DNA of 64,000 nucleotides from Akkermansia muciniphila. GTDB lineage: Bacteria; Verrucomicrobiota; Verrucomicrobiia; Limisphaerales; SXTU01. Under the pieces are notes generated by a model, which did not search any database, was not told where the DNA came from, and saw only the letters and a list, made by a program, of their open reading frames with translations. Shown piece after piece: positions 1-64,000 of this stretch; within the stretch, counting starts at the first letter, position 1, and the number at the start of each line of letters is the position of its first letter. The DNA lies in assembly GCA_945874145.1 (NCBI GenBank), contig CAMCFN010000002.1, positions 1 to 64,000 on the forward strand. The letters run 5' to 3'. A program made the translations under genes and the position numbers.

Positions 1-1005
1 CTCACCGAGCTGGCGGGCAGCGGCAAGTTGCGCGATGCGAAAACGCTGCGCGGTGAAGTCGAGCGGCTGCTCAAGGACAAGAAGTCCGAGCGCTTCGTGG
101 AAGACTTCCTCGGCCAGTGGCTCAAGCTCCGCGCCATCGCCGCGAACGACGCGGACAAGAAGCTTTACCCGGAGTTCGGCCCCTACTTGCAGGACTCGAT
201 GGTCGCTGAGACGCGCGCCTACTTCCGCGAGTTGCTGGAGAAGAACCTCGATGCACGGCATCTCGTGAAGTCGGACTTCGTGATGGTGAACGAGAAGCTC
301 GCCAAGCACTACGGCATCGCGGGCGTGAGCGGCGCGCAGATTCGGCGCGTGCCGCTGCCGGCGGACTGCCCGCGCGGCGGGTTCATCACGCAGGGCGCGA
401 TTTTGAAAATCACCGCGAACGGCACGACGACGTCGCCCGTGCCGCGCGGGGCCTTCGTGATGGACCGCCTCTTCGGCCAGCCGCCCGAGCCGCCGCCGCC
501 GAATGTCGCCGCCGTGGAGCCAGATGTGCGCGGCGCGACGACCATCCGCGAGCTACTCGACAAGCACCGCAACCACGCCGCCTGCGCCGGCTGCCACGCG
601 AAGCTCGACCCGCCGGGCTTCGCGCTGGAGAGCTTCGATGTCATCGGCGGCTACCGCACGCGCTACCGCTCCATCGGGGAAGGCGATGCTGCGCCGCGCG
701 GCGGGATTGACCCGTTCATCGGCATCAGCTTCAAGCTCGGCCCGCCCGTGGACGCCAGCGGCGCGCTGCCGGACGACCGCAAGTTCGCCGACATCCGCGA
801 GTTCCAAAAACTCGCCGCCGCCGACTCGCCTCTGCTGCTGAAGAACCTCGCCCAGCAGCTCACCGTTTACGCCACCGGTCGCGAACTCGCCTTCAGCGAC
901 CGTGACCAAATTGCTGCACTCGTCGCCCGCACGCAGAAGCAGGGCGGCGGCGTGCGCACGCTCATTCACGAACTCACGCAGAGCCAGCTTTTCCAAACCC
1001 GATGA
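1..1005 (+). CDS. DUF1592/DUF1588/DUF1585 domain protein (planctomycete-type cytochrome c-associated), 5' truncated by window edge
   Basis: ORF 28..1005 is open in frame back to base 1; motifs FVEDFLGQWLKLR, RGGFITQGAILKITANGTTTSPVPRGAFVMDRLFGQPPEPPPPNV, CAGCHAKLDPPGFALESFD typical of this family. Confidence 0.9.
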   Translation, partial: LTELAGSGKLRDAKTLRGEVERLLKDKKSERFVEDFLGQWLKLRAIAANDADKKLYPEFGPYLQDSMVAETRAYFRELLEKNLDARHLVKSDFVMVNEKLAKHYGIAGVSGAQIRRVPLPADCPRGGFITQGAILKITANGTTTSPVPRGAFVMDRLFGQPPEPPPPNVAAVEPDVRGATTIRELLDKHRNHAACAGCHAKLDPPGFALESFDVIGGYRTRYRSIGEGDAAPRGGIDPFIGISFKLGPPVDASGALPDDRKFADIREFQKLAAADSPLLLKNLAQQLTVYATGRELAFSDRDQIAALVARTQKQGGGVRTLIHELTQSQLFQTR

Positions 1006-1027
1006 GGGCGGCGCTCTGGGACGAGGG

Positions 1028-2404
1028 TTATTTCGCGTCCGTTTTGAGCATCGTGCCCATGGCGCGGTCGAGGCGGGCGCGGGCGACGGAGTAGGCGTGG
1101 AGGGCTTCGATCTGCGTGCTGCGGGCCACGGTGAGGGCGGTCTGGGCGTTGAGCACGTCGAGTTGCGTGCCGGTGCCGGCCTCGGTGCGGGCGTTGGCCA
1201 GGCGCAGGGCTTCCTCGGCCTGTTCCTGCACTTTCTTCTGCGATTCCAGCACTTCCTGAGCTTCGATGAAGTTTGAGTAGGCGGTCCGCACGTCCACCTC
1301 AATGCGACGAGAGATGTCCTCGATGTCCTCCTGTGCCCGAGTGTGGAGGGCGGTGGCCTCGGCGACGCGACCCTTGGTCAGCCAGCCGTCGAAGATGTTC
1401 CAACTTGCCTGCCAGCCGACGTCCCAGCCGGTGAAGTCGCGCGTGAGGTGCTGGCTGAAACGAGAGCTTCTTGAACTTCCGCCAACAAAGATCTGCGCGC
1501 TGGGTTTGCCGGCTGCCTCGGCGGTGATGATGGCCTCCTTGCGCAGGCGCTCGGCTTTGCGGAGCGCGGCGAGTTCAGTGCGTTGTTCGAGCGCCTTGGC
1601 CAAGGCGGCGGGGAGCGCGATGGGGGTCGGGTCGGCTTCCAAGCGACCGGATAGCTGGAGGGGGATGTCTTCGCCGGCGGTGCGCGGCAGGTCGTAGCCG
1701 AGCAGGTTGGCGAGGTTGTTCTTCGCGATGCGGAGCGCGTTGCGGGCGCGGATGAGTTTCGGGCGCGAGTTGGCCAGCTCCACCTCCGCCCGCAGCACGT
1801 TGAAGCGGGGCACCGTGCCGGCCTCGAAGCGGCGCTGGTTGTCCTGCAGTTCCTTCTTTAACAATTCGACGCTGGCCTCTTGAACGCTGATTTGCTGGAC
1901 GGCCAGCAGGGCGTCGTCGTAGTTCACCCGCACGGCGAGCATGGTGTCGGCGAGGACGGTCTGGTGCTGGAGCAGCGCCTGGTCGCGCGTGAGATCGGCG
2001 GTGCGCTTGGCGGACTGGATGCGGCCACCCTCATAGATGGACTGCGTGAGCTGCACGCGCACCAACCAGGATTGGTCGGGCGCGCGGAAGGCGCCGCCGG
2101 GGAATTGCTCGATGGCGTTGAGGTCGGTCAGCGTGTGGTTCGCCGTGGCACCCAGGCGGGGCAACTGGATCGCGCGCGTCTGCACCACGATGCCGTAGGC
2201 GACGGCGAGGTCGGCCTGGCTTTTTTGCACGGCACTGTTCTGGCGCAGGGCGACTTCGACGGCGTCCTTGAGCGAGAGCGGCGCGGTGGGCCAGACGACG
2301 AGGTTTGTCGCCTTGGTGGCCGGGGCGTTGGTGAAAGCGGGCTGCCCCGCTGCGAGGAGAGCTGTGTGGCAGAGCGCCGTGGCAAGGAGGAGGGTGCGTT
2401 TCAT
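1028..2404 (-). CDS. TolC family outer membrane efflux protein
   Basis: Signal peptide after internal Met (MKRTLLLATALCHTALLAAGQ), TolC-like coiled-coil repeats; downstream of HlyD/ABC genes. Confidence 0.85.
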   Translation of the reverse strand: MKRTLLLATALCHTALLAAGQPAFTNAPATKATNLVVWPTAPLSLKDAVEVALRQNSAVQKSQADLAVAYGIVVQTRAIQLPRLGATANHTLTDLNAIEQFPGGAFRAPDQSWLVRVQLTQSIYEGGRIQSAKRTADLTRDQALLQHQTVLADTMLAVRVNYDDALLAVQQISVQEASVELLKKELQDNQRRFEAGTVPRFNVLRAEVELANSRPKLIRARNALRIAKNNLANLLGYDLPRTAGEDIPLQLSGRLEADPTPIALPAALAKALEQRTELAALRKAERLRKEAIITAEAAGKPSAQIFVGGSSRSSRFSQHLTRDFTGWDVGWQASWNIFDGWLTKGRVAEATALHTRAQEDIEDISRRIEVDVRTAYSNFIEAQEVLESQKKVQEQAEEALRLANARTEAGTGTQLDVLNAQTALTVARSTQIEALHAYSVARARLDRAMGTMLKTDAK

Positions 2405-2445
2405 GCAAGGAATGAGTGAGTGCGTTGACGTTGTGGAGAGCGGGG

Positions 2446-3432
2446 TCATTGGGAAATAGTTAGTGAGGCTGGCGCAGCATCGGGGCGCGCGGCCCGGGGG
2501 GTGGCGGAACGCTCGATGAACACATCCACCTGCTGGCCGACGTAGAGCGGGGCGGCGGGGCGATCCAGCTCGAAGATGATTTGCAGCACGCGGGTATCCA
2601 CTCGCTCGGCACTATCGCCGGTGAGCGAGCGCTTGGGGATGACAAAGGGCTCAATGCGGACGAAGCGTAGGGGCAGCGCGTGCTGGGTGTCGCCCTTGAG
2701 GTAAGCGACGGCGGGACGATTGGCTTCGACGAGGGGGGCATTTTGCTCGTCCACCTCCGCGCGGACCTGGAGCTTCTCGACTTCGCCGAGAATCAACAAA
2801 GGTTCCAGCGGCGCGGTGCCGGCGAATTCACCCGCGCGGACGTTGACTTGCAGGATGGTTCCATCGCGGGGCGCGAGGACAGTGAGGACGTCCAGTTCGG
2901 TCTGGGACTGGGCGATTTGCGCTTCCATGGCCTTGAGGTCGGCCTCGTCTTTGGCAATGCGGGCGTCCCAGTTCTGCTTCGCGAAATCACGGCGCTTCCG
3001 CTCGTCATCGGAGATGACTTTGTCCCGGGCGAGTTTCTCGGCGCGCACGAGTTGGTCCACGGCATCGGCCAGCATCACGCGGTCGGTTTGCAGCGCGGCG
3101 CGGAGGGATTCCAACTGGGCGCGCAAGGTGTTGAGCTTGGCGCGGGCCTCGCGATCATCTAGCTGGAGGAGGGGGTCGCCGGTCTTGACGCGCGAGCCGA
3201 CCTGGACGGCGACGCGTTGGATGAGGCCGGCCTTGGGCACGGCGATTTTGACGTTCTCGCGTTCCGCCTCAAGAATGCCCGTGGCGGCGACATGGGCGGC
3301 GTAGGGCGAGCGGGCAGGTTCGACGAACGGCGGCGGGGCAGGGGGCTTCTGCTGCATTTGTCGGACAAACAGGAAGGCACCCGCAAACCCGGCGAGGGCG
3401 AGATAGAAGGTGAACTGGCGGAAGAGGAGCAT
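2446..3432 (-). CDS. HlyD/DevB family periplasmic adaptor (membrane fusion protein)
   Basis: N-terminal TM, lipoyl-like VPKAGLIQRVAVQVGSRVKTGDPLLQLDDREA, coiled coil, APRDGTILQVNVRAGE. Confidence 0.87.
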   Translation of the reverse strand: MLLFRQFTFYLALAGFAGAFLFVRQMQQKPPAPPPFVEPARSPYAAHVAATGILEAERENVKIAVPKAGLIQRVAVQVGSRVKTGDPLLQLDDREARAKLNTLRAQLESLRAALQTDRVMLADAVDQLVRAEKLARDKVISDDERKRRDFAKQNWDARIAKDEADLKAMEAQIAQSQTELDVLTVLAPRDGTILQVNVRAGEFAGTAPLEPLLILGEVEKLQVRAEVDEQNAPLVEANRPAVAYLKGDTQHALPLRFVRIEPFVIPKRSLTGDSAERVDTRVLQIIFELDRPAAPLYVGQQVDVFIERSATPRAARPDAAPASLTISQ

Positions 3433-3457
3433 GACTAAAGAAGGGGGAAGCAGGATT

Positions 3458-4192
3458 TCATTCGCTCAGATCGTAGTTTCCGCCCTGGTCATGCACGCGC
3501 TGAACGCGACCGTCTTCCATCTCGGTCAGACGGTCGGCGTATTTGAAGACGCGGCTGTCGTGCGTGACGACGATGACGCAGCGGTTGGGATTGCGGGCGG
3601 CGGTGCGGAGCAAATCCATGATGTGCGCGCCGGTGTCCTTATCGAGGGCGCTGGTGGGTTCATCGCAAATAATCAGGCGCGGCTCATGCACGAGGGCGCG
3701 GGCGATGGCGATGCGTTGCTGCTGGCCGCCGGAGAGGTTCGTCGGGCGCTCGTGGCCGCGCGCGCCCAGACCGACTTCGTCCAGCAGGGCGAGGGCTTTA
3801 CGCTCGGCGACGCGCCGGGACACGCCGCCGATGAGCAGCGGCACGCAGATGTTCTCGATGCAGGTCAGGGTCGGGATGAGGTTGAAGGCCTGAAAGATGA
3901 AGCCGACATGGCGCTTGCGGAATTCGGTGATCTCCCGTGGCTTGAGCCGGTGGAGCGGTGATCCGAAAACATCAAGTTCGCCGCAGTCGAAGTTCAGCGT
4001 GCCGGCGATCACGCTTAGCAAGGTGGTTTTCCCGCACCCGCTGGGGCCGACGATCATGAGCAATTCGCCTTGCCGCGCGGTGAAATCCACGCCGTTAAGC
4101 GCGGTGACGGCGGTCTCCCCGGTGCCAAAAGTCTTCGACACGCCACGAACGTGGACGGCGAGGGCTGGTGAATTTGTTGGGGTGGCGGACAT
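3458..4192 (-). CDS. ABC transporter ATP-binding protein (DevA/LolD-like)
   Basis: Walker A GPSGCGKTT, signature LSGGQQQRIAIARAL, Walker B LIICDEPTSALD; start chosen at MSATPTNS. Confidence 0.93.
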   Translation of the reverse strand: MSATPTNSPALAVHVRGVSKTFGTGETAVTALNGVDFTARQGELLMIVGPSGCGKTTLLSVIAGTLNFDCGELDVFGSPLHRLKPREITEFRKRHVGFIFQAFNLIPTLTCIENICVPLLIGGVSRRVAERKALALLDEVGLGARGHERPTNLSGGQQQRIAIARALVHEPRLIICDEPTSALDKDTGAHIMDLLRTAARNPNRCVIVVTHDSRVFKYADRLTEMEDGRVQRVHDQGGNYDLSE

Positions 4193-4200
4193 GCTTGCGC

Positions 4201-5340
4201 TCAACCACGGAAGACAATCGCGGGCTCGATCTTGACCACTTTGCGAATGCCCAGCACGGCGCTCAAGGCGCAGATGGACATCACGAGGCAAAAGGTGGCG
4301 ACGGGGAGCTGCCACGGGAACATGAACGGCGGTTCGCCGCGTGCCACGGCCGTGCGCCCGAAGCCGACGACCAGCAGCGCGCCCAGACCGTAGCCGATGA
4401 AGCCGACGATGAACGCCTGCAAAAGGAGCATTCGCACCAGCAGGCCGTTGCTGGCTCCCATTGCCTTCAGCGCGCCGAGGTGGCGGAGATTCTCATGCAC
4501 GAAGGCATAGAAAGTCTGACCGGAAATCACCATGCCCACGATGAAGCCGAGGGCGATGGTCGAGATGAAGGCGATGGGAATGCCGGTGTTCTTGAAATAC
4601 CACCAGATGGTGGCCCAGAAGAACTTTTCCTCGGTGTAGGCTTTCATACCGGTGGCGGCTTCGATCGCCGCCGCCGCGTCGTCCAGCGACCAGCCGGGCG
4701 CTGGTTCAGCGAGGATGAGGGAAAGCATCTTGCGCTGCTTCGGCGCGAACTGCAGGGCCTGCGTGTAGGTCGAGTAAACGTAAGGGTAGCCAAAGAAATG
4801 CTTGTCCGCGCGACAGATGCCTACGATACGCGCCTCCTTGTCGTTCAGCTCAAAGGTGTCGCCGAGGTCGAGCGGTTTCGCGCGGCCGGAACTGAGCCGG
4901 CGGACCGCCAGTTCATCCACGATGACGGAGTTGGGCAGGCGGACCGATTCGAGCTTGCCGCGCAGGAGCACGGGGGGTTGGCCGATGAGCGTGGCGTTGT
5001 CGAGGCCGACGAGCATGACGGGTTTGAAGTTGCCGTCGGCGAGCTTGGCGGACTGCACGGTGACGTAAACCGGGACGGCCCACGCCACGCCCGGCACTGT
5101 GCGGACGCGGTTCACGTCGGTGTCCCGCAGGGCCTTGAGTTCGTTGGCTTGTTCGACTTTGCGGTCCACCACCCAGAGCTTGGCCCGCATGTTGCTGAGG
5201 TGACTGGTGGTCCACTTGAGCAGGCCAAAAAAGACCCCGCACTGCTGGGTCATCAGCATGGTAGCGAAGGTCAGCCCCCCCACGAGCATCAGGTATTTGG
5301 CCCGATCACCGAGGAGCATTTTGAGGGCGAGGTGATACAT
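4201..5340 (-). CDS. ABC transporter permease, DevC/FtsX-like
   Basis: N-terminal TM, large extracytoplasmic MacB-PCD-like region, three C-terminal TMs; between ATPase and TetR genes. Confidence 0.85.
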   Translation of the reverse strand: MYHLALKMLLGDRAKYLMLVGGLTFATMLMTQQCGVFFGLLKWTTSHLSNMRAKLWVVDRKVEQANELKALRDTDVNRVRTVPGVAWAVPVYVTVQSAKLADGNFKPVMLVGLDNATLIGQPPVLLRGKLESVRLPNSVIVDELAVRRLSSGRAKPLDLGDTFELNDKEARIVGICRADKHFFGYPYVYSTYTQALQFAPKQRKMLSLILAEPAPGWSLDDAAAAIEAATGMKAYTEEKFFWATIWWYFKNTGIPIAFISTIALGFIVGMVISGQTFYAFVHENLRHLGALKAMGASNGLLVRMLLLQAFIVGFIGYGLGALLVVGFGRTAVARGEPPFMFPWQLPVATFCLVMSICALSAVLGIRKVVKIEPAIVFRG

Positions 5341-5342
5341 GG

Positions 5343-6068
5343 CTAGCGCGATGTCGCCGGGCGGCTGTTGGTTCTTTGAAGACGCTTCCTCGCTGGTAGC
5401 CGCCGAGATGAGGCGGCGGATTGCTTGCGGGCAATCGCTTTGATCGCCGCGAGTGAGAAGCGGGTGATGTGTTCAGCGAGCCGTTCAATGTCCTCGGGAG
5501 AGAATTTCTGCTCCGGGAACAGCCGGCTGACCACCGGCTGGCAGTGATGGTAGAAGAGGCACTGGCTGACCACGCTGAACGAGCAGAGCCGCACCAGCTC
5601 CACGTTCGGATCGCCCCCGAGCAGTTCGCGGACAATCCCGCCGAGATGCTGCGCCTGTGGCCGGATGCGCTCGACCACGATGGCGTCAAGCGCGTTGGTG
5701 GGGTCAATCATCTCCCGGGAAATGAGCTTGCCGTGCCACGCGTCGCTGCTGTGGTCGAAGATGCGGAGGAGAAACGAGCGCACGAAGGCGCGTAGCCGCT
5801 CTGCCGCCGGCGCGCTCGACCGCACGCCAAGTTCGAGTGGAAATTTCTGGAGCGAGCGCGACTGGTAATAGTCGAGCACTTCGCGGTAAAGCGCGGCCTT
5901 GTCCCCGAAGTGATAGTTGACCGCCGCGATGTTAGCGCCAGCGCGCCGGCAGATTTCCCGCACCGTCGAATTGTGGAAGCCAACCTCGGCAAAGACCGCG
6001 CCTCCTGCTTCGATGAGCGACTGGCGAGTCTGAAGCGCGGAAGCATCAACTTGGGGCGCGGCAGCCAT
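5343..6068 (-). CDS. TetR/AcrR family regulator (CerR-like C-terminal domain)
   Basis: HTH AGGAVFAEVGFHNSTVREICRRAGANIAAVNYHFGDKAALYREVL; first ATG at 6068 (the ORF-track start is TTG). Confidence 0.88.
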   Translation of the reverse strand: MAAAPQVDASALQTRQSLIEAGGAVFAEVGFHNSTVREICRRAGANIAAVNYHFGDKAALYREVLDYYQSRSLQKFPLELGVRSSAPAAERLRAFVRSFLLRIFDHSSDAWHGKLISREMIDPTNALDAIVVERIRPQAQHLGGIVRELLGGDPNVELVRLCSFSVVSQCLFYHHCQPVVSRLFPEQKFSPEDIERLAEHITRFSLAAIKAIARKQSAASSRRLPARKRLQRTNSRPATSR

Positions 6069-6080
6069 TTCAAATGCAAG

Positions 6081-6100
6081 TTTCAAACAGATGTTTGAAA
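6081..6100. promoter_or_regulatory. Putative TetR operator: TTTCAAAC-AGAT-GTTTGAAA
   Basis: Perfect 8-bp inverted repeat with 4-nt spacer, 13 bp upstream of the TetR ATG. Confidence 0.55.
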
Positions 6101-6273
6101 AAGCAAGCCGGTTCTCTCCGCCGGATCCTAATCATGGCCTGCAGAGGCGGCTGGGGTGGGAGGCCGGCGCCAACCGCGGCGAGGGCTCGGAAGCAGCCGT
6201 GCCACACGGCCGCCAATCGGCTGCGGCTGGCTGGGCCGGTGGGCCAGCTTTCAGCGCCGTGGGGTGCGGGGCG

Positions 6274-8508
6274 CTAGTGGTTGCGCGAGTGAAACGGATC
6301 GCTGATAAATTCAACCACGCCGGTGCGGACGTCGTAGAGCCCGCCGATAAGGGCGATTTGCCGCCGGTCCAACAAGCCGCGCAGAGTGGCGCTGCGACGG
6401 CGGATAACTTCCATGGTGTGCAGGACATTCAGCCGGGCCACGCGGTCCACGAAGGCTTCATTGTGGGCGCTGCGGTCGCCGTGGGTTTCGTGCTCGGCTT
6501 CCACGGCGTGCTGGATGTAGCCCGTGATGGATTTGATGTGGTCGCAGCCGGAGGCCTGACAGGCGTCCACCTGGCGATGCACTATGTCCACGGTGGCCTT
6601 TACCGCCCCGCAGCGAGTGTGGCCTAGAACCAAGAGTAGCTTGGCCCCGGCCACGGCGCAGCCGTATTCCATGCTGGCCAGAGCGTCTTCAACGGCGATG
6701 TTGCCGGCCACGCGGATGCTGAAGATGTCGCCGAGGCCGAGGTCGAAAACGAGTTCCGTGGAAGTGCGGGAATCCATGCAACTCAGCACGACGGCGAGGG
6801 GGAACTGACCTTGGGCAGTGGCGTTGACCTGTCGCATGAGGTCGCGGGAAACGCGTTCGCCACGGACGAAGCGCGCGTTGCCTTCCTGGAGAATCTTCAA
6901 CACTCGTGCGGGGTCGAGCTGGGTTTGCACTTCGCGGGTGGCGACATCCACGTATTGGATGTGGTCGTCCATGACGTAGCGTTCCTTGAAGCCCACCAAG
7001 CTGAGGAAGATGCCGCGAGCGGGAGCAGTCTGGGTGCGGAAGTCTTGGAGCAGGTCCAGCACGTCTGGGTCGATGTAGTCGGTCTGGCGCGCGTCGAGCA
7101 CCACATGCCCACCGGACGGCACGGAATTTAACGACTGCTCCAGCACGGCTCGGTTGAGGAAGCTGACTTGATTGGCCAGTTCGATCCGCAGCACTTCACC
7201 GCCGACGTGCTGCTCCATGAAGCGGCGCAAGGGCCGCCGGAAATTGCTGTGCAATATGAAGAGCACGCTGATGCCCAGCCCGATCAGGATGCCAATGAGC
7301 AGATCGGTCAGGACGATGGCCACGATGGTGCCAATGAAGGGGAGGAACTGGTTGCGCCCCTCGGCCCACATCTGCCGGAAGAGGGCGGGACTGGCGAGCT
7401 TCAGTCCGGTGGCAAGGAGGATGGCGGCCAGTGCGGCGAGGGGGATTTCATTGAGCCACTCGGGGACCAGCATGACCAGCAACAGCAGCAGCAGGCCGTG
7501 GAAGAAAGCGGACATGCGGGTGACGGCCCCGGCGTTGATGTTCACCGAGCTGCGCACGATAACGGAAGTCAGCGGGAGGCCGCCCAGCAGGCCGGTGATG
7601 AAGTTGCCGAGGCCTTGAGCGAGAAGTTCACGATTGGGCGGCGAAGTGCGTTTGCGCGGGTCCAGCTTGTCCACCGCTTCAAGGTTCAAGAGCGTCTCCA
7701 ACGAGGCCACCGCAGCGATGGTAAAAGCCGCTGTGTAAACTGCGGGGTTTGACAGCGCCCGGAAATCCGGGCGGGGCATGAGTTGGAATAGTTCAGTTAG
7801 GCTTGCGGCGGTTGGCACCTGAACTAGGTGGGACTCGCTAATGGCCCAAGGGCTGCCGAACTGGCGCAAGGCCTGATTTACCAGCACCCCCAGAAGCACC
7901 ACCACCAGCGGAGCGGGCACGCGGAGGTTCTTGAGCTTGGTGCGATCCCAAACGAGCAACAAAGCCACGGAAAGCAAGCCGACGAGCGTGGCGCCAGCCT
8001 CAAAGTCAAACAGCGAGGCGAAGAGTTCGCTGAAGGTATTTTGGCCGTCGGGCTGAATGAATTCCATTTCGCCCTCAGGGTCCGCGTCATGCCCTACCAC
8101 GTGAGGGATCTGCTTCAGAACCAGCAGCACGCCGATGGCGGCCAGCAATCCCTTGATGACGCTGGAGGGGAAGAAAGCCGCGACGAATCCTGCCCGCATG
8201 GCGCCCAGCACAAGTTGGATAACGCCGGCCAGCATGACGGCCACCAGGAACGCTTCAAAAGATTTCAGCGTGGCAATTTGTGCAAACACCACGGCCGCAA
8301 GGCCCGCCGCCGGCCCGCTTACGCTAGTGTGCGAACCGCTGAGCCAGGCCACCAGCAATCCCCCAACGACGCCGCTGATCAGGCCCGCCATGAGCGGGGC
8401 GTTTGAGGCGAGGGCAATACCAAGGCAAAGGGGCAGCGCAACCAAAAACACCACCGCGCTAGCGGCCAGGTCTTTGGGCAGCGCCCTTAGGTAATCCGCC
8501 TGCGACAT
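6274..8508 (-). CDS. SulP family anion transporter fused to STAS-like region and beta-carbonic anhydrase
   Basis: SulP TM core (VALPLCLGIALASNAPLMAGLISGVVGGLLVAWLSGSHTSVSGPAAGLAAVV), STAS-like HVVLDARQTDYIDPDVL, then beta-CA SCMDSR...HTRCGA. Confidence 0.92.
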   Translation of the reverse strand: MSQADYLRALPKDLAASAVVFLVALPLCLGIALASNAPLMAGLISGVVGGLLVAWLSGSHTSVSGPAAGLAAVVFAQIATLKSFEAFLVAVMLAGVIQLVLGAMRAGFVAAFFPSSVIKGLLAAIGVLLVLKQIPHVVGHDADPEGEMEFIQPDGQNTFSELFASLFDFEAGATLVGLLSVALLLVWDRTKLKNLRVPAPLVVVLLGVLVNQALRQFGSPWAISESHLVQVPTAASLTELFQLMPRPDFRALSNPAVYTAAFTIAAVASLETLLNLEAVDKLDPRKRTSPPNRELLAQGLGNFITGLLGGLPLTSVIVRSSVNINAGAVTRMSAFFHGLLLLLLVMLVPEWLNEIPLAALAAILLATGLKLASPALFRQMWAEGRNQFLPFIGTIVAIVLTDLLIGILIGLGISVLFILHSNFRRPLRRFMEQHVGGEVLRIELANQVSFLNRAVLEQSLNSVPSGGHVVLDARQTDYIDPDVLDLLQDFRTQTAPARGIFLSLVGFKERYVMDDHIQYVDVATREVQTQLDPARVLKILQEGNARFVRGERVSRDLMRQVNATAQGQFPLAVVLSCMDSRTSTELVFDLGLGDIFSIRVAGNIAVEDALASMEYGCAVAGAKLLLVLGHTRCGAVKATVDIVHRQVDACQASGCDHIKSITGYIQHAVEAEHETHGDRSAHNEAFVDRVARLNVLHTMEVIRRRSATLRGLLDRRQIALIGGLYDVRTGVVEFISDPFHSRNH

Positions 8509-8828
8509 GGCAGTTGAGGTCTTCGTAGATTGGTTTATGGTTAGAATGCCCAAGAGTTAGGCGATATTTTACTTCGGGTAAATATGAATTTGCCGAATGG
8601 AAAACTAGGTTGGTCGGAGATATCACCCCGGCCTCCTTCGACAGAAAAGTAAGGTCGCCAGTGTGACTGGGTGGAATCGGGCGAGCATCGCGGTCGTTTC
8701 CGAGTGCGGGTAGGGTGCTGACCGATGTCCTTTTCGACTTCGGTAAAAAGGTGCGTTTACTAGGCTGCGGATGGCTGCACTTTCGTGGGAGCACTACTCG
8801 CGGATCTGAAAAGCGATTCAGAAAAAGT

Positions 8829-8857
8829 TTGACAGTTTATGGCGTCGGCATAGTTTT
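8829..8857 (+). promoter_or_regulatory. Possible sigma70-type promoter for tRNA-Thr/tuf (TTGACA-N16-TAGTTT)
   Basis: Consensus -35 and weak -10 upstream of tRNA-Thr. Confidence 0.35.
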
Positions 8858-8981
8858 CGCGCCCGGCTTGTAACAGCCGTCAGCAAAAAACACGCATGGG
8901 TCTGAGGTTTTGTCATCGGGGCAAAATATCGCTCTGGTTTTTTTGTCTGGTCAGCACTTTGAAGTAAACGGGTAAGTTTTT

Positions 8982-9057
<76 letters not shown>

Positions 9058-9141
9058 GTAATTTTATTGTATTTTGTGTAGGCCGACTTGGAATGGTCGG
9101 ACAGAGTTAGCAGAGTCAAAACATCAACAAGAACATCGCAA

Positions 9142-10335
9142 ATGGCAAAAGAAGCGTTTCAACGGACCAAACCCCACGTGAACGTCGGCACCATCGGCCA
9201 CGTTGACCACGGCAAATCCACCCTTACGGCGTGTATCGTCGCCGTTCAGAACCGCAAGGGATTGGCACCCGCAATTTCCTACGCCGACATCACCAAGGGC
9301 GGCACGGTTCGTGACGATTCCAAGACCGTGACCATCGCCGCGTCGCACGTCGAATACGAGTCGGACAAGCGCCATTATGCGCACGTTGACTGCCCGGGCC
9401 ACGCTGACTACGTGAAAAACATGATCACTGGTGCTGCCCAAATGGACGGCGCGATTTTGGTCGTGAGTGCTGCTGACGGCCCGATGCCCCAGACGCGTGA
9501 GCATATTCTTCTTGCCCGTCAGGTCGGGGTGCCTTCAGTAGTGGTATTCCTGAACAAGGTTGACTTGGTGGATGACCCGGAGTTGCTCGATCTCGTTGAG
9601 ATGGAGATTCGTGACCTGCTTACGAAGTATCAGTTCCCTGGTGACAAGACCCCGATTATCCGTGGTAGCGCCACGGCCGCGTTGGCTGGCACTCCGGAAG
9701 GTGAGAAGGCTATTGCTGACCTGCTCAGCGCGATTGACGCCTTCATTCCGGAGCCGGTCCGCGAAATTGACAAACCCTTCCTCATGTGTATCGAGGACGT
9801 GTTCAACATTGAAGGTCGCGGCACCGTCGTGACCGGTCGTGTGGAGCGCGGCATCATCAAGAAGATGGAAGAAGTCGAGATTGTTGGTCTTAAGGACACC
9901 CGAAAGACGACCGCGACGGACATTGAAATGTTCCGCAAGCTCCTTGATGAGGCGCGCTCGGGTGAAAACGTCGGGGTGCTGCTCCGCGGCACCAAGAAGG
10001 AAGAAGTTGAGCGCGGTATGGTCTTGGCCAAGCCCGGCAGCATCAAACCTTATACCAAGTTCAAGGCAGAGGTATATGTCCTCACCAAGGATGAAGGTGG
10101 CCGCCACACCCCCTTCTTCAACAAGTATCGTCCTCAGTTCTACTTCCGCACCTCAGACGTCACGGGCAATGTTACTTTGCCGGAAGGCGTAGAAATGGTG
10201 ATGCCCGGGGACAACGTCTCCGTGGACATCGAACTCATCGTGGGGGTCGCGATGGAAAAAGGACAACGCTTCGCCATTCGCGAGGGTGGCCGCACTATCG
10301 GCGCTGGCCGTGTCAGCGACATCGTTGCTGGCTAA
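9142..10335 (+). CDS. tuf: Elongation factor Tu
   Basis: [83 protein letters not shown]. Confidence 0.98.
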
Positions 10336-10417
10336 ACAATTAGCTTGAACTGGGGTGTGCGAGCTGAAATGCTCGTGCTCCCTTTCGTGTCTTTGGCTGG
10401 GAGATTTGGATGGCGAC

Positions 10418-10493
10418 AGGGCGTTAGCTCAATTGGTAGAGTAGCGGTCTCCAAAACCGTTGGTTGGGGGTTCGAGTCCCTCACGCCCTGCCA
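10418..10493 (+). tRNA. tRNA-Trp (CCA)
   Basis: Cloverleaf AGGGCGT...ACGCCCT-G-CCA, anticodon loop CTCCAAA. Confidence 0.95.
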
Positions 10494-10503
10494 GTCCTTG
10501 ACT

Positions 10504-10593
10504 GGAGGGGTGGCAGAGTGGTCTATCGCGGCGGTCTTGAAAACCGCTTTGGCTTAACCGCCAACGGGGGTTCGAATCCCTCCCCCTCCGCCA
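10504..10593 (+). tRNA. tRNA-Ser (TGA)
   Basis: Acceptor GGAGGGG...CCCCTCC-G-CCA, long variable arm, anticodon loop CTTGAAA. Confidence 0.94.
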
Positions 10594-10623
10594 AGCGGAT
10601 AGCGTAGCGGTCGGAACAATATC

Positions 10624-10881
10624 GTGAGCACATTGCAAATAGTATTGCTGGTGGTGGCCGTGGCCGCGTTCTTCTGGGCGTGGCAGAAGGGCCATCTGCG
10701 GCGCTTGGGCGGCTACGTGGACGAGACCAAGGTTGAGTTGCGGAAATGCACTTGGCCGACCCGTGACGAACTTAAGAGTTCCACTTTGGTGGTTGTGGTT
10801 TCCATTTCCATCGTTTCCATCCTCACCGTGGCGACCGACTTCTTCATCAGTCGGTTAGTCCTGCTCCTGAACAACCTTTAA
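10624..10881 (+). CDS. secE: Preprotein translocase subunit SecE (GTG start)
   Basis: Single C-terminal TM, VDETKVELRKCTWPTRDELKSSTLVVVV, upstream of nusG. Confidence 0.95.
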   Translation: MSTLQIVLLVVAVAAFFWAWQKGHLRRLGGYVDETKVELRKCTWPTRDELKSSTLVVVVSISIVSILTVATDFFISRLVLLLNNL

Positions 10882-10894
10882 CGCCTCGACTGTC

Positions 10895-11443
10895 ATGCCT
10901 AGCCAGTGGTTCGCCATCCATACGTTGTCCGGTCAGGAGTTGAAGGTTCGGGACAACATCGAGAAACGCGTCAAGACCGAGGAAATGCAGGAGTATATCC
11001 ACGAAGTTCTTGTTCCCTTGGAAAAAGTTGTCGAAGTCCGCAACCAAAAGAAAACCGTAACCACCCGCAAACTGCACCCTGGCTACGTTTACATCCACAT
11101 GCAGCTTTTGGACGAAAACCGTCGTCTGCTTGACAGACCTTGGTATTTTATCCGCGAGACGACGGGGATCATTGGTTTTGTTGGTGGCGAGCGTCCTGTT
11201 CCCGTGGATGATGATGAGATTCAAGTCATCAAGGAACAGATTTCCCAGTCCGAGGACACCGAGAAACCGAAGGTCAATTTTGAAGTCGGTGAGACAATCA
11301 AAATCAACGACGGTCCCTTCCTTAACTTCAGCGGCGTGATTGAAGAAATTGATCCCGCGCGCGGAAAACTGAAGGTAACCGTGAACATTTTTGGGCGGAA
11401 CACGCCTGTCGAACTTGAGTATTGGCAGGTTGAAAAGGCCTAG
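10895..11443 (+). CDS. nusG: Transcription termination/antitermination protein NusG
   Basis: QWFAIHTLSGQELKVRDNIEKR; KOW GPFLNFSGVIEEIDPARGKLKVTVNIFGRNTPVEL. Confidence 0.97.
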   Translation: MPSQWFAIHTLSGQELKVRDNIEKRVKTEEMQEYIHEVLVPLEKVVEVRNQKKTVTTRKLHPGYVYIHMQLLDENRRLLDRPWYFIRETTGIIGFVGGERPVPVDDDEIQVIKEQISQSEDTEKPKVNFEVGETIKINDGPFLNFSGVIEEIDPARGKLKVTVNIFGRNTPVELEYWQVEKA

Positions 11444-11489
11444 CCCGCCCGATCTTTAGCGAACGCAACGAAAGCATTTTTCATCCCTT

Positions 11490-11915
11490 ATGGCAAAGAA
11501 AGTAACCGGATCCATCAAACTAGCCATCGCCGCCGGTCAGGCGAACCCCGCTCCTCCTGTTGGTCCCGCACTGGGTCAGCATGGCGTCAACATCATGGCG
11601 TTCTGCAAGGAATTCAATGCGGCCACCAAGGAGCAGGCCGGCTTAATTATTCCCGTCATCATTACGGTTTATCAGGACAAGTCTTTTACCTGCGTTTACA
11701 AGTCCCCACCGGCGTCGATTTTGCTCAAGAAGGCCGCCGGTGTGGCCTCCGGTTCTAAAACTCCCAACAAAGACAAAGTGGGCAAGGTTACGCGTAAACA
11801 AATTTTGGACATCATCAAGATGAAGCAAAAGGATCTCAACGTGAACAGTGAAGAGGCTGCCATCCGCCTTATCTCCGGCACAGCACGGAGCATGGGCATC
11901 GAAGTTGTCGGATAA
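11490..11915 (+). CDS. rplK: 50S ribosomal protein L11
   Basis: [38 protein letters not shown]. Confidence 0.98.
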
Positions 11916-11964
11916 CATCTAACGCGGGAGGGCGCCATGCGTCCGTTAGGACCGCACCAAATAA

Positions 11965-12657
11965 ATGCCAAGCAAACGCTACAAAAAGAACGAAAAATTG
12001 GTTGAAGCCACCAAAGCCTACCTGCTCAAGGAGGCCGTCCAAGTCATCGCCAAGTTTGAAAAAGCCAAGTTTAACGAAACCATTGACCTCGCCTTCCGTT
12101 TAGGAGTTGACCCCAAGCAGAGCGACCAAATGGTCCGCGGAACTGTTCCGTTGCCCCATGGCACGGGCAAGACGGTGCGCGTTTTGGTTTTTGCCAGACC
12201 CGGACCCACTGCCGATGCAGCCCGTCAGGCGGGTGCGGAATTCGTCGGGTTCGAGGATATGATCAAGAAGTGCACTGATGGGTGGGTTGATTTCGATGTC
12301 GCCGTGGCAACGCCGGAAGCGATGGTTGAAGTTCGCAAATTGGGCAAGGTGCTCGGGCCGCGCGGGCTCATGCCAAATCCCAAGACCGGCACAGTAACGG
12401 ACGATACGGCCAAGGCGGTTCGTGAAGTGAAGGCTGGCAGGGTCGAGTTCAAGGTGGACAAGGCCGGCAACATTCACGTCCCGGTCGGCAAGGTCAGCTT
12501 TCAACCCGCCCAAGTCGAAGAAAATGCCCGGGCTGTCATTGAAGCCGTCTCCAAGGCGCGGCCGGCCAGCGTGAAGGGCACGTTTATGTTGAGTTGCACC
12601 CTCTCTGCTACCATGAGTCCGGGGGTCCGTGTTGACACTCGTGAGTTCACCGCTTAA
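11965..12657 (+). CDS. rplA: 50S ribosomal protein L1
   Basis: [20 protein letters not shown] and operon context. Confidence 0.98.
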
Positions 12658-12677
12658 CCCTCTAATACAAACTTTCC

Positions 12678-13190
12678 ATGCGTGCCGAAAAGAAATTCAT
12701 CACTACCGAATACGTTGCCCGTCTTAATTCCTCCCCGTTCTTTATCGTGGTGGAATATACCGGGCTGAAGGTGCCGCACTTCAACGAGCTGCGGTCCCGA
12801 CTCCGGAAGAACGGTGCCGAAGCCCACGTTGTCAAGAATAGCATCTTCCGCATTGCTGCTAAGGAAGCTGGCGTGGCGGATCTCGCCGGAACATTGTCTG
12901 GACAGCTTGCGGTTATTACTGGCCAAAAAGATGTCACTTCTTCTGCCAAGACGCTTAAGAACTTTGCCGCTGAATTCGAGAAGGCAAAGGTCAAGTTTGG
13001 CTACCTCGGCAGCAAGCGACTGGAAGCCGCAGATTTGGAAGTCATGGCGGATCTGCCATCCATTGAGGTTTTGCGCGGCAAGATTGTCGGCTTGATTCAA
13101 GCGCCGGCCCAGAAATTGGCGGCAATCATCAGCACACCGGGCTTGCAGGTTGCCCGGATCATCAAGGCAAAGGCAGACAAAGGCCAATGA
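12678..13190 (+). CDS. rplJ: 50S ribosomal protein L10
   Basis: L10-like fold motifs (YTGLKVPHFNELRSRLRKNGAEAHVVKNSIF) and operon position. Confidence 0.95.
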   Translation: MRAEKKFITTEYVARLNSSPFFIVVEYTGLKVPHFNELRSRLRKNGAEAHVVKNSIFRIAAKEAGVADLAGTLSGQLAVITGQKDVTSSAKTLKNFAAEFEKAKVKFGYLGSKRLEAADLEVMADLPSIEVLRGKIVGLIQAPAQKLAAIISTPGLQVARIIKAKADKGQ

Positions 13191-13389
13191 CATTGTATTG
13201 CTGCGACGACGGCTATGCTGTTGTTCGTTCCAGTCTCAATTGCAATTTCAAATAGGCTCATAATTTCTTTCTGCCAGTTGCAGGAAGGGAACCCACAAGC
13301 AATAAACAACGATAGAGTGAATCGTCGGCTGGCGGCTGCTGGCTCAAATCTCCGGGGCTCCGGGGGCGACGAGACTAAAGAAAGGTAAT

Positions 13390-13773
13390 ATGGCAGATAT
13401 CGCAAAGTTGATTGAAGAGTTGAGCGCGCTGACCGTGATGGAAGCCGCTGACCTCGTGAAGCAGTTGGAAACCAAGTGGGGCGTGACCGCCGCCGCTCCC
13501 GTGGCTGCCGCTGCCGCAGGTGCTGTAGGTGGTGCCGCTGCTCCCGCTGCCGTTGCGAAGGACACCTTCGATGTGATCCTCAAGGAAGCCGGTGCCAACA
13601 AGATTGGCGTCATCAAGGCTGTCCGCGAAATCAAGGCTGGCCTAGGTCTCGCTGAGGCCAAGGCGCTGGTTGAAGGGGCTCCGAAGCCCGTGCTCGAAGG
13701 CGCGAACAAGGCCGATTCCGATGCTGCCAAGAAGAAGCTCGAAGACGCTGGCGCGAAGGTTGAACTCAAGTAA
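13390..13773 (+). CDS. rplL: 50S ribosomal protein L7/L12
   Basis: Ala-rich hinge; [24 protein letters not shown]-like C-terminal domain, [17 protein letters not shown]. Confidence 0.98.
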
Positions 13774-13788
13774 TTGTAGCCACTCACG

Positions 13789-13819
13789 ACGGGCGTCGGC
13801 TCATTTGGCCGACGCCCGT
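13789..13819 (+). terminator. 12-bp perfect stem-loop (ACGGGCGTCGGC-TCATTTG-GCCGACGCCCGT) between rplL and rpoB, attenuator-like
   Basis: Perfect inverted repeat followed by pyrimidine-rich TCTCTCCCC. Confidence 0.6.
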
Positions 13820-13981
13820 TCTCTCCCCACCGCGGGGGCGTGAACGCGGCGAGGTAAGTAGTTTGTTGCAGAATTAGGTTAGAATTTTTGTGGCGGACTC
13901 CCGGCATTAACCGGGGGGCTGCCTCTTTTTGTCCCACAGTGAAAATGTCCGGCGGGTGCCGGATCAGCCCGAAAGATAACC

Positions 13982-17887
<3,906 letters not shown>

Positions 17888-17918
17888 TCCAACGTAACAA
17901 CCCACGCACCCAACAGCT

Positions 17919-22058
<4,140 letters not shown>

Positions 22059-22122
22059 ACTGGTGAACGAGAAATCAATTAAAGTCAAAATTACGGGTTG
22101 CAACCGAAACACCGTTTGATAA

Positions 22123-22150
22123 ATTCTGCGTTCCCTGCTCCAGATTCTGG
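22123..22150. repeat. Degenerate 7-bp-period array (ATTCTGC GTTCCCT GCTCCAG ATTCTGG) between rpoC and rpsL
   Basis: Four consecutive heptamers sharing NYTC positions. Confidence 0.4.
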
Positions 22151-22182
22151 GTGGGAAATGCAAAACACGAAGGCTGACAGGC

Positions 22183-22575
22183 ATGCCGACCATTAACCAA
22201 CTCGTCCGTAAAGGACGTAAAGCAATCACCTACAAATCCAAGTCTCCAGCGCTCGAGGGTTCTTCCTTCCGGCGCGGGGTGTGCTTGCAAGTAATGACCC
22301 GCACCCCCAAGAAGCCGAACTCGGCCCTCCGCAAGGTGGCCAAAGTTCGACTTACGAACGGCTACGAGATCATTGCCTACATCCCGGATGAAGGCCACAA
22401 CCTTCAGGAACACTCCATCGTGCTAGTGCGCGGCGGTCGTGTGAAGGATTTGCCCGGTGTGCGCTACCATATCGTGCGCGGAACCTTGGATGCGGCTGGC
22501 GTTGAAAAACGCCGGGTCAGCCGTTCCAAGTATGGCGTCAAGCGTCCCAAGGCACCCAAGGCGGTCGCCAAGTAA
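22183..22575 (+). CDS. rpsL: 30S ribosomal protein S12
   Basis: [51 protein letters not shown]. Confidence 0.99.
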
Positions 22576-22610
22576 CTGAGTATTAACCCCCTGAACTTCC
22601 CCCGATAGCC

Positions 22611-23084
22611 ATGTCTCGTCGCCGTCAAGCAACCAAACGCCAAATCATCCCGGATGGCCGCTTCAACAGCGTGCTCGTCGGGCGCCTCATCAACACCGTC
22701 ATGCAGGGCGGCAAGAAGAGCGTTGCCCAGCGCATCGTTTACGGGGCGTTTACCGCGCTCTCTGAAAAAGTCACCGACGCTAGCCCGGTGGACGTGCTCC
22801 AGCGCGCGGTGGACAACGCCAAGCCTCGGCTGGAAGTGAAGCCTCGTCGGGTCGGCGGCGCCACTTATCAGGTGCCACTGGAAGTGCCTTCCGACCGGCA
22901 GGCGTCCTTGGCGGTGCGCTGGCTCGTGACCTTTGCGGATTCCCGCAAGGGCTTGCCCATGTCGCAGGCGCTGGCCTCTGAGATCCTTGATGCCTATCAA
23001 GGGCAGGGCAACGCCATCCGCAAACGGGACGAAGTCCACAAGACCGCCCAAGCGAACAAGGCTTTCGCGCACTTCCGCTGGTAG
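22611..23084 (+). CDS. rpsG: 30S ribosomal protein S7
   Basis: MSRRRQATKRQIIPDGRFNSVLVGRLINTVMQGGKKSVAQ. Confidence 0.98.
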   Translation: MSRRRQATKRQIIPDGRFNSVLVGRLINTVMQGGKKSVAQRIVYGAFTALSEKVTDASPVDVLQRAVDNAKPRLEVKPRRVGGATYQVPLEVPSDRQASLAVRWLVTFADSRKGLPMSQALASEILDAYQGQGNAIRKRDEVHKTAQANKAFAHFRW

Positions 23085-23102
23085 TCGAACACATTTTTTG
23101 AC

Positions 23103-23135
23103 GCCCCGCGGCGCACACCGTCTCGGGGCATTTTT
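23103..23135 (+). terminator. Rho-independent-like hairpin between rpsG and fusA (GCCCCG...CGGGGC-ATTTTT)
   Basis: 6-bp GC stem followed by T-run. Confidence 0.5.
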
Positions 23136-23159
23136 GTTGATACCGTCAATTATCCCCAC

Positions 23160-25382
23160 ATGAGCACTCTCGTTGAAAACAAGGCCGTCAATTCGCCCCA
23201 CCGGCAATACACTCTTGAGCGCACGCGCAACATCGGCATTGCCGCGCACATTGACGCAGGCAAGACGACCACCACCGAGCGCATCCTTTTCTACACCGGC
23301 CTGATCCACAAGATCGGCGACGTGGATGACGGCAACACCGTCACCGATTGGATGGAGCAGGAAAAGGAGCGTGGCATCACCATCACGTCCGCCGCCGTGA
23401 CATGCTTCTGGACGCAGAAGAGCGTGAAGACGGGCGAGGATCAGGTTTACAAGGCGTTCAACAACATCCCTCATCGCATCAACATCATTGACACCCCCGG
23501 CCACGTGGATTTCACCGCCGAGGTGGAGCGCTCCATGCGGGTGCTGGACGGTGCGGTCGCTGTGTTCTGCGGTGTCGCGGGCGTTCAGCCGCAGTCCGAA
23601 ACGGTCTGGCGGCAGGCGACGAAATACAAGGTGCCGCGCATCGCGTTCGTGAACAAGATGGACCGGATCGGCGCGAATTTTGAGAACGCGTTGAACGACA
23701 TGCGCACCAAGCTGCGCGCCTATGCTTTCCCGATCTTCCTGCCCCTCGGGGCTGGTCCGAACGAGGCCGAAGGCAAGATCGTTGCCGGTGGCTTTGAGGG
23801 CGTGATTGACGTGGTCAACCAGAAGGCGTTCAACTGGGGGCCGACGGAGGCCAATGAGGGTTTGAATTACGACGTCACGGAAATTCCCGCCGAGCATCGG
23901 GAACGCGCCAAGGCCGCTCTTGCGGAACTTATCGACGCCGTGTCCAACAAGGACGACGAGATCGCGAACTTGGTGCTTGAAGAAAAGCCGATCGCCCCGG
24001 CCGTTCTCAAGGCCGCCATCCGCCGGCTCACCTGCAAGATCGAGATCATCCCCGTTCTCTGCGGCTCCGCGTTCAAGAAAAAGGCCGTGCAGGTGCTGGT
24101 GGATGCCGTCGTGGATTACCTTCCCTCGCCGTTGGACATTCCCCCCGCTCAAGGCCATGAGCCGGGCACGGACAACCTGGTGGACGTGCCGACGGACGAC
24201 AACCAGAAGTTCTGCTCGCTTGCGTTCAAGCTGTGGACCGACCCCTACGCGGGCAAGCTGGTGTTCTTCCGCGTCTATTCCGGCCACCTCAAAAAGGGTG
24301 ACAACATCTACAACCCGCGCACGCGCCGGCGCGAGCGCGTCAGCCGCTTGATGGTCATCCAGGGCAGCGAGCGCAAGGACATTGACGAGGTCTATGCCGG
24401 CGACATCGCGGCGCTGGTCGGCCTGCGTAACATCACGACGGGCGACACGATCTGCGACGAGGAGTTTGACGTGGCGCTGGAGCCGCCGACCTTCCCCGAG
24501 CCGGTCATCAGCATGGCCGTCGAGCCGAAGACCAAGCAGGACCGCGACAAAATGTCCGAGGGCCTGCAACGCCTCGCCGAGGAAGACCCGACCTTCCACT
24601 GCTTCACGAACGAGGAGACCGGCCAGCGCATCATCGCGGGCATGGGTGAACTCCACTTGGAGATCATCATTGATCGCCTCAAGCGCGAATTCAAAGTCGA
24701 GGCCAGCTCCGGTGCGCCGCAGATCGCCTATCGCGAAACCATCACCAAGGCCGCCGAAGGTGAGGGCAAGTTCATTCGCCAGTCCGGTGGTCGCGGTCAA
24801 TACGGCCACGCCTGCATCACCATCGAGCCAAATGAAAAGGGCAAGGGCGTCGAGATCGAGAACAAGATCGTTGGTGGTGCCATTCCGAAGGAATATGTGC
24901 CGGCCGTGATTAACGGCATCGAAGAGGCTTGCCGCACCGGCGTTTACGCTGGTTATCAGGTCATCGACGTGAAGGTGGCGGTCACGGATGGATCGTTCCA
25001 CGAAGTGGACTCGAACGAACTCGCCTTTAAGATGGCGGGCATCTTCGCCATTAAGGAGGCCTTCAAGGCGGCTGGCCCTATCATCCTTGAACCCATCATG
25101 AAGGTGGAAGTCACCACGCCTGATGAATATCAGGGTGATCTGCTTGGCGACATTAACCGTCGTCGTGGCATTATCCTCGGGGTGGATGCCAAAGCCGGTC
25201 AGACGGTGCTCAACGCCACGGTCCCGCTGGCGGAAATGTTTGGCTACGCCACCGCGATTCGCTCCCTCTCCAAGGGCCGTGCGAGCTACTCCATGGAGCC
25301 CAGCACCTTCGAGCAAGTGCCCTCCTCCATTGCCCAGCAGATCTTGGAGGTCGCCGCCAAGAAGCCGGCTGCCCGCACTTAA
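23160..25382 (+). CDS. fusA: Elongation factor G
   Basis: GIAAHIDAGKTTTTERILFYTG, KERGITITSAA, DTPGHVDFTAEVERS. Confidence 0.99.
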   Translation: MSTLVENKAVNSPHRQYTLERTRNIGIAAHIDAGKTTTTERILFYTGLIHKIGDVDDGNTVTDWMEQEKERGITITSAAVTCFWTQKSVKTGEDQVYKAFNNIPHRINIIDTPGHVDFTAEVERSMRVLDGAVAVFCGVAGVQPQSETVWRQATKYKVPRIAFVNKMDRIGANFENALNDMRTKLRAYAFPIFLPLGAGPNEAEGKIVAGGFEGVIDVVNQKAFNWGPTEANEGLNYDVTEIPAEHRERAKAALAELIDAVSNKDDEIANLVLEEKPIAPAVLKAAIRRLTCKIEIIPVLCGSAFKKKAVQVLVDAVVDYLPSPLDIPPAQGHEPGTDNLVDVPTDDNQKFCSLAFKLWTDPYAGKLVFFRVYSGHLKKGDNIYNPRTRRRERVSRLMVIQGSERKDIDEVYAGDIAALVGLRNITTGDTICDEEFDVALEPPTFPEPVISMAVEPKTKQDRDKMSEGLQRLAEEDPTFHCFTNEETGQRIIAGMGELHLEIIIDRLKREFKVEASSGAPQIAYRETITKAAEGEGKFIRQSGGRGQYGHACITIEPNEKGKGVEIENKIVGGAIPKEYVPAVINGIEEACRTGVYAGYQVIDVKVAVTDGSFHEVDSNELAFKMAGIFAIKEAFKAAGPIILEPIMKVEVTTPDEYQGDLLGDINRRRGIILGVDAKAGQTVLNATVPLAEMFGYATAIRSLSKGRASYSMEPSTFEQVPSSIAQQILEVAAKKPAART

Positions 25383-25404
25383 TCAGCGCACGACTCCTTC
25401 ACCG

Positions 25405-25443
25405 TCCCCGCCCGCCTTCCTTGGCTGGCGGGGATTTTCTTTT
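25405..25443 (+). terminator. Rho-independent terminator after fusA
   Basis: TCCCCGCC-N14-GGCGGGGA followed by TTTTCTTTTT. Confidence 0.75.
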
Positions 25444-25690
25444 TCAGCCCACGGATGTAGCGGGGTGCTTCCTATCCGGGCGCACCCTGACTGTCCCCGA
25501 ATGCACCGGGGCGCGGGGGTTTACGCCCCTTCACGGTTCGCGAGGCCATGGTTCAATCATCACGCCTTGTCTGCTCGGAGGCTGAAGCGGCCTGAAGGCC
25601 GCGCCCCGGGAGCTCAGACAACACCTTTACGGTCCTGTCCGTGTGTAACGTGCTTGAATCTTCTCCCCCGGTGTTCGCATGCTCTGCGCC

Positions 25691-26545
25691 ATGACACGCC
25701 TTCGCATCTTCTGCGCCCTCGTCATTCTTGGCAGCTCCCTCTTCGCCGCCGCCCCCAAGGGCGAGCGCGTGTTCGTCACCGCGCACAGCTTCCATATCTT
25801 CACCGCGCAACGACTGGCACCGCTGGCCAAGGCCGCCGGCATTGAAGGCCACGTCTTGGTCGGCGCGCAGATGATTGGCGGCTCCAAAGTCATTCAGCAC
25901 TGGAACCTGCCCGACGAGAAGAACAAGGCCAAGAGCGTCCTTTCCGCAAGTGAGGCCGATGTCCTCACCATGTCGCCGCACGTCTATCTGCCGGATGAAG
26001 GCATTGACCGCTTCGTCGAACTTGGCGCAAAGCACAACCCCAAGCTGCGCTTCCTAGTGCAGCACTCCTGGATTCCGTGGGATGGCTGGGAAGGCAACGA
26101 CAAGGTCGCCAAGAACGAGGACCGTGACACGCGCTCACTCGACATCGTCCGAGCTGCGAATCTCAAGTGGCGCACCAACCTTGAAACCCAGATCAACGCC
26201 CTCAACCAAAAGCTCGGGCGCGACGCCGTGCGCATCGTGCCCGTCGGCGACGCCGTGATGAAGCTCCGCGAGCTCATTGCCGCTGGCAAAGCCCCCGGCC
26301 TCGCGAAGCAGACGGACCTCTTCACCGACCAGATCGGTCACGGCAAAGAGCCCATCCTCGCCCTCACCAGCTACTGCAACTTCGCCTGCATCTACCGCCT
26401 CTCTCCCGTCGGCCTGAAGGATGCCAACGCCAACCTCGACAAACTCAGCCCCGAGCTGCGCCCACTGCTCCAGCAAATCGCCTGGGACACCGTCAGCAGC
26501 TACCCCCTTTCCGGTGTTGCCCACAAGTCACCCTCCTCGAAATGA
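25691..26545 (+). CDS. Secreted hypothetical protein, possibly SGNH-like
   Basis: Signal peptide MTRLRIFCALVILGSSLFAAAP; stop overlaps next start (ATGA). Confidence 0.55.
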   Translation: MTRLRIFCALVILGSSLFAAAPKGERVFVTAHSFHIFTAQRLAPLAKAAGIEGHVLVGAQMIGGSKVIQHWNLPDEKNKAKSVLSASEADVLTMSPHVYLPDEGIDRFVELGAKHNPKLRFLVQHSWIPWDGWEGNDKVAKNEDRDTRSLDIVRAANLKWRTNLETQINALNQKLGRDAVRIVPVGDAVMKLRELIAAGKAPGLAKQTDLFTDQIGHGKEPILALTSYCNFACIYRLSPVGLKDANANLDKLSPELRPLLQQIAWDTVSSYPLSGVAHKSPSSK

Positions 26546-28173
26546 AACTGCTCCCCCTGCTCGGTGTGCTCTGGGTTCTCTGCGGGGAAGCCCTCGCCGC
26601 AGAATCGCGTGATCTCATTCTCGTCGCTGGCCAGTCGAATGCAGTTGGCTATGACGCCAAGCCTGCTGAACTGTCCGCCGATACCATAGACCAGGCCGTG
26701 CTGTTTTGGTGGCGGGCCGGCGATCCACCGCCTGATGAGTTCGACACGACCAGCGGCGGCAAGTGGACGCACCTTCAGCCCCAGCCCAAGGGCAACCCGG
26801 CACCCAAGACGAAAGGGCCACGGCAGTATGGCAACTTCGCAAATGCCGCCGGCGGCTTCGGCCCGGAAATCGGCCTGGCCCGCGCGTTGATGGCGAAGGA
26901 GAAGCAGCCGCTCGCTATTGTGAAGGCCGCGTGGAGCGGCACGGGCATGGCGCAGGATTGGAATCCCGCCGACCTTGGGGCCGGCGGTTCCTGCTATCGC
27001 GCGCTCGTCTCCGAGACTAAAGCCGCCCTCACCGCCGCGAAGGAGCAGGGCATCACGCTGCGCCTGCGCGCCCTCGTGTGGGTGCAGGGGGAGAGTGACG
27101 CGAACGCCACGGCTGCCCCGCGCTACACGCAGGCGCTGGGCGACATGATTGCCGCGCTGCGCAAGGACTTGGCCGCGCCTGGACTTATCGCTCTGGTTGC
27201 GGTGAACACGCAGTTCGGGGGTGGCAAGAATGCGTTCATGCCGAAAATTGTTGAGGCCCAGCAGGCCCTCGCTGCGAAAGATTCCCGCTGTGCCTATGTG
27301 GATACGGCCACCGCCACCATTGCTAACAGCGCCCACTGGGATACCGCCGGCACGCTGGACGTGGGGCGACGCTTCGCCGAAGCGCTGCTGAAAACGGAGG
27401 CGAAACTCGCCACCTCCGCCACCGCCGCGCCGTTCCCCGGCAAGGTATCGCAGTGGAATGGGTTTGAGCGTTACGACTTTCAGGTGGATGGGAAGAACGT
27501 CTTGGTCGTCACGCCCAAGCAGGCTGCGCCCGGCAAGCCGTGGGTCTGGCATGGCGAGTTCTTCGGTCACAAGCCCGCGCCGGACATCGCGCTGCTGGGG
27601 AAAGGCTTTCATGTCGTTTACATGAGCGTGCCGAACATGCTCGGGTGTCCCGATGCGGTGGGGCATTGGAACAAGCTTTACGCGGAGCTGACGGGCAAAT
27701 ACGGCTTCGCGAAGCGCGCGGCGCTGGTGGGTCTCAGCCGGGGCGGTCTCTATTGCTACAACTGGGCGAGCGCGAATCCCGACAAGGTGGCGTGCCTCTA
27801 TGGCGATGCGCCGGTGTGCGACTTCAAGAGCTGGCCCGGCGGCAAGGGCAAGGGGAAGGGGAGCAAAGGCGACTGGGCGCTGGTGTTGAAGGTCTTCAAG
27901 TTCGCCGATGAGGCTCAGGCCTTGGCTTACAAAGGGAATCCCGTGGACAGTCTCGCGCCGCTGGCGAAGGCGAAGGTGCCGTTGCTGCACGTCTTCGGCG
28001 ATGCGGACGACGTGGTGCCGTGGGAGGAGAACACCGGCCTCATCGCCGACCGCTACAAGGCTCTCGGCGGGGACATCACGCTCATCCGCAAGCCCGGCAT
28101 CGGTCACCACCCGCACGGGCTGGAAGACAGCACGCCGATCGTGGAGTTCATCACGAATCACGCGGGCAAATAA
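26542..28173 (+). CDS. Secreted two-domain esterase: SASA/sialate O-acetylesterase-like domain plus alpha/beta hydrolase
   Basis: N-terminal RDLILVAGQSNAVGY and WVQGESDA; C-terminal ALVGLSRGGLYCYNWA nucleophile elbow, HVFGDADDVVPWEEN, GHHPHG. Confidence 0.82.
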   Translation: MKLLPLLGVLWVLCGEALAAESRDLILVAGQSNAVGYDAKPAELSADTIDQAVLFWWRAGDPPPDEFDTTSGGKWTHLQPQPKGNPAPKTKGPRQYGNFANAAGGFGPEIGLARALMAKEKQPLAIVKAAWSGTGMAQDWNPADLGAGGSCYRALVSETKAALTAAKEQGITLRLRALVWVQGESDANATAAPRYTQALGDMIAALRKDLAAPGLIALVAVNTQFGGGKNAFMPKIVEAQQALAAKDSRCAYVDTATATIANSAHWDTAGTLDVGRRFAEALLKTEAKLATSATAAPFPGKVSQWNGFERYDFQVDGKNVLVVTPKQAAPGKPWVWHGEFFGHKPAPDIALLGKGFHVVYMSVPNMLGCPDAVGHWNKLYAELTGKYGFAKRAALVGLSRGGLYCYNWASANPDKVACLYGDAPVCDFKSWPGGKGKGKGSKGDWALVLKVFKFADEAQALAYKGNPVDSLAPLAKAKVPLLHVFGDADDVVPWEENTGLIADRYKALGGDITLIRKPGIGHHPHGLEDSTPIVEFITNHAGK

Positions 28174-28420
28174 GTCGGGCGACCTTGCTCGTGGTCACGG
28201 ACGGACGCTACTAACAGCCGACGCGCTGAAAGAACACAGCCAGCAGGGTCGGGCCGTTCCAGCCGACGTTTGCGAACAGCCACGCCACCAAGATGAACTC
28301 GCCGAGTTGCCTCACTGGCCTTTGCAAATAGGCGAGCGAGGTGCGGAAGTTGTCCTGCCCCAAAGAGTAAACCCGAAACTCCGAAGCAAGGGCAGTTCGA
28401 TGGCGTGCTGATGGGGCAAG

Positions 28421-28518
28421 GAGCGCGGCTTTCAGGCCGCTGCAGAGCCGACTGGCAACGGGCGCTCGCAGCACCACTGCCTGACGCAGGTTTCTGCAGC
28501 CTGAAGGCCGCGCTGCTC
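28421..28518. repeat. Imperfect inverted repeat element (GAGCGCGGCTTTCAGGCCGCTGCAG / CTGCAGCCTGAAGGCCGCGCTGCTC)
   Basis: 25-bp arms; related GCGGCCTGAAGGCCGCG motif also near 25589. Confidence 0.55.
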
Positions 28519-28540
28519 GCCGACGCTCCCCAGTCGGCGC

Positions 28541-29293
28541 TCAGTAAGTCGCCCGGCCGCCGGAGAGATCGAAGACGCTGCCGGTGCTGAACGAGCAGTC
28601 ATCCGAGCACAGCCAGGCGACCATGGCGGCCGCCTCGTCCACTTTGCCAAAGCGGCCCATCGGAATCTTCGAGAGCATGTAGTCGATGTGGAATTGCGCC
28701 ACCTGCTTGAGGATGTCCGTCTGGATGACGGCCGGCGTGATGCAGTTTACCAGAATGCCTTCCTTGGCGAGTTCCTTGCCGAGGGACTTGGTTAGGCCAA
28801 TGACGGCAGCTTTCGCCGCGCTATAGTGGGAGGCGGCGGGGTTGCCTTCCTTCCCGGCAATGCTCGCGATGTTGACGATGCGGCCGTAGTGCTGCTCCAG
28901 CATGATGGGCACGACCGCGCGGCAGACGTAAAAGACGGCGTTGAGATTGGTGTTCACCACGGCGAGCCACTGGTCAGGCGTGTATTCCCAAAGCTTGGCG
29001 TTGGCCCCCGCGATGCCCGCGTTATTCACCAGCAACTCGATGGAGCCAAACTCTTGCTTCGTGGCGGCGGCGGCGGCGGCAACGGCCTCCGGATCGGTGA
29101 GGTCCACTGTTTGCGTGGCGACGGGGCCGATCGCGGAGAGCTTTTCCTGCGCGTCCTTCAACGCCTCTGCGTCGCGGTCCCACAGGCAGACGTGCGCGCC
29201 CGATTGCAGCAGGCGCGTGCTGATGGCGAAGCCGATGCCGCGTGCGCCGCCGGTGACGATTCCGTGCTTTCCCTTCAAGTCGAGTTGGTTCAT
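28541..29293 (-). CDS. SDR family oxidoreductase (FabG-like)
   Basis: GKHGIVTGGARGIGFAIS, NNAGIAG, YSAAKAAVIGLTKSLGKEL. Confidence 0.93.
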   Translation of the reverse strand: MNQLDLKGKHGIVTGGARGIGFAISTRLLQSGAHVCLWDRDAEALKDAQEKLSAIGPVATQTVDLTDPEAVAAAAAATKQEFGSIELLVNNAGIAGANAKLWEYTPDQWLAVVNTNLNAVFYVCRAVVPIMLEQHYGRIVNIASIAGKEGNPAASHYSAAKAAVIGLTKSLGKELAKEGILVNCITPAVIQTDILKQVAQFHIDYMLSKIPMGRFGKVDEAAAMVAWLCSDDCSFSTGSVFDLSGGRATY

Positions 29294-29372
29294 GGGCTGC
29301 TTGGTTAGCGGCTCACGCGGCGGCGGACAAGCAACTTCTCACCCGTGCTGCGTGGCTTGGCCCGGCCGCGCC

Positions 29373-29615
29373 CTACTTTGGATGCAGCGTCGCAGCCAGC
29401 GCCAGTCCGGGGCCCGTGCCTTGGCGCGGCTCATTCGTGGTGAATGAACTGGTCGAAGATCTTCCCTTGCATCTCCGTGGGGAGGCCGCCGCCCGTGGTC
29501 GGCCACGGAGAGGGCCACGTCGTCGCCGGTGGGCATGCCTAGGAGCCTGCGAAAGTCATCTTGGCTGGCGCGGTTGTCGTCCATGACGAGGACGCGCCGG
29601 TCGGGGGGGGGGCAT
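29373..29615 (-). pseudogene. Decayed receiver/histidine kinase relic
   Basis: RVLVMDDNRASQDDFRRLLG in one frame, GGGLPTEMQGKIFDQFIHHE after a 1-nt shift, GTGPGLALAATLHPK in a further frame. Confidence 0.7.
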
Positions 29616-29635
29616 GCGGGCAGCGTTCAGGGTGG

Positions 29636-30370
29636 TCAGGGAGCGCTGGGCGGGCTCGGTGGTGGTTGCTGGGCGTCTAGGAACTCCAGGGCATACCGGG
29701 GTGGGAGGCCAGCCAGCTTCGCCAGCTCATCGACTTCCTTCTTCAATTCGATCATCCGCAACTCCCGCCCCACGGTGAGGCGGTTGAACTGCTCCATTAA
29801 CGCCGCGTGGCGTTGGAGCACTTCCGCAGCCTGCTTACGCTCGGTGATGTCCAGCAGCGCCGCCCGGCACTCATGTCCGTCCGGGGAGCGCAAGCCCTCC
29901 ACCTGCACCACGCGCGACACTGTGCCTTCATGCGACAGCCGCAGCTCGCAGCTCTGCTTGACCTCGCTGGCCAGGACACGCACGAGGAAATTCCTGAACA
30001 CGCCCCGGTCCGCCTCCGCCACGAACTCCCAAAAGCCCCGGCCCATCAGCCGCCCGCGCGCTATGCCCAGCAGCGTTGCCCCGAGGAAATTCATCGCGTG
30101 GACAGTGCCCTCGGGTGTGAAGGTGAAGTAGCCCACCGGCGCAAAGTCGTAGAGCTCCGTGTAGCGCTCCAAGAGCTCAGCGGATTGAAGCTGCGCCGCG
30201 CGCAGTTCCTCATTCTGCATCTCCAGCTCGATCTGGTGGACTTCGAACTCATGCTGGAGCCGCCGCAGGTCCGGCTCGTTCAGCGCCGGACGGGTTGCGG
30301 ACTGCTCTTTCAGTCGCGCCTCCGCCGCGTGCCGCAAGGCGACCGAGTCGATGGCAGGTTTAGGTTTCAT
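29636..30370 (-). CDS. PAS domain protein without kinase or output domain
   Basis: ERYTELYDFAPVGYFTFTPEGTVHAMNFLGATLLG ... ALLDITERKQAAEVL. Confidence 0.85.
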   Translation of the reverse strand: MKPKPAIDSVALRHAAEARLKEQSATRPALNEPDLRRLQHEFEVHQIELEMQNEELRAAQLQSAELLERYTELYDFAPVGYFTFTPEGTVHAMNFLGATLLGIARGRLMGRGFWEFVAEADRGVFRNFLVRVLASEVKQSCELRLSHEGTVSRVVQVEGLRSPDGHECRAALLDITERKQAAEVLQRHAALMEQFNRLTVGRELRMIELKKEVDELAKLAGLPPRYALEFLDAQQPPPSPPSAP

Positions 30371-30520
30371 CAGCTACGTAGCGATACTTCAAGCGAGGGG
30401 GGAACCACACGCAAATAAGCGGCAACTTAGTAGTTCACCTGAGCCAGCCCGCTCGCGGCCGGCGGCACCAGCAGGCGACGAAGCGCCTCCCCTCTCCCAC
30501 GCAGGGCGAGGGGAGCGCGG

Positions 30521-31210
30521 TCAGTGGCTGGCGCTGGATTGTGACTCCATCCAGCAGACGGCGTAGTGAACCAGTTCGGGGCTCGTGGTGAGCTTGAGCT
30601 TGGCCTTGATGTTCACGCGGTGGACTTCCACGGTCTTGACGCTGAGGTGGAGCTGGTCGGCGATTTCCTTGGTGCTACGGCCCTGGCCGATGAGCTGGAA
30701 GACCTCAAATTCGCGGTCGGAAAGGTTTTCCGGCGAGGCAGACGCCCCGGCGCGGTGCCCGGTGAACACGTCCATGATGCGCGCCGACATCTTCTCACTG
30801 ACGGAGACCCTGCCCTCCAGCACGGTGCGGATGGCTGCCATGATGCGCTTGCCGCCCTCCTGCTTCATCACGTAGCCGCGCGCGCCGGCGCGCAGCACGC
30901 GCTCGGCGTAGAGCGATTCGTCGTGCATCGAGATGACCAGCACGGCAAGGCCGGGCGCGAACGCCTGAATGTCCTTGATGGCTTCGAGGCCGCTCTTGCC
31001 GGGGAGGGAGATGTCCATGAGCACGAGATCAGGCCGGAGAGTTTCGATGGCCTGCATGGCCTTGCGGGCGTCGTCGGCCTGGGCGCAAACGGCGAGATCG
31101 GGCTGGGCGGTGATGAGCGCGACGAGGCCGTCGCGCATCATCGGGTGGTCGTCCACGATGAGGATGTGCTTCCGCGCGGTGGCGGTGGCGTGCTTCTTTT
31201 TGGGGTTCAT
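30521..31210 (-). CDS. NarL/LuxR-type response regulator
   Basis: HILIVDDHPMMRDGL receiver; C-terminal LSDREFEVFQLIGQGRSTKEIADQLHLSVKTVEVHRVNIKAKL. Confidence 0.95.
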   Translation of the reverse strand: MNPKKKHATATARKHILIVDDHPMMRDGLVALITAQPDLAVCAQADDARKAMQAIETLRPDLVLMDISLPGKSGLEAIKDIQAFAPGLAVLVISMHDESLYAERVLRAGARGYVMKQEGGKRIMAAIRTVLEGRVSVSEKMSARIMDVFTGHRAGASASPENLSDREFEVFQLIGQGRSTKEIADQLHLSVKTVEVHRVNIKAKLKLTTSPELVHYAVCWMESQSSASH

Positions 31211-32655
31211 GGGGCGGATTCCTTCTTCGCGAGTGAGGTGGGCTGGTGGACCGAGCACGCGACGGTGGTGCCTTCAGACTCGCCACGTTGCACGATGACG
31301 GAGCCGCCGATCATCCCGGCGCGATACTGCATGATGCGCAGGCCCGCACCCGAGCGGGGCGGGGTGGCCGGGATGCCGCAGCCATTGTCCTTCACGGCGA
31401 GGAAGACGCGGTTGGCCTCGGCGGCGAGGCCGATCTCGATGCGGCGGGCCTTGCCGTGCTTGAGGGCGTTCGCCACGGCCTCCTGGGCGATGCGATACAG
31501 GTGCGTGGCGGTGGCGTTCTCATGGATCTGCACGGGGCGATCACAGCGGAAGCGGCAGTCCACGCCGAAAATCTGCGCGGTGGCATGTGCCAGCTCCTGA
31601 AGCGCGGACATCAGCCCCTCAGATTCCAAAACCACGGGGCACAAGCCGTGCGCGAGCATCCGCGTCTGGGCGATGACTTTCAGCAGGTGCCCGGCGATGT
31701 TGCCGGCCTGGGTGGAATGCGGTTTCGACTTGCGCGCCAGGGACTGCGCGAGCACTTGGCTCATCAATTCAATGCCGGCTAGCTGCTGGCAGATGCCATC
31801 GTGCAAGTCCTGGCCGATGCGCTGTTGCTCCCGTTCGCTGATGTTGAGCACCTCCTGCTCCAGCCGGCGGCGCTCGGTGATGTCGAGCATCGTGCCGACG
31901 AGCTTGCGCGGCTGGTCGCCGCTGAGGACAAGCTGGCTGGCGCTCTGGACGTGCCGCACCTCGCCGCCCGGGCGGAGGATGCGATACTCGAACCGCCACC
32001 CTTGCGCGGCGCGGATGCCCGCCTCAATGGTCGCCCGCGCGCGGTCCCGGTCAGCGGGGTGGACGTGATGGTTGAAGAAGTCATCCGACAATGGTTCCAG
32101 CGCGCCCGGCTCCACCCCAAGGATGCGGAACAGCTCGTCGGACCAGCGGGCCTTGCTGGGCATGGTCAGCTCAATCTCGTAACCGCCGAGGTGCGCGATC
32201 TGCTGGGCCGTGGCGAGCATGGCTTCGCTGCGGCGGAGCGCCTCCTCGGTGGCGGCGAGCCGGTGGTCGCGCTCGATTTGCGCCAGCGCGCGTTGGACGA
32301 CGGCGGGGAGGTGTTCGAGGAACTGGGCGTCCTTGACCACATAGTCCAGCGCTCCGCGCTTCATCATGTCCACGGCCACCCGCTCGTCGCCCTGGCCGGT
32401 GATGACGAGGAAGGGGGTGGTTTGCCCGAGCCTTTCGAGCTGACTGATAAATTCGGGGGCCTCGATGTCCTGAAGCTTGAGATCGAGCAGGAGCAGCGTG
32501 GGCCGGTGCTGGCCCAGCCACAGGAGGGCGTCCCGCCCGGACGTGGCGGAGGCGGTCGTGTAGCCAGCGCGCGTGAGGCCACGCTCCATGAGCCGGCCCA
32601 GTCCCAGATCGTCATCCACCACCAGGATTGTGCTCGGTTGGGGTGGCTCGGCCAT
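31207..32655 (-). CDS. Receiver-PAS-HisKA_3 (NarX-type) histidine kinase
   Basis: STILVVDDDLGLGRLMERGL; ALLDITERRRLEQEVL-like PAS end; QQRIGQDLHDGICQQLAGIELMSQ H-box; HATPase NGCGIPATPPRSGAGLRIMQYRAGMIGG. Confidence 0.93.
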   Translation of the reverse strand: MAEPPQPSTILVVDDDLGLGRLMERGLTRAGYTTASATSGRDALLWLGQHRPTLLLLDLKLQDIEAPEFISQLERLGQTTPFLVITGQGDERVAVDMMKRGALDYVVKDAQFLEHLPAVVQRALAQIERDHRLAATEEALRRSEAMLATAQQIAHLGGYEIELTMPSKARWSDELFRILGVEPGALEPLSDDFFNHHVHPADRDRARATIEAGIRAAQGWRFEYRILRPGGEVRHVQSASQLVLSGDQPRKLVGTMLDITERRRLEQEVLNISEREQQRIGQDLHDGICQQLAGIELMSQVLAQSLARKSKPHSTQAGNIAGHLLKVIAQTRMLAHGLCPVVLESEGLMSALQELAHATAQIFGVDCRFRCDRPVQIHENATATHLYRIAQEAVANALKHGKARRIEIGLAAEANRVFLAVKDNGCGIPATPPRSGAGLRIMQYRAGMIGGSVIVQRGESEGTTVACSVHQPTSLAKKESAP

Positions 32656-32657
32656 GC

Positions 32658-33119
32658 TCAGGGCTTCCCGTTGATGTCCGGCACCTGCACGAGGGCGACA
32701 AAAACCCCCATCTGCTTGATGGTCTCGGCGAAGTGCGCGTAGTCCACCGGCTTGACGATGTAGTTGTTGCACCCGAGCTCGTGGCAGCGGGCCACTTCGC
32801 GCGGGTCTTCGGTGGTGGTGAGCATGATGATGGGCAGCTTCCGCAGGCTGGGATCCTCCTTGGTTTGGCGGAGCACTTCCACGCCGTCCACCTTCGGCAT
32901 GCGGATGTCCAGGAGCAGCAGATACGCCGTGTCGGTCTGGCGTTGCCGGCCGGGGCCGCGGCGAAAGAGGAAATCAAGGATTTGCTGGCCATCCACAAAA
33001 CGTTGGATGGTGTTATGCAGGCCGGCGCGCCGGAGGTTCTTCTCGATGAGGAGCGCGTGTCCGTCGTCGTCATCCGCGATGAGGAGCACCACTTCCTTGG
33101 TCATACAGGCATTGTTCAT
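32658..33119 (-). CDS. Single-domain response regulator (Rcp1-like)
   Basis: VVLLIADDDDGHALLIEKNLRRAG, LLLDIRMPKVDGVEVLRQTKEDPSLRKLPIIMLTTTEDPREVARCHELGCNNYIVKPVDY. Confidence 0.92.
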   Translation of the reverse strand: MNNACMTKEVVLLIADDDDGHALLIEKNLRRAGLHNTIQRFVDGQQILDFLFRRGPGRQRQTDTAYLLLLDIRMPKVDGVEVLRQTKEDPSLRKLPIIMLTTTEDPREVARCHELGCNNYIVKPVDYAHFAETIKQMGVFVALVQVPDINGKP

Positions 33120-33247
33120 GGTCGGCGTGTTTTGTAAGTATTCTGCTCCACAACCGCCGGGCAAGCCCGTTCTCCCCCGGCTCCGGGCCGGGGACAGACT
33201 GCGGTGCCTTAAGCGACCCAGTCACGCCGCCGCATTTCCGTGGTGAC

Positions 33248-34654
33248 CTACTCCAGCGCTTTTTTCCAACGGGTGAGTTGGCGGGCGACTTCCTTGGTGC
33301 CTGGGGCACCGGTGAGGTTGCGGCGCGACATCGCTTGGCCAAGATTAAAGCAGTCTTTTGCGTCCGGACCAAAGGCAGCGTTCAGCCCTTTCAGTTCGGC
33401 ACTCGTCAGTTCGCCCAGGGGCTTGCCCAGCTTTTCCGCGAGGGCCACGGCGGCACCGACTGCATGATGGGCGTGGCGGAAGGGCATCCCTTGCCGCACC
33501 AGATAATCGGCCAAATCCGTCGCCAGCAGCGCGGAGTCGCTCGCGGCGGTGGCGCAGGCGGCCTCGTTCACGCTGGTGTGCCGCAGCATCGCGGCGGTGA
33601 GGCGGGCGCTGGCGCGCACGGTGTCCACCGTGTCAAACAGCCGCTCCTTGTCCTCCTGTAGGTCGCGGTTGTAGGTCATGGGCAGGCCCTTCAGCAGCGT
33701 GAGCAGGGCGACGAGGTTGCCATACACGCGGCCGGTCTTGCCGCGGGTGAGTTCGGCGATGTCTGGATTCTTCTTTTGCGGCATGAGCGAAGAGCCGGTG
33801 GTGTAGGCGTCAGCAATTTTGATGAAGTTAAATTCGCTGCTGGCCCATAAAATCACGTCCTCGGCCAGTCGGGACAGGTGCAGGGCCACCAGTGCGGACA
33901 GGGCGCAAAATTCCACGGCGAAATCCCGGTCGCAGACGGCATCCATCGAGTTTTGCGTGATCTGCGCGCGGCCTTGCGCATCCACGAAGCCGAGTTGCTG
34001 GGCGACGAACTCGCGGTCCAAGGGCAGCGTGGAGCCGGCAATGGCCCCGCTGCCCAGTGGGCAGACATTCAACCGGTTGAAGCAATCCAGCAGGCGGCCG
34101 TAATCCCGGTCCACCATCTCCACATAGGCCAGCAGGTGGTGCGCGAAAAAGACGGGTTGAGCCCGTTGCAGGTGCGTGTAGCCGGGGATGATCACGTGCG
34201 CGTAGCGGCTGCCCAGCTCCACCAGCGCGCGCTGCAAGTCCCGCAGTTCCCGTGCGAACTCGATGATTTCGTCGCGCAGCCACATGCGCACATCGAGCGC
34301 CACCTGATCGTTGCGCGAGCGGGCGGTGTGGAGCTTGGCCCCGGCGGGGACGCGCTGGGTCAACTCCGCCTCGATGTTCATGTGGACGTCTTCCAGCTCG
34401 GGTTTCCAGGTGAACTTGCCGGCTTCAATCTCCTTCGCGATGGCCACCAGCCCTTTTTCAATCGCCTTCAGCTCGGTGCGGGTGAGCACGCCGATGCGTT
34501 GGAGCATGGCGGCGTGGGCCAGGGAGCCTTGGATGTCATGCCGCCACAGCCGCCAGTCAAAGGAGATGGACTCGGTGAAGCGGGCGACATCCGCGCCGGG
34601 TCCGCTGGTGAAACGGCCGCTGCGGGAGACGGGAACTGGAGACTTCTGACTCAT
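33248..34654 (-). CDS. argH: Argininosuccinate lyase
   Basis: TARSRNDQVALDVRMWLRD, GYTHLQRAQPV, GSSLMPQKKNPD. Confidence 0.97.
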   Translation of the reverse strand: MSQKSPVPVSRSGRFTSGPGADVARFTESISFDWRLWRHDIQGSLAHAAMLQRIGVLTRTELKAIEKGLVAIAKEIEAGKFTWKPELEDVHMNIEAELTQRVPAGAKLHTARSRNDQVALDVRMWLRDEIIEFARELRDLQRALVELGSRYAHVIIPGYTHLQRAQPVFFAHHLLAYVEMVDRDYGRLLDCFNRLNVCPLGSGAIAGSTLPLDREFVAQQLGFVDAQGRAQITQNSMDAVCDRDFAVEFCALSALVALHLSRLAEDVILWASSEFNFIKIADAYTTGSSLMPQKKNPDIAELTRGKTGRVYGNLVALLTLLKGLPMTYNRDLQEDKERLFDTVDTVRASARLTAAMLRHTSVNEAACATAASDSALLATDLADYLVRQGMPFRHAHHAVGAAVALAEKLGKPLGELTSAELKGLNAAFGPDAKDCFNLGQAMSRRNLTGAPGTKEVARQLTRWKKALE

Positions 34655-34771
34655 AAAACGGGGCGCACATTGTTGGTCGACCTGCGGAAAGTCACGCGGG
34701 AAAGCCGCCGCGTTGGCTCACGGGGCACGGCGCGCAACCCGCCGGGTTCCGGTTGATCAACGGAGCCCTTG

Positions 34772-35800
34772 CTACGGCTTGACCACCAGCTTGCCCAGCA
34801 CCTGACGGCTGCGGAGCAGTTCCAGCGCGTTGCTGACGCCGGGCAGCGGAATGACTTGGTGGATGACCGGTTTCAAACGGCCGTCGGCGGCCCATTCCAG
34901 CGTCGTGTTCAAGTCACCACGGTTGCGGCCATAACTGCCGATGAGTCGGTGCTGCTTGACGAAGAAGGGCCACAACTGCATGGGTACCTCGCGTCCGCCG
35001 GTCGCGCCGCAGGTGACCACGGTGCCGCCCCGGGCCAGACAGTGGAACACGGATTGCAACACCACGCCGCCCACATGTTCGATCACCAAGTCCACGCCGC
35101 GCTTGTTGGTCACCTTGCGGACTTCAGCGGGCCAGTCCGCCTTGGATGAATCAACGGCGAACTCCGCGCCCAGCTTGATCGCCAAGTCGCGCTTCACGGG
35201 CGAGGAAGCCGTCGCGACGACGCGGCCACCGAGTTGCTTCGCGATCTGGATGGCGGCCGAACCGACGCCGCTCGACGCACCGACGACCAGCACCCAGTCG
35301 CCGGCCCGGACTTCGGTGCGGTCGGTGAGCATGTGCATCGCCGTGCTGCCGGCCAGCGTGAGTGCGGCGGAAGTTTCAAAGCTCAGTGCCTCCGGCAGCG
35401 CCACGATGCAGCGGGCCGGCACCCGCACCTTCTCGGCAAAACCCCCGTCACACTGGATGCCCAGCAGTTTGGCGTTCAGGCAGATGGAGTCCTCCCCGCG
35501 CAGGCAGAATTCGCACGCGCCGCAGAAGAGGTTGGACTGCACGGCCACCCGGTCGCCGACGCGCCACTGGTCTACATCCTCGCCGAGCGCGATGATTTCA
35601 CCGGCGACCTCCGACCCGCCGATGCGCGGCAGAGCGATGGGCATGGGCAGATCGCCTTGCTCCAGCCAAAGGTCCAGATGGTTCACCCCGCAGGCGCGCA
35701 CGCGCACAATGACTTCATCGGCGCCGGGCACGGGATCGGGAACGTCGCCAAACTGGAACTGGCCGGGCGTGCCGTGGGTGAGAAGCTGAACGGCTTTCAT
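34772..35800 (-). CDS. Zinc-binding alcohol dehydrogenase/quinone reductase-like (MDR) protein
   Basis: MKAVQLLTHGTPGQFQFGDVPDPVPGADEVIVRVRACGVNHLDLW; Cys cluster FCGACEFCLRGEDSIC; VVGASSGVGSAAIQIAK. Confidence 0.9.
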   Translation of the reverse strand: MKAVQLLTHGTPGQFQFGDVPDPVPGADEVIVRVRACGVNHLDLWLEQGDLPMPIALPRIGGSEVAGEIIALGEDVDQWRVGDRVAVQSNLFCGACEFCLRGEDSICLNAKLLGIQCDGGFAEKVRVPARCIVALPEALSFETSAALTLAGSTAMHMLTDRTEVRAGDWVLVVGASSGVGSAAIQIAKQLGGRVVATASSPVKRDLAIKLGAEFAVDSSKADWPAEVRKVTNKRGVDLVIEHVGGVVLQSVFHCLARGGTVVTCGATGGREVPMQLWPFFVKQHRLIGSYGRNRGDLNTTLEWAADGRLKPVIHQVIPLPGVSNALELLRSRQVLGKLVVKP

Positions 35801-35912
35801 GGCGGCAGGATTGAAGCGCGGCTGGACCTGGCTTATCAAGCGTGGAAAGTGATCGTGAAAGATGATTGTCGGCGGGGGTGAGTTAGATTCAGATTCGACC
35901 GACTCGTTTCCC

Positions 35913-37943
35913 ATGAACTCTTTTGCGTCTGGCTGTTGCTGCGTGGCGGGTTTGCTGTTGGTCCTGTGTTTCTCCAAGGCCGAGGCTGCCGCGCCTCCCC
36001 CGCAGCTCGAACGCCTCAAATACAACAATCCCGGCTTGGTCGTGGACCTCGGCGTCGGGCTGTGGGCGTGGCCGCTGCCGATGGACTTTGATGGCGATGG
36101 CGACCTCGACCTCGTCGTGAACTGCCCAGACAAGCCTTACAACGGCGTTTACTTCTTCGAGAACGTCAGCGGCGACACCGCGAAGAACAAAATGCCCGTG
36201 TTCAAACCGGGCCGGCGCATCAGCAAGGGAATGCAGAACGTCCAAGTCAGCTATGTCGGCGGGAAGCCTCTCGTGCTCTCACCGGGCAATGCACACCCGG
36301 ACTTCCTCAAGACCGGCCTCGACAAGGGGGTGAAGCTGCCGCTACCCGCAAACATCCACCCGAACAAGGTCCGCGCGAACATGTGGCGCTCGGTGGATTA
36401 CGACGGCGACGGCAAACAAGATTTGATCATCGGCGTCGGCGACTGGACGGAATACGTGTGGGACAATGCCTACAATGCAAACGGCCAGTGGACCAACGGG
36501 CCGCTGCGTGGGTTCGTGTATTTCGCGCGTTGCACCGGCACGGCGGAGAAGCCGGCTTACGACCAGCCGATGAAAATCATGGTGGGCGACAAGCCTTTGG
36601 AAACTTTCGGCTGGCCGTCGCCGAACTGCGCAGACTTCGATGGCGATGGTGACCTAGACTTGCTCTGCGGCGAGTTCCTCGACGGGTTCACCTACTTCGA
36701 GAATGTCGGCACGCGCACCGCACCGAAGTATGCGGCGGGGCGGCGTTTGACGGTGCCTGCGGATTACAAGGGACCGCAGTATCCCGGCGCTTGGCTGGCG
36801 ACGAAGGAGGCGGCGAAGCTCCCCGGCTCACCACGCCCGCTCACGATGGACTTGCAGATGATTACGCCGACAGTGATTGACTGGGACAAGGACGGCGACC
36901 TCGACCTCATCGTCGGCGACGAGGACGGGCGCGTGGCGTTCATCGAGAACACGGGCAAGTTCACCGCCGACCGCACGCCGCAATTCCTTCCGCCGCGCTA
37001 CTTCCAGCAGGAGGCCGATGACGTGAAGTTCGGCGCGCTCGCCACGCCCGTCGGCTTCGATTGGGACGGCGACGGCGACACGGACATCATCTGTGGCAAC
37101 ACCGCTGGCTACATCGCCTTCTTCGAGAATCTCAGCGGGCCGCGCGTCGAGAAGCCCAAGTGGGCCGCACCGAAGTTGCTTGAAGCGGGCGGCAAGGTCA
37201 TTCGCCCGATGGCCGGCTACAACGGCAGCATCCAAGGCCCGTGCGAGGCGAAGTGGGGTTACACCACGCAGACCGTGGCGGACTGGGACGGCGACGGTTT
37301 GCCCGACCTCCTCGTCAATTCCATCCTCGGCAAAGTGGAGTGGTATCGGAACATCGGCACGCGCAAGTCGCCGAAGCTCGCTGCCGCGCAGCCTGTCGAG
37401 GTGGAGTGGAACGGCGCGCAGCCCAAGCTCAGTTACGGCTGGCTGCGGCCCGAGGGCAAAGCGCTCCTCACACAATGGCGCACCACACCAGTCGCGGTGG
37501 ACTGGAACCAGGATGGCTTGATGGACCTCGTGATGCTGGACCAGGCGGGCTACCTCGCGTTCTTCGAGCGGGCGAAGCGCGACGGCAAACTGATGTTGCT
37601 CCCGCCCCAACGCGTCTTGTGCGACGCGAAGGGCCAGCCGCTCCTCTTGAGCAATGGCCTCGCCGGCAAGAGCGGTCGTCGGAAACTCAGCGTCGTGGAC
37701 TGGGACGGCGACGGCCAACTCGACCTCCTGTTGAACTCCTCGAACGCCAACCTCCTTCACCAAGTGGACGCGCGCGAGGGCAAGTGGTTCTTCAAGGACA
37801 TGGGCGCGCTCGTGCAGCAGAACATTGAGGGCCACGACGTCAGCCCGACCACGGTGGACTTCAACGGCGACGGCGTGCCCGATTTCCTTGGCGGCGCGGA
37901 GGACGGGCGGTTTTACTACCTGCGAAACCCGCGCACGCGCTGA
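35913..37943 (+). CDS. Secreted FG-GAP/VCBS repeat protein
   Basis: Repeated DxDGDGDLDL motifs and signal peptide. Confidence 0.88.
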   Translation: MNSFASGCCCVAGLLLVLCFSKAEAAAPPPQLERLKYNNPGLVVDLGVGLWAWPLPMDFDGDGDLDLVVNCPDKPYNGVYFFENVSGDTAKNKMPVFKPGRRISKGMQNVQVSYVGGKPLVLSPGNAHPDFLKTGLDKGVKLPLPANIHPNKVRANMWRSVDYDGDGKQDLIIGVGDWTEYVWDNAYNANGQWTNGPLRGFVYFARCTGTAEKPAYDQPMKIMVGDKPLETFGWPSPNCADFDGDGDLDLLCGEFLDGFTYFENVGTRTAPKYAAGRRLTVPADYKGPQYPGAWLATKEAAKLPGSPRPLTMDLQMITPTVIDWDKDGDLDLIVGDEDGRVAFIENTGKFTADRTPQFLPPRYFQQEADDVKFGALATPVGFDWDGDGDTDIICGNTAGYIAFFENLSGPRVEKPKWAAPKLLEAGGKVIRPMAGYNGSIQGPCEAKWGYTTQTVADWDGDGLPDLLVNSILGKVEWYRNIGTRKSPKLAAAQPVEVEWNGAQPKLSYGWLRPEGKALLTQWRTTPVAVDWNQDGLMDLVMLDQAGYLAFFERAKRDGKLMLLPPQRVLCDAKGQPLLLSNGLAGKSGRRKLSVVDWDGDGQLDLLLNSSNANLLHQVDAREGKWFFKDMGALVQQNIEGHDVSPTTVDFNGDGVPDFLGGAEDGRFYYLRNPRTR

Positions 37944-37968
37944 ACTCGTAGTCACCATTGCACCCGAC

Positions 37969-39279
37969 ATGAAACTCCTGTTCTCCCTCCTATTTCTCGC
38001 CACCATCGCGTGCGCCCAGCCCATTCTCGGCGGCTACAGCCCGGTCGCACCCACGGACTCGGACGCGCTCGCGGCGGCGAAGTTCGCTGTCACTAAGCAC
38101 GACGCGAAACTGACCTTCCAGGCTATCGAGAAGGCCGAGCATCAGGTCGTCGCTGGCATGAACTACCGGCTGACCCTGCGCGTGCTCGACGCCAGCAAGG
38201 CTCGCCGAGCCGAGGCGGTGGTTTGGCAGAAGCTCGGGAACGCGGGTCACGAATTGACCTCGTGGAAGTGGCTCGATGCCCCGCCGCCGTCCGCCGCTGT
38301 GCTCAAGACCGAGTTCATCTACGAGACCGCGCCGTTCCCGTCGTGCCACGCGTCCACCATTGTCGAGACGACCAGCGGCGGACTCGTTACCGCGTGGTTC
38401 GGTGGCACGGCGGAGAAGAATCCCGATGTCGGCATCTGGGTTGCGCGGCTCGAAGGCGGGCAGTGGACCGCGCCGGTTGAGGTCGCCAATGGCGTGCAGC
38501 CCGACGGCAAGCGCCACCCGACGTGGAACCCCGTCCTCTTTCAGCCCAAGACCGGGCCGCTGCTGCTCTTCTACAAGGGCGGCCCCAGCCCCAGCACTTG
38601 GTGGGGGATGCTGCGCACTTCGAGCGACGGCGGCAAAACCTGGAGCGCTGCCAGCCGATTGCCCGGCGAGTGCGTCGGCCCCATCAAGAACAAGCCGGTG
38701 CAACTCCCCAACGGCGACCTCCTCAGCCCGTCGAGCAGCGAGCACGACGGCTGGCGCGTCCACTTCGAGCGTTCGCGCGACCTCGGCAAGACTTGGGAAG
38801 TCATCGGCCCGGCCAACGACGGCAAGGCCATCAGCGCCATCCAGCCGAGCCTGCTCTTCCTCGGTGGCGACCAACTCCTCGCCCTCGGGCGCACCCGGCA
38901 GGGCAAGGTTTTCCAAGTCGGTTCTGACAACCTGGGCAAATCCTGGGGAGCAATGACGCTGACTGCGTTGCCCAACCCCAACTCCGGCACCGACGCCGTC
39001 ACGCTGCGCGACGGACGGCATCTCCTCATCTACAACCACACCGCGAAGGGCCGCTCGCCGTTGAACCTCGCCGTGTCGAAGGACGGCCAGACTTGGCAGG
39101 CCGCGCTCGTGCTCGAAAACCTTCCCGGCGAATATAGCTATCCCGCCATCATCCAGACCCGCGACGGTCTCGTGCACGCGACTTGGACGTGGAAGCGGCA
39201 GAAGGTGAAGCACGTGGTCATTGACCCCGCAAAGCTGGAGCCGCGTGACTTCGTGAACGGTGATTGGCCCAAGCCTTAA
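37969..39279 (+). CDS. Secreted protein: cystatin-like N-terminal domain fused to BNR/Asp-box sialidase-like domain
   Basis: ILGGYSPV...AAKFAVTKHDAK...QVVAGMNYRLTLRVLDA; then Asp-boxes SSDGGKTW, SRDLGKTW, GSDNLGKSW, SKDGQTW. Confidence 0.8.
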   Translation: MKLLFSLLFLATIACAQPILGGYSPVAPTDSDALAAAKFAVTKHDAKLTFQAIEKAEHQVVAGMNYRLTLRVLDASKARRAEAVVWQKLGNAGHELTSWKWLDAPPPSAAVLKTEFIYETAPFPSCHASTIVETTSGGLVTAWFGGTAEKNPDVGIWVARLEGGQWTAPVEVANGVQPDGKRHPTWNPVLFQPKTGPLLLFYKGGPSPSTWWGMLRTSSDGGKTWSAASRLPGECVGPIKNKPVQLPNGDLLSPSSSEHDGWRVHFERSRDLGKTWEVIGPANDGKAISAIQPSLLFLGGDQLLALGRTRQGKVFQVGSDNLGKSWGAMTLTALPNPNSGTDAVTLRDGRHLLIYNHTAKGRSPLNLAVSKDGQTWQAALVLENLPGEYSYPAIIQTRDGLVHATWTWKRQKVKHVVIDPAKLEPRDFVNGDWPKP

Positions 39280-39333
39280 GGCAAGGGCGCTTGGGGTGGG
39301 GCCACGGATAGCGGACAGGCGTGTCCACCTTGT

Positions 39334-40290
39334 TCAGCCCTTCTTCTTGTAGAGCTCGCCTACCTGCGCGGCGTAGCCGTTGAGGGGCAGGGTGCGGATG
39401 CGGTCGCCGGTGTCCACCTGCCGCTCGGTAGCTTGTGACCAGCGCGGGTGCGGGACAGCGGGATCCACGTTTGACTCGAAGGGGTATTCCTCGGGCGAGA
39501 GGGTTTCCCACAAGGTCTTGGGCTGCTGGTCGGTCAGTTCAATGGAGACGAGCGACTTGCCGCTCTTGTAGCCGTATTTCCACGGCACCACCACCCGGAT
39601 GGGCGCGCCGTTCTGCTTCGGCAGGGGTTTGCCATAGACGCCGGTGGCGAGGATCGTGAGTGGGTGCATGGCTTCCTCCATGCGCAAGCCCTCGGTATAG
39701 GGCCACGGGTAGCCGCGCAGGCGGGCGAGTCCGGGCATTTGCTCGGGCTTCATCGCGGTGACAAACTTCACGAACTTCGCCCCAGCCTTGGGTTGCACCC
39801 GCTCCAGTAGCTTGCGCAGTTCAAAGCCGGTCCACGGCACGACCGCGCCCCAGGCCTCGACGCAGCGGAAGCGATAGACGCGTTCTTCGAGGGGGAACTC
39901 CGCCGCCAGCTCCTGCGCATCAATGGTAAGCGGCTTCTCGCACAGACCGTGGATCTTCACGGGCCACGGCGCGGTGATGAACTTGTCCACGCGTTCCACG
40001 ACGGATTCCTTGCTGGTGCTGAATTCGTAGAAATTGTTGTAGGAAATAAAGACCTTCTCATCGCTCAACTTCAGGTCCGGCGGACTGAAGGCGATGTTGC
40101 GCTGGGCGGGATAAAGCTTCTTCGCGTCCGCCGCCCAGGCGTCCCGTTCGAGCAGCGCAGCGCCGGCGAGCAGGCCGCTCCCGGTGAAGCCAAACTCGCG
40201 GAGGAACTGCCGGCGATTGCGATAAGCCGGCTCCGGCGTGACCTGACGCTCGGGCAGGTGCCATTCGGGACGAAGAATGATGTTGGACAT
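39334..40290 (-). CDS. msrP: Protein-methionine-sulfoxide reductase catalytic subunit MsrP (YedY-like molybdoenzyme)
   Basis: Tat-like RNRRQFLREFGFTG; EERVYRFRCVEAWGAVVPWTGFELRKLLERVQPK; RVVVPWKYGYKSGKSLVSIEL. Confidence 0.92.
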   Translation of the reverse strand: MSNIILRPEWHLPERQVTPEPAYRNRRQFLREFGFTGSGLLAGAALLERDAWAADAKKLYPAQRNIAFSPPDLKLSDEKVFISYNNFYEFSTSKESVVERVDKFITAPWPVKIHGLCEKPLTIDAQELAAEFPLEERVYRFRCVEAWGAVVPWTGFELRKLLERVQPKAGAKFVKFVTAMKPEQMPGLARLRGYPWPYTEGLRMEEAMHPLTILATGVYGKPLPKQNGAPIRVVVPWKYGYKSGKSLVSIELTDQQPKTLWETLSPEEYPFESNVDPAVPHPRWSQATERQVDTGDRIRTLPLNGYAAQVGELYKKKG

Positions 40291-40439
40291 GACGGGAAAG
40301 TGACGCAGGTCCGACGGGCTTGCATCAAAATTGTTGGGCAGCGCTGAAGCTGATGGAGGCCGGGTTCGTCGGCGCGCGGGGCACGCCTGCGCATCTCCGG
40401 GCTTTACGGCTTCGCCAGAGCCGCTAGTTTCACTCCGTT

Positions 40440-41558
40440 ATGTCCCACTTGGAAGAAAGGCGCTTCGCCGGCCTCCTGAACGAGGAGTTACACGCTTTGC
40501 AGCACACCGCCAAGCTGCGGCGATTTCCGGCAGGGCAGACCATTTTTCGCGCGGGTGATCCGGGCGACGGCTTCTACTTGGTGGAGCTTGGCCGGGTCGT
40601 CATCTCGGCCGCCATCGGCAGCAGCGAATCGCGCCCTTTGGCCACGGTGGGGCCGGGTGAGTTCTTTGGTGAAATGGCCTTGCTGGACGACGCACCGCGC
40701 TCCGCCACCGCCACCGCCGAAGAGGAGACCCGGGCCTATTGCATCGGCCGGGAGGAGCTTCTGGCGTTGTTGGAGCGGCGGCCCCATCTTGCCCTGCATC
40801 TCATCCGCGAGTTCAGCCATCGTGTCCGCGCGTTGAACCGCAAGTATATCGAGGAAGTGTTGCAGGCCGAGCGCCTCGCGATGGTGGGCCGCTTCGCGCG
40901 CACCATTGTCCATGATTTCAAAAATCCGCTCAATGTCATCGGGTTGGCCGCCGAGATGGCCGGGATGGCCGCAGCTTCGCCCGAAATGCGCAGCCACGCG
41001 CAGACGCGAATCGCCCGTCAGGTGGACCGCATGACGAACATGCTCAACGAGCTTTTGGATTTCACCCGGAATACGAGTCACCAGTTGGTGCTGGCCACGG
41101 TGAACTACGCGGAGTTTGTGACCGCGCTCACTGACGAGCTGGGGGCTGAAATCTCGGAACGAGGGATGCAATTGCACGTCGAGCAGCCGCTCCCGACGGT
41201 GGTTGTGCAGGTGGAGCCGCAGCGGCTCTCCCGGCTCTTCTACAACCTCGTCAACAACGCTGTGGAAGAGATGCAGCCCGGGGGCACCGTCAGGTTCCGG
41301 ACCAGCGTGCGCGATGGCTGGCTGGTCAACGAATTGCAGGATACCGGACCGGGCATCGCCCCGGCGATTGCCGCCCGTCTCTTCGAGCCCTTCGCCACCC
41401 ACGGCAAACAGAATGGCACCGGCTTGGGCCTCTCCATCTGCAAGAAAATCGTCGAGGATCACGGTGGCACGATCTCTGCCCGGAGCGAGCCGGGGCAGGG
41501 GGCCACGTTTGTCTTTACGCTGCCTTTGGCTTTCCCGGTAAGGCGGCAGGGGGATTAA
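40440..41558 (+). CDS. Cyclic-nucleotide-binding-domain histidine kinase
   Basis: cNMP domain FRAGDPGDGFYLVELGRVVI...GEFFGEMALLDDAPRSATATA; HisKA VHDFKNPLNVIGLAAEM; HATPase DTGPGIAP, NGTGLGLSICKKIVEDHGG. Confidence 0.93.
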   Translation: MSHLEERRFAGLLNEELHALQHTAKLRRFPAGQTIFRAGDPGDGFYLVELGRVVISAAIGSSESRPLATVGPGEFFGEMALLDDAPRSATATAEEETRAYCIGREELLALLERRPHLALHLIREFSHRVRALNRKYIEEVLQAERLAMVGRFARTIVHDFKNPLNVIGLAAEMAGMAAASPEMRSHAQTRIARQVDRMTNMLNELLDFTRNTSHQLVLATVNYAEFVTALTDELGAEISERGMQLHVEQPLPTVVVQVEPQRLSRLFYNLVNNAVEEMQPGGTVRFRTSVRDGWLVNELQDTGPGIAPAIAARLFEPFATHGKQNGTGLGLSICKKIVEDHGGTISARSEPGQGATFVFTLPLAFPVRRQGD

Positions 41559-41602
41559 CGCGTTGAAGCGGGGCGAGGCTGCCCGCGTCTTTACGAGGCT
41601 TC

Positions 41603-44600
41603 ATGTCACCCGCCCGCACACTCTGGATCGTCGTCATGGCCGCCGAGCTTTTGGCGTTCCGAGCATCCGGTGCGGACCCGGCGCGCTTCCGCGAGCACGT
41701 TAAGCCGCTCCTCGACACCAAGTGCGTCTCCTGTCACGGGCCGGACAAGCAGAAGGGCGGCCTCCGCCTCGACTCCCGCGCCGCCGCACTCAAGGGCGGC
41801 GAGCACGGCCCGGCGCTTGTCCCCGGCGACCTCGCGAAGTCGCTTCTGCTGCAAGCCGTCCGCCACGCGAACAAAGACCTCGCGATGCCGCCGAAGGAAA
41901 AGCTCCCAACCAAGGACATCGCCGCGCTCGAAGCCTGGGTGAAGGCTGGTGCGCCCTGGCCCGAGCCCGTGGCCGTGCTCTTCGAGGATGAGGAAGAATT
42001 CCTCGGCGTCCTCACCAGCGGCAACGGCAAAGCCCGGCTCGTGACCGACGACGTGTTTCGCGGCAAGGCCGCACTGGGCATGACACCGCTCCAGCGCGAG
42101 GGCGCGAAGATTCCCGGCTGGAACTTCGAGGTTCGCGAGCAGCCCGCGCCGGGGCAGATGCGTTTCTTGCGGTTCGCGTGGAAGAAGCGCGGCGGTGGCA
42201 GCGTGATGTTCGAGCTGGCCCGCAGCGGCGCGTGGCCCGATGCAAAAGACCCCAAAGGCCGCTACGTAGCCGGCCCGAACACCACCGGATGGGCCGCCAT
42301 CTCCGTCAGTGACGCCGCACCGACGGCGTGGACCGTCGTGACGGTGGACCTCTGGAAGGATCTCGGAAACTGCACGCTCACCGGCCTTGCGCCGACCTGC
42401 GACAAGGGCGAGGAAGCCCTCTTCGACAGCGTCCTCCTCGGCCCGGACGTGGCGAGTCTTGATGCCTACACGCCTGGCCACGGCCAGCTCGCCCTGAAGA
42501 TCGCCGCGCCCGCGAAGCCCCTCGGCGACGCCTGGACCGACCCGGAAAATCCCATCCGCAAAATCTGGCGCGGCGAACGCTTGGACCTGTGGTCGCTGAA
42601 GCAACCAGTGCGGCCGGCGGTGCCGGCGGCAATCGGCAATCCCATCGACCGCTTCCTCCTCGCCAAGCTCACCGAGCAGAAACTCACCTTCTCCCCCGAG
42701 GCCGACCCGCGAACCCTCATCCGCCGCCTCTACTTCGACCTCCTCGGCCTGCCGCCGACACCCGAGGACATTGAAGCGTTCGTCCGCGAGTGTTCCTCAA
42801 TCGGCAATCGGCAATCGGCAATCGAAAATCTGACCGACAAGCTCCTCGCCAGCCCCCGCTACGGCGAGCGCTGGGCCCGCCACTGGCTTGACGTGGTCCG
42901 TTACGCCGACTCGAACGGCCACGAGCGCGACGAGTTCCGCCCGGAGATGTGGCGCTACCGCGATTACGTCGTGCGCTCGCTCAACACCGACAAACCCTAC
43001 GACCAATTCATCCGCGAGCAGCTTGCGGGCGACGAACTGCTCGCCGCCGCCCCGCGCACGCCCGCCGAGGCCGACGCGCTCATCGCCACGGGTTTTCTCC
43101 GGCTGGGCACCTACGACAGCACGGCGAGCATCTTCCAAGAGGACCGCAAGGCGCGGAACGATTTGATGGCCGACCTCGTGAACACGACCGGCAGCGCGTT
43201 CCTCGGCCTGACCTTCTCCTGCTGCAATTGCCACGACCACAAATACGACCCGCTCTCGCAGGCGGACCACTTCCGCTTCCGCGCGTTCTTCGCCGCCGTG
43301 AAGTCGCGCGATGACCAACCCATCGACCTCGCGCCCGAGCAGGACGCCATCCGGGCCCACAACGTTGGCGTGGATAAACAGGTGGCGGTAACGCAACTGG
43401 CCGTGGACGAGGTGCTCGCTCCTGGTCGGCAGAAGCTCCGCGCCGAGCGCATCGCCAAGCTCCCCGCTGACATTCAGGAACTGCTCAAGACCGAGGTAGT
43501 CAAGCGCGACGACGCCACGAAGAAGCAGCTCGAACCGCACTTGGAAAAGGTGAAGGTGAGCGACAAGGACGCCCTCGCCGCGCTCGACGACGTGGGCAAG
43601 AAACGTCACGCGGAGCTGACGGCAAAGATGGACGCGCTCAAGAAACAGAAGCGCACCTTCACCGTCGCGATGGCCGTGAGCGAAGGCAACGCCGAGCCGA
43701 CGAAGCTCTTCTACCAAGGCGACTTCACCGAGCCGCGCGACGAAGTTCAGCCCGGTTTCCTCTCCGTGCTGAACCCGAATCCCGCGCAGGTGAAAGCCCC
43801 GCGTCCCGACACCACGGGCCGCCGCCTCGCGCTGGCCGAGTGGATTGCGTCACCGCAAAACCCCTTCACCGCGCGTGTGCTGGTGAACCGCCTCTGGCAA
43901 CACCACTTCGGCACCGGCCTCTTCGCGAACCCGAACGACCTCGGCTACGCGGGGCCCAAGCCCACGCACCCCGAGCTGCTCGACTGGCTCGCCACGGAAT
44001 TCATCGCGCGCGGCTGGTCGGTGAAGGCGATGCACCGGCTGATGGTGACGAGCCAAGCCTATCGGCAGTGTTCAGTAATCAGTCTTCAGTCCTCAGTCAT
44101 CAGTGGGAAGCCCTCGCCCCCAGCGCGTGGCAGCCAGTCGAAGCCCACTGAAAACTGGACACGGAACACGGAACACTCTCTCGCCCACGCCGCCGACCCC
44201 GACAACCACCTCCTCTGGCGTCAAAACCCGCGTCGCCTCGACGCCGAGACCATGCGCGACACCTTGCTCGCCGTGTCCGGCAAGCTCCGGCCCCACGTCG
44301 GTGGCAAGCCGCTTTGGCCGCCGTTGCCGGAAGAAATCCTCAAGGCCCAGCCCGGCGTGCTCGAAGGGCTGGAAGGCAAGGACAACGGGCGTCGCCAAGG
44401 CTGGTATGCGGACAAGGAGGAGGACTGCGACGTGCGCTCGCTCTACCTAATCCAGAAGCGCTGCGTGCCGCTGCCGTTCCTGCAAGTCTTCGACCTGCCC
44501 GACACCTCGTTCTCCTGCGCCCGCCGCGACGTGACGACCGTCGCCCCGCAGGCGCTGAACCTGTTGAACAGCGACTTCTCGCAGCGTGCCGCGAAGGCCC

Positions 44601-44800
44601 TTGCCGCCCGTGTCGCCAACGAGGCGGCCGACGACAGTGGCAAGCAAATCGAACGCGCTGTCTGGCTCGCCCTCGGCCGCACACCGAGTGCCGCCGAGCG
44701 CCAGCAAGCCGCCGCATTCCTCGCGAAGCACGGCGTGAGCGGCCTGCCGGAGTTCTGCCGCGCGCTGCTGAACGTGAACGAGTTTGTGTATGTGGATTGA
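41603..44800 (+). CDS. PSD1/DUF1549/DUF1553 cytochrome c domain protein
   Basis: CVSCHGPDKQKGGLRLDSRAAALKGGEHGPALVPGD; DUF1549 LTDKLLASPRYGERWARHWLDVVRYADSNG; DUF1553 ARVLVNRLWQHHFGTGLF. Confidence 0.94.
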   Translation: MSPARTLWIVVMAAELLAFRASGADPARFREHVKPLLDTKCVSCHGPDKQKGGLRLDSRAAALKGGEHGPALVPGDLAKSLLLQAVRHANKDLAMPPKEKLPTKDIAALEAWVKAGAPWPEPVAVLFEDEEEFLGVLTSGNGKARLVTDDVFRGKAALGMTPLQREGAKIPGWNFEVREQPAPGQMRFLRFAWKKRGGGSVMFELARSGAWPDAKDPKGRYVAGPNTTGWAAISVSDAAPTAWTVVTVDLWKDLGNCTLTGLAPTCDKGEEALFDSVLLGPDVASLDAYTPGHGQLALKIAAPAKPLGDAWTDPENPIRKIWRGERLDLWSLKQPVRPAVPAAIGNPIDRFLLAKLTEQKLTFSPEADPRTLIRRLYFDLLGLPPTPEDIEAFVRECSSIGNRQSAIENLTDKLLASPRYGERWARHWLDVVRYADSNGHERDEFRPEMWRYRDYVVRSLNTDKPYDQFIREQLAGDELLAAAPRTPAEADALIATGFLRLGTYDSTASIFQEDRKARNDLMADLVNTTGSAFLGLTFSCCNCHDHKYDPLSQADHFRFRAFFAAVKSRDDQPIDLAPEQDAIRAHNVGVDKQVAVTQLAVDEVLAPGRQKLRAERIAKLPADIQELLKTEVVKRDDATKKQLEPHLEKVKVSDKDALAALDDVGKKRHAELTAKMDALKKQKRTFTVAMAVSEGNAEPTKLFYQGDFTEPRDEVQPGFLSVLNPNPAQVKAPRPDTTGRRLALAEWIASPQNPFTARVLVNRLWQHHFGTGLFANPNDLGYAGPKPTHPELLDWLATEFIARGWSVKAMHRLMVTSQAYRQCSVISLQSSVISGKPSPPARGSQSKPTENWTRNTEHSLAHAADPDNHLLWRQNPRRLDAETMRDTLLAVSGKLRPHVGGKPLWPPLPEEILKAQPGVLEGLEGKDNGRRQGWYADKEEDCDVRSLYLIQKRCVPLPFLQVFDLPDTSFSCARRDVTTVAPQALNLLNSDFSQRAAKALAARVANEAADDSGKQIERAVWLALGRTPSAAERQQAAAFLAKHGVSGLPEFCRALLNVNEFVYVD
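42796..42830. repeat. Heptamer array CTCAATC GGCAATC GGCAATC GGCAATC GAAAATC inside PSD1 CDS
   Basis: Five consecutive 7-bp units, encoding SSIGNRQSAIEN. Confidence 0.9.
44066..44107. repeat. Heptamer array CAGTGTT CAGTAAT CAGTCTT CAGTCCT CAGTCAT CAGTGGG inside PSD1 CDS
   Basis: Six consecutive 7-bp units with invariant CAGT. Confidence 0.92.
44147..44177. repeat. Heptamer array ACTGAAA ACTGGAC ACGGAAC ACGGAAC ACT, inverted relative to 44066..44107
   Basis: Four consecutive 7-bp units with AC.G core. Confidence 0.85.
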
Positions 44801-44803
44801 GCC

Positions 44804-46273
44804 ATGAACCCCTTTCCCAACCCCAAGCCGAGTCTGTCTTCCCGCCGGGACTTCATGCTCCGCTGCGGCGGCGGCGCGGGCGCACTCGCGTTGTCCGCGT
44901 TGCTGTCGGATTCCGCCCGCGGCCAGAACTTCACCCAGAACCGGCGCATCGACCTGATGCACCCGCTCACGCCGCGCCAGCCGCACTTCGCAGCGAAGGC
45001 CAAGCGCATCCTGTGGCTCTTCCAATACGGCGCGCCGCCGAGCATGGACTTGTTCGACTACAAGCCCGAGCTGCACAAGCTCCACGGCAAGCCCGTGCCG
45101 GACAGCATCAAAAGCATCAAGGACAAGGTCGGTGGCGTCTTCAACTCGTCGAAGAACGAGCTGACTGCTGGCCCGTGGAAGTGGGCGCAGCACGGTCGCT
45201 GCGGCGCGTGGGTGAGCGACCTGATGCCGCACACCGCGAAGCATGTGGACGACCTTTGCTTCATCAAGTCGCTGCACTGCGAGTCCTCGAACCACGCGCC
45301 CGCGACTTACCAGATGAACACCGGCGTCATCCTCGGCGACCGGCCCAGCGTCGGCTCGTGGCTGACCTACGGCCTCGGCTCGGAGAACCAGAACCTGCCG
45401 GGCTTCGTGGTGCTCTTTCAGGTTGGCGGGTTCGGCGGCACGGCGAACTGGTCCAACGCGTTTCTGCCAGCGGCGTTTCAAGCGACCAAGTTCCGGCACG
45501 AGGGTGAACCGGTCTTCAACCTGAAACCGCCCGCCGAGCTGGCCGGCACGCAGCGCGACACGCTGGATTTGATTCAGGCGTTCAACAAAACGCATCGCGA
45601 CGCGCGGCCCGGATTGCTCGACCTCGACGGGCGCATTGCGAGCTACGAGTTGGCGTATCGGATGCAGTCGGAGGCGCTGGATGTCGGCGACTTGACCGGC
45701 GAAACGGCGGCGACGCTGGAGCTCTACGGCGTGAACGATCCGAAGCGCATCAAGGCGCAATATGGCCGCCAGTGCCTGCTCGCGCGGCGGCTGCTGGAGC
45801 GCGGCGTGCGCGTGGTGCAGGTCTATCAGGGTGTGGACAAATACGGCTGGGACGGCCACGACGACAACAAGGTTTACGCCGAGCGCAACGCGCACCAGAC
45901 CGATCAAGCCACCGCCGCATTGCTCACGGACCTCAAGCAGCGCGGGCTGCTCGACGACACGCTCGTCGTGTGGGCGGGTGAGTTCGGGCGCACGCCCATG
46001 CTGCAAGGCGGCGCGGGCCGCAACCACAACCCCTACGGCTTCACCGGCTGGCTCGCGGGCGGCGGCGTGAAGGGCGGGCAAAGCATCGGCGCGACGGACG
46101 CCATCGGCTTGCGCGCGGAGCAAGACCCGAAGTCCGTGAAAGATTTTCACGCGACGATTCTGCACGCGCTGGGTTTGGCGAACGACGACCTGTTCTTCGA
46201 GCACAACGGCCGCCCCGAGCGCCTCACGGGGGTCGCTGGCACGGCGAAGGTGATCCGTGAGGCGTTTGCCTGA
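44804..46273 (+). CDS. DUF1501 domain protein
   Basis: [85 protein letters not shown]. Confidence 0.94.
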   Translation: MNPFPNPKPSLSSRRDFMLRCGGGAGALALSALLSDSARGQNFTQNRRIDLMHPLTPRQPHFAAKAKRILWLFQYGAPPSMDLFDYKPELHKLHGKPVPDSIKSIKDKVGGVFNSSKNELTAGPWKWAQHGRCGAWVSDLMPHTAKHVDDLCFIKSLHCESSNHAPATYQMNTGVILGDRPSVGSWLTYGLGSENQNLPGFVVLFQVGGFGGTANWSNAFLPAAFQATKFRHEGEPVFNLKPPAELAGTQRDTLDLIQAFNKTHRDARPGLLDLDGRIASYELAYRMQSEALDVGDLTGETAATLELYGVNDPKRIKAQYGRQCLLARRLLERGVRVVQVYQGVDKYGWDGHDDNKVYAERNAHQTDQATAALLTDLKQRGLLDDTLVVWAGEFGRTPMLQGGAGRNHNPYGFTGWLAGGGVKGGQSIGATDAIGLRAEQDPKSVKDFHATILHALGLANDDLFFEHNGRPERLTGVAGTAKVIREAFA

Positions 46274-46346
46274 GCGAGCCTTGGACGCGACAAGCCGGGC
46301 AAAAAGAATTGTCTGGCCGCTGCCATCCAGTAGTGTCCGCGCCTCT

Positions 46347-47681
46347 ATGCGGCAGGTCAATCTGGGCATCATTGGTGGCGGCACCGTCGGCGGCGGCGTG
46401 TTTCAGGCCATCCAGCGGAACGGCGCGTTGATGGCGTCGCGCCTCGGCGTGTCCCTGACGGTCGCGCGCGTCGCCGTGCGCGACTTGAAGAAAGCCCGCG
46501 CGGTCAAAATCCCCGCCGGCCTGCTGACCACCGACTGGCACAGCGTCGTCGCGGACCCCGCAGTGAACCTGGTCGTCGAGCTGATGGGCGGCACCACCAC
46601 CGCGCGCCAAGTCGTGCTCGCGGCGCTCAAGCTCGGCAAACCCGTCGTCACCGCGAACAAGGCGCTGCTGTCTGCGCACGGTGAGGAGTTGTTTGAGGCG
46701 GCGCAGCATTATGGGACAAATCTCTACTACGAGGCGAGTGTCGCGGGTGGCATTCCCATCATCAAGGTGTTGCGCGAGGGACTGATCGGCAATCGCATCA
46801 CGCGGCTCTTCGGCATCGTCAACGGCACCTGCAACTACATCCTCACCCGCATGAAGGACGAGGGTGCGGACTTCGCCGCCATGCTGGCGGAAGCTCAACG
46901 CCTCGGCTATGCGGAAACGCCGCCAGACCTCGACATTGATGGTCACGACGCCGCGCACAAGACCGGCATTCTCGCCAGCCTCGCCCACGGCTTCTGGGTG
47001 AACCCGAATCAGATTTACACCGAGGGCATCCGCAGCATCACGCGGCAGGACATCGAGTTCGCCAGCAAACTGGGCTACACCATCCGGCTGCTCGGCTGTG
47101 TGAAGACGGCGAATGGCGAAGGCATGAAATCCGCCTCCCGCAGTCGCCAGTCCGCAATCCAAGTTTCCGTCTATCCCGCCCTGGTCCCCAACTCGCACGT
47201 CCTCGCCAACGTCAACGGCGTCTTCAACGCCGTTTATGTGCGTGGTGACGTGGTGGGTGACACGCTTTACTACGGACGCGGTGCCGGCCAGGACGCGACG
47301 GCCAGTGCGGTTTTGAGTGACTTGGCCGACGCCGCGCTCGACCTGAAATGCGGCACCAAGAACCGCATCCCGCCCTTCATCCCGCATGAACGCGACGGCG
47401 CGGTGCTGCCGATGGACGACGTGGTGTCGCGCTACTACGTGCGGCTGACGGTCGAGGATCGGCCCGGCGTGTTCGCCAAAATCGCCGGCATCCTGGCGAA
47501 GGCGAAGATTGGCATTTCCTCCATCATCCAGCCCGAGGGCCATGATGGCGTGACGGTGCCGGTCATCCTCATGATTCACGACGCGCCCAACGCCGCGATG
47601 CGCAAAGCCCTCGCTGCCGTCGCGAAACTGCCGGTCGTCAAGTCCGCGCCCGTGATGATTCGGGTGGAAAGTTTCGAGTAA
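46347..47681 (+). CDS. hom: Homoserine dehydrogenase with C-terminal ACT domain
   Basis: NLGIIGGGTVGGGVFQAI; EASVAGGIPIIKVLREGL; FGIVNGTCNYIL; C-terminal RLTVEDRPGVFAKIAGILAKAKIGISSIIQPE. Confidence 0.97.
   Translation: MRQVNLGIIGGGTVGGGVFQAIQRNGALMASRLGVSLTVARVAVRDLKKARAVKIPAGLLTTDWHSVVADPAVNLVVELMGGTTTARQVVLAALKLGKPVVTANKALLSAHGEELFEAAQHYGTNLYYEASVAGGIPIIKVLREGLIGNRITRLFGIVNGTCNYILTRMKDEGADFAAMLAEAQRLGYAETPPDLDIDGHDAAHKTGILASLAHGFWVNPNQIYTEGIRSITRQDIEFASKLGYTIRLLGCVKTANGEGMKSASRSRQSAIQVSVYPALVPNSHVLANVNGVFNAVYVRGDVVGDTLYYGRGAGQDATASAVLSDLADAALDLKCGTKNRIPPFIPHERDGAVLPMDDVVSRYYVRLTVEDRPGVFAKIAGILAKAKIGISSIIQPEGHDGVTVPVILMIHDAPNAAMRKALAAVAKLPVVKSAPVMIRVESFE
47132..47159. repeat. Heptamer array CGCCTCC CGCAGTC GCCAGTC CGCAATC inside hom
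   Basis: 7-bp period, encodes ASRSRQSAI. Confidence 0.7.
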
Positions 47682-47682
47682 G

Positions 47683-49038
47683 ATGAGCCCGCTCCTTTTT
47701 CGCTCCACCAACGGCCAGTCTCCCGCCGTCAACCTCCGCGACGCCTTCCTCGCCGGTCAGGCCCCCGACCGCGGCCTGTATCTGCCCGAGCGCTTCCCCC
47801 ACATCACGCCGGCGGAAATCGCCGAGTTTGCCGAGCTGCCGTATCGGCAGGTCGCCTTCCGCGTGCTGCGGAAGTTCACCGAGGGAGTCATCCCGGACGA
47901 CGCACTCGCTGCGATGTGCAACACGGCCTACGACTTCGGCGTTCCGCTTGAAGTCATCCAGCGCGGGGTGTATCTCATGCGGCTCGATCAAGGTCCGACC
48001 GCATCGTTCAAGGACTTCGCCGCTCAGATGATGGCGCAGATGTTCGGGCGCTTCCTGAACGAAGTCGGAGGGCAAGTCACCATCCTCACCGCCACCAGCG
48101 GTGACACCGGGGCGGCCGTGGCGCATGCGTTTCACGAAGTGCCCGGCGTCCGTGTCATCGTGCTTTTCCCTATCGCCGAAGTGAGCGAGAGCCAGCGCAA
48201 GCTCATGACCACGCTGCGCGAGAACATCCGCACTGTGGCTGTGGACGGGAAGTTCGATGACTGCCAGGCGATGGTGAAGCGTGCCTTCGCCGACCCCGCG
48301 CTGGAACACATCCACCTTTCCTCCGCCAACTCGATCAACATCGGCCGGCTCCTCCCGCAGAGCGTGTATTACTTCTACGCCGCTTCGCGCCTCGCTTGGC
48401 CCGGCCAGCCGATGGTCTTCAGCATCCCGAGCGGCAATTTCGGCGACATGATGGGCGCGGTTGTCGCGCGCGAGATGGGCCTGCCCGTGCGGAAAATCAT
48501 CGCCTCGGTCAACGACAACGACGCCTTCCCGCGCTATCTCCAGAGCGGCATTTACGAGAAGGTCTCCCCCTCGCGCAACTCCGTCTCCAACGCGATGAAC
48601 GTCGGCCACCCGAGCAACCTCGCGCGGCTCGTCGCGGTCTATGGCGGACACATGGACGAGACTGGGAAAGTCCACCGCCAGCCCGACCTCGCCGCGATGC
48701 GCCGCGACCTCTTCTCCACCTCCATCAACGACGAGCGCACCCGCACGTCGCTCCGCGAGTTCTGGAACAAGTATCAAATCCTCCTCGAACCCCACGGCGT
48801 CGTGGCGTGGCAGGGCTTCCTCGATTGGTGCGCCGTCGAGCCGCTGGGCAACACCCCCGCCGTCATTGTCGAGACCGCCAACCCGGCGAAGTTCCCCGAG
48901 GAAGTCGAGAAGGTCGTCGGCTGGGCACCCGACGTGCCCGCCGCCATGACCGCCGGCCTGCAACTGCCCGAGAATTACGATCGCATGGGTGCGGACTATG
49001 AATCGTTCCGCAGCTACCTCCTCAAGGCGCACGCCTAG
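47683..49038 (+). CDS. thrC: Threonine synthase
   Basis: RLDQGPTASFKDFAAQMM, TATSGDTGAAVAHAF, SIPSGNFGDMMGAVVAREMGLP. Confidence 0.97.
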   Translation: MSPLLFRSTNGQSPAVNLRDAFLAGQAPDRGLYLPERFPHITPAEIAEFAELPYRQVAFRVLRKFTEGVIPDDALAAMCNTAYDFGVPLEVIQRGVYLMRLDQGPTASFKDFAAQMMAQMFGRFLNEVGGQVTILTATSGDTGAAVAHAFHEVPGVRVIVLFPIAEVSESQRKLMTTLRENIRTVAVDGKFDDCQAMVKRAFADPALEHIHLSSANSINIGRLLPQSVYYFYAASRLAWPGQPMVFSIPSGNFGDMMGAVVAREMGLPVRKIIASVNDNDAFPRYLQSGIYEKVSPSRNSVSNAMNVGHPSNLARLVAVYGGHMDETGKVHRQPDLAAMRRDLFSTSINDERTRTSLREFWNKYQILLEPHGVVAWQGFLDWCAVEPLGNTPAVIVETANPAKFPEEVEKVVGWAPDVPAAMTAGLQLPENYDRMGADYESFRSYLLKAHA

Positions 49039-49103
49039 ATTACGGTTGCACGCCAATTCTCGAAGCTAGCCGGTTGATTTCTCCCGAGCGCTACGTTGCC
49101 CGC

Positions 49104-49229
49104 CTTCTCCCTTTGCGGAGCGAGGGGGGCTGGCCGCAGGCCGGAGGAGGGGTGCAGCCACCAACGCCGCCGCACGTCATCCCCTCACCCTGGCCCTGTC
49201 CCCTCATCCGATGAAGGGAGAGGGAGAAG
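49104..49229. repeat. GC-rich intergenic element with terminal inverted repeats (CTTCTCCCT...AGGGAGAAG)
   Basis: Lies between convergent thrC and DUF1501 genes; contains CCCCTCACCCTGGCCCTGTCCCCTCATCCGATGAAGGGAGAGGG. Confidence 0.5.
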
Positions 49230-49251
49230 AAGCGCGGGACTCCGAACTGGC

Positions 49252-50724
49252 TCAGGCCAGCACGCCCTTGACGATCTCCGCCTCGCGCTCTAGGCCGCTC
49301 AGGCGCATGTCCACGCCGAGGTGTTTGAAGGTGAGCTTCAAATGGTCCACGCCCATCAGGTGGAGGAGCGTGGCGTTGAGGTCGTTCAGGTGGACGGGGT
49401 CTTTCACCACATTGTAGCTGAAGTCGTCGGTCTCGCCATAAACCGCGCCGCCCTTCACGCCGCCGCCAGCCATCCACATGCAGAAGTTCCTCGGGTGATG
49501 GTCGCGGCCATACTGGTCCTTCTTCAGCGTGCCCTGGGAATAGACCGTGCGCCCGAACTCGCCGCCGCAGACGACGAGCGTGTCCTTGAGCAAGCCGCGC
49601 TCCTTTAGGTCGGTGAGCAAGGCGTAGGTCGGCTGGTCCACGTCGGAGCACTGGGCCTTGATGTCCTTCGGCAAATTGCCGTGCTGGTCCCAGCCGCGAT
49701 GGAGAATCTGCACCACGCGCACGTCGCGCTCGGCAAGGCGGCGCGCGAGCAGCGCGCTGTGGGCGAAGGTGCCGGGCTTGGTCACGTCCGGGCCATAGCG
49801 CTCGATGATGTGCTTCGGCTCGCTCTTCAAGTCCACCAGCTCCGGCACGCTGGTCTGCATGCGGAACGCCATTTCATACTGCGCGATGCGGGTGACCGTC
49901 TCGGGGTCGCCGAAGCGCGCGTGGTTCATCGCGTTGAGCTTGCCGAGGCCGTCGAGCATCGCGCGGCGGTTGTCGGCGGCGACACCGGGCGGGTTCTGGA
50001 TGTAGAGCACCGGGTCCGCGCCGCTGCGGAGGGCGACGCCGTTGTGCCGCGTGGGGAGGAACGCGCTCTGCCACATGCGCGTAAAGAGCGCCTGCGCCGC
50101 CGCGCCGCTGGACCAGCTCGGCGTGAGCACAACGAAGCTGGGCAAATCATTGTTCTCGCTGCCCAGGCCGTAGCTCAACCACGAGCCGAGGCTCGCGCGG
50201 CCGGCGACCTCGCTGCCGGTCATCACGAACGTGCAGGCCGGGTCGTGGTTGATGGCCTCGGTGTGGATGCTGCGGATGACGGTCATGTCGTCGGCCATCT
50301 TCGCGGTGTGCGGCAGCAACTCGCTGAACCACGTCCCCGCCTTGCCGTGCTGGGCGAACTTGAACATCGAGGGCGCGACCGGCAGCCGCGCCTGGCCGCT
50401 GGTCATCGTGGTGATGCGCTGGCCCTTGCGGACGGACTCGGGCAAGTCCTTGTCGAAGTGCGCCTCGAGCTGCGGCTTGTAATCCAGCGTGTCAATCTGC
50501 GACGGCCCGCCGTTCAAGTGCAGGTAAATCAGCCGCTTCGCCTTCGGCGCGAAGTGCGGCAGGCCCGTCAGCGCCGCGTGGACGCGCGGGCCTTTTGACT
50601 TGGTCGGCGCGGCAGCGGCATCGCGCATCATCGCGGACAGTGCAAGCGAACCGGCGCTCAAGCCGGCGGCGCGGAAGAACTGGCGGCGGGTCTGGTGGAG
50701 GAGGAATTCGTTTAGCGGATTCAT
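49252..50724 (-). CDS. DUF1501 domain protein
   Basis: [91 protein letters not shown]. Confidence 0.94.
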
Positions 50725-50788
50725 GGGGATGTGATTATTGGTCAAGCAAGGATGTGACTCGCCAAAGTGAAACTCTCAAAAGTGGTGC

Positions 50789-51169
50789 TCATGTCTCAAA
50801 GACAATTTTCCCCGCCTCGAAACGCGGCGGGTGCGAACCGGAAACTTCCAGCGCATCCCACGTAGCCAAGCAAGCGGCCGCAGCGACGGCGTCCTCGCTT
50901 GTATCAACGAGCGTGCCGAGGATTTTGGTCACTCGCAAACTAATGCCGCTCGTCGGCATTGGAACAGCATGTGTCAGCGCATACCTGACTCCACGTTTGG
51001 CGGCGGCTACCCACTCGGGGTAATACTTAATGTCTTCCTGAGGCTCAAATGCCGTAGCCGAAATTGAAATCTCCTGACCGCTTGGCGCAGACGATGGTTC
51101 GATTCCAACCTCAGCAAAGAAAAGCTTACCACCGGTCGAGCGGAGCAATTTGTGGCAGGCTGCTTTCAC
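50789..51169 (-). CDS. Small hypothetical protein
   Basis: 126-aa ORF with a balanced composition between paired PSD1/DUF1501 genes; faint resemblance to EF-G domain IV not verified. Confidence 0.5.
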   Translation of the reverse strand: MKAACHKLLRSTGGKLFFAEVGIEPSSAPSGQEISISATAFEPQEDIKYYPEWVAAAKRGVRYALTHAVPMPTSGISLRVTKILGTLVDTSEDAVAAAACLATWDALEVSGSHPPRFEAGKIVFET

Positions 51170-51220
51170 AAGCTTATACGCAAATCAGCGGAAGCGAGGA
51201 GATTCGCGCGATGGGATGAC

Positions 51221-51441
51221 AACGGAAACGCCAACGGCGTTCCGGCCTCTAGCCCAAGGTTGCCGGAGGCTACCTTGGGTCACGGTGGCAGAAGCAGAGA
51301 CAACCCCAACGGGGTTGCGGCCCGGGCACCACACGCGTCTGCCACAACCCCGTTGGGGTTGCGGGCCATCGGACGCGGTCACCCAAGGTAGGCGCTGCGC
51401 GCCAACCTTGGGCTGGAGGACGGAATCCCGTTGGGATTCGC
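51221..51441. repeat. Symmetrical nested-palindrome element (A-B-C-C'-B'-A')
   Basis: GGAAACGCCAACGGCGTTCC; AGCCCAAGGTTGCCGGAGGCTACCTTGGGT with inverse ACCCAAGGTAGGCGCTGCGCGCCAACCTTGGGCT; CAACCCCAACGGGGTTG and CAACCCCGTTGGGGTTG; GAATCCCGTTGGGATTC. Confidence 0.8.
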
Positions 51442-51452
51442 CCGCCGTCAAA

Positions 51453-51483
51453 ACTGAATACTGAACACTGTTCACTGAATACT
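51453..51483. repeat. Heptamer array ACTGAAT ACTGAAC ACTGTTC ACTGAAT ACT
   Basis: Four consecutive 7-bp units with invariant ACTG, directly after the palindromic element. Confidence 0.9.
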
Positions 51484-51486
51484 TCC

Positions 51487-54400
51487 TCAGTTCTTCGTCA
51501 CGACTTCATCCAAGTTCAGAATCAAGTTAGCCACCATCGTGTAGGCGGCCAGTTCGCTCGGGTCGAGGGATGCGTCGGGCTTCGACTCGCCGAAGGTGAT
51601 GGCTTTCTTTGCGGCGTCGGTGCGGCCTTGGTATTTGGCCCACTGGGTGAAGAGCGTGTCGGAGAGGACGGCGGTCTCGGCCTTCGTCGGCGGGCGGGCG
51701 GTGGCGAGGCGGAAGCCGTAGGCGAGGCGGGCTTCGACGTGGCTGCCGCCCTCCTTCAACATCCGCTGGGCGAACGCGCGCGCGGCCTCGAAGTGCTGCA
51801 CGTCGTTCATCAGCACGAGCGCCTGGAGCGGCGTGTTGCTGCGCTCGCGGCGCGCGCAGGACTGCTCGCGGCTCGGCGCGTCGAAGGTCGTCATGCTCGG
51901 CGCGGGCGCGGTGCGCTTGATGAAGGTGTAGAGGCTGCGCCGCCAGAGCGCGTCGCCGTCGTCGCGCTTGTAGGTCTTGGTGTTGCTGCCGGAGTAGGCC
52001 ACCGGCTCCCAGATGTTGTCGGGCTGGTAAGTGCGCACGCCCTTGCCGCCGAGCGTCGGCACGAGCAGGCCGCTCACGGCCAGCGCGTTGTCGCGGACCT
52101 GCTCGGCGTCGAGGCGGAAGCGCGGGCCGCGTGAGTAGAAACGGTTCTCCGGGTCGGCGGCAATCTTCTGCGGCGTGGCCTTCGAGTCCTGCCGGTAGGT
52201 CGCGGAGGTCACGAGCAGCTTCACGAACTGCTTCATATCCCAGCCCTGCTCGCGGAAGGTCACGGCGAGCCAGTCGAGCAGCTCCGGATGCGACGGCGCT
52301 TCGCCCTGCGCGCCGAAGTCGGAGGAAGACTTCACCAGGCCGGTGCCGAAGAGTTGTTGCCAGAAGCGGTTCACCGCCACGCGCGACGTCAGCGGATGCT
52401 GCGGGCTGACGAGCCACTTCGCGAAGTCGAGGCGGTTGGTCGTGCCCGACTTCGGGAGCGGCGGGAGCACGGCGGGGACGTTCGGCCAGACCTGCTGGCC
52501 GGGCTTGTTGTATTGGCCGCGCAGCATCACGAAGCTGTCGCGCGGTTTTTCCAAATCCTTCCAGATGAACGTCGCCGGGATGGCCTTGTCGAAGTCGTCG
52601 CGAGCCTTGGCAATCGGGTCTTTCTCCGCGTGCACCTTGGCGAAGGCGGGGCGCGTGGAGTTGCAGACGAACTCGAAGTAATACTCGTGCAGGCGCTTGG
52701 TTTCCTCGGGCTTGCGGTCCTCGGGCTTCACCGAGCGGAAGAGGCGCTTCACGTCGTCGGGGACGGTCGTGAGCACCTTGCCTTGGTTCTCCTTGAGCCA
52801 GACCGCGAGTGACTCATTTGGGTCCTTCGACGGGTTGCTCTCGCCGGTGATGCCGGCCTTGTCCCACGTCACCGTGCCGCGAAAGAGCGTGAAGGCGAGG
52901 CCCTTGATTTTATCGCCGGCCTTGAAGCCGAGCTGCGACGCGGCGAACTCCAGTTTCACCCACTCGCCGAGCTTCGGCAGATCGCCGAGGCGTTTGCGCT
53001 CATTCGTGTTGCGCTGGCCGAAGTTGATCGCGTCGAGGTCGCCCCAGACGGCGCGGTGCGACCAGTCGCCGGTGTTGAACTGGAGCATCACGGACTTCGG
53101 TGGATCTTGCGGGTCAAGGAACACGTTGAGGAAGACCTTGCCGTTCGGCGGGATGGTGAACGGCGTCTTGAGGTCGGAGAAAAAGTCCTGGCCCACGCCC
53201 GGGTCGGTGCGCTTCAACGCGCGCTTGCCGGAGAGAACCTTGCCGTCCTTCTCTGTGACCCACTTTGCGGTGGTCCCCGATCCGCTGGCCTCCACCTTGG
53301 CGCCGGACGGGAACTCGTCGTCCACCCAGACCGTGTCGAACTTCTTGAGCGGGGGCGGCGGGTTGAGCGTGGAAGGGTCGGTGTAATTCACCTTCGCAAG
53401 CTCGGCTTTGATGCGCTTGTCCACGGCGGCGATTTGCGCATTGAAATCGTCGAGCTTCTTCTGCTGCGCCGGCGTGGTGAGCTTGAGCGTGGGCGCGGTG
53501 AGCAGGACGTTGCCGTCCATCGCCGGGTCCGCGTTGCTGTGGAAGAAGGCATACAGCGAGTAAAAATCCTTCGCGGTGATGGGGTCGTATTTGTGGTCGT
53601 GGCAGACGGCGCAACCGGCGGTCAGGCCCATCCACACGGACGCGGCGGTCTCGGTGCGGTCCACGGCGTAGCGGAAAATCCACTCCTCGTTGATGCTGCC
53701 GCCCTCGCCGGTGGTGACGTTGCAGCGGTTGAAGCCAGTCGCGATGAGTTGGTCCTGCGTGGGGCTGGGCAGGAGGTCGCCCGCGAGCTGCTCGATGGTG
53801 AACTGGTCGAAGGGCAGGTTGCGATTGAACGCGCGCACGACCCAGTCGCGGTAAGGCCACATGGAACGCTCGTTGTCCAAGTGCATCCCATGCGTGTCGC
53901 CATAACGCGCGGCGTCGAGCCAGTGCCGACCCATGTGCTCGCCGTAGTGCGGTGACTTCAGCAGCCGGTCCACGACTTTCTCGTAGGCGTTCACAGAAGT
54001 GTCGGCGAGGAACGAGTTCACCTCGGCGACGGTGGGCGGCAGGCCGGTAAGGTCGAAGGTGACGCGGCGGATGAGGACCTCGCGGGAGGCTTCGGGGTTC
54101 GGGGTGAGCTTCTTCTCGGCGAGCTTGGCGGCGATGAAGGCGTCGAGGGGATTGCCGCTTGAAGGCGCCTTCGGCTTTGCTGGCGCGATGAAGGACCAGT
54201 GCCCCTGATAGTTCGCGCCCTCCTCAATCCACTGCTTGAGCAGCGCGATTTGCTCTGGCTTGAGCGGCTTCTTGTTCGACTCCGCCGGGGGCATCAAGTC
54301 GTTGGCGTCCTTCGTCGTCACGCGCGACCACAGCTCGGACTTCTTCAAGTCCCTTGGCGCCACCGCGTGCTTGGCGAGCGCGCTCTCGGCCACGTCGAGC

Positions 54401-54579
54401 CGGAGCTTGCCCTTGCGGGCCTTCTCGTCCGGCCCGTGGCAGGCATAGCAGTTGTCGGAAAGAATCGGGCGGATGTCCCGGTTGAAATCAATCTTGCGCG
54501 TCGCGGCGCTGGCGGGAGCGGACGCGGAGAGCCAAAGCGCGAAGGCAAAGCTGCCGCAAGCCATCTGTTTGAGAGTCAT
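51487..54579 (-). CDS. PSD1/DUF1549/DUF1553 cytochrome c domain protein
   Basis: CYACHGPDEKARKGKLRLDVAESAL; LKSPHYGEHMGRHWLDAARYGDTHG; SRVAVNRFWQQLFGTGLV. Confidence 0.94.
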   Translation of the reverse strand: MTLKQMACGSFAFALWLSASAPASAATRKIDFNRDIRPILSDNCYACHGPDEKARKGKLRLDVAESALAKHAVAPRDLKKSELWSRVTTKDANDLMPPAESNKKPLKPEQIALLKQWIEEGANYQGHWSFIAPAKPKAPSSGNPLDAFIAAKLAEKKLTPNPEASREVLIRRVTFDLTGLPPTVAEVNSFLADTSVNAYEKVVDRLLKSPHYGEHMGRHWLDAARYGDTHGMHLDNERSMWPYRDWVVRAFNRNLPFDQFTIEQLAGDLLPSPTQDQLIATGFNRCNVTTGEGGSINEEWIFRYAVDRTETAASVWMGLTAGCAVCHDHKYDPITAKDFYSLYAFFHSNADPAMDGNVLLTAPTLKLTTPAQQKKLDDFNAQIAAVDKRIKAELAKVNYTDPSTLNPPPPLKKFDTVWVDDEFPSGAKVEASGSGTTAKWVTEKDGKVLSGKRALKRTDPGVGQDFFSDLKTPFTIPPNGKVFLNVFLDPQDPPKSVMLQFNTGDWSHRAVWGDLDAINFGQRNTNERKRLGDLPKLGEWVKLEFAASQLGFKAGDKIKGLAFTLFRGTVTWDKAGITGESNPSKDPNESLAVWLKENQGKVLTTVPDDVKRLFRSVKPEDRKPEETKRLHEYYFEFVCNSTRPAFAKVHAEKDPIAKARDDFDKAIPATFIWKDLEKPRDSFVMLRGQYNKPGQQVWPNVPAVLPPLPKSGTTNRLDFAKWLVSPQHPLTSRVAVNRFWQQLFGTGLVKSSSDFGAQGEAPSHPELLDWLAVTFREQGWDMKQFVKLLVTSATYRQDSKATPQKIAADPENRFYSRGPRFRLDAEQVRDNALAVSGLLVPTLGGKGVRTYQPDNIWEPVAYSGSNTKTYKRDDGDALWRRSLYTFIKRTAPAPSMTTFDAPSREQSCARRERSNTPLQALVLMNDVQHFEAARAFAQRMLKEGGSHVEARLAYGFRLATARPPTKAETAVLSDTLFTQWAKYQGRTDAAKKAITFGESKPDASLDPSELAAYTMVANLILNLDEVVTKN

Positions 54580-54648
54580 AAGCAGAGTCTTCGACTGGCC
54601 GGGGAAAAAGGCCATTCAGAAAGTGGGCGTGAGCCGCCTTGGCCCGGA

Positions 54649-54739
54649 CCGGCGATTTGCACTCGCCACCCGCTGTTTGCGAAAGGGCGAAGTCGCTCCC
54701 AGCGGTCAACCCGGAGCACGGCGACTGCAAGTCGCCGGA
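54649..54739. repeat. Palindrome-rich intergenic element (CCGGCGATTTGCACTCGCC / GGCGACTGCAAGTCGCCGG)
   Basis: Inverted arms between rfaE2 stop and PSD1 start. Confidence 0.55.
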
Positions 54740-54743
54740 ACCT

Positions 54744-55229
54744 TCAGCCCTTCGCGAGTTTTGCGATGACGTTGCTCGTCGAGCGGCCCGGCATCCCGGG
54801 GAGGATGGCGACCTTGCCCCCGAAGCCTTCGACAAGCCGACGCTCGGGCTGGTTGATGGTGTCGATGGTGTAATCGCCGCCTTTCGCGTAGATGTCCGGC
54901 TTCACTTCAGCGAGCAGGCGCAGCGCATCGACCTCTTCAAAAAGGCACACGCCGTCCACGGCTGCGAGCGCGGCGATGACGGTGGCGCGGTCGTGCTCGG
55001 GGTTTACGGGCCGGGTCGGGCCTTTCAGCGCGCGGACGGAGGCATCGCTGTTCAGCCCGACCAGCAGCGCGTCGCCCAGCGCCCGCGCCGCGGCGAGGTA
55101 GGTGACGTGTCCGGCGTGCAGAATGTCGAAGCAGCCATTGGTCACGACGAGCCGCTGGCCCGTCGCGCGCATCCGTTCGCGCCACGCGGCGACGCTGGCG
55201 AAAGGGATGACTTTGTCCCGGAAATCCAT
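54744..55229 (-). CDS. rfaE2: D-beta-D-heptose 1-phosphate adenylyltransferase-like (RfaE domain II) nucleotidyltransferase
   Basis: [61 protein letters not shown]. Confidence 0.9.
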
Positions 55230-55350
55230 TGCCTCGGATGCTGCGGGACAGGCTGCGGCTTGGCAAGCGGGCGCGGCGGAGAAGAAACTTGCTGGCCGCG
55301 TTTCGCTGCCGATAAACTGCGCATCGCATTCACAAGCCACCGCCGCTGTC

Positions 55351-55575
55351 ATGCCGGACATCACCAAGACTTTCAAAGCTGTTCACCGCGCCATCAAGGC
55401 GGCGGCGAGCGCGGTGAATCCTGGCGAATATCAGGCAGCGGGAACGCAGGTTCAATGTCCGCATTGCCGGCACCGCGAGTTCAACGAGTCGCCCAATCTC
55501 GGCGGCGGCGTGAACCTCGCCTGCCGGAAGTGCTACTTGGTCCTGTGGTTCGCGCAGAAGCCGAACGCCTTGTGA
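55351..55575 (+). CDS. Small zinc-ribbon protein
   Basis: [26 protein letters not shown]: two CxxC knuckles. Confidence 0.6.
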
Positions 55576-55579
55576 ACGG

Positions 55580-55614
55580 ACTGATTACTGAACACTGAAT
55601 ACTGTTTACTGAGA
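55580..55614. repeat. Heptamer array ACTGATT ACTGAAC ACTGAAT ACTGTTT ACTGAGA
   Basis: Five consecutive 7-bp units with invariant ACTG, filling the gap between two CDSs. Confidence 0.92.
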
Positions 55615-55619
55615 CAAAC

Positions 55620-56885
55620 ATGAACACCGTCAACCAACTCAAAACCATCAAGAAGAACACCGCCGCCAAAGTCGGCGCGGAACTCTCCCGCACTGGCGGC
55701 TTGCTGCGCCTCGCGCCCGCGTGGGTGCCGCGCTCCTTCCTCCAGCCCGGCCTGCGCATCAAGCTTCACCCCGACGACACCTACGCCTATGGCCTGAACC
55801 GCGGCGGCATCGACGAGCGCTGGTTCGCTTCCACCACCGTCACGGCGAATGAAGGCCGCGCGGCGGACGAAGGGTTGAACTACTGCGTGGTGGGCAAGGA
55901 ACGTTTCACGCTCAAGCAGGCGGTGGATGACTGCGGCGCGGACCTTGTCGGCAAATCGATCTGGAAGAAGTATGGCAAGTGGCCGGTCTACTCGAAGTTC
56001 TTCGACAACATGGGACCGATTCCGCATCACATGCACCAGTCGGCGAAGCAGGCCAAGCTCGTCGGTCAGGAAGGCAAGCCGGAGTCGTATTACTTCCCGC
56101 CGCAGCACAACAACGTCGGGAACAACTTCCCCTACACCTTCATGGGCTTCGAGCCGGGCACGACGAAGGCGCAGGTCCGCAAGTGCATTGAGAATTGGAA
56201 CAAGGGCGACAACGGCATCCTCGATCTCTCGAAAGCCTACCGCCTCAAGCCTGGCAGCGGCTGGCTCATCGATCCCTGCATTCTCCACGCGCCCGGTTCG
56301 CTCTGCACTTACGAGCCGCAATGGGGCAGCGACGTCTTCGGCATGTATCAGAACCTCGTCGAAGGCCGCGAAGTGCCGTGGAGCCTGCTCGTGAAGGACA
56401 TGCCCAAGAGCAAGCACCAGGATCTCGACTTCATCGTGGACCAGCTCGACTGGGACAAGAACGTGGACCCGAATTTCAAGGACAACCACTACCTTGAACC
56501 CGTCCCCGTCGCCGACACGCGCAGCGAGGGCTTCGTGGACCGCTGGATCGTCTATGGCAAAGTGGACGGTGAACAGCTCTTCACCGCGAAGGAACTCACC
56601 GTCGAACCCGGCGTCAAAGCCACCATCAAGGACACCGGTGCCTACGGCCTCATCTGCGTGCAGGGCAGCGGCAAGATCAATGGCCTGGCGCTCAACAGCC
56701 CGAAGCTCATTCGCTTCCACGAGCTGACCGAGGACGAATACTTCTGCACCGAAGACGGCGCGAAAGCCGGCGTGACCTTCGAGAACACCAGCGAGACCGA
56801 GCCGCTCGTCTGCCTCCGCTACTTCGGCCCCGAAGTGAACCCGGATGCACCTGAAATGGGCGCGTATCGGAAGAACAAGTTCTAG
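55620..56885 (+). CDS. Cupin/mannose-6-phosphate isomerase-like protein
   Basis: GPIPHHMHQSAKQAKLVG, PGSGWLIDPCILHAPGSLCTYEPQWGSDVF, C-terminal cupin-like GAYGLICVQGSGKING. Confidence 0.65.
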   Translation: MNTVNQLKTIKKNTAAKVGAELSRTGGLLRLAPAWVPRSFLQPGLRIKLHPDDTYAYGLNRGGIDERWFASTTVTANEGRAADEGLNYCVVGKERFTLKQAVDDCGADLVGKSIWKKYGKWPVYSKFFDNMGPIPHHMHQSAKQAKLVGQEGKPESYYFPPQHNNVGNNFPYTFMGFEPGTTKAQVRKCIENWNKGDNGILDLSKAYRLKPGSGWLIDPCILHAPGSLCTYEPQWGSDVFGMYQNLVEGREVPWSLLVKDMPKSKHQDLDFIVDQLDWDKNVDPNFKDNHYLEPVPVADTRSEGFVDRWIVYGKVDGEQLFTAKELTVEPGVKATIKDTGAYGLICVQGSGKINGLALNSPKLIRFHELTEDEYFCTEDGAKAGVTFENTSETEPLVCLRYFGPEVNPDAPEMGAYRKNKF

Positions 56886-57001
56886 CCCAGCCATTGGGGC
56901 GGCGTTTGGAAACCGTGCGGGGCAGCTCGACTGGCCCGCACGGTTTCTCCGTTCAGGGATGCGCTGCTGTGGGGTCAAAGTTTTCCGAGAAAGCATTCGC
57001 C

Positions 57002-57646
57002 ATGTCGCCGAGAGCCAGCGATGCTGTCCAGTCCATGCAAATGCCTGAGACCGCTAGTCCCGACAGCGAAACAACGCCTTCCGCACCGACGCGCAAGGTG
57101 ATCACCGAACCGGACTTCTCCGGCACGCCCACGCCCATCGGGCAGTTGACCGAGCGGGCGGACTTCCCCCAGTGCGCGGTGGGAGTCTATGTCAGCATCC
57201 ACGGCTTTGCGGGCGTGGTGGTGGAAATCGTCAACCAATCGCTCAAGGTCCGTTCGCCCGACGGCATCTCGCAGCGCTTCAATGCTTACCGGCTCAAAAC
57301 GCTCTTTGCGCCGCCAGATCGCACCAAGCCAGACCCGCAAGTGCTGTCGATGGAGCGGCCCAAACCGGTCGCCGAGCGCAAGCCGGCGACCGAGGAGGCT
57401 GAATACACGCCTCCCGCACGGGTTTACATCGCCAATCCGGATTTCTCCGCGCCCGTCCGGGCGATTCGGACCTACGCCAGCCAGCCAGATTTTCCGCAGT
57501 GTGCATACGGCAAGCATGTGGACATTCCTGGTTACGCGGGCGTGGTGGTGGAGATCGTGAAGGGCTCGCTCAAGGTGCAGTCCACGACCGGCACCATCCG
57601 CAGCTACAATGCCGACACCTTGAAGAAGCTCTACGGCCGGCCCTGA
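57002..57646 (+). CDS. Protein with two tandem ~70-aa SH3/KOW-like domains
   Basis: Internal repeat: ITEPDFSGTPTPIGQLTERADFPQCAVGVYVSIHGFAGVVVEIVNQSLKVRSPDG / IANPDFSAPVRAIRTYASQPDFPQCAYGKHVDIPGYAGVVVEIVKGSLKVQSTTG. Confidence 0.7.
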   Translation: MSPRASDAVQSMQMPETASPDSETTPSAPTRKVITEPDFSGTPTPIGQLTERADFPQCAVGVYVSIHGFAGVVVEIVNQSLKVRSPDGISQRFNAYRLKTLFAPPDRTKPDPQVLSMERPKPVAERKPATEEAEYTPPARVYIANPDFSAPVRAIRTYASQPDFPQCAYGKHVDIPGYAGVVVEIVKGSLKVQSTTGTIRSYNADTLKKLYGRP

Positions 57647-57708
57647 GCGGTCGGCGGGACCGTTGGAACGCACTTTCCCTTCGGCGCGTTCCCCGCTATA
57701 CGAGGTCC

Positions 57709-58569
57709 ATGAAACACGCCGTTCATGCCCTCGCCTTGCTCACGCTTTTCATCCTCACCACCTCCGCTGCCGAAGTTGGCACCGGTGCCAGCTTCAAAGG
57801 CCCCACCGGCCTCCAGCTCTACAGCCTCCGCGGCATCGCCACGCAAAACCCACCCAAGGCCCTCAAGCAGGCGGCGGACTTCGGCTTCAAGCTGGTCGAG
57901 ACCGCCGGCACCTACAACCTCCCGCCGGAGAAATTCAAGGCGCTCCTCGCCGAGCACGGCTTGAAGCCCGTCAGCGGCCACTTCCCCTACGACCGCTGGA
58001 AGACCGAGCCGGAGAAGGTGCTCGCCGAGGCCAAGGCCATCGGCCTGCAATACGCCGGCTGCGCGTGGATTTCCCACAAATCGCCCTTCAACGAAGACGC
58101 CGCGCGCGATGCCATCGCCGTCTTCAACCGGGCGGGCGAACTGGGCGCGAAGCAGGGCATCAAGGTCTTCTACCACGCGCATGGCTATGAGTTTCACCCG
58201 CACGGCGACGGCACGCTCATGGACCTGCTCATCAAGGAGACCAACCCCAAGCATGTGACCTTTGAGCTGGACGTGCTGTGGGTGGTCTTCCCCGGCCACG
58301 ACCCGGTGAAGTGGCTCACGAAGTATCCGGGCCGCTGGGAGCTCATGCATCTCAAGGACCTCAAAAAGGGCGTGAAGACCGGCGACCTCTCCGGCAAGAC
58401 GGATGTGACCAACGATGTGCCGCTGGGCACCGGCCAGATGAACTGGCCGGCCATCCTCAAGGCCGCGCAGGCCAGCGGCGTGAAATACTACTTCATCGAG
58501 GACGAGTCCCCGACCGTCGTGGAGCAGATCCCGCAGACCCTGAAGTATCTGGGAGACGTGAAGTTCTGA
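57709..58569 (+). CDS. Secreted sugar phosphate isomerase/epimerase-like TIM barrel
   Basis: Signal peptide; LQLYSLRGIATQNPPKALKQAADFGFKLVETAGTY; TFELDVLWVVFPGHDPVKWLTKYPGRWELMHLKDLKKG. Confidence 0.87.
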   Translation: MKHAVHALALLTLFILTTSAAEVGTGASFKGPTGLQLYSLRGIATQNPPKALKQAADFGFKLVETAGTYNLPPEKFKALLAEHGLKPVSGHFPYDRWKTEPEKVLAEAKAIGLQYAGCAWISHKSPFNEDAARDAIAVFNRAGELGAKQGIKVFYHAHGYEFHPHGDGTLMDLLIKETNPKHVTFELDVLWVVFPGHDPVKWLTKYPGRWELMHLKDLKKGVKTGDLSGKTDVTNDVPLGTGQMNWPAILKAAQASGVKYYFIEDESPTVVEQIPQTLKYLGDVKF

Positions 58570-58627
58570 CCGGCGCGGCGGGAATCCCGCTTGGCGCGCC
58601 GCCCCGACTTGCGCTACGTTATGCCCG

Positions 58628-58864
58628 ATGAAACTCCGCCTCGACCTGCTGGAACACCTGACCGACCAGGACATCATGGAGGAGGTCTTGGCGAACAATC
58701 ACCGTTACAAGCCCGAGCCGCTTTTCTCAAAAACCGGAGTTGGGAGTCTGTCACCGGCTTCAACCGAGGAGCGTGCGAAAGAAGTCGAGCGCAGCACGGC
58801 CAGAATTCAGAGAGCCATGACGCAGTCGCAGCCGACTGGCGAATCAAAGCGCAGCAAGTCCTGA
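58628..58864 (+). CDS. Small hypothetical protein
   Basis: 78-aa ORF MKLRLDLLEHLTDQDIMEEVLANNHRYKPEPLF; overlaps next ORF in another frame. Confidence 0.45.
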   Translation: MKLRLDLLEHLTDQDIMEEVLANNHRYKPEPLFSKTGVGSLSPASTEERAKEVERSTARIQRAMTQSQPTGESKRSKS

Positions 58865-59241
58865 CCCTCGGCGAGACGCTGGATTTCTTGCGGAGTTGCC
58901 ACAAACGGGCACCGTTCCTCTTCTTCAACGGCAATACCTTTGCAGACATTGGCCGGGCGGTGACGGACTACGTCTTTGGTGAGTTGCCGTCGATTCGTCG
59001 CCGCGAACTGACTTCGGCGGTCGCCCACTTCATTTCCGGCGTCCTGGACCGTGGAATCATGGAGCAAATGATGGTGGCGCTCATGCACGAAGCTTCGTTT
59101 CAACCCGGCGACCGCGTGAAGACCCTGCGCGGCTCTGCGCATGGCGTGGTCGTCAGAAACGCGGCGGACGGGCGCATCGTGTGGCGGCTGGACGGCGGTG
59201 GCGAACTGCTGGCACTGCCGGAGGATTTGCTTCCGGACTAG
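58850..59241 (+). CDS. Hypothetical protein (start uncertain)
   Basis: 3' part of ORF 58591..59241, LGETLDFLRSCHKRAPFLFFNGNTFADIGRAVTDYVFGELPSIRRRELTSAVAHFISG; stop just before uvrC. Confidence 0.45.
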
Positions 59242-59243
59242 CC

Positions 59244-60959
59244 ATGCCTGTCACCGACCACATCCGCAGCAAGCTCTCGCAGGTGCCGCACCGGCCGGGC
59301 GTGTATTTGCACAAGGACCGCTTCGGCACGGTGATTTACGTCGGCAAGGCGCGCGACCTTCGCCGCCGCGTCGCCCAGTATTTTCAAACTTCGCGGCGCA
59401 TGGGCTGGGACCTCAAGTTCAACGCCCTCGTCGAGGCCATTCACGACTTCGACTGGCACATGGTGAAGTCCGACGCCGAGGCCGTGCTGCTCGAGGGCAA
59501 GCTCATCAAGGAGTTTCACCCGCGCTACAACGTCTCCTTCCGCGACGACAAGCGCTTCCTGATGCTCAAGGTCAACCTCAACGACCCCATCCCGCGCTTC
59601 ATGCTCACGCGCCTGCGGATTGACGATGGCGCGCGTTACTTCGGCCCTTTCGCCAGCGGGGGCGCGCTGCGGCGGACGCTGAATCTGGTGCGCCACAAGT
59701 TCAACCTCCGCGGCTGCCGTCCGCTGAATCCCGATGCGAGCGATTACAAGCACTGCCTCTACGCGCACATGAAGGTCTGCACCGCGCCGTGCATCGGCAA
59801 CGTCACGCGCGAGCAGTATCTGATGCAGGTCACCGCCGGCTGCGACTTCCTCGACGGCCAGTGCGACGAGATGGCCACCGAACTCGAAGCGCAGATGAAG
59901 AAGGCCGCCGCCGCGCAGGACTTCGAGCAGGCCGCGCAGCTTCGTGACCTGCTTAAGGACATCAAGAGCACCACGCAGAAGACGGAGAAGTTTGAGCGCG
60001 TTCCCTACAAGCTGCCGGTCGCCATCAATCCCGAGTCCGACCTGCGTGAGCTGGCGCGCGTCCTCGGGATGCCGCAGCCGCCGGCGCGGATTGAGGGTTT
60101 CGACATTTCAAACATCAGCGGCACATTCGCCGTCGCGTCGCTCGTGAGCTTCTGGCACGGCCGCCCCGACCGCGCGAACTACCGGCGTTTCAAGATCAAG
60201 ACCGTGACCGGCCAAGACGACTTCGCCTGCATGGCGGAGACGATTCACCGGCGCTACTCGCGGCTGAAGAAGGAAGTGGTGCAGGCCGCTTCTGCATCCG
60301 AACCCGGTTTGGTTGAATCACCGGTTAGCAAAGCGGCTTTCGAGCCTGCCGACGACGGCGAGGAAGCTCCCGAGACTCGCCCCACCTCCGCTTTCGATGC
60401 CATCGTGCATGACGCTGCGAATCGCGACGAGCTGACCGCGCCGTGGGTGCCGAAAGTTCCTTCGGCGGTCCGGTTGCCGGACCTTATCCTCATTGATGGC
60501 GGGCGCGGCCAGCTTAACGCCGCCTGCGCCGAACTGGCCAAGCTCGGCCTCGGCCACATCGCCATCATCGGCCTCGCCAAGGAGTTCGAGGAAATCTACC
60601 AGCCCGGCGAAGCTGCGCCGTTGCGGCTTGGCCTCGACCACCCGGCGGTGAAACTCCTCCAGCGCGTGCGCGACGAGTCGCATCGGGTGGCCAACAGCTA
60701 CAACGCCCAGTTGCGCCTGCGGAAGATTTCCGAAAGCGTCCTAGATGAGTTCCCGGGTGTGGGCGATGCGCGGAAACAGGTGCTGCTGAAAAAATTTGGC
60801 TCCATCCACCGTCTCCGCCTTGCGACCGTCGAGCAAATCGCCGAAGTCCCCGGCTTCGGCGGCAAGCACGCGCAGGAGCTGAAGGACTTTCTCGAAACCC
60901 GCCGGGAGCGGTCGGCTACGGTTGCTGGGGGAAAGTCGGACAGCGCAGCGTCTGGTTGA
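59244..60959 (+). CDS. uvrC: Excinuclease ABC subunit C
   Basis: GIY-YIG VPHRPGVYLHKDRFGTVIYVGKARDLRRRVAQYF; EGFDISNISGTFAVASLVSFWHGRPDRANYRRFKIKTV; LPDLILIDGGRGQLNAA; C-terminal HhH. Confidence 0.97.
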   Translation: MPVTDHIRSKLSQVPHRPGVYLHKDRFGTVIYVGKARDLRRRVAQYFQTSRRMGWDLKFNALVEAIHDFDWHMVKSDAEAVLLEGKLIKEFHPRYNVSFRDDKRFLMLKVNLNDPIPRFMLTRLRIDDGARYFGPFASGGALRRTLNLVRHKFNLRGCRPLNPDASDYKHCLYAHMKVCTAPCIGNVTREQYLMQVTAGCDFLDGQCDEMATELEAQMKKAAAAQDFEQAAQLRDLLKDIKSTTQKTEKFERVPYKLPVAINPESDLRELARVLGMPQPPARIEGFDISNISGTFAVASLVSFWHGRPDRANYRRFKIKTVTGQDDFACMAETIHRRYSRLKKEVVQAASASEPGLVESPVSKAAFEPADDGEEAPETRPTSAFDAIVHDAANRDELTAPWVPKVPSAVRLPDLILIDGGRGQLNAACAELAKLGLGHIAIIGLAKEFEEIYQPGEAAPLRLGLDHPAVKLLQRVRDESHRVANSYNAQLRLRKISESVLDEFPGVGDARKQVLLKKFGSIHRLRLATVEQIAEVPGFGGKHAQELKDFLETRRERSATVAGGKSDSAASG

Positions 60960-61031
60960 AGCTCTGGCCTTGGAACTTTAGCCCAGAGCGCGCAGCCTTG
61001 CGTCCGCCTGCCCACTGGGGCGAATGAACTT

Positions 61032-61442
61032 GTGAACCACGAACTCCTCGAACTGCCCGGTCTCCGGGTGACATTGGACCGGCTGGTCTATGCGCCGGAG
61101 CTGCCCAGCCCGCCGACCCAGCCGCATTCGTTTGTCTATTTCATCAGCATTCACAACGACTCGGACCGGGCCGTCACCATCAAGGGCCGCAAATGGGTGG
61201 TCACGAACGCGCAGGACGAGGTGACCGTGGTTGAGGGAGACGGCGTGGTGGGGGAGTTTCCTCGAATCATCCCCGGTGAGAAATTCAGCTACAACAGCCG
61301 CCATGTGCTGGACACCCGCCAGGCCATCGCCGAGGGCAGCTATCTGGGCGTGGATGACGAGGGGCGGCGCGTAGTGGTGCGCATTCCGACGTTTGAGATG
61401 ATCGTGCCGGAGGGCAGGGGACCGAAGGAGACGTGGGCGTGA
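61032..61442 (+). CDS. apaG: ApaG domain protein
   Basis: HSFVYFISIHNDSDRAVTIKGRKWVVTNAQDEVTVVEGDGVVGEFPRIIPGEKFSYNS. Confidence 0.88.
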   Translation: MNHELLELPGLRVTLDRLVYAPELPSPPTQPHSFVYFISIHNDSDRAVTIKGRKWVVTNAQDEVTVVEGDGVVGEFPRIIPGEKFSYNSRHVLDTRQAIAEGSYLGVDDEGRRVVVRIPTFEMIVPEGRGPKETWA

Positions 61443-61465
61443 GAAAAGCCGAAGCGGCCGGCTTT

Positions 61466-61500
61466 GAGTGTTCAAAGTCGAGCGTTGGGCGTTGAACGTT
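61466..61500. repeat. Heptamer array GAGTGTT CAAAGTC GAGCGTT GGGCGTT GAACGTT
   Basis: Five consecutive 7-bp units between apaG and MBL hydrolase gene. Confidence 0.75.
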
Positions 61501-61526
61501 TTTTCAGCTCTCCCTACCGTCACTCC

Positions 61527-62309
61527 GTGTCCGTTCGCTTCACCATCCTTGGCAGTGGTTCCGGTGGCAATTGCGCCTATCTCGAGACGCCAGAGGTTCG
61601 GTTGCTCATTGATGCCGGGTTCAGCGGTCGCCAGATCCGCCAACGACTGGCGTCCATCCAGCGCACGCCGGAGACGCTCACGGGCATCCTGCTCACCCAC
61701 GAACATCAGGACCACACGCAAGGCCTGACCGCGCTGGCGACGAAGTTGCGCATCCCGGTCTATTGCAATCGCCTCACCCAGGAGGCCGCGGAGCGGCAGT
61801 TGGAGACGCGTTTTGAAGGGCGGCACTTCGTCACTGGTGCGAGCTTCGACTTGGGCGACCTAGTGGTGGACACGTTCAGCGTCCCGCATGACGCGCAAGA
61901 TCCCGTGGGTTTTCTGCTGCGCACGGGTGCGGGCAACATCGGCTTTCTCACCGACCTTGGCCATGCCACCAAACTGGTCATCGAACGGGTGCGGCCAGCG
62001 CAACTACTCGTGCTGGAGGCGAATTACGATCCCAAGCTGTTGCAGGAGGACACCAAGCGCCCGTGGAGCACCAAGCAGCGCATTCTGAGCCGCCACGGAC
62101 ATCTCTCCAACGCGGCGGCGGCAGAGGTGGCAGAGCAGATTGTCACGGGTTCGCTGGCGCGCATTTATCTGGGTCATCTCAGCCGGGATTGCAACCGCCC
62201 CGAGCTCGCTCGGACGGCGGTAGGCGGGCGCTTACAGCAGATCGGCGCAACGCACGTGGCCATTGAATCCACGTCGCAGGACGCGCCCAGTCCGACGGTG
62301 ATCCTTTGA
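61527..62309 (+). CDS. MBL-fold metallohydrolase (YycJ/WalJ-like), GTG start
   Basis: VRFTILGSGSGGNCAYLETPEVRLLIDAGFSGRQI; GILLTHEHQDHTQGL; GFLTDLGHAT. Confidence 0.92.
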   Translation: MSVRFTILGSGSGGNCAYLETPEVRLLIDAGFSGRQIRQRLASIQRTPETLTGILLTHEHQDHTQGLTALATKLRIPVYCNRLTQEAAERQLETRFEGRHFVTGASFDLGDLVVDTFSVPHDAQDPVGFLLRTGAGNIGFLTDLGHATKLVIERVRPAQLLVLEANYDPKLLQEDTKRPWSTKQRILSRHGHLSNAAAAEVAEQIVTGSLARIYLGHLSRDCNRPELARTAVGGRLQQIGATHVAIESTSQDAPSPTVIL

Positions 62310-62346
62310 ACACGAGCGAGCTGTCGGCTGGGGAAAATGCTGACTT

Positions 62347-62889
62347 GTGTCGGCCAGAAGGCCTGCCAGTGTCCCCGTCAGATATGCTCCGATTACCTTC
62401 ATTCATAGCTGCGGTAGTTCGGCCGCCGTTCCGATATTGAACTCCTCCGGCGTTGTTCCATCCCTGTCTGAGTCGCCGCGCCTGCTGGTCGTGGACGACA
62501 GTGAGTCCATCCGGGTTTTCCTCCGCTATTTCTTCAAAATGGAGGGCATTCCGGTGGAAATCTTCGCCTCTCCACGGCAGGCGTTGGACAGCTTTCGTGC
62601 TGCTCCGCAGAACTACTTGGGGCTGCTGACGGACTGCGAGATGCCGGGCATGAGCGGGGTGGAATTGGCCTGCGAAGTGCGGCGGGTGCGGGCGGATGTG
62701 CCGATGATCATCTTTTCGACCTCGGTCACGGTGCTGGGAGCCAAGCGCTTCCTGAAGCAGGGGTTTGTGGAGGCGTTGCCCAAGCCGGTGGCTCTGGAGA
62801 CGCTGCGGGCCGCAGTGCGGGGCGCGTTGGGGAAGGAATTTGCCGCCGGATCAGCAACGCTTCCGCCCCCTCGGCCAGCGGCGAATTGA
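62347..62889 (+). CDS. Response regulator receiver protein (start uncertain)
   Basis: [52 protein letters not shown]. Confidence 0.88.
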
Positions 62890-62948
62890 ACGCCCATCCG
62901 GTTTCCGCATTTGCAACCCCCCACCGCCCGCCTACAGTCTGCGGCGCA

Positions 62949-64000
62949 ATGAAAGCGGTGTTTGACCCAATCGAAGCTGGCCTGACGGACCTCCAGCGCG
63001 GACGCATGCTCATCGTGGTGGATGACGCGGACCGCGAGAACGAGGGTGATCTCATCATGGCTGCGGAGCACACCACGCCGACGGCGGTGAACTTCATGGC
63101 GCGGTTTGGGCGTGGGCTGATCTGCGTGCCAACGATAGGGGAGCGGCTGAAGCAGTTGGGGGTCGAGCGGATGGTCCTCCAGAACCGCGAGACCTTCAAA
63201 ACGGATTTCCAAGTCAGCGTGGATGCGGCCGCAGGCATCACCACTGGCATCAGCGCGGCGGACCGGGCCAAGACGATTCAGATTATGGCCGATCCGACGG
63301 CCGTGCCGGACGATTTGGTCCAGCCGGGCCATGTTTTTCCGCTGCGGGCAAAGCCGGGCGGGGTGTTGCAACGCGCCGGGCACACGGAGGCGGCGGTGGA
63401 CTTGGTGCGGCTGGCGGGCTGTCGGCCCATCGGCGTGATCTGCGAGATCATGTCTGATGATGGCACGATGGCTCGGCTGCCCGAACTGCGGAAGTTCGCC
63501 CGCAAGCACAAGCTGAAGATTTGCTCCATCGCCGACCTCATCAGTTACAGGCGTTCCCGGGAGAAGCTGGTGGAACTGGTGGAGGTGGTGAAAATGCCCA
63601 CGGACTACGGCGATTTTAACCTGCATCTCTATGTTTCGCGCACGGATGGCCAGCACCACGTCGCCCTCGTGAAGGGTGACGTGCGGGAGCAGTCCGGCGT
63701 GCTGGTCCGCGTCCACAGCGAATGCCTCACAGGCGATGTCTTTGGGTCGCGCCGGTGCGATTGCGGGCCGCAGTTGCATCAGGCCATGAAGCAGGTGTCC
63801 GATGCTGGTTGTGGAGTTATTCTTTACATGCGGCAGGAGGGCCGGGGCATTGGTTTGGGGCCGAAAATCCAAGCTTACAAGCTTCAGGAAAAGGGCTTGG
63901 ACACGGTGGAGGCAAACCAGAAGCTGGGCTTTCCCATGGATCTGCGCGAATACGGCCTGGGCGCGCAGATTCTGTGCGATCTGGGGCTAAAGACGATCCG
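62949..64000 (+). CDS. ribBA: Bifunctional 3,4-dihydroxy-2-butanone 4-phosphate synthase/GTP cyclohydrolase II, 3' truncated by window edge
   Basis: Not in ORF track because it lacks a stop; [44 protein letters not shown]...; [57 protein letters not shown]. Confidence 0.97.

Follow-up and report, generated by a model that had tools for sequence, protein, structure and literature searches.

What kind of element leaves short arrays of heptamers scattered through intergenic gaps and coding genes of a single bacterial contig? In the window analyzed here, a 64,000-nt stretch assigned to Akkermansia muciniphila, a first-pass annotation had claimed a strict 7-bp period, and this stands out against Markov controls, shuffles and other periods in both the window and the genome. 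The window holds five arrays at period 7 as against ~0.1 in third-order Markov controls and 0 at periods 5, 8, 10, 11 and 13, and the pattern CARTN3CARTN3CART occurs 12 times where dinucleotide shuffles give 0.03. Genome-wide, the same pattern has 156 matches vs 4 for its reversed form, and the 457 kb of this 82% complete genome covered by period scans, which together with pattern searches define the genome-wide results, contain 33 arrays at period 7 and 0–3 at periods 5, 8, 10, 11 and 13, with periods 3, 6 and 9 raised as coding would give. Such an excess of strict 7-bp tandem units over other periods is a property expected of STRR/LSSR repeats, and it confirms that the heptamer arrays are real and far beyond chance. 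Further period-7 unit sequences are present (CAACGTT, CATTCGC, GTGACNN), and related palindromes with 8–11-bp units also occur. The arrays listed at 42796, 44066, 44147, 51453 and 55580 are solid, whereas the one at 22123 is not a periodic heptamer array (7-bp self-match 0.42). The CGTTGRR-unit array at 61466..61501 is weak (self-match 0.51) and occupies a variable intergenic gap where the alignment of relatives breaks at ~61442 and picks up again at ~61482.

Both orientations had been reported and both are seen, but they are not independent arrays: they are the mirrored arms of one unit, laid out as (CAGTNNT)n, a center of ~20–60 bp and then (ANNACTG)n. Across 1.07 Mb from this order, partners within 100 bp of each other are inverted in 45 cases and direct in 1, a ratio at odds with the free-standing, partnerless array of STRR/LSSR repeats, although some solo arrays remain. 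Successions of CAGTNNT arms run +/− (CAGT arm left, ACTG arm right) in 30 cases vs −/+ in 4, and 26 of the 30 +/− pairs are spaced by merely 16–61 bp. What had been described as a system of short tandem repeats instead consists of arrays that form the inverted ends of small elements, with the stem-forming terminal inverted repeats known from S23/IVS elements. The centers of the short elements are mutually unrelated, and a conserved element core was rejected on this ground. Similarly, the variable NN positions of paired arms show no covariation beyond composition (0.474 vs 0.485), which leaves a precise RNA-stem constraint unsupported and led us to reject hairpin copying between arms.

One pair in the window lies in frame within a DUF1549/DUF1553-type gene (ORF 41603-44800), and the first-pass annotation had overlooked that its arrays at 44066 and 44147 are two arms of one element. 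The left arm, (CAGTNNT)5 at 44066..44104 on the + strand, has an inverted partner (16/21) at 41 bp; the center at 44105..44146 is unconserved; and array comparison with direct reading places the right arm, ACTGAAA ACTGGAC ACGGAAC ACGGAAC ACT, at 44147..44178 on the − strand. On direct reading, two units of this right arm deviate from ACTGANN so as to avoid an in-frame TGA. In relatives, the same slot is occupied either by a 27-bp palindrome or by arrays built on different units (GAGRGTC, GAGGGTG). A second pair sits in the linker of a homoserine dehydrogenase-like gene, where a short left arm assigned by inspection (GGCGAATGGCGAAGG, 47108..47122, + strand) pairs with a short right arm (CGCAGTCGCCAGTCCGCAATCC, 47139..47160, + strand). 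The latter is the array previously placed at 47132, which is short, at ~3 units, but does have a mirrored partner 17 bp upstream; in one relative (G004) the site carries a full inverted pair (GAATGGC / GCAATTC). The single arm at 55580..55612 on the − strand (ACTGATT ACTGAAC ACTGAAT ACTGTTT ACTGAG) lies 7 bp upstream of an ATG (55620), and G005 and G003 have an array of other sequence in its slot (CTTGAAC/CTGAAAC). Finally, the in-frame (CAATCGG)4 array at 42796..42833 on the + strand is without a partner, has eight similar loci in the genome and is 15 bp shorter in G001 and G003. Solo arrays of this kind have identical units and, as with (CAATCGG)n in the DUF1549 and homoserine dehydrogenase genes, may be either plain slippage products or lone arms.

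A further site is an operon junction, where an insert at 50727..51486 separates a DUF1549-type gene (stop 51487) from a DUF1501 gene (start ~50726). One CAGTNNT arm survives at 51453..51483 on the − strand (ACTGANN on the + strand), adjoining the DUF1549 stop codon, and the insert's cargo is a 126-aa ORF at 50789..51169 on the − strand that, by inspection, is unrelated to the genes relatives carry there. In G008 the junction is empty, with a 4-bp gap; in G001 and G002 it holds an S23/IVP gene (PF05635) between CAGTNNT arms, and the window's arm matches that of the G001 cassette in identity, orientation and position. A member of another family (G027) likewise has an S23/CAGTNNT cassette at this junction, G006 has a different gene with TGATTAG arms, and G004 and G010 have 150-bp nested palindromes. 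A second junction shows the same turnover: five genomes have S23 cassettes there, two have gene-less 102–103-bp palindromes and one has a GxxExxY cassette. Orthologous sites in same-genus relatives are empty, carry arrays of other sequence or hold whole genes bracketed by arms. The first-pass interpretation is partly supported: the proposal of a propagating, STRR-like system of defined unit length agrees with the specificity of period 7 and with the presence or absence of loci between close relatives. Neither of the two junctions read, both compared beyond the level of near-identical strains, visibly shows the target-site duplication that a classical MITE of a DDE transposon would have at its ends.

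The association with S23/IVP genes extends beyond these sites. Across many phyla, 89 of 101 PF05635 genes are bracketed by inverted tandem arrays, defined as flanks that match as inverted repeats at ≥17/21 (61/71 in the order, 28/30 in other phyla), compared with 9/400 random windows, 0/30 adjacent windows and 0/30 PIN genes. The best arm period among the 89 is 7 in 71, so that tandem heptamers beside the gene, as in S23/IVS elements, are the usual state, and 8 in 14. Conversely, PF05635 is encoded in 40 of 43 genomes chosen solely for paired CAGTNNT arrays and in 0 of 14 control genomes. The paired pattern itself occurs in 118 or more genome stretches, spread over >10 phyla, and in 83 viral stretches, against a chance expectation that we estimate at ~1e-4. 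Unit sequence tracks protein identity (Mantel r 0.31, permutation sd 0.036), and paired arms at orthologous sites change together (19.4/21 within vs 16.9/21 between), a comparison partly biased in that cassettes were chosen for matching arms and orthologous pairs are mutually dependent. Matching arms (20/21) also recur in unrelated flanks, both between L386 and L389/L390 (protein identity 84–86%) and between different phyla (L434 and L437, 76% protein identity). A within-order copy-number correlation between S23 genes and CAGTNNT arrays was set aside: having CAGTNNT arrays is associated with having PF05635 at a borderline level (27/30 vs 19/28, Fisher p = 0.053), which is what differing unit sequences would give but does not prove it. 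PF05635 has 0 matches in the window's 82% complete genome, so the window copies would be either relics or dependent on a missed gene, and no S23 gene was found on array-bearing viral loci in 676 kb. We found no paper linking heptamer arrays to S23 cassettes.

These observations bear on the reading that local slippage plus quasi-palindrome (template-switch) mutation builds mirrored 7-bp arrays in unselected sequence, with S23 genes merely located there. It would account for the enrichment of period 14 and of lag-2 unit identity, for the identical units of solo arrays, for the location of arrays in tolerant slots and intergenic gaps, and for the finding, as relayed in PMC4679880, that among the long simple repeats of many genomes heptamers are the most frequent (Mrazek 2007). 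It does not explain why the CAGTNNT unit recurs in >10 phyla, why arm orientation is strict, why unit sequences match on either side of a 300-bp gene, why bracketing is specific to PF05635 vs PIN genes, or why cassettes with the same arms stand in unrelated flanks; in addition, the mirrored NN positions are not mutual copies. We regard this reading as unlikely. A reading we judge quite unlikely is that elements are kept for function, as RNA-processing stems, translational insulators or operon-junction terminators, with arm recombination shuffling cassettes and mobility incidental. Three of four tested elements do have folds far more stable than those of shuffles (z −4.3 to −7.0), viral copies occupy 0–17-bp gaps between co-directional genes, ACTGANN arrays contain TGA in every frame, and TAACTGA arrays of Beggiatoaceae lie upstream of start codons (PMC4679880). 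However, the same junction is empty or otherwise filled in close relatives, many other unit sequences are without stops, some copies are in frame within genes, and the NN positions do not covary.

The first-pass annotation had called for a co-occurring gene, which is most probably the S23/IVP four-helix-bundle gene between the arms, but this is not an obvious nuclease, recombinase or polymerase. The idea of REPIN-like elements mobilized by RAYT (Y1) transposases draws on the palindromic, dispersed copies at operon junctions and on Y1_Tnp matches in 8 of 11 genus genomes, some with heptamer arrays nearby. Nevertheless, most Y1 loci are without arrays, the arms are tandem units with no conserved REP, and Y1_Tnp has 0 matches in this genome, G003 and G009, all incomplete, despite their many arrays; we rejected a RAYT/Y1 driver on the last point and consider the idea very improbable. 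Equally improbable in our view is that a telomerase-like reverse transcriptase of the DRT10 type extends broken DNA with templated heptamers, with filler DNA captured between them. DRT10 makes 9-nt tandem repeats from an A-B-A′ template in which A is 4 nt long (PMC12632851), the CAGT core is likewise 4 nt, and extension of break ends would yield mirrored arms. Yet RVT_1 is found in just 1 of 11 genus genomes and not in this one, the ground on which such addition was rejected; moreover, the units of a single array differ at two to three positions, and the S23 gene is left unexplained.

We consider it likely that the heptamer arrays are terminal inverted arrays of very small insertion elements related to S23 cassettes, and the most fitting reading of the window arrays is as S23/IVS-type cassettes that have decayed or carry no gene. 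A full cassette of ~420–740 bp would comprise an arm of 7-bp (sometimes 8-bp) units, the S23/IVP gene (PF05635/TIGR02436) and the reverse-complement array; gene-less copies would retain the arms and a short center, and lone arms would be decayed copies, the window having reduced forms. Insertion would take place at operon junctions, hard against stop or start codons, and in tolerant gene loops, with one site refilled repeatedly by different elements and each cassette lineage having its own unit sequence that travels with the gene. In the mechanism we propose, the S23 protein would recognize the arm repeats, as DNA or as an RNA stem, and would act in trans on gene-less copies. By analogy to rRNA IVSs, the arm stem could be trimmed by RNase III, making insertion into an operon nearly harmless. 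Cutting and joining of the DNA may fall to a host enzyme. Slippage in 7- and 14-bp steps would then let the arrays drift in length and sequence. GxxExxY genes, 25 of 30 of which are bracketed by 8–11-bp units, make up a sister kind of cassette, and the Pfam name of this family indicates a PD-(D/E)XK-type nuclease fold, giving a second handle on mechanism.

More tentatively, S23 (and GxxExxY) cassettes could be pan-bacterial minimal mobile elements of <1 kb, with tandem-array termini, no recognized transposase and protein-guided movement of an undescribed type, of which STRR, TAACTGA and other bacterial and phage heptamer repeats would be gene-less descendants; we hold this to be a serious possibility short of a probable one. 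The link to S23 cassettes would give one explanation for heptamer repeats known since 1990 from cyanobacteria, giant sulphur bacteria and genome surveys, tying several unexplained families to one kind of element, turn rRNA intervening sequences, so far a curiosity, into a general class of mobile elements, and account for strange in-frame inserts in MAG proteins. It also offers a testable role for S23/IVP (TIGR02436), which has many copies per genome and, to our knowledge, no known function, and prompts one to ask by what means a 450-bp element lacking a transposase can move.

Among known systems, REPIN/RAYT elements are likewise small, palindromic, non-autonomous and dispersed, but differ in arm structure. 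The S23 cassette protein has a match to the Avd model at E 1.7e-10, far below the curated cut-off of that model; it is related to Avd, an accessory protein in diversity-generating retroelements, and to the protein that 23S rRNA IVSs encode, although no reverse transcriptase was found in 10 of 11 genus genomes. The cyanobacterial STRR heptamers, reportedly described as tandem repeats by Mazel in 1990, and the heptamer-embedded small dispersed repeats of Nostoc, said to have been treated by Elhai in 2008, share the strict 7-bp unit and dispersal, and STRR units have a CARTNNN core; they are not known to have been described as mirrored arms of gene cassettes, and our comparison with cyanobacteria covers paired arrays in some of them. 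TAACTGA direct repeats, known from Beggiatoaceae, Cyanobacteria and Bacteroidetes (MacGregor 2015, PMC4679880) and read in Beggiatoaceae as translational regulators, are similarly ACTGA-containing heptamers, intergenic near start codons, mixed with other heptamers and patchy across phyla, but nearly all of the 169 sets in the Beggiatoaceae genome are direct and unpaired, with one inverted. Also close are the 23S rRNA IVSs, for example those of Coxiella burnetii and Leptospira, ~430 bp elements with an S23/four-helix-bundle ORF, stem-forming terminal inverted repeats, variable-number tandem heptamers beside the ORF, a sporadic distribution and no transposase; in Coxiella, the IVS is excised by RNase III and carries three tandem heptamers, a count that differs between strains (PMC4990558). 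Known IVSs lie in 23S rRNA helices, whereas the cassettes described here occupy operon junctions and protein genes in many phyla, as do the window copies within their own genome, each cassette has its own array sequence, and gene-less copies are abundant.

The heptamer arrays that the first-pass annotation had proposed are real, with a clear excess of period 7 in both the window and its genome, a 4.58 Mb draft in 157 contigs that is ~82% complete. Among non-coding periods, only period 7 is in clear excess, in the window and also in 457 kb of its genome, and the pattern CARTN3CARTN3CART occurs 12 times in the window against 0.03 expected and 156 times genome-wide against 4 for the reversed pattern. 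Of the individual sites originally proposed, 22123 holds no array and the array at 61466 is weak. The window, which spans bases 1-64000 of contig C2, includes DUF1549/DUF1553 and DUF1501 genes, and such content may point to Verrucomicrobiota or a related group. A paired element with arms at 44066-44104 and 44147-44178 lies in frame within a DUF1549/1553-type gene, where deviations of the right arm from ACTGANN avoid an in-frame TGA. From the look of the sequence, 47108-47122 and 47139-47160 form an apparent degraded pair, and the single arms at 51453 and 55580 each abut a stop or start codon. At 42796-42833, (CAATCGG)4 stands as a solo array. Further solo (CAATCGG)n arrays lie elsewhere in this genome (G000) at C4:34396, C6:39405, C6:75145, C11:75598, C12:57655 and C19:39476; the repeat is in frame in some of its DUF1549-type genes, reading IGNRQSA, and occurs in homoserine dehydrogenase of relatives. 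No mirrored partner was found for the solo arrays.

Most arrays read in context take the form of two opposed arms, in the order (CAGTNNT)n, a centre without conserved sequence, and (ANNACTG)n. Across the order, partners no more than 100 bp apart are inverted in 45 cases and direct in 1; a CAGT arm precedes an ACTG arm in 30 cases, against 4 in the opposite order, these four all at separations of >650 bp. The CAGT core and the pyrimidine that follows it do not vary among 246 such elements; two positions are free, with no mirroring of these between arms beyond composition. Units two apart resemble each other more than adjacent ones do, which suggests duplication in 14-bp steps. The same architecture recurs in the window's genome with the units GTGACNN, CAACGNN and CATTCGC, and further palindromes there have 8-11-bp units.

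Comparison with same-genus genomes (84-95% in alignment to the window region) showed that these mirrored elements are present or absent as wholes at operon junctions, most clearly at the junction with the 51453 arm. G008 has no insert here, its stop codon lying 4 bp from the ATG. In G001 the junction contains a four-helix-bundle gene flanked on both sides by CAGTNNT arms, a cassette with an ortholog in G002 (93% protein identity, homologous flank). G006 has another gene between TGATTAG arms, G004 and G010 have 150-bp nested palindromes of 8- and 10/11-bp units, and a membrane-protein gene occupies the site in both G003 and G007, with an arm in G007 only. In G027, from another family of the order, a four-helix-bundle gene again lies between CAGTNNT arms. 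In the window, a single CAGTNNT arm accompanies a different ORF, of 126 aa; GC-rich palindromes (AACCCCAACGGGGTTG, AACGCCGTTGGCGTT, AATCCCAACGGGATT) are packed into 51190-51450 of its insert. A second junction is similarly varied: five genomes have an S23 cassette there, two have a palindrome of 102-103 bp that carries no gene, and one has a GxxExxY cassette. The site of 44066 carries mirrored arrays of another unit in three relatives (GAGRGTC/GACCCTC or GAGGGTG/CACCCTC), the site of 55580 CTTGAAC/CTGAAAC arrays in two, and that of 47130 a full GAATGGC/GCAATTC pair in one. Where others have heptamer arms at the 44066 site, locus L060 of G001 has a 27-bp near-perfect palindrome (TAGCAGCCGACGTGAGGAGGCTC...) that represents another putative palindromic element family; parts of it also occur beside arrays in L106 and L121. 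A ~130-bp repeat on many G004 contigs (L398:453-583) is apparently a separate MITE-like family.

The four-helix-bundle protein belongs to PF05635/TIGR02436 (S23; E 1e-27) and is distantly related to Avd of diversity-generating retroelements and to the solved chains 2gsc and 2rld. We collected its genes from the order and from a set of 43 genomes spanning many phyla, selected solely for paired CAGTNNT arrays; 40 of the 43 encode PF05635, against 0/14 control genomes. Genes were scored as bracketed if flanking segments matched as inverted repeats at 17/21 or better, and this held for 89 of the 101 distinct domains that had sequence on either side (61/71 in the order, 28/30 elsewhere), compared with 9/400 random windows, 0/30 windows in the same loci and 0/30 PIN-domain genes of similar size. 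Among the 89, the arms fit a period of 7 best in 71 cases and of 8 in 14; measured arm to arm, the cassettes span 416-741 bp, with a median of 479. Unit sequence varies by cassette (AGCGGTC, GTTGAGA, AGTCCAA, GAGGGTC, CAGTNNT) and tracks protein relatedness, unit and protein being co-inherited. Cassettes that are close relatives and have matching arms can lie in flanks unrelated to each other, and even in separate phyla, the cross-phylum loci coming from MAGs in which mis-binning is possible. At orthologous sites, a change in one arm tended to go with a change in the other, although this arm-similarity test selects in part what it measures. Locus L442 of G089, labelled Proteobacteria bacterium WB4_2_1501 (RFSE01), has coordinates identical to G004, and its label or bin is probably wrong. 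Most genomes compared are drafts. No PF05635 gene was detected in the window's own ~82% complete draft, so assignment of the window copies rests on the unit, architecture and site that they share with relatives.

GxxExxY (PDDEXK_3; PF13366/TIGR04256) genes are likewise bracketed by mirrored arrays in 25 of 30 loci (L456-L485, among them L474 and L482; also L448 on G001:C169), against 0/38 control windows. Their arms have 8-11-bp units (CACAGAGA, CACGGATTT, CGCGGATGA, CGCTAATCT), and these cassettes form a second family with its own gene-less palindromes. Gene-bearing and gene-less forms both exist, and the elements are widespread in bacteria and viral contigs. IMGVR_UViG_3300025409_000011 (L309, L281, L311, L334) and 3300038427_000181 (L322) are rich in CAGTNNT palindromes, ~10 in number, with one in nearly every gap between co-directional genes and 0-17 bp off stop and start codons; in one virus elements fill such gaps almost completely. 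No S23 gene was seen on these two contigs.

Most probably, the arms are recognised by S23, which would act in trans, and their RNA stem would be cut back by RNase III in the way known from rRNA IVSs; predicted stem folding gave z of -4.3 to -7.0 in three of four tested elements. Slippage could alter array length. The elements are probably mobile, to judge from comparison between genomes; the window's draft genome (~82% complete) has neither a RAYT nor a reverse transcriptase gene, and no target-site duplication was seen.

STRR heptamer arrays occur in cyanobacteria. No paper joining S23/IVS with heptamer arrays was found in the open literature, subscription papers and preprints lying largely outside this coverage. 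Heptamer arrays of Beggiatoaceae, Cyanobacteria and Bacteroidetes have been considered possible translational signals (PMC4679880). The Coxiella 23S IVS is 428 nt long, with an S23 ORF, terminal inverted repeats and excision by RNase III, and has three tandem heptamers ahead of the ORF whose number differs by strain (PMC4990558). This lends independent support to the link between S23 and heptamers.
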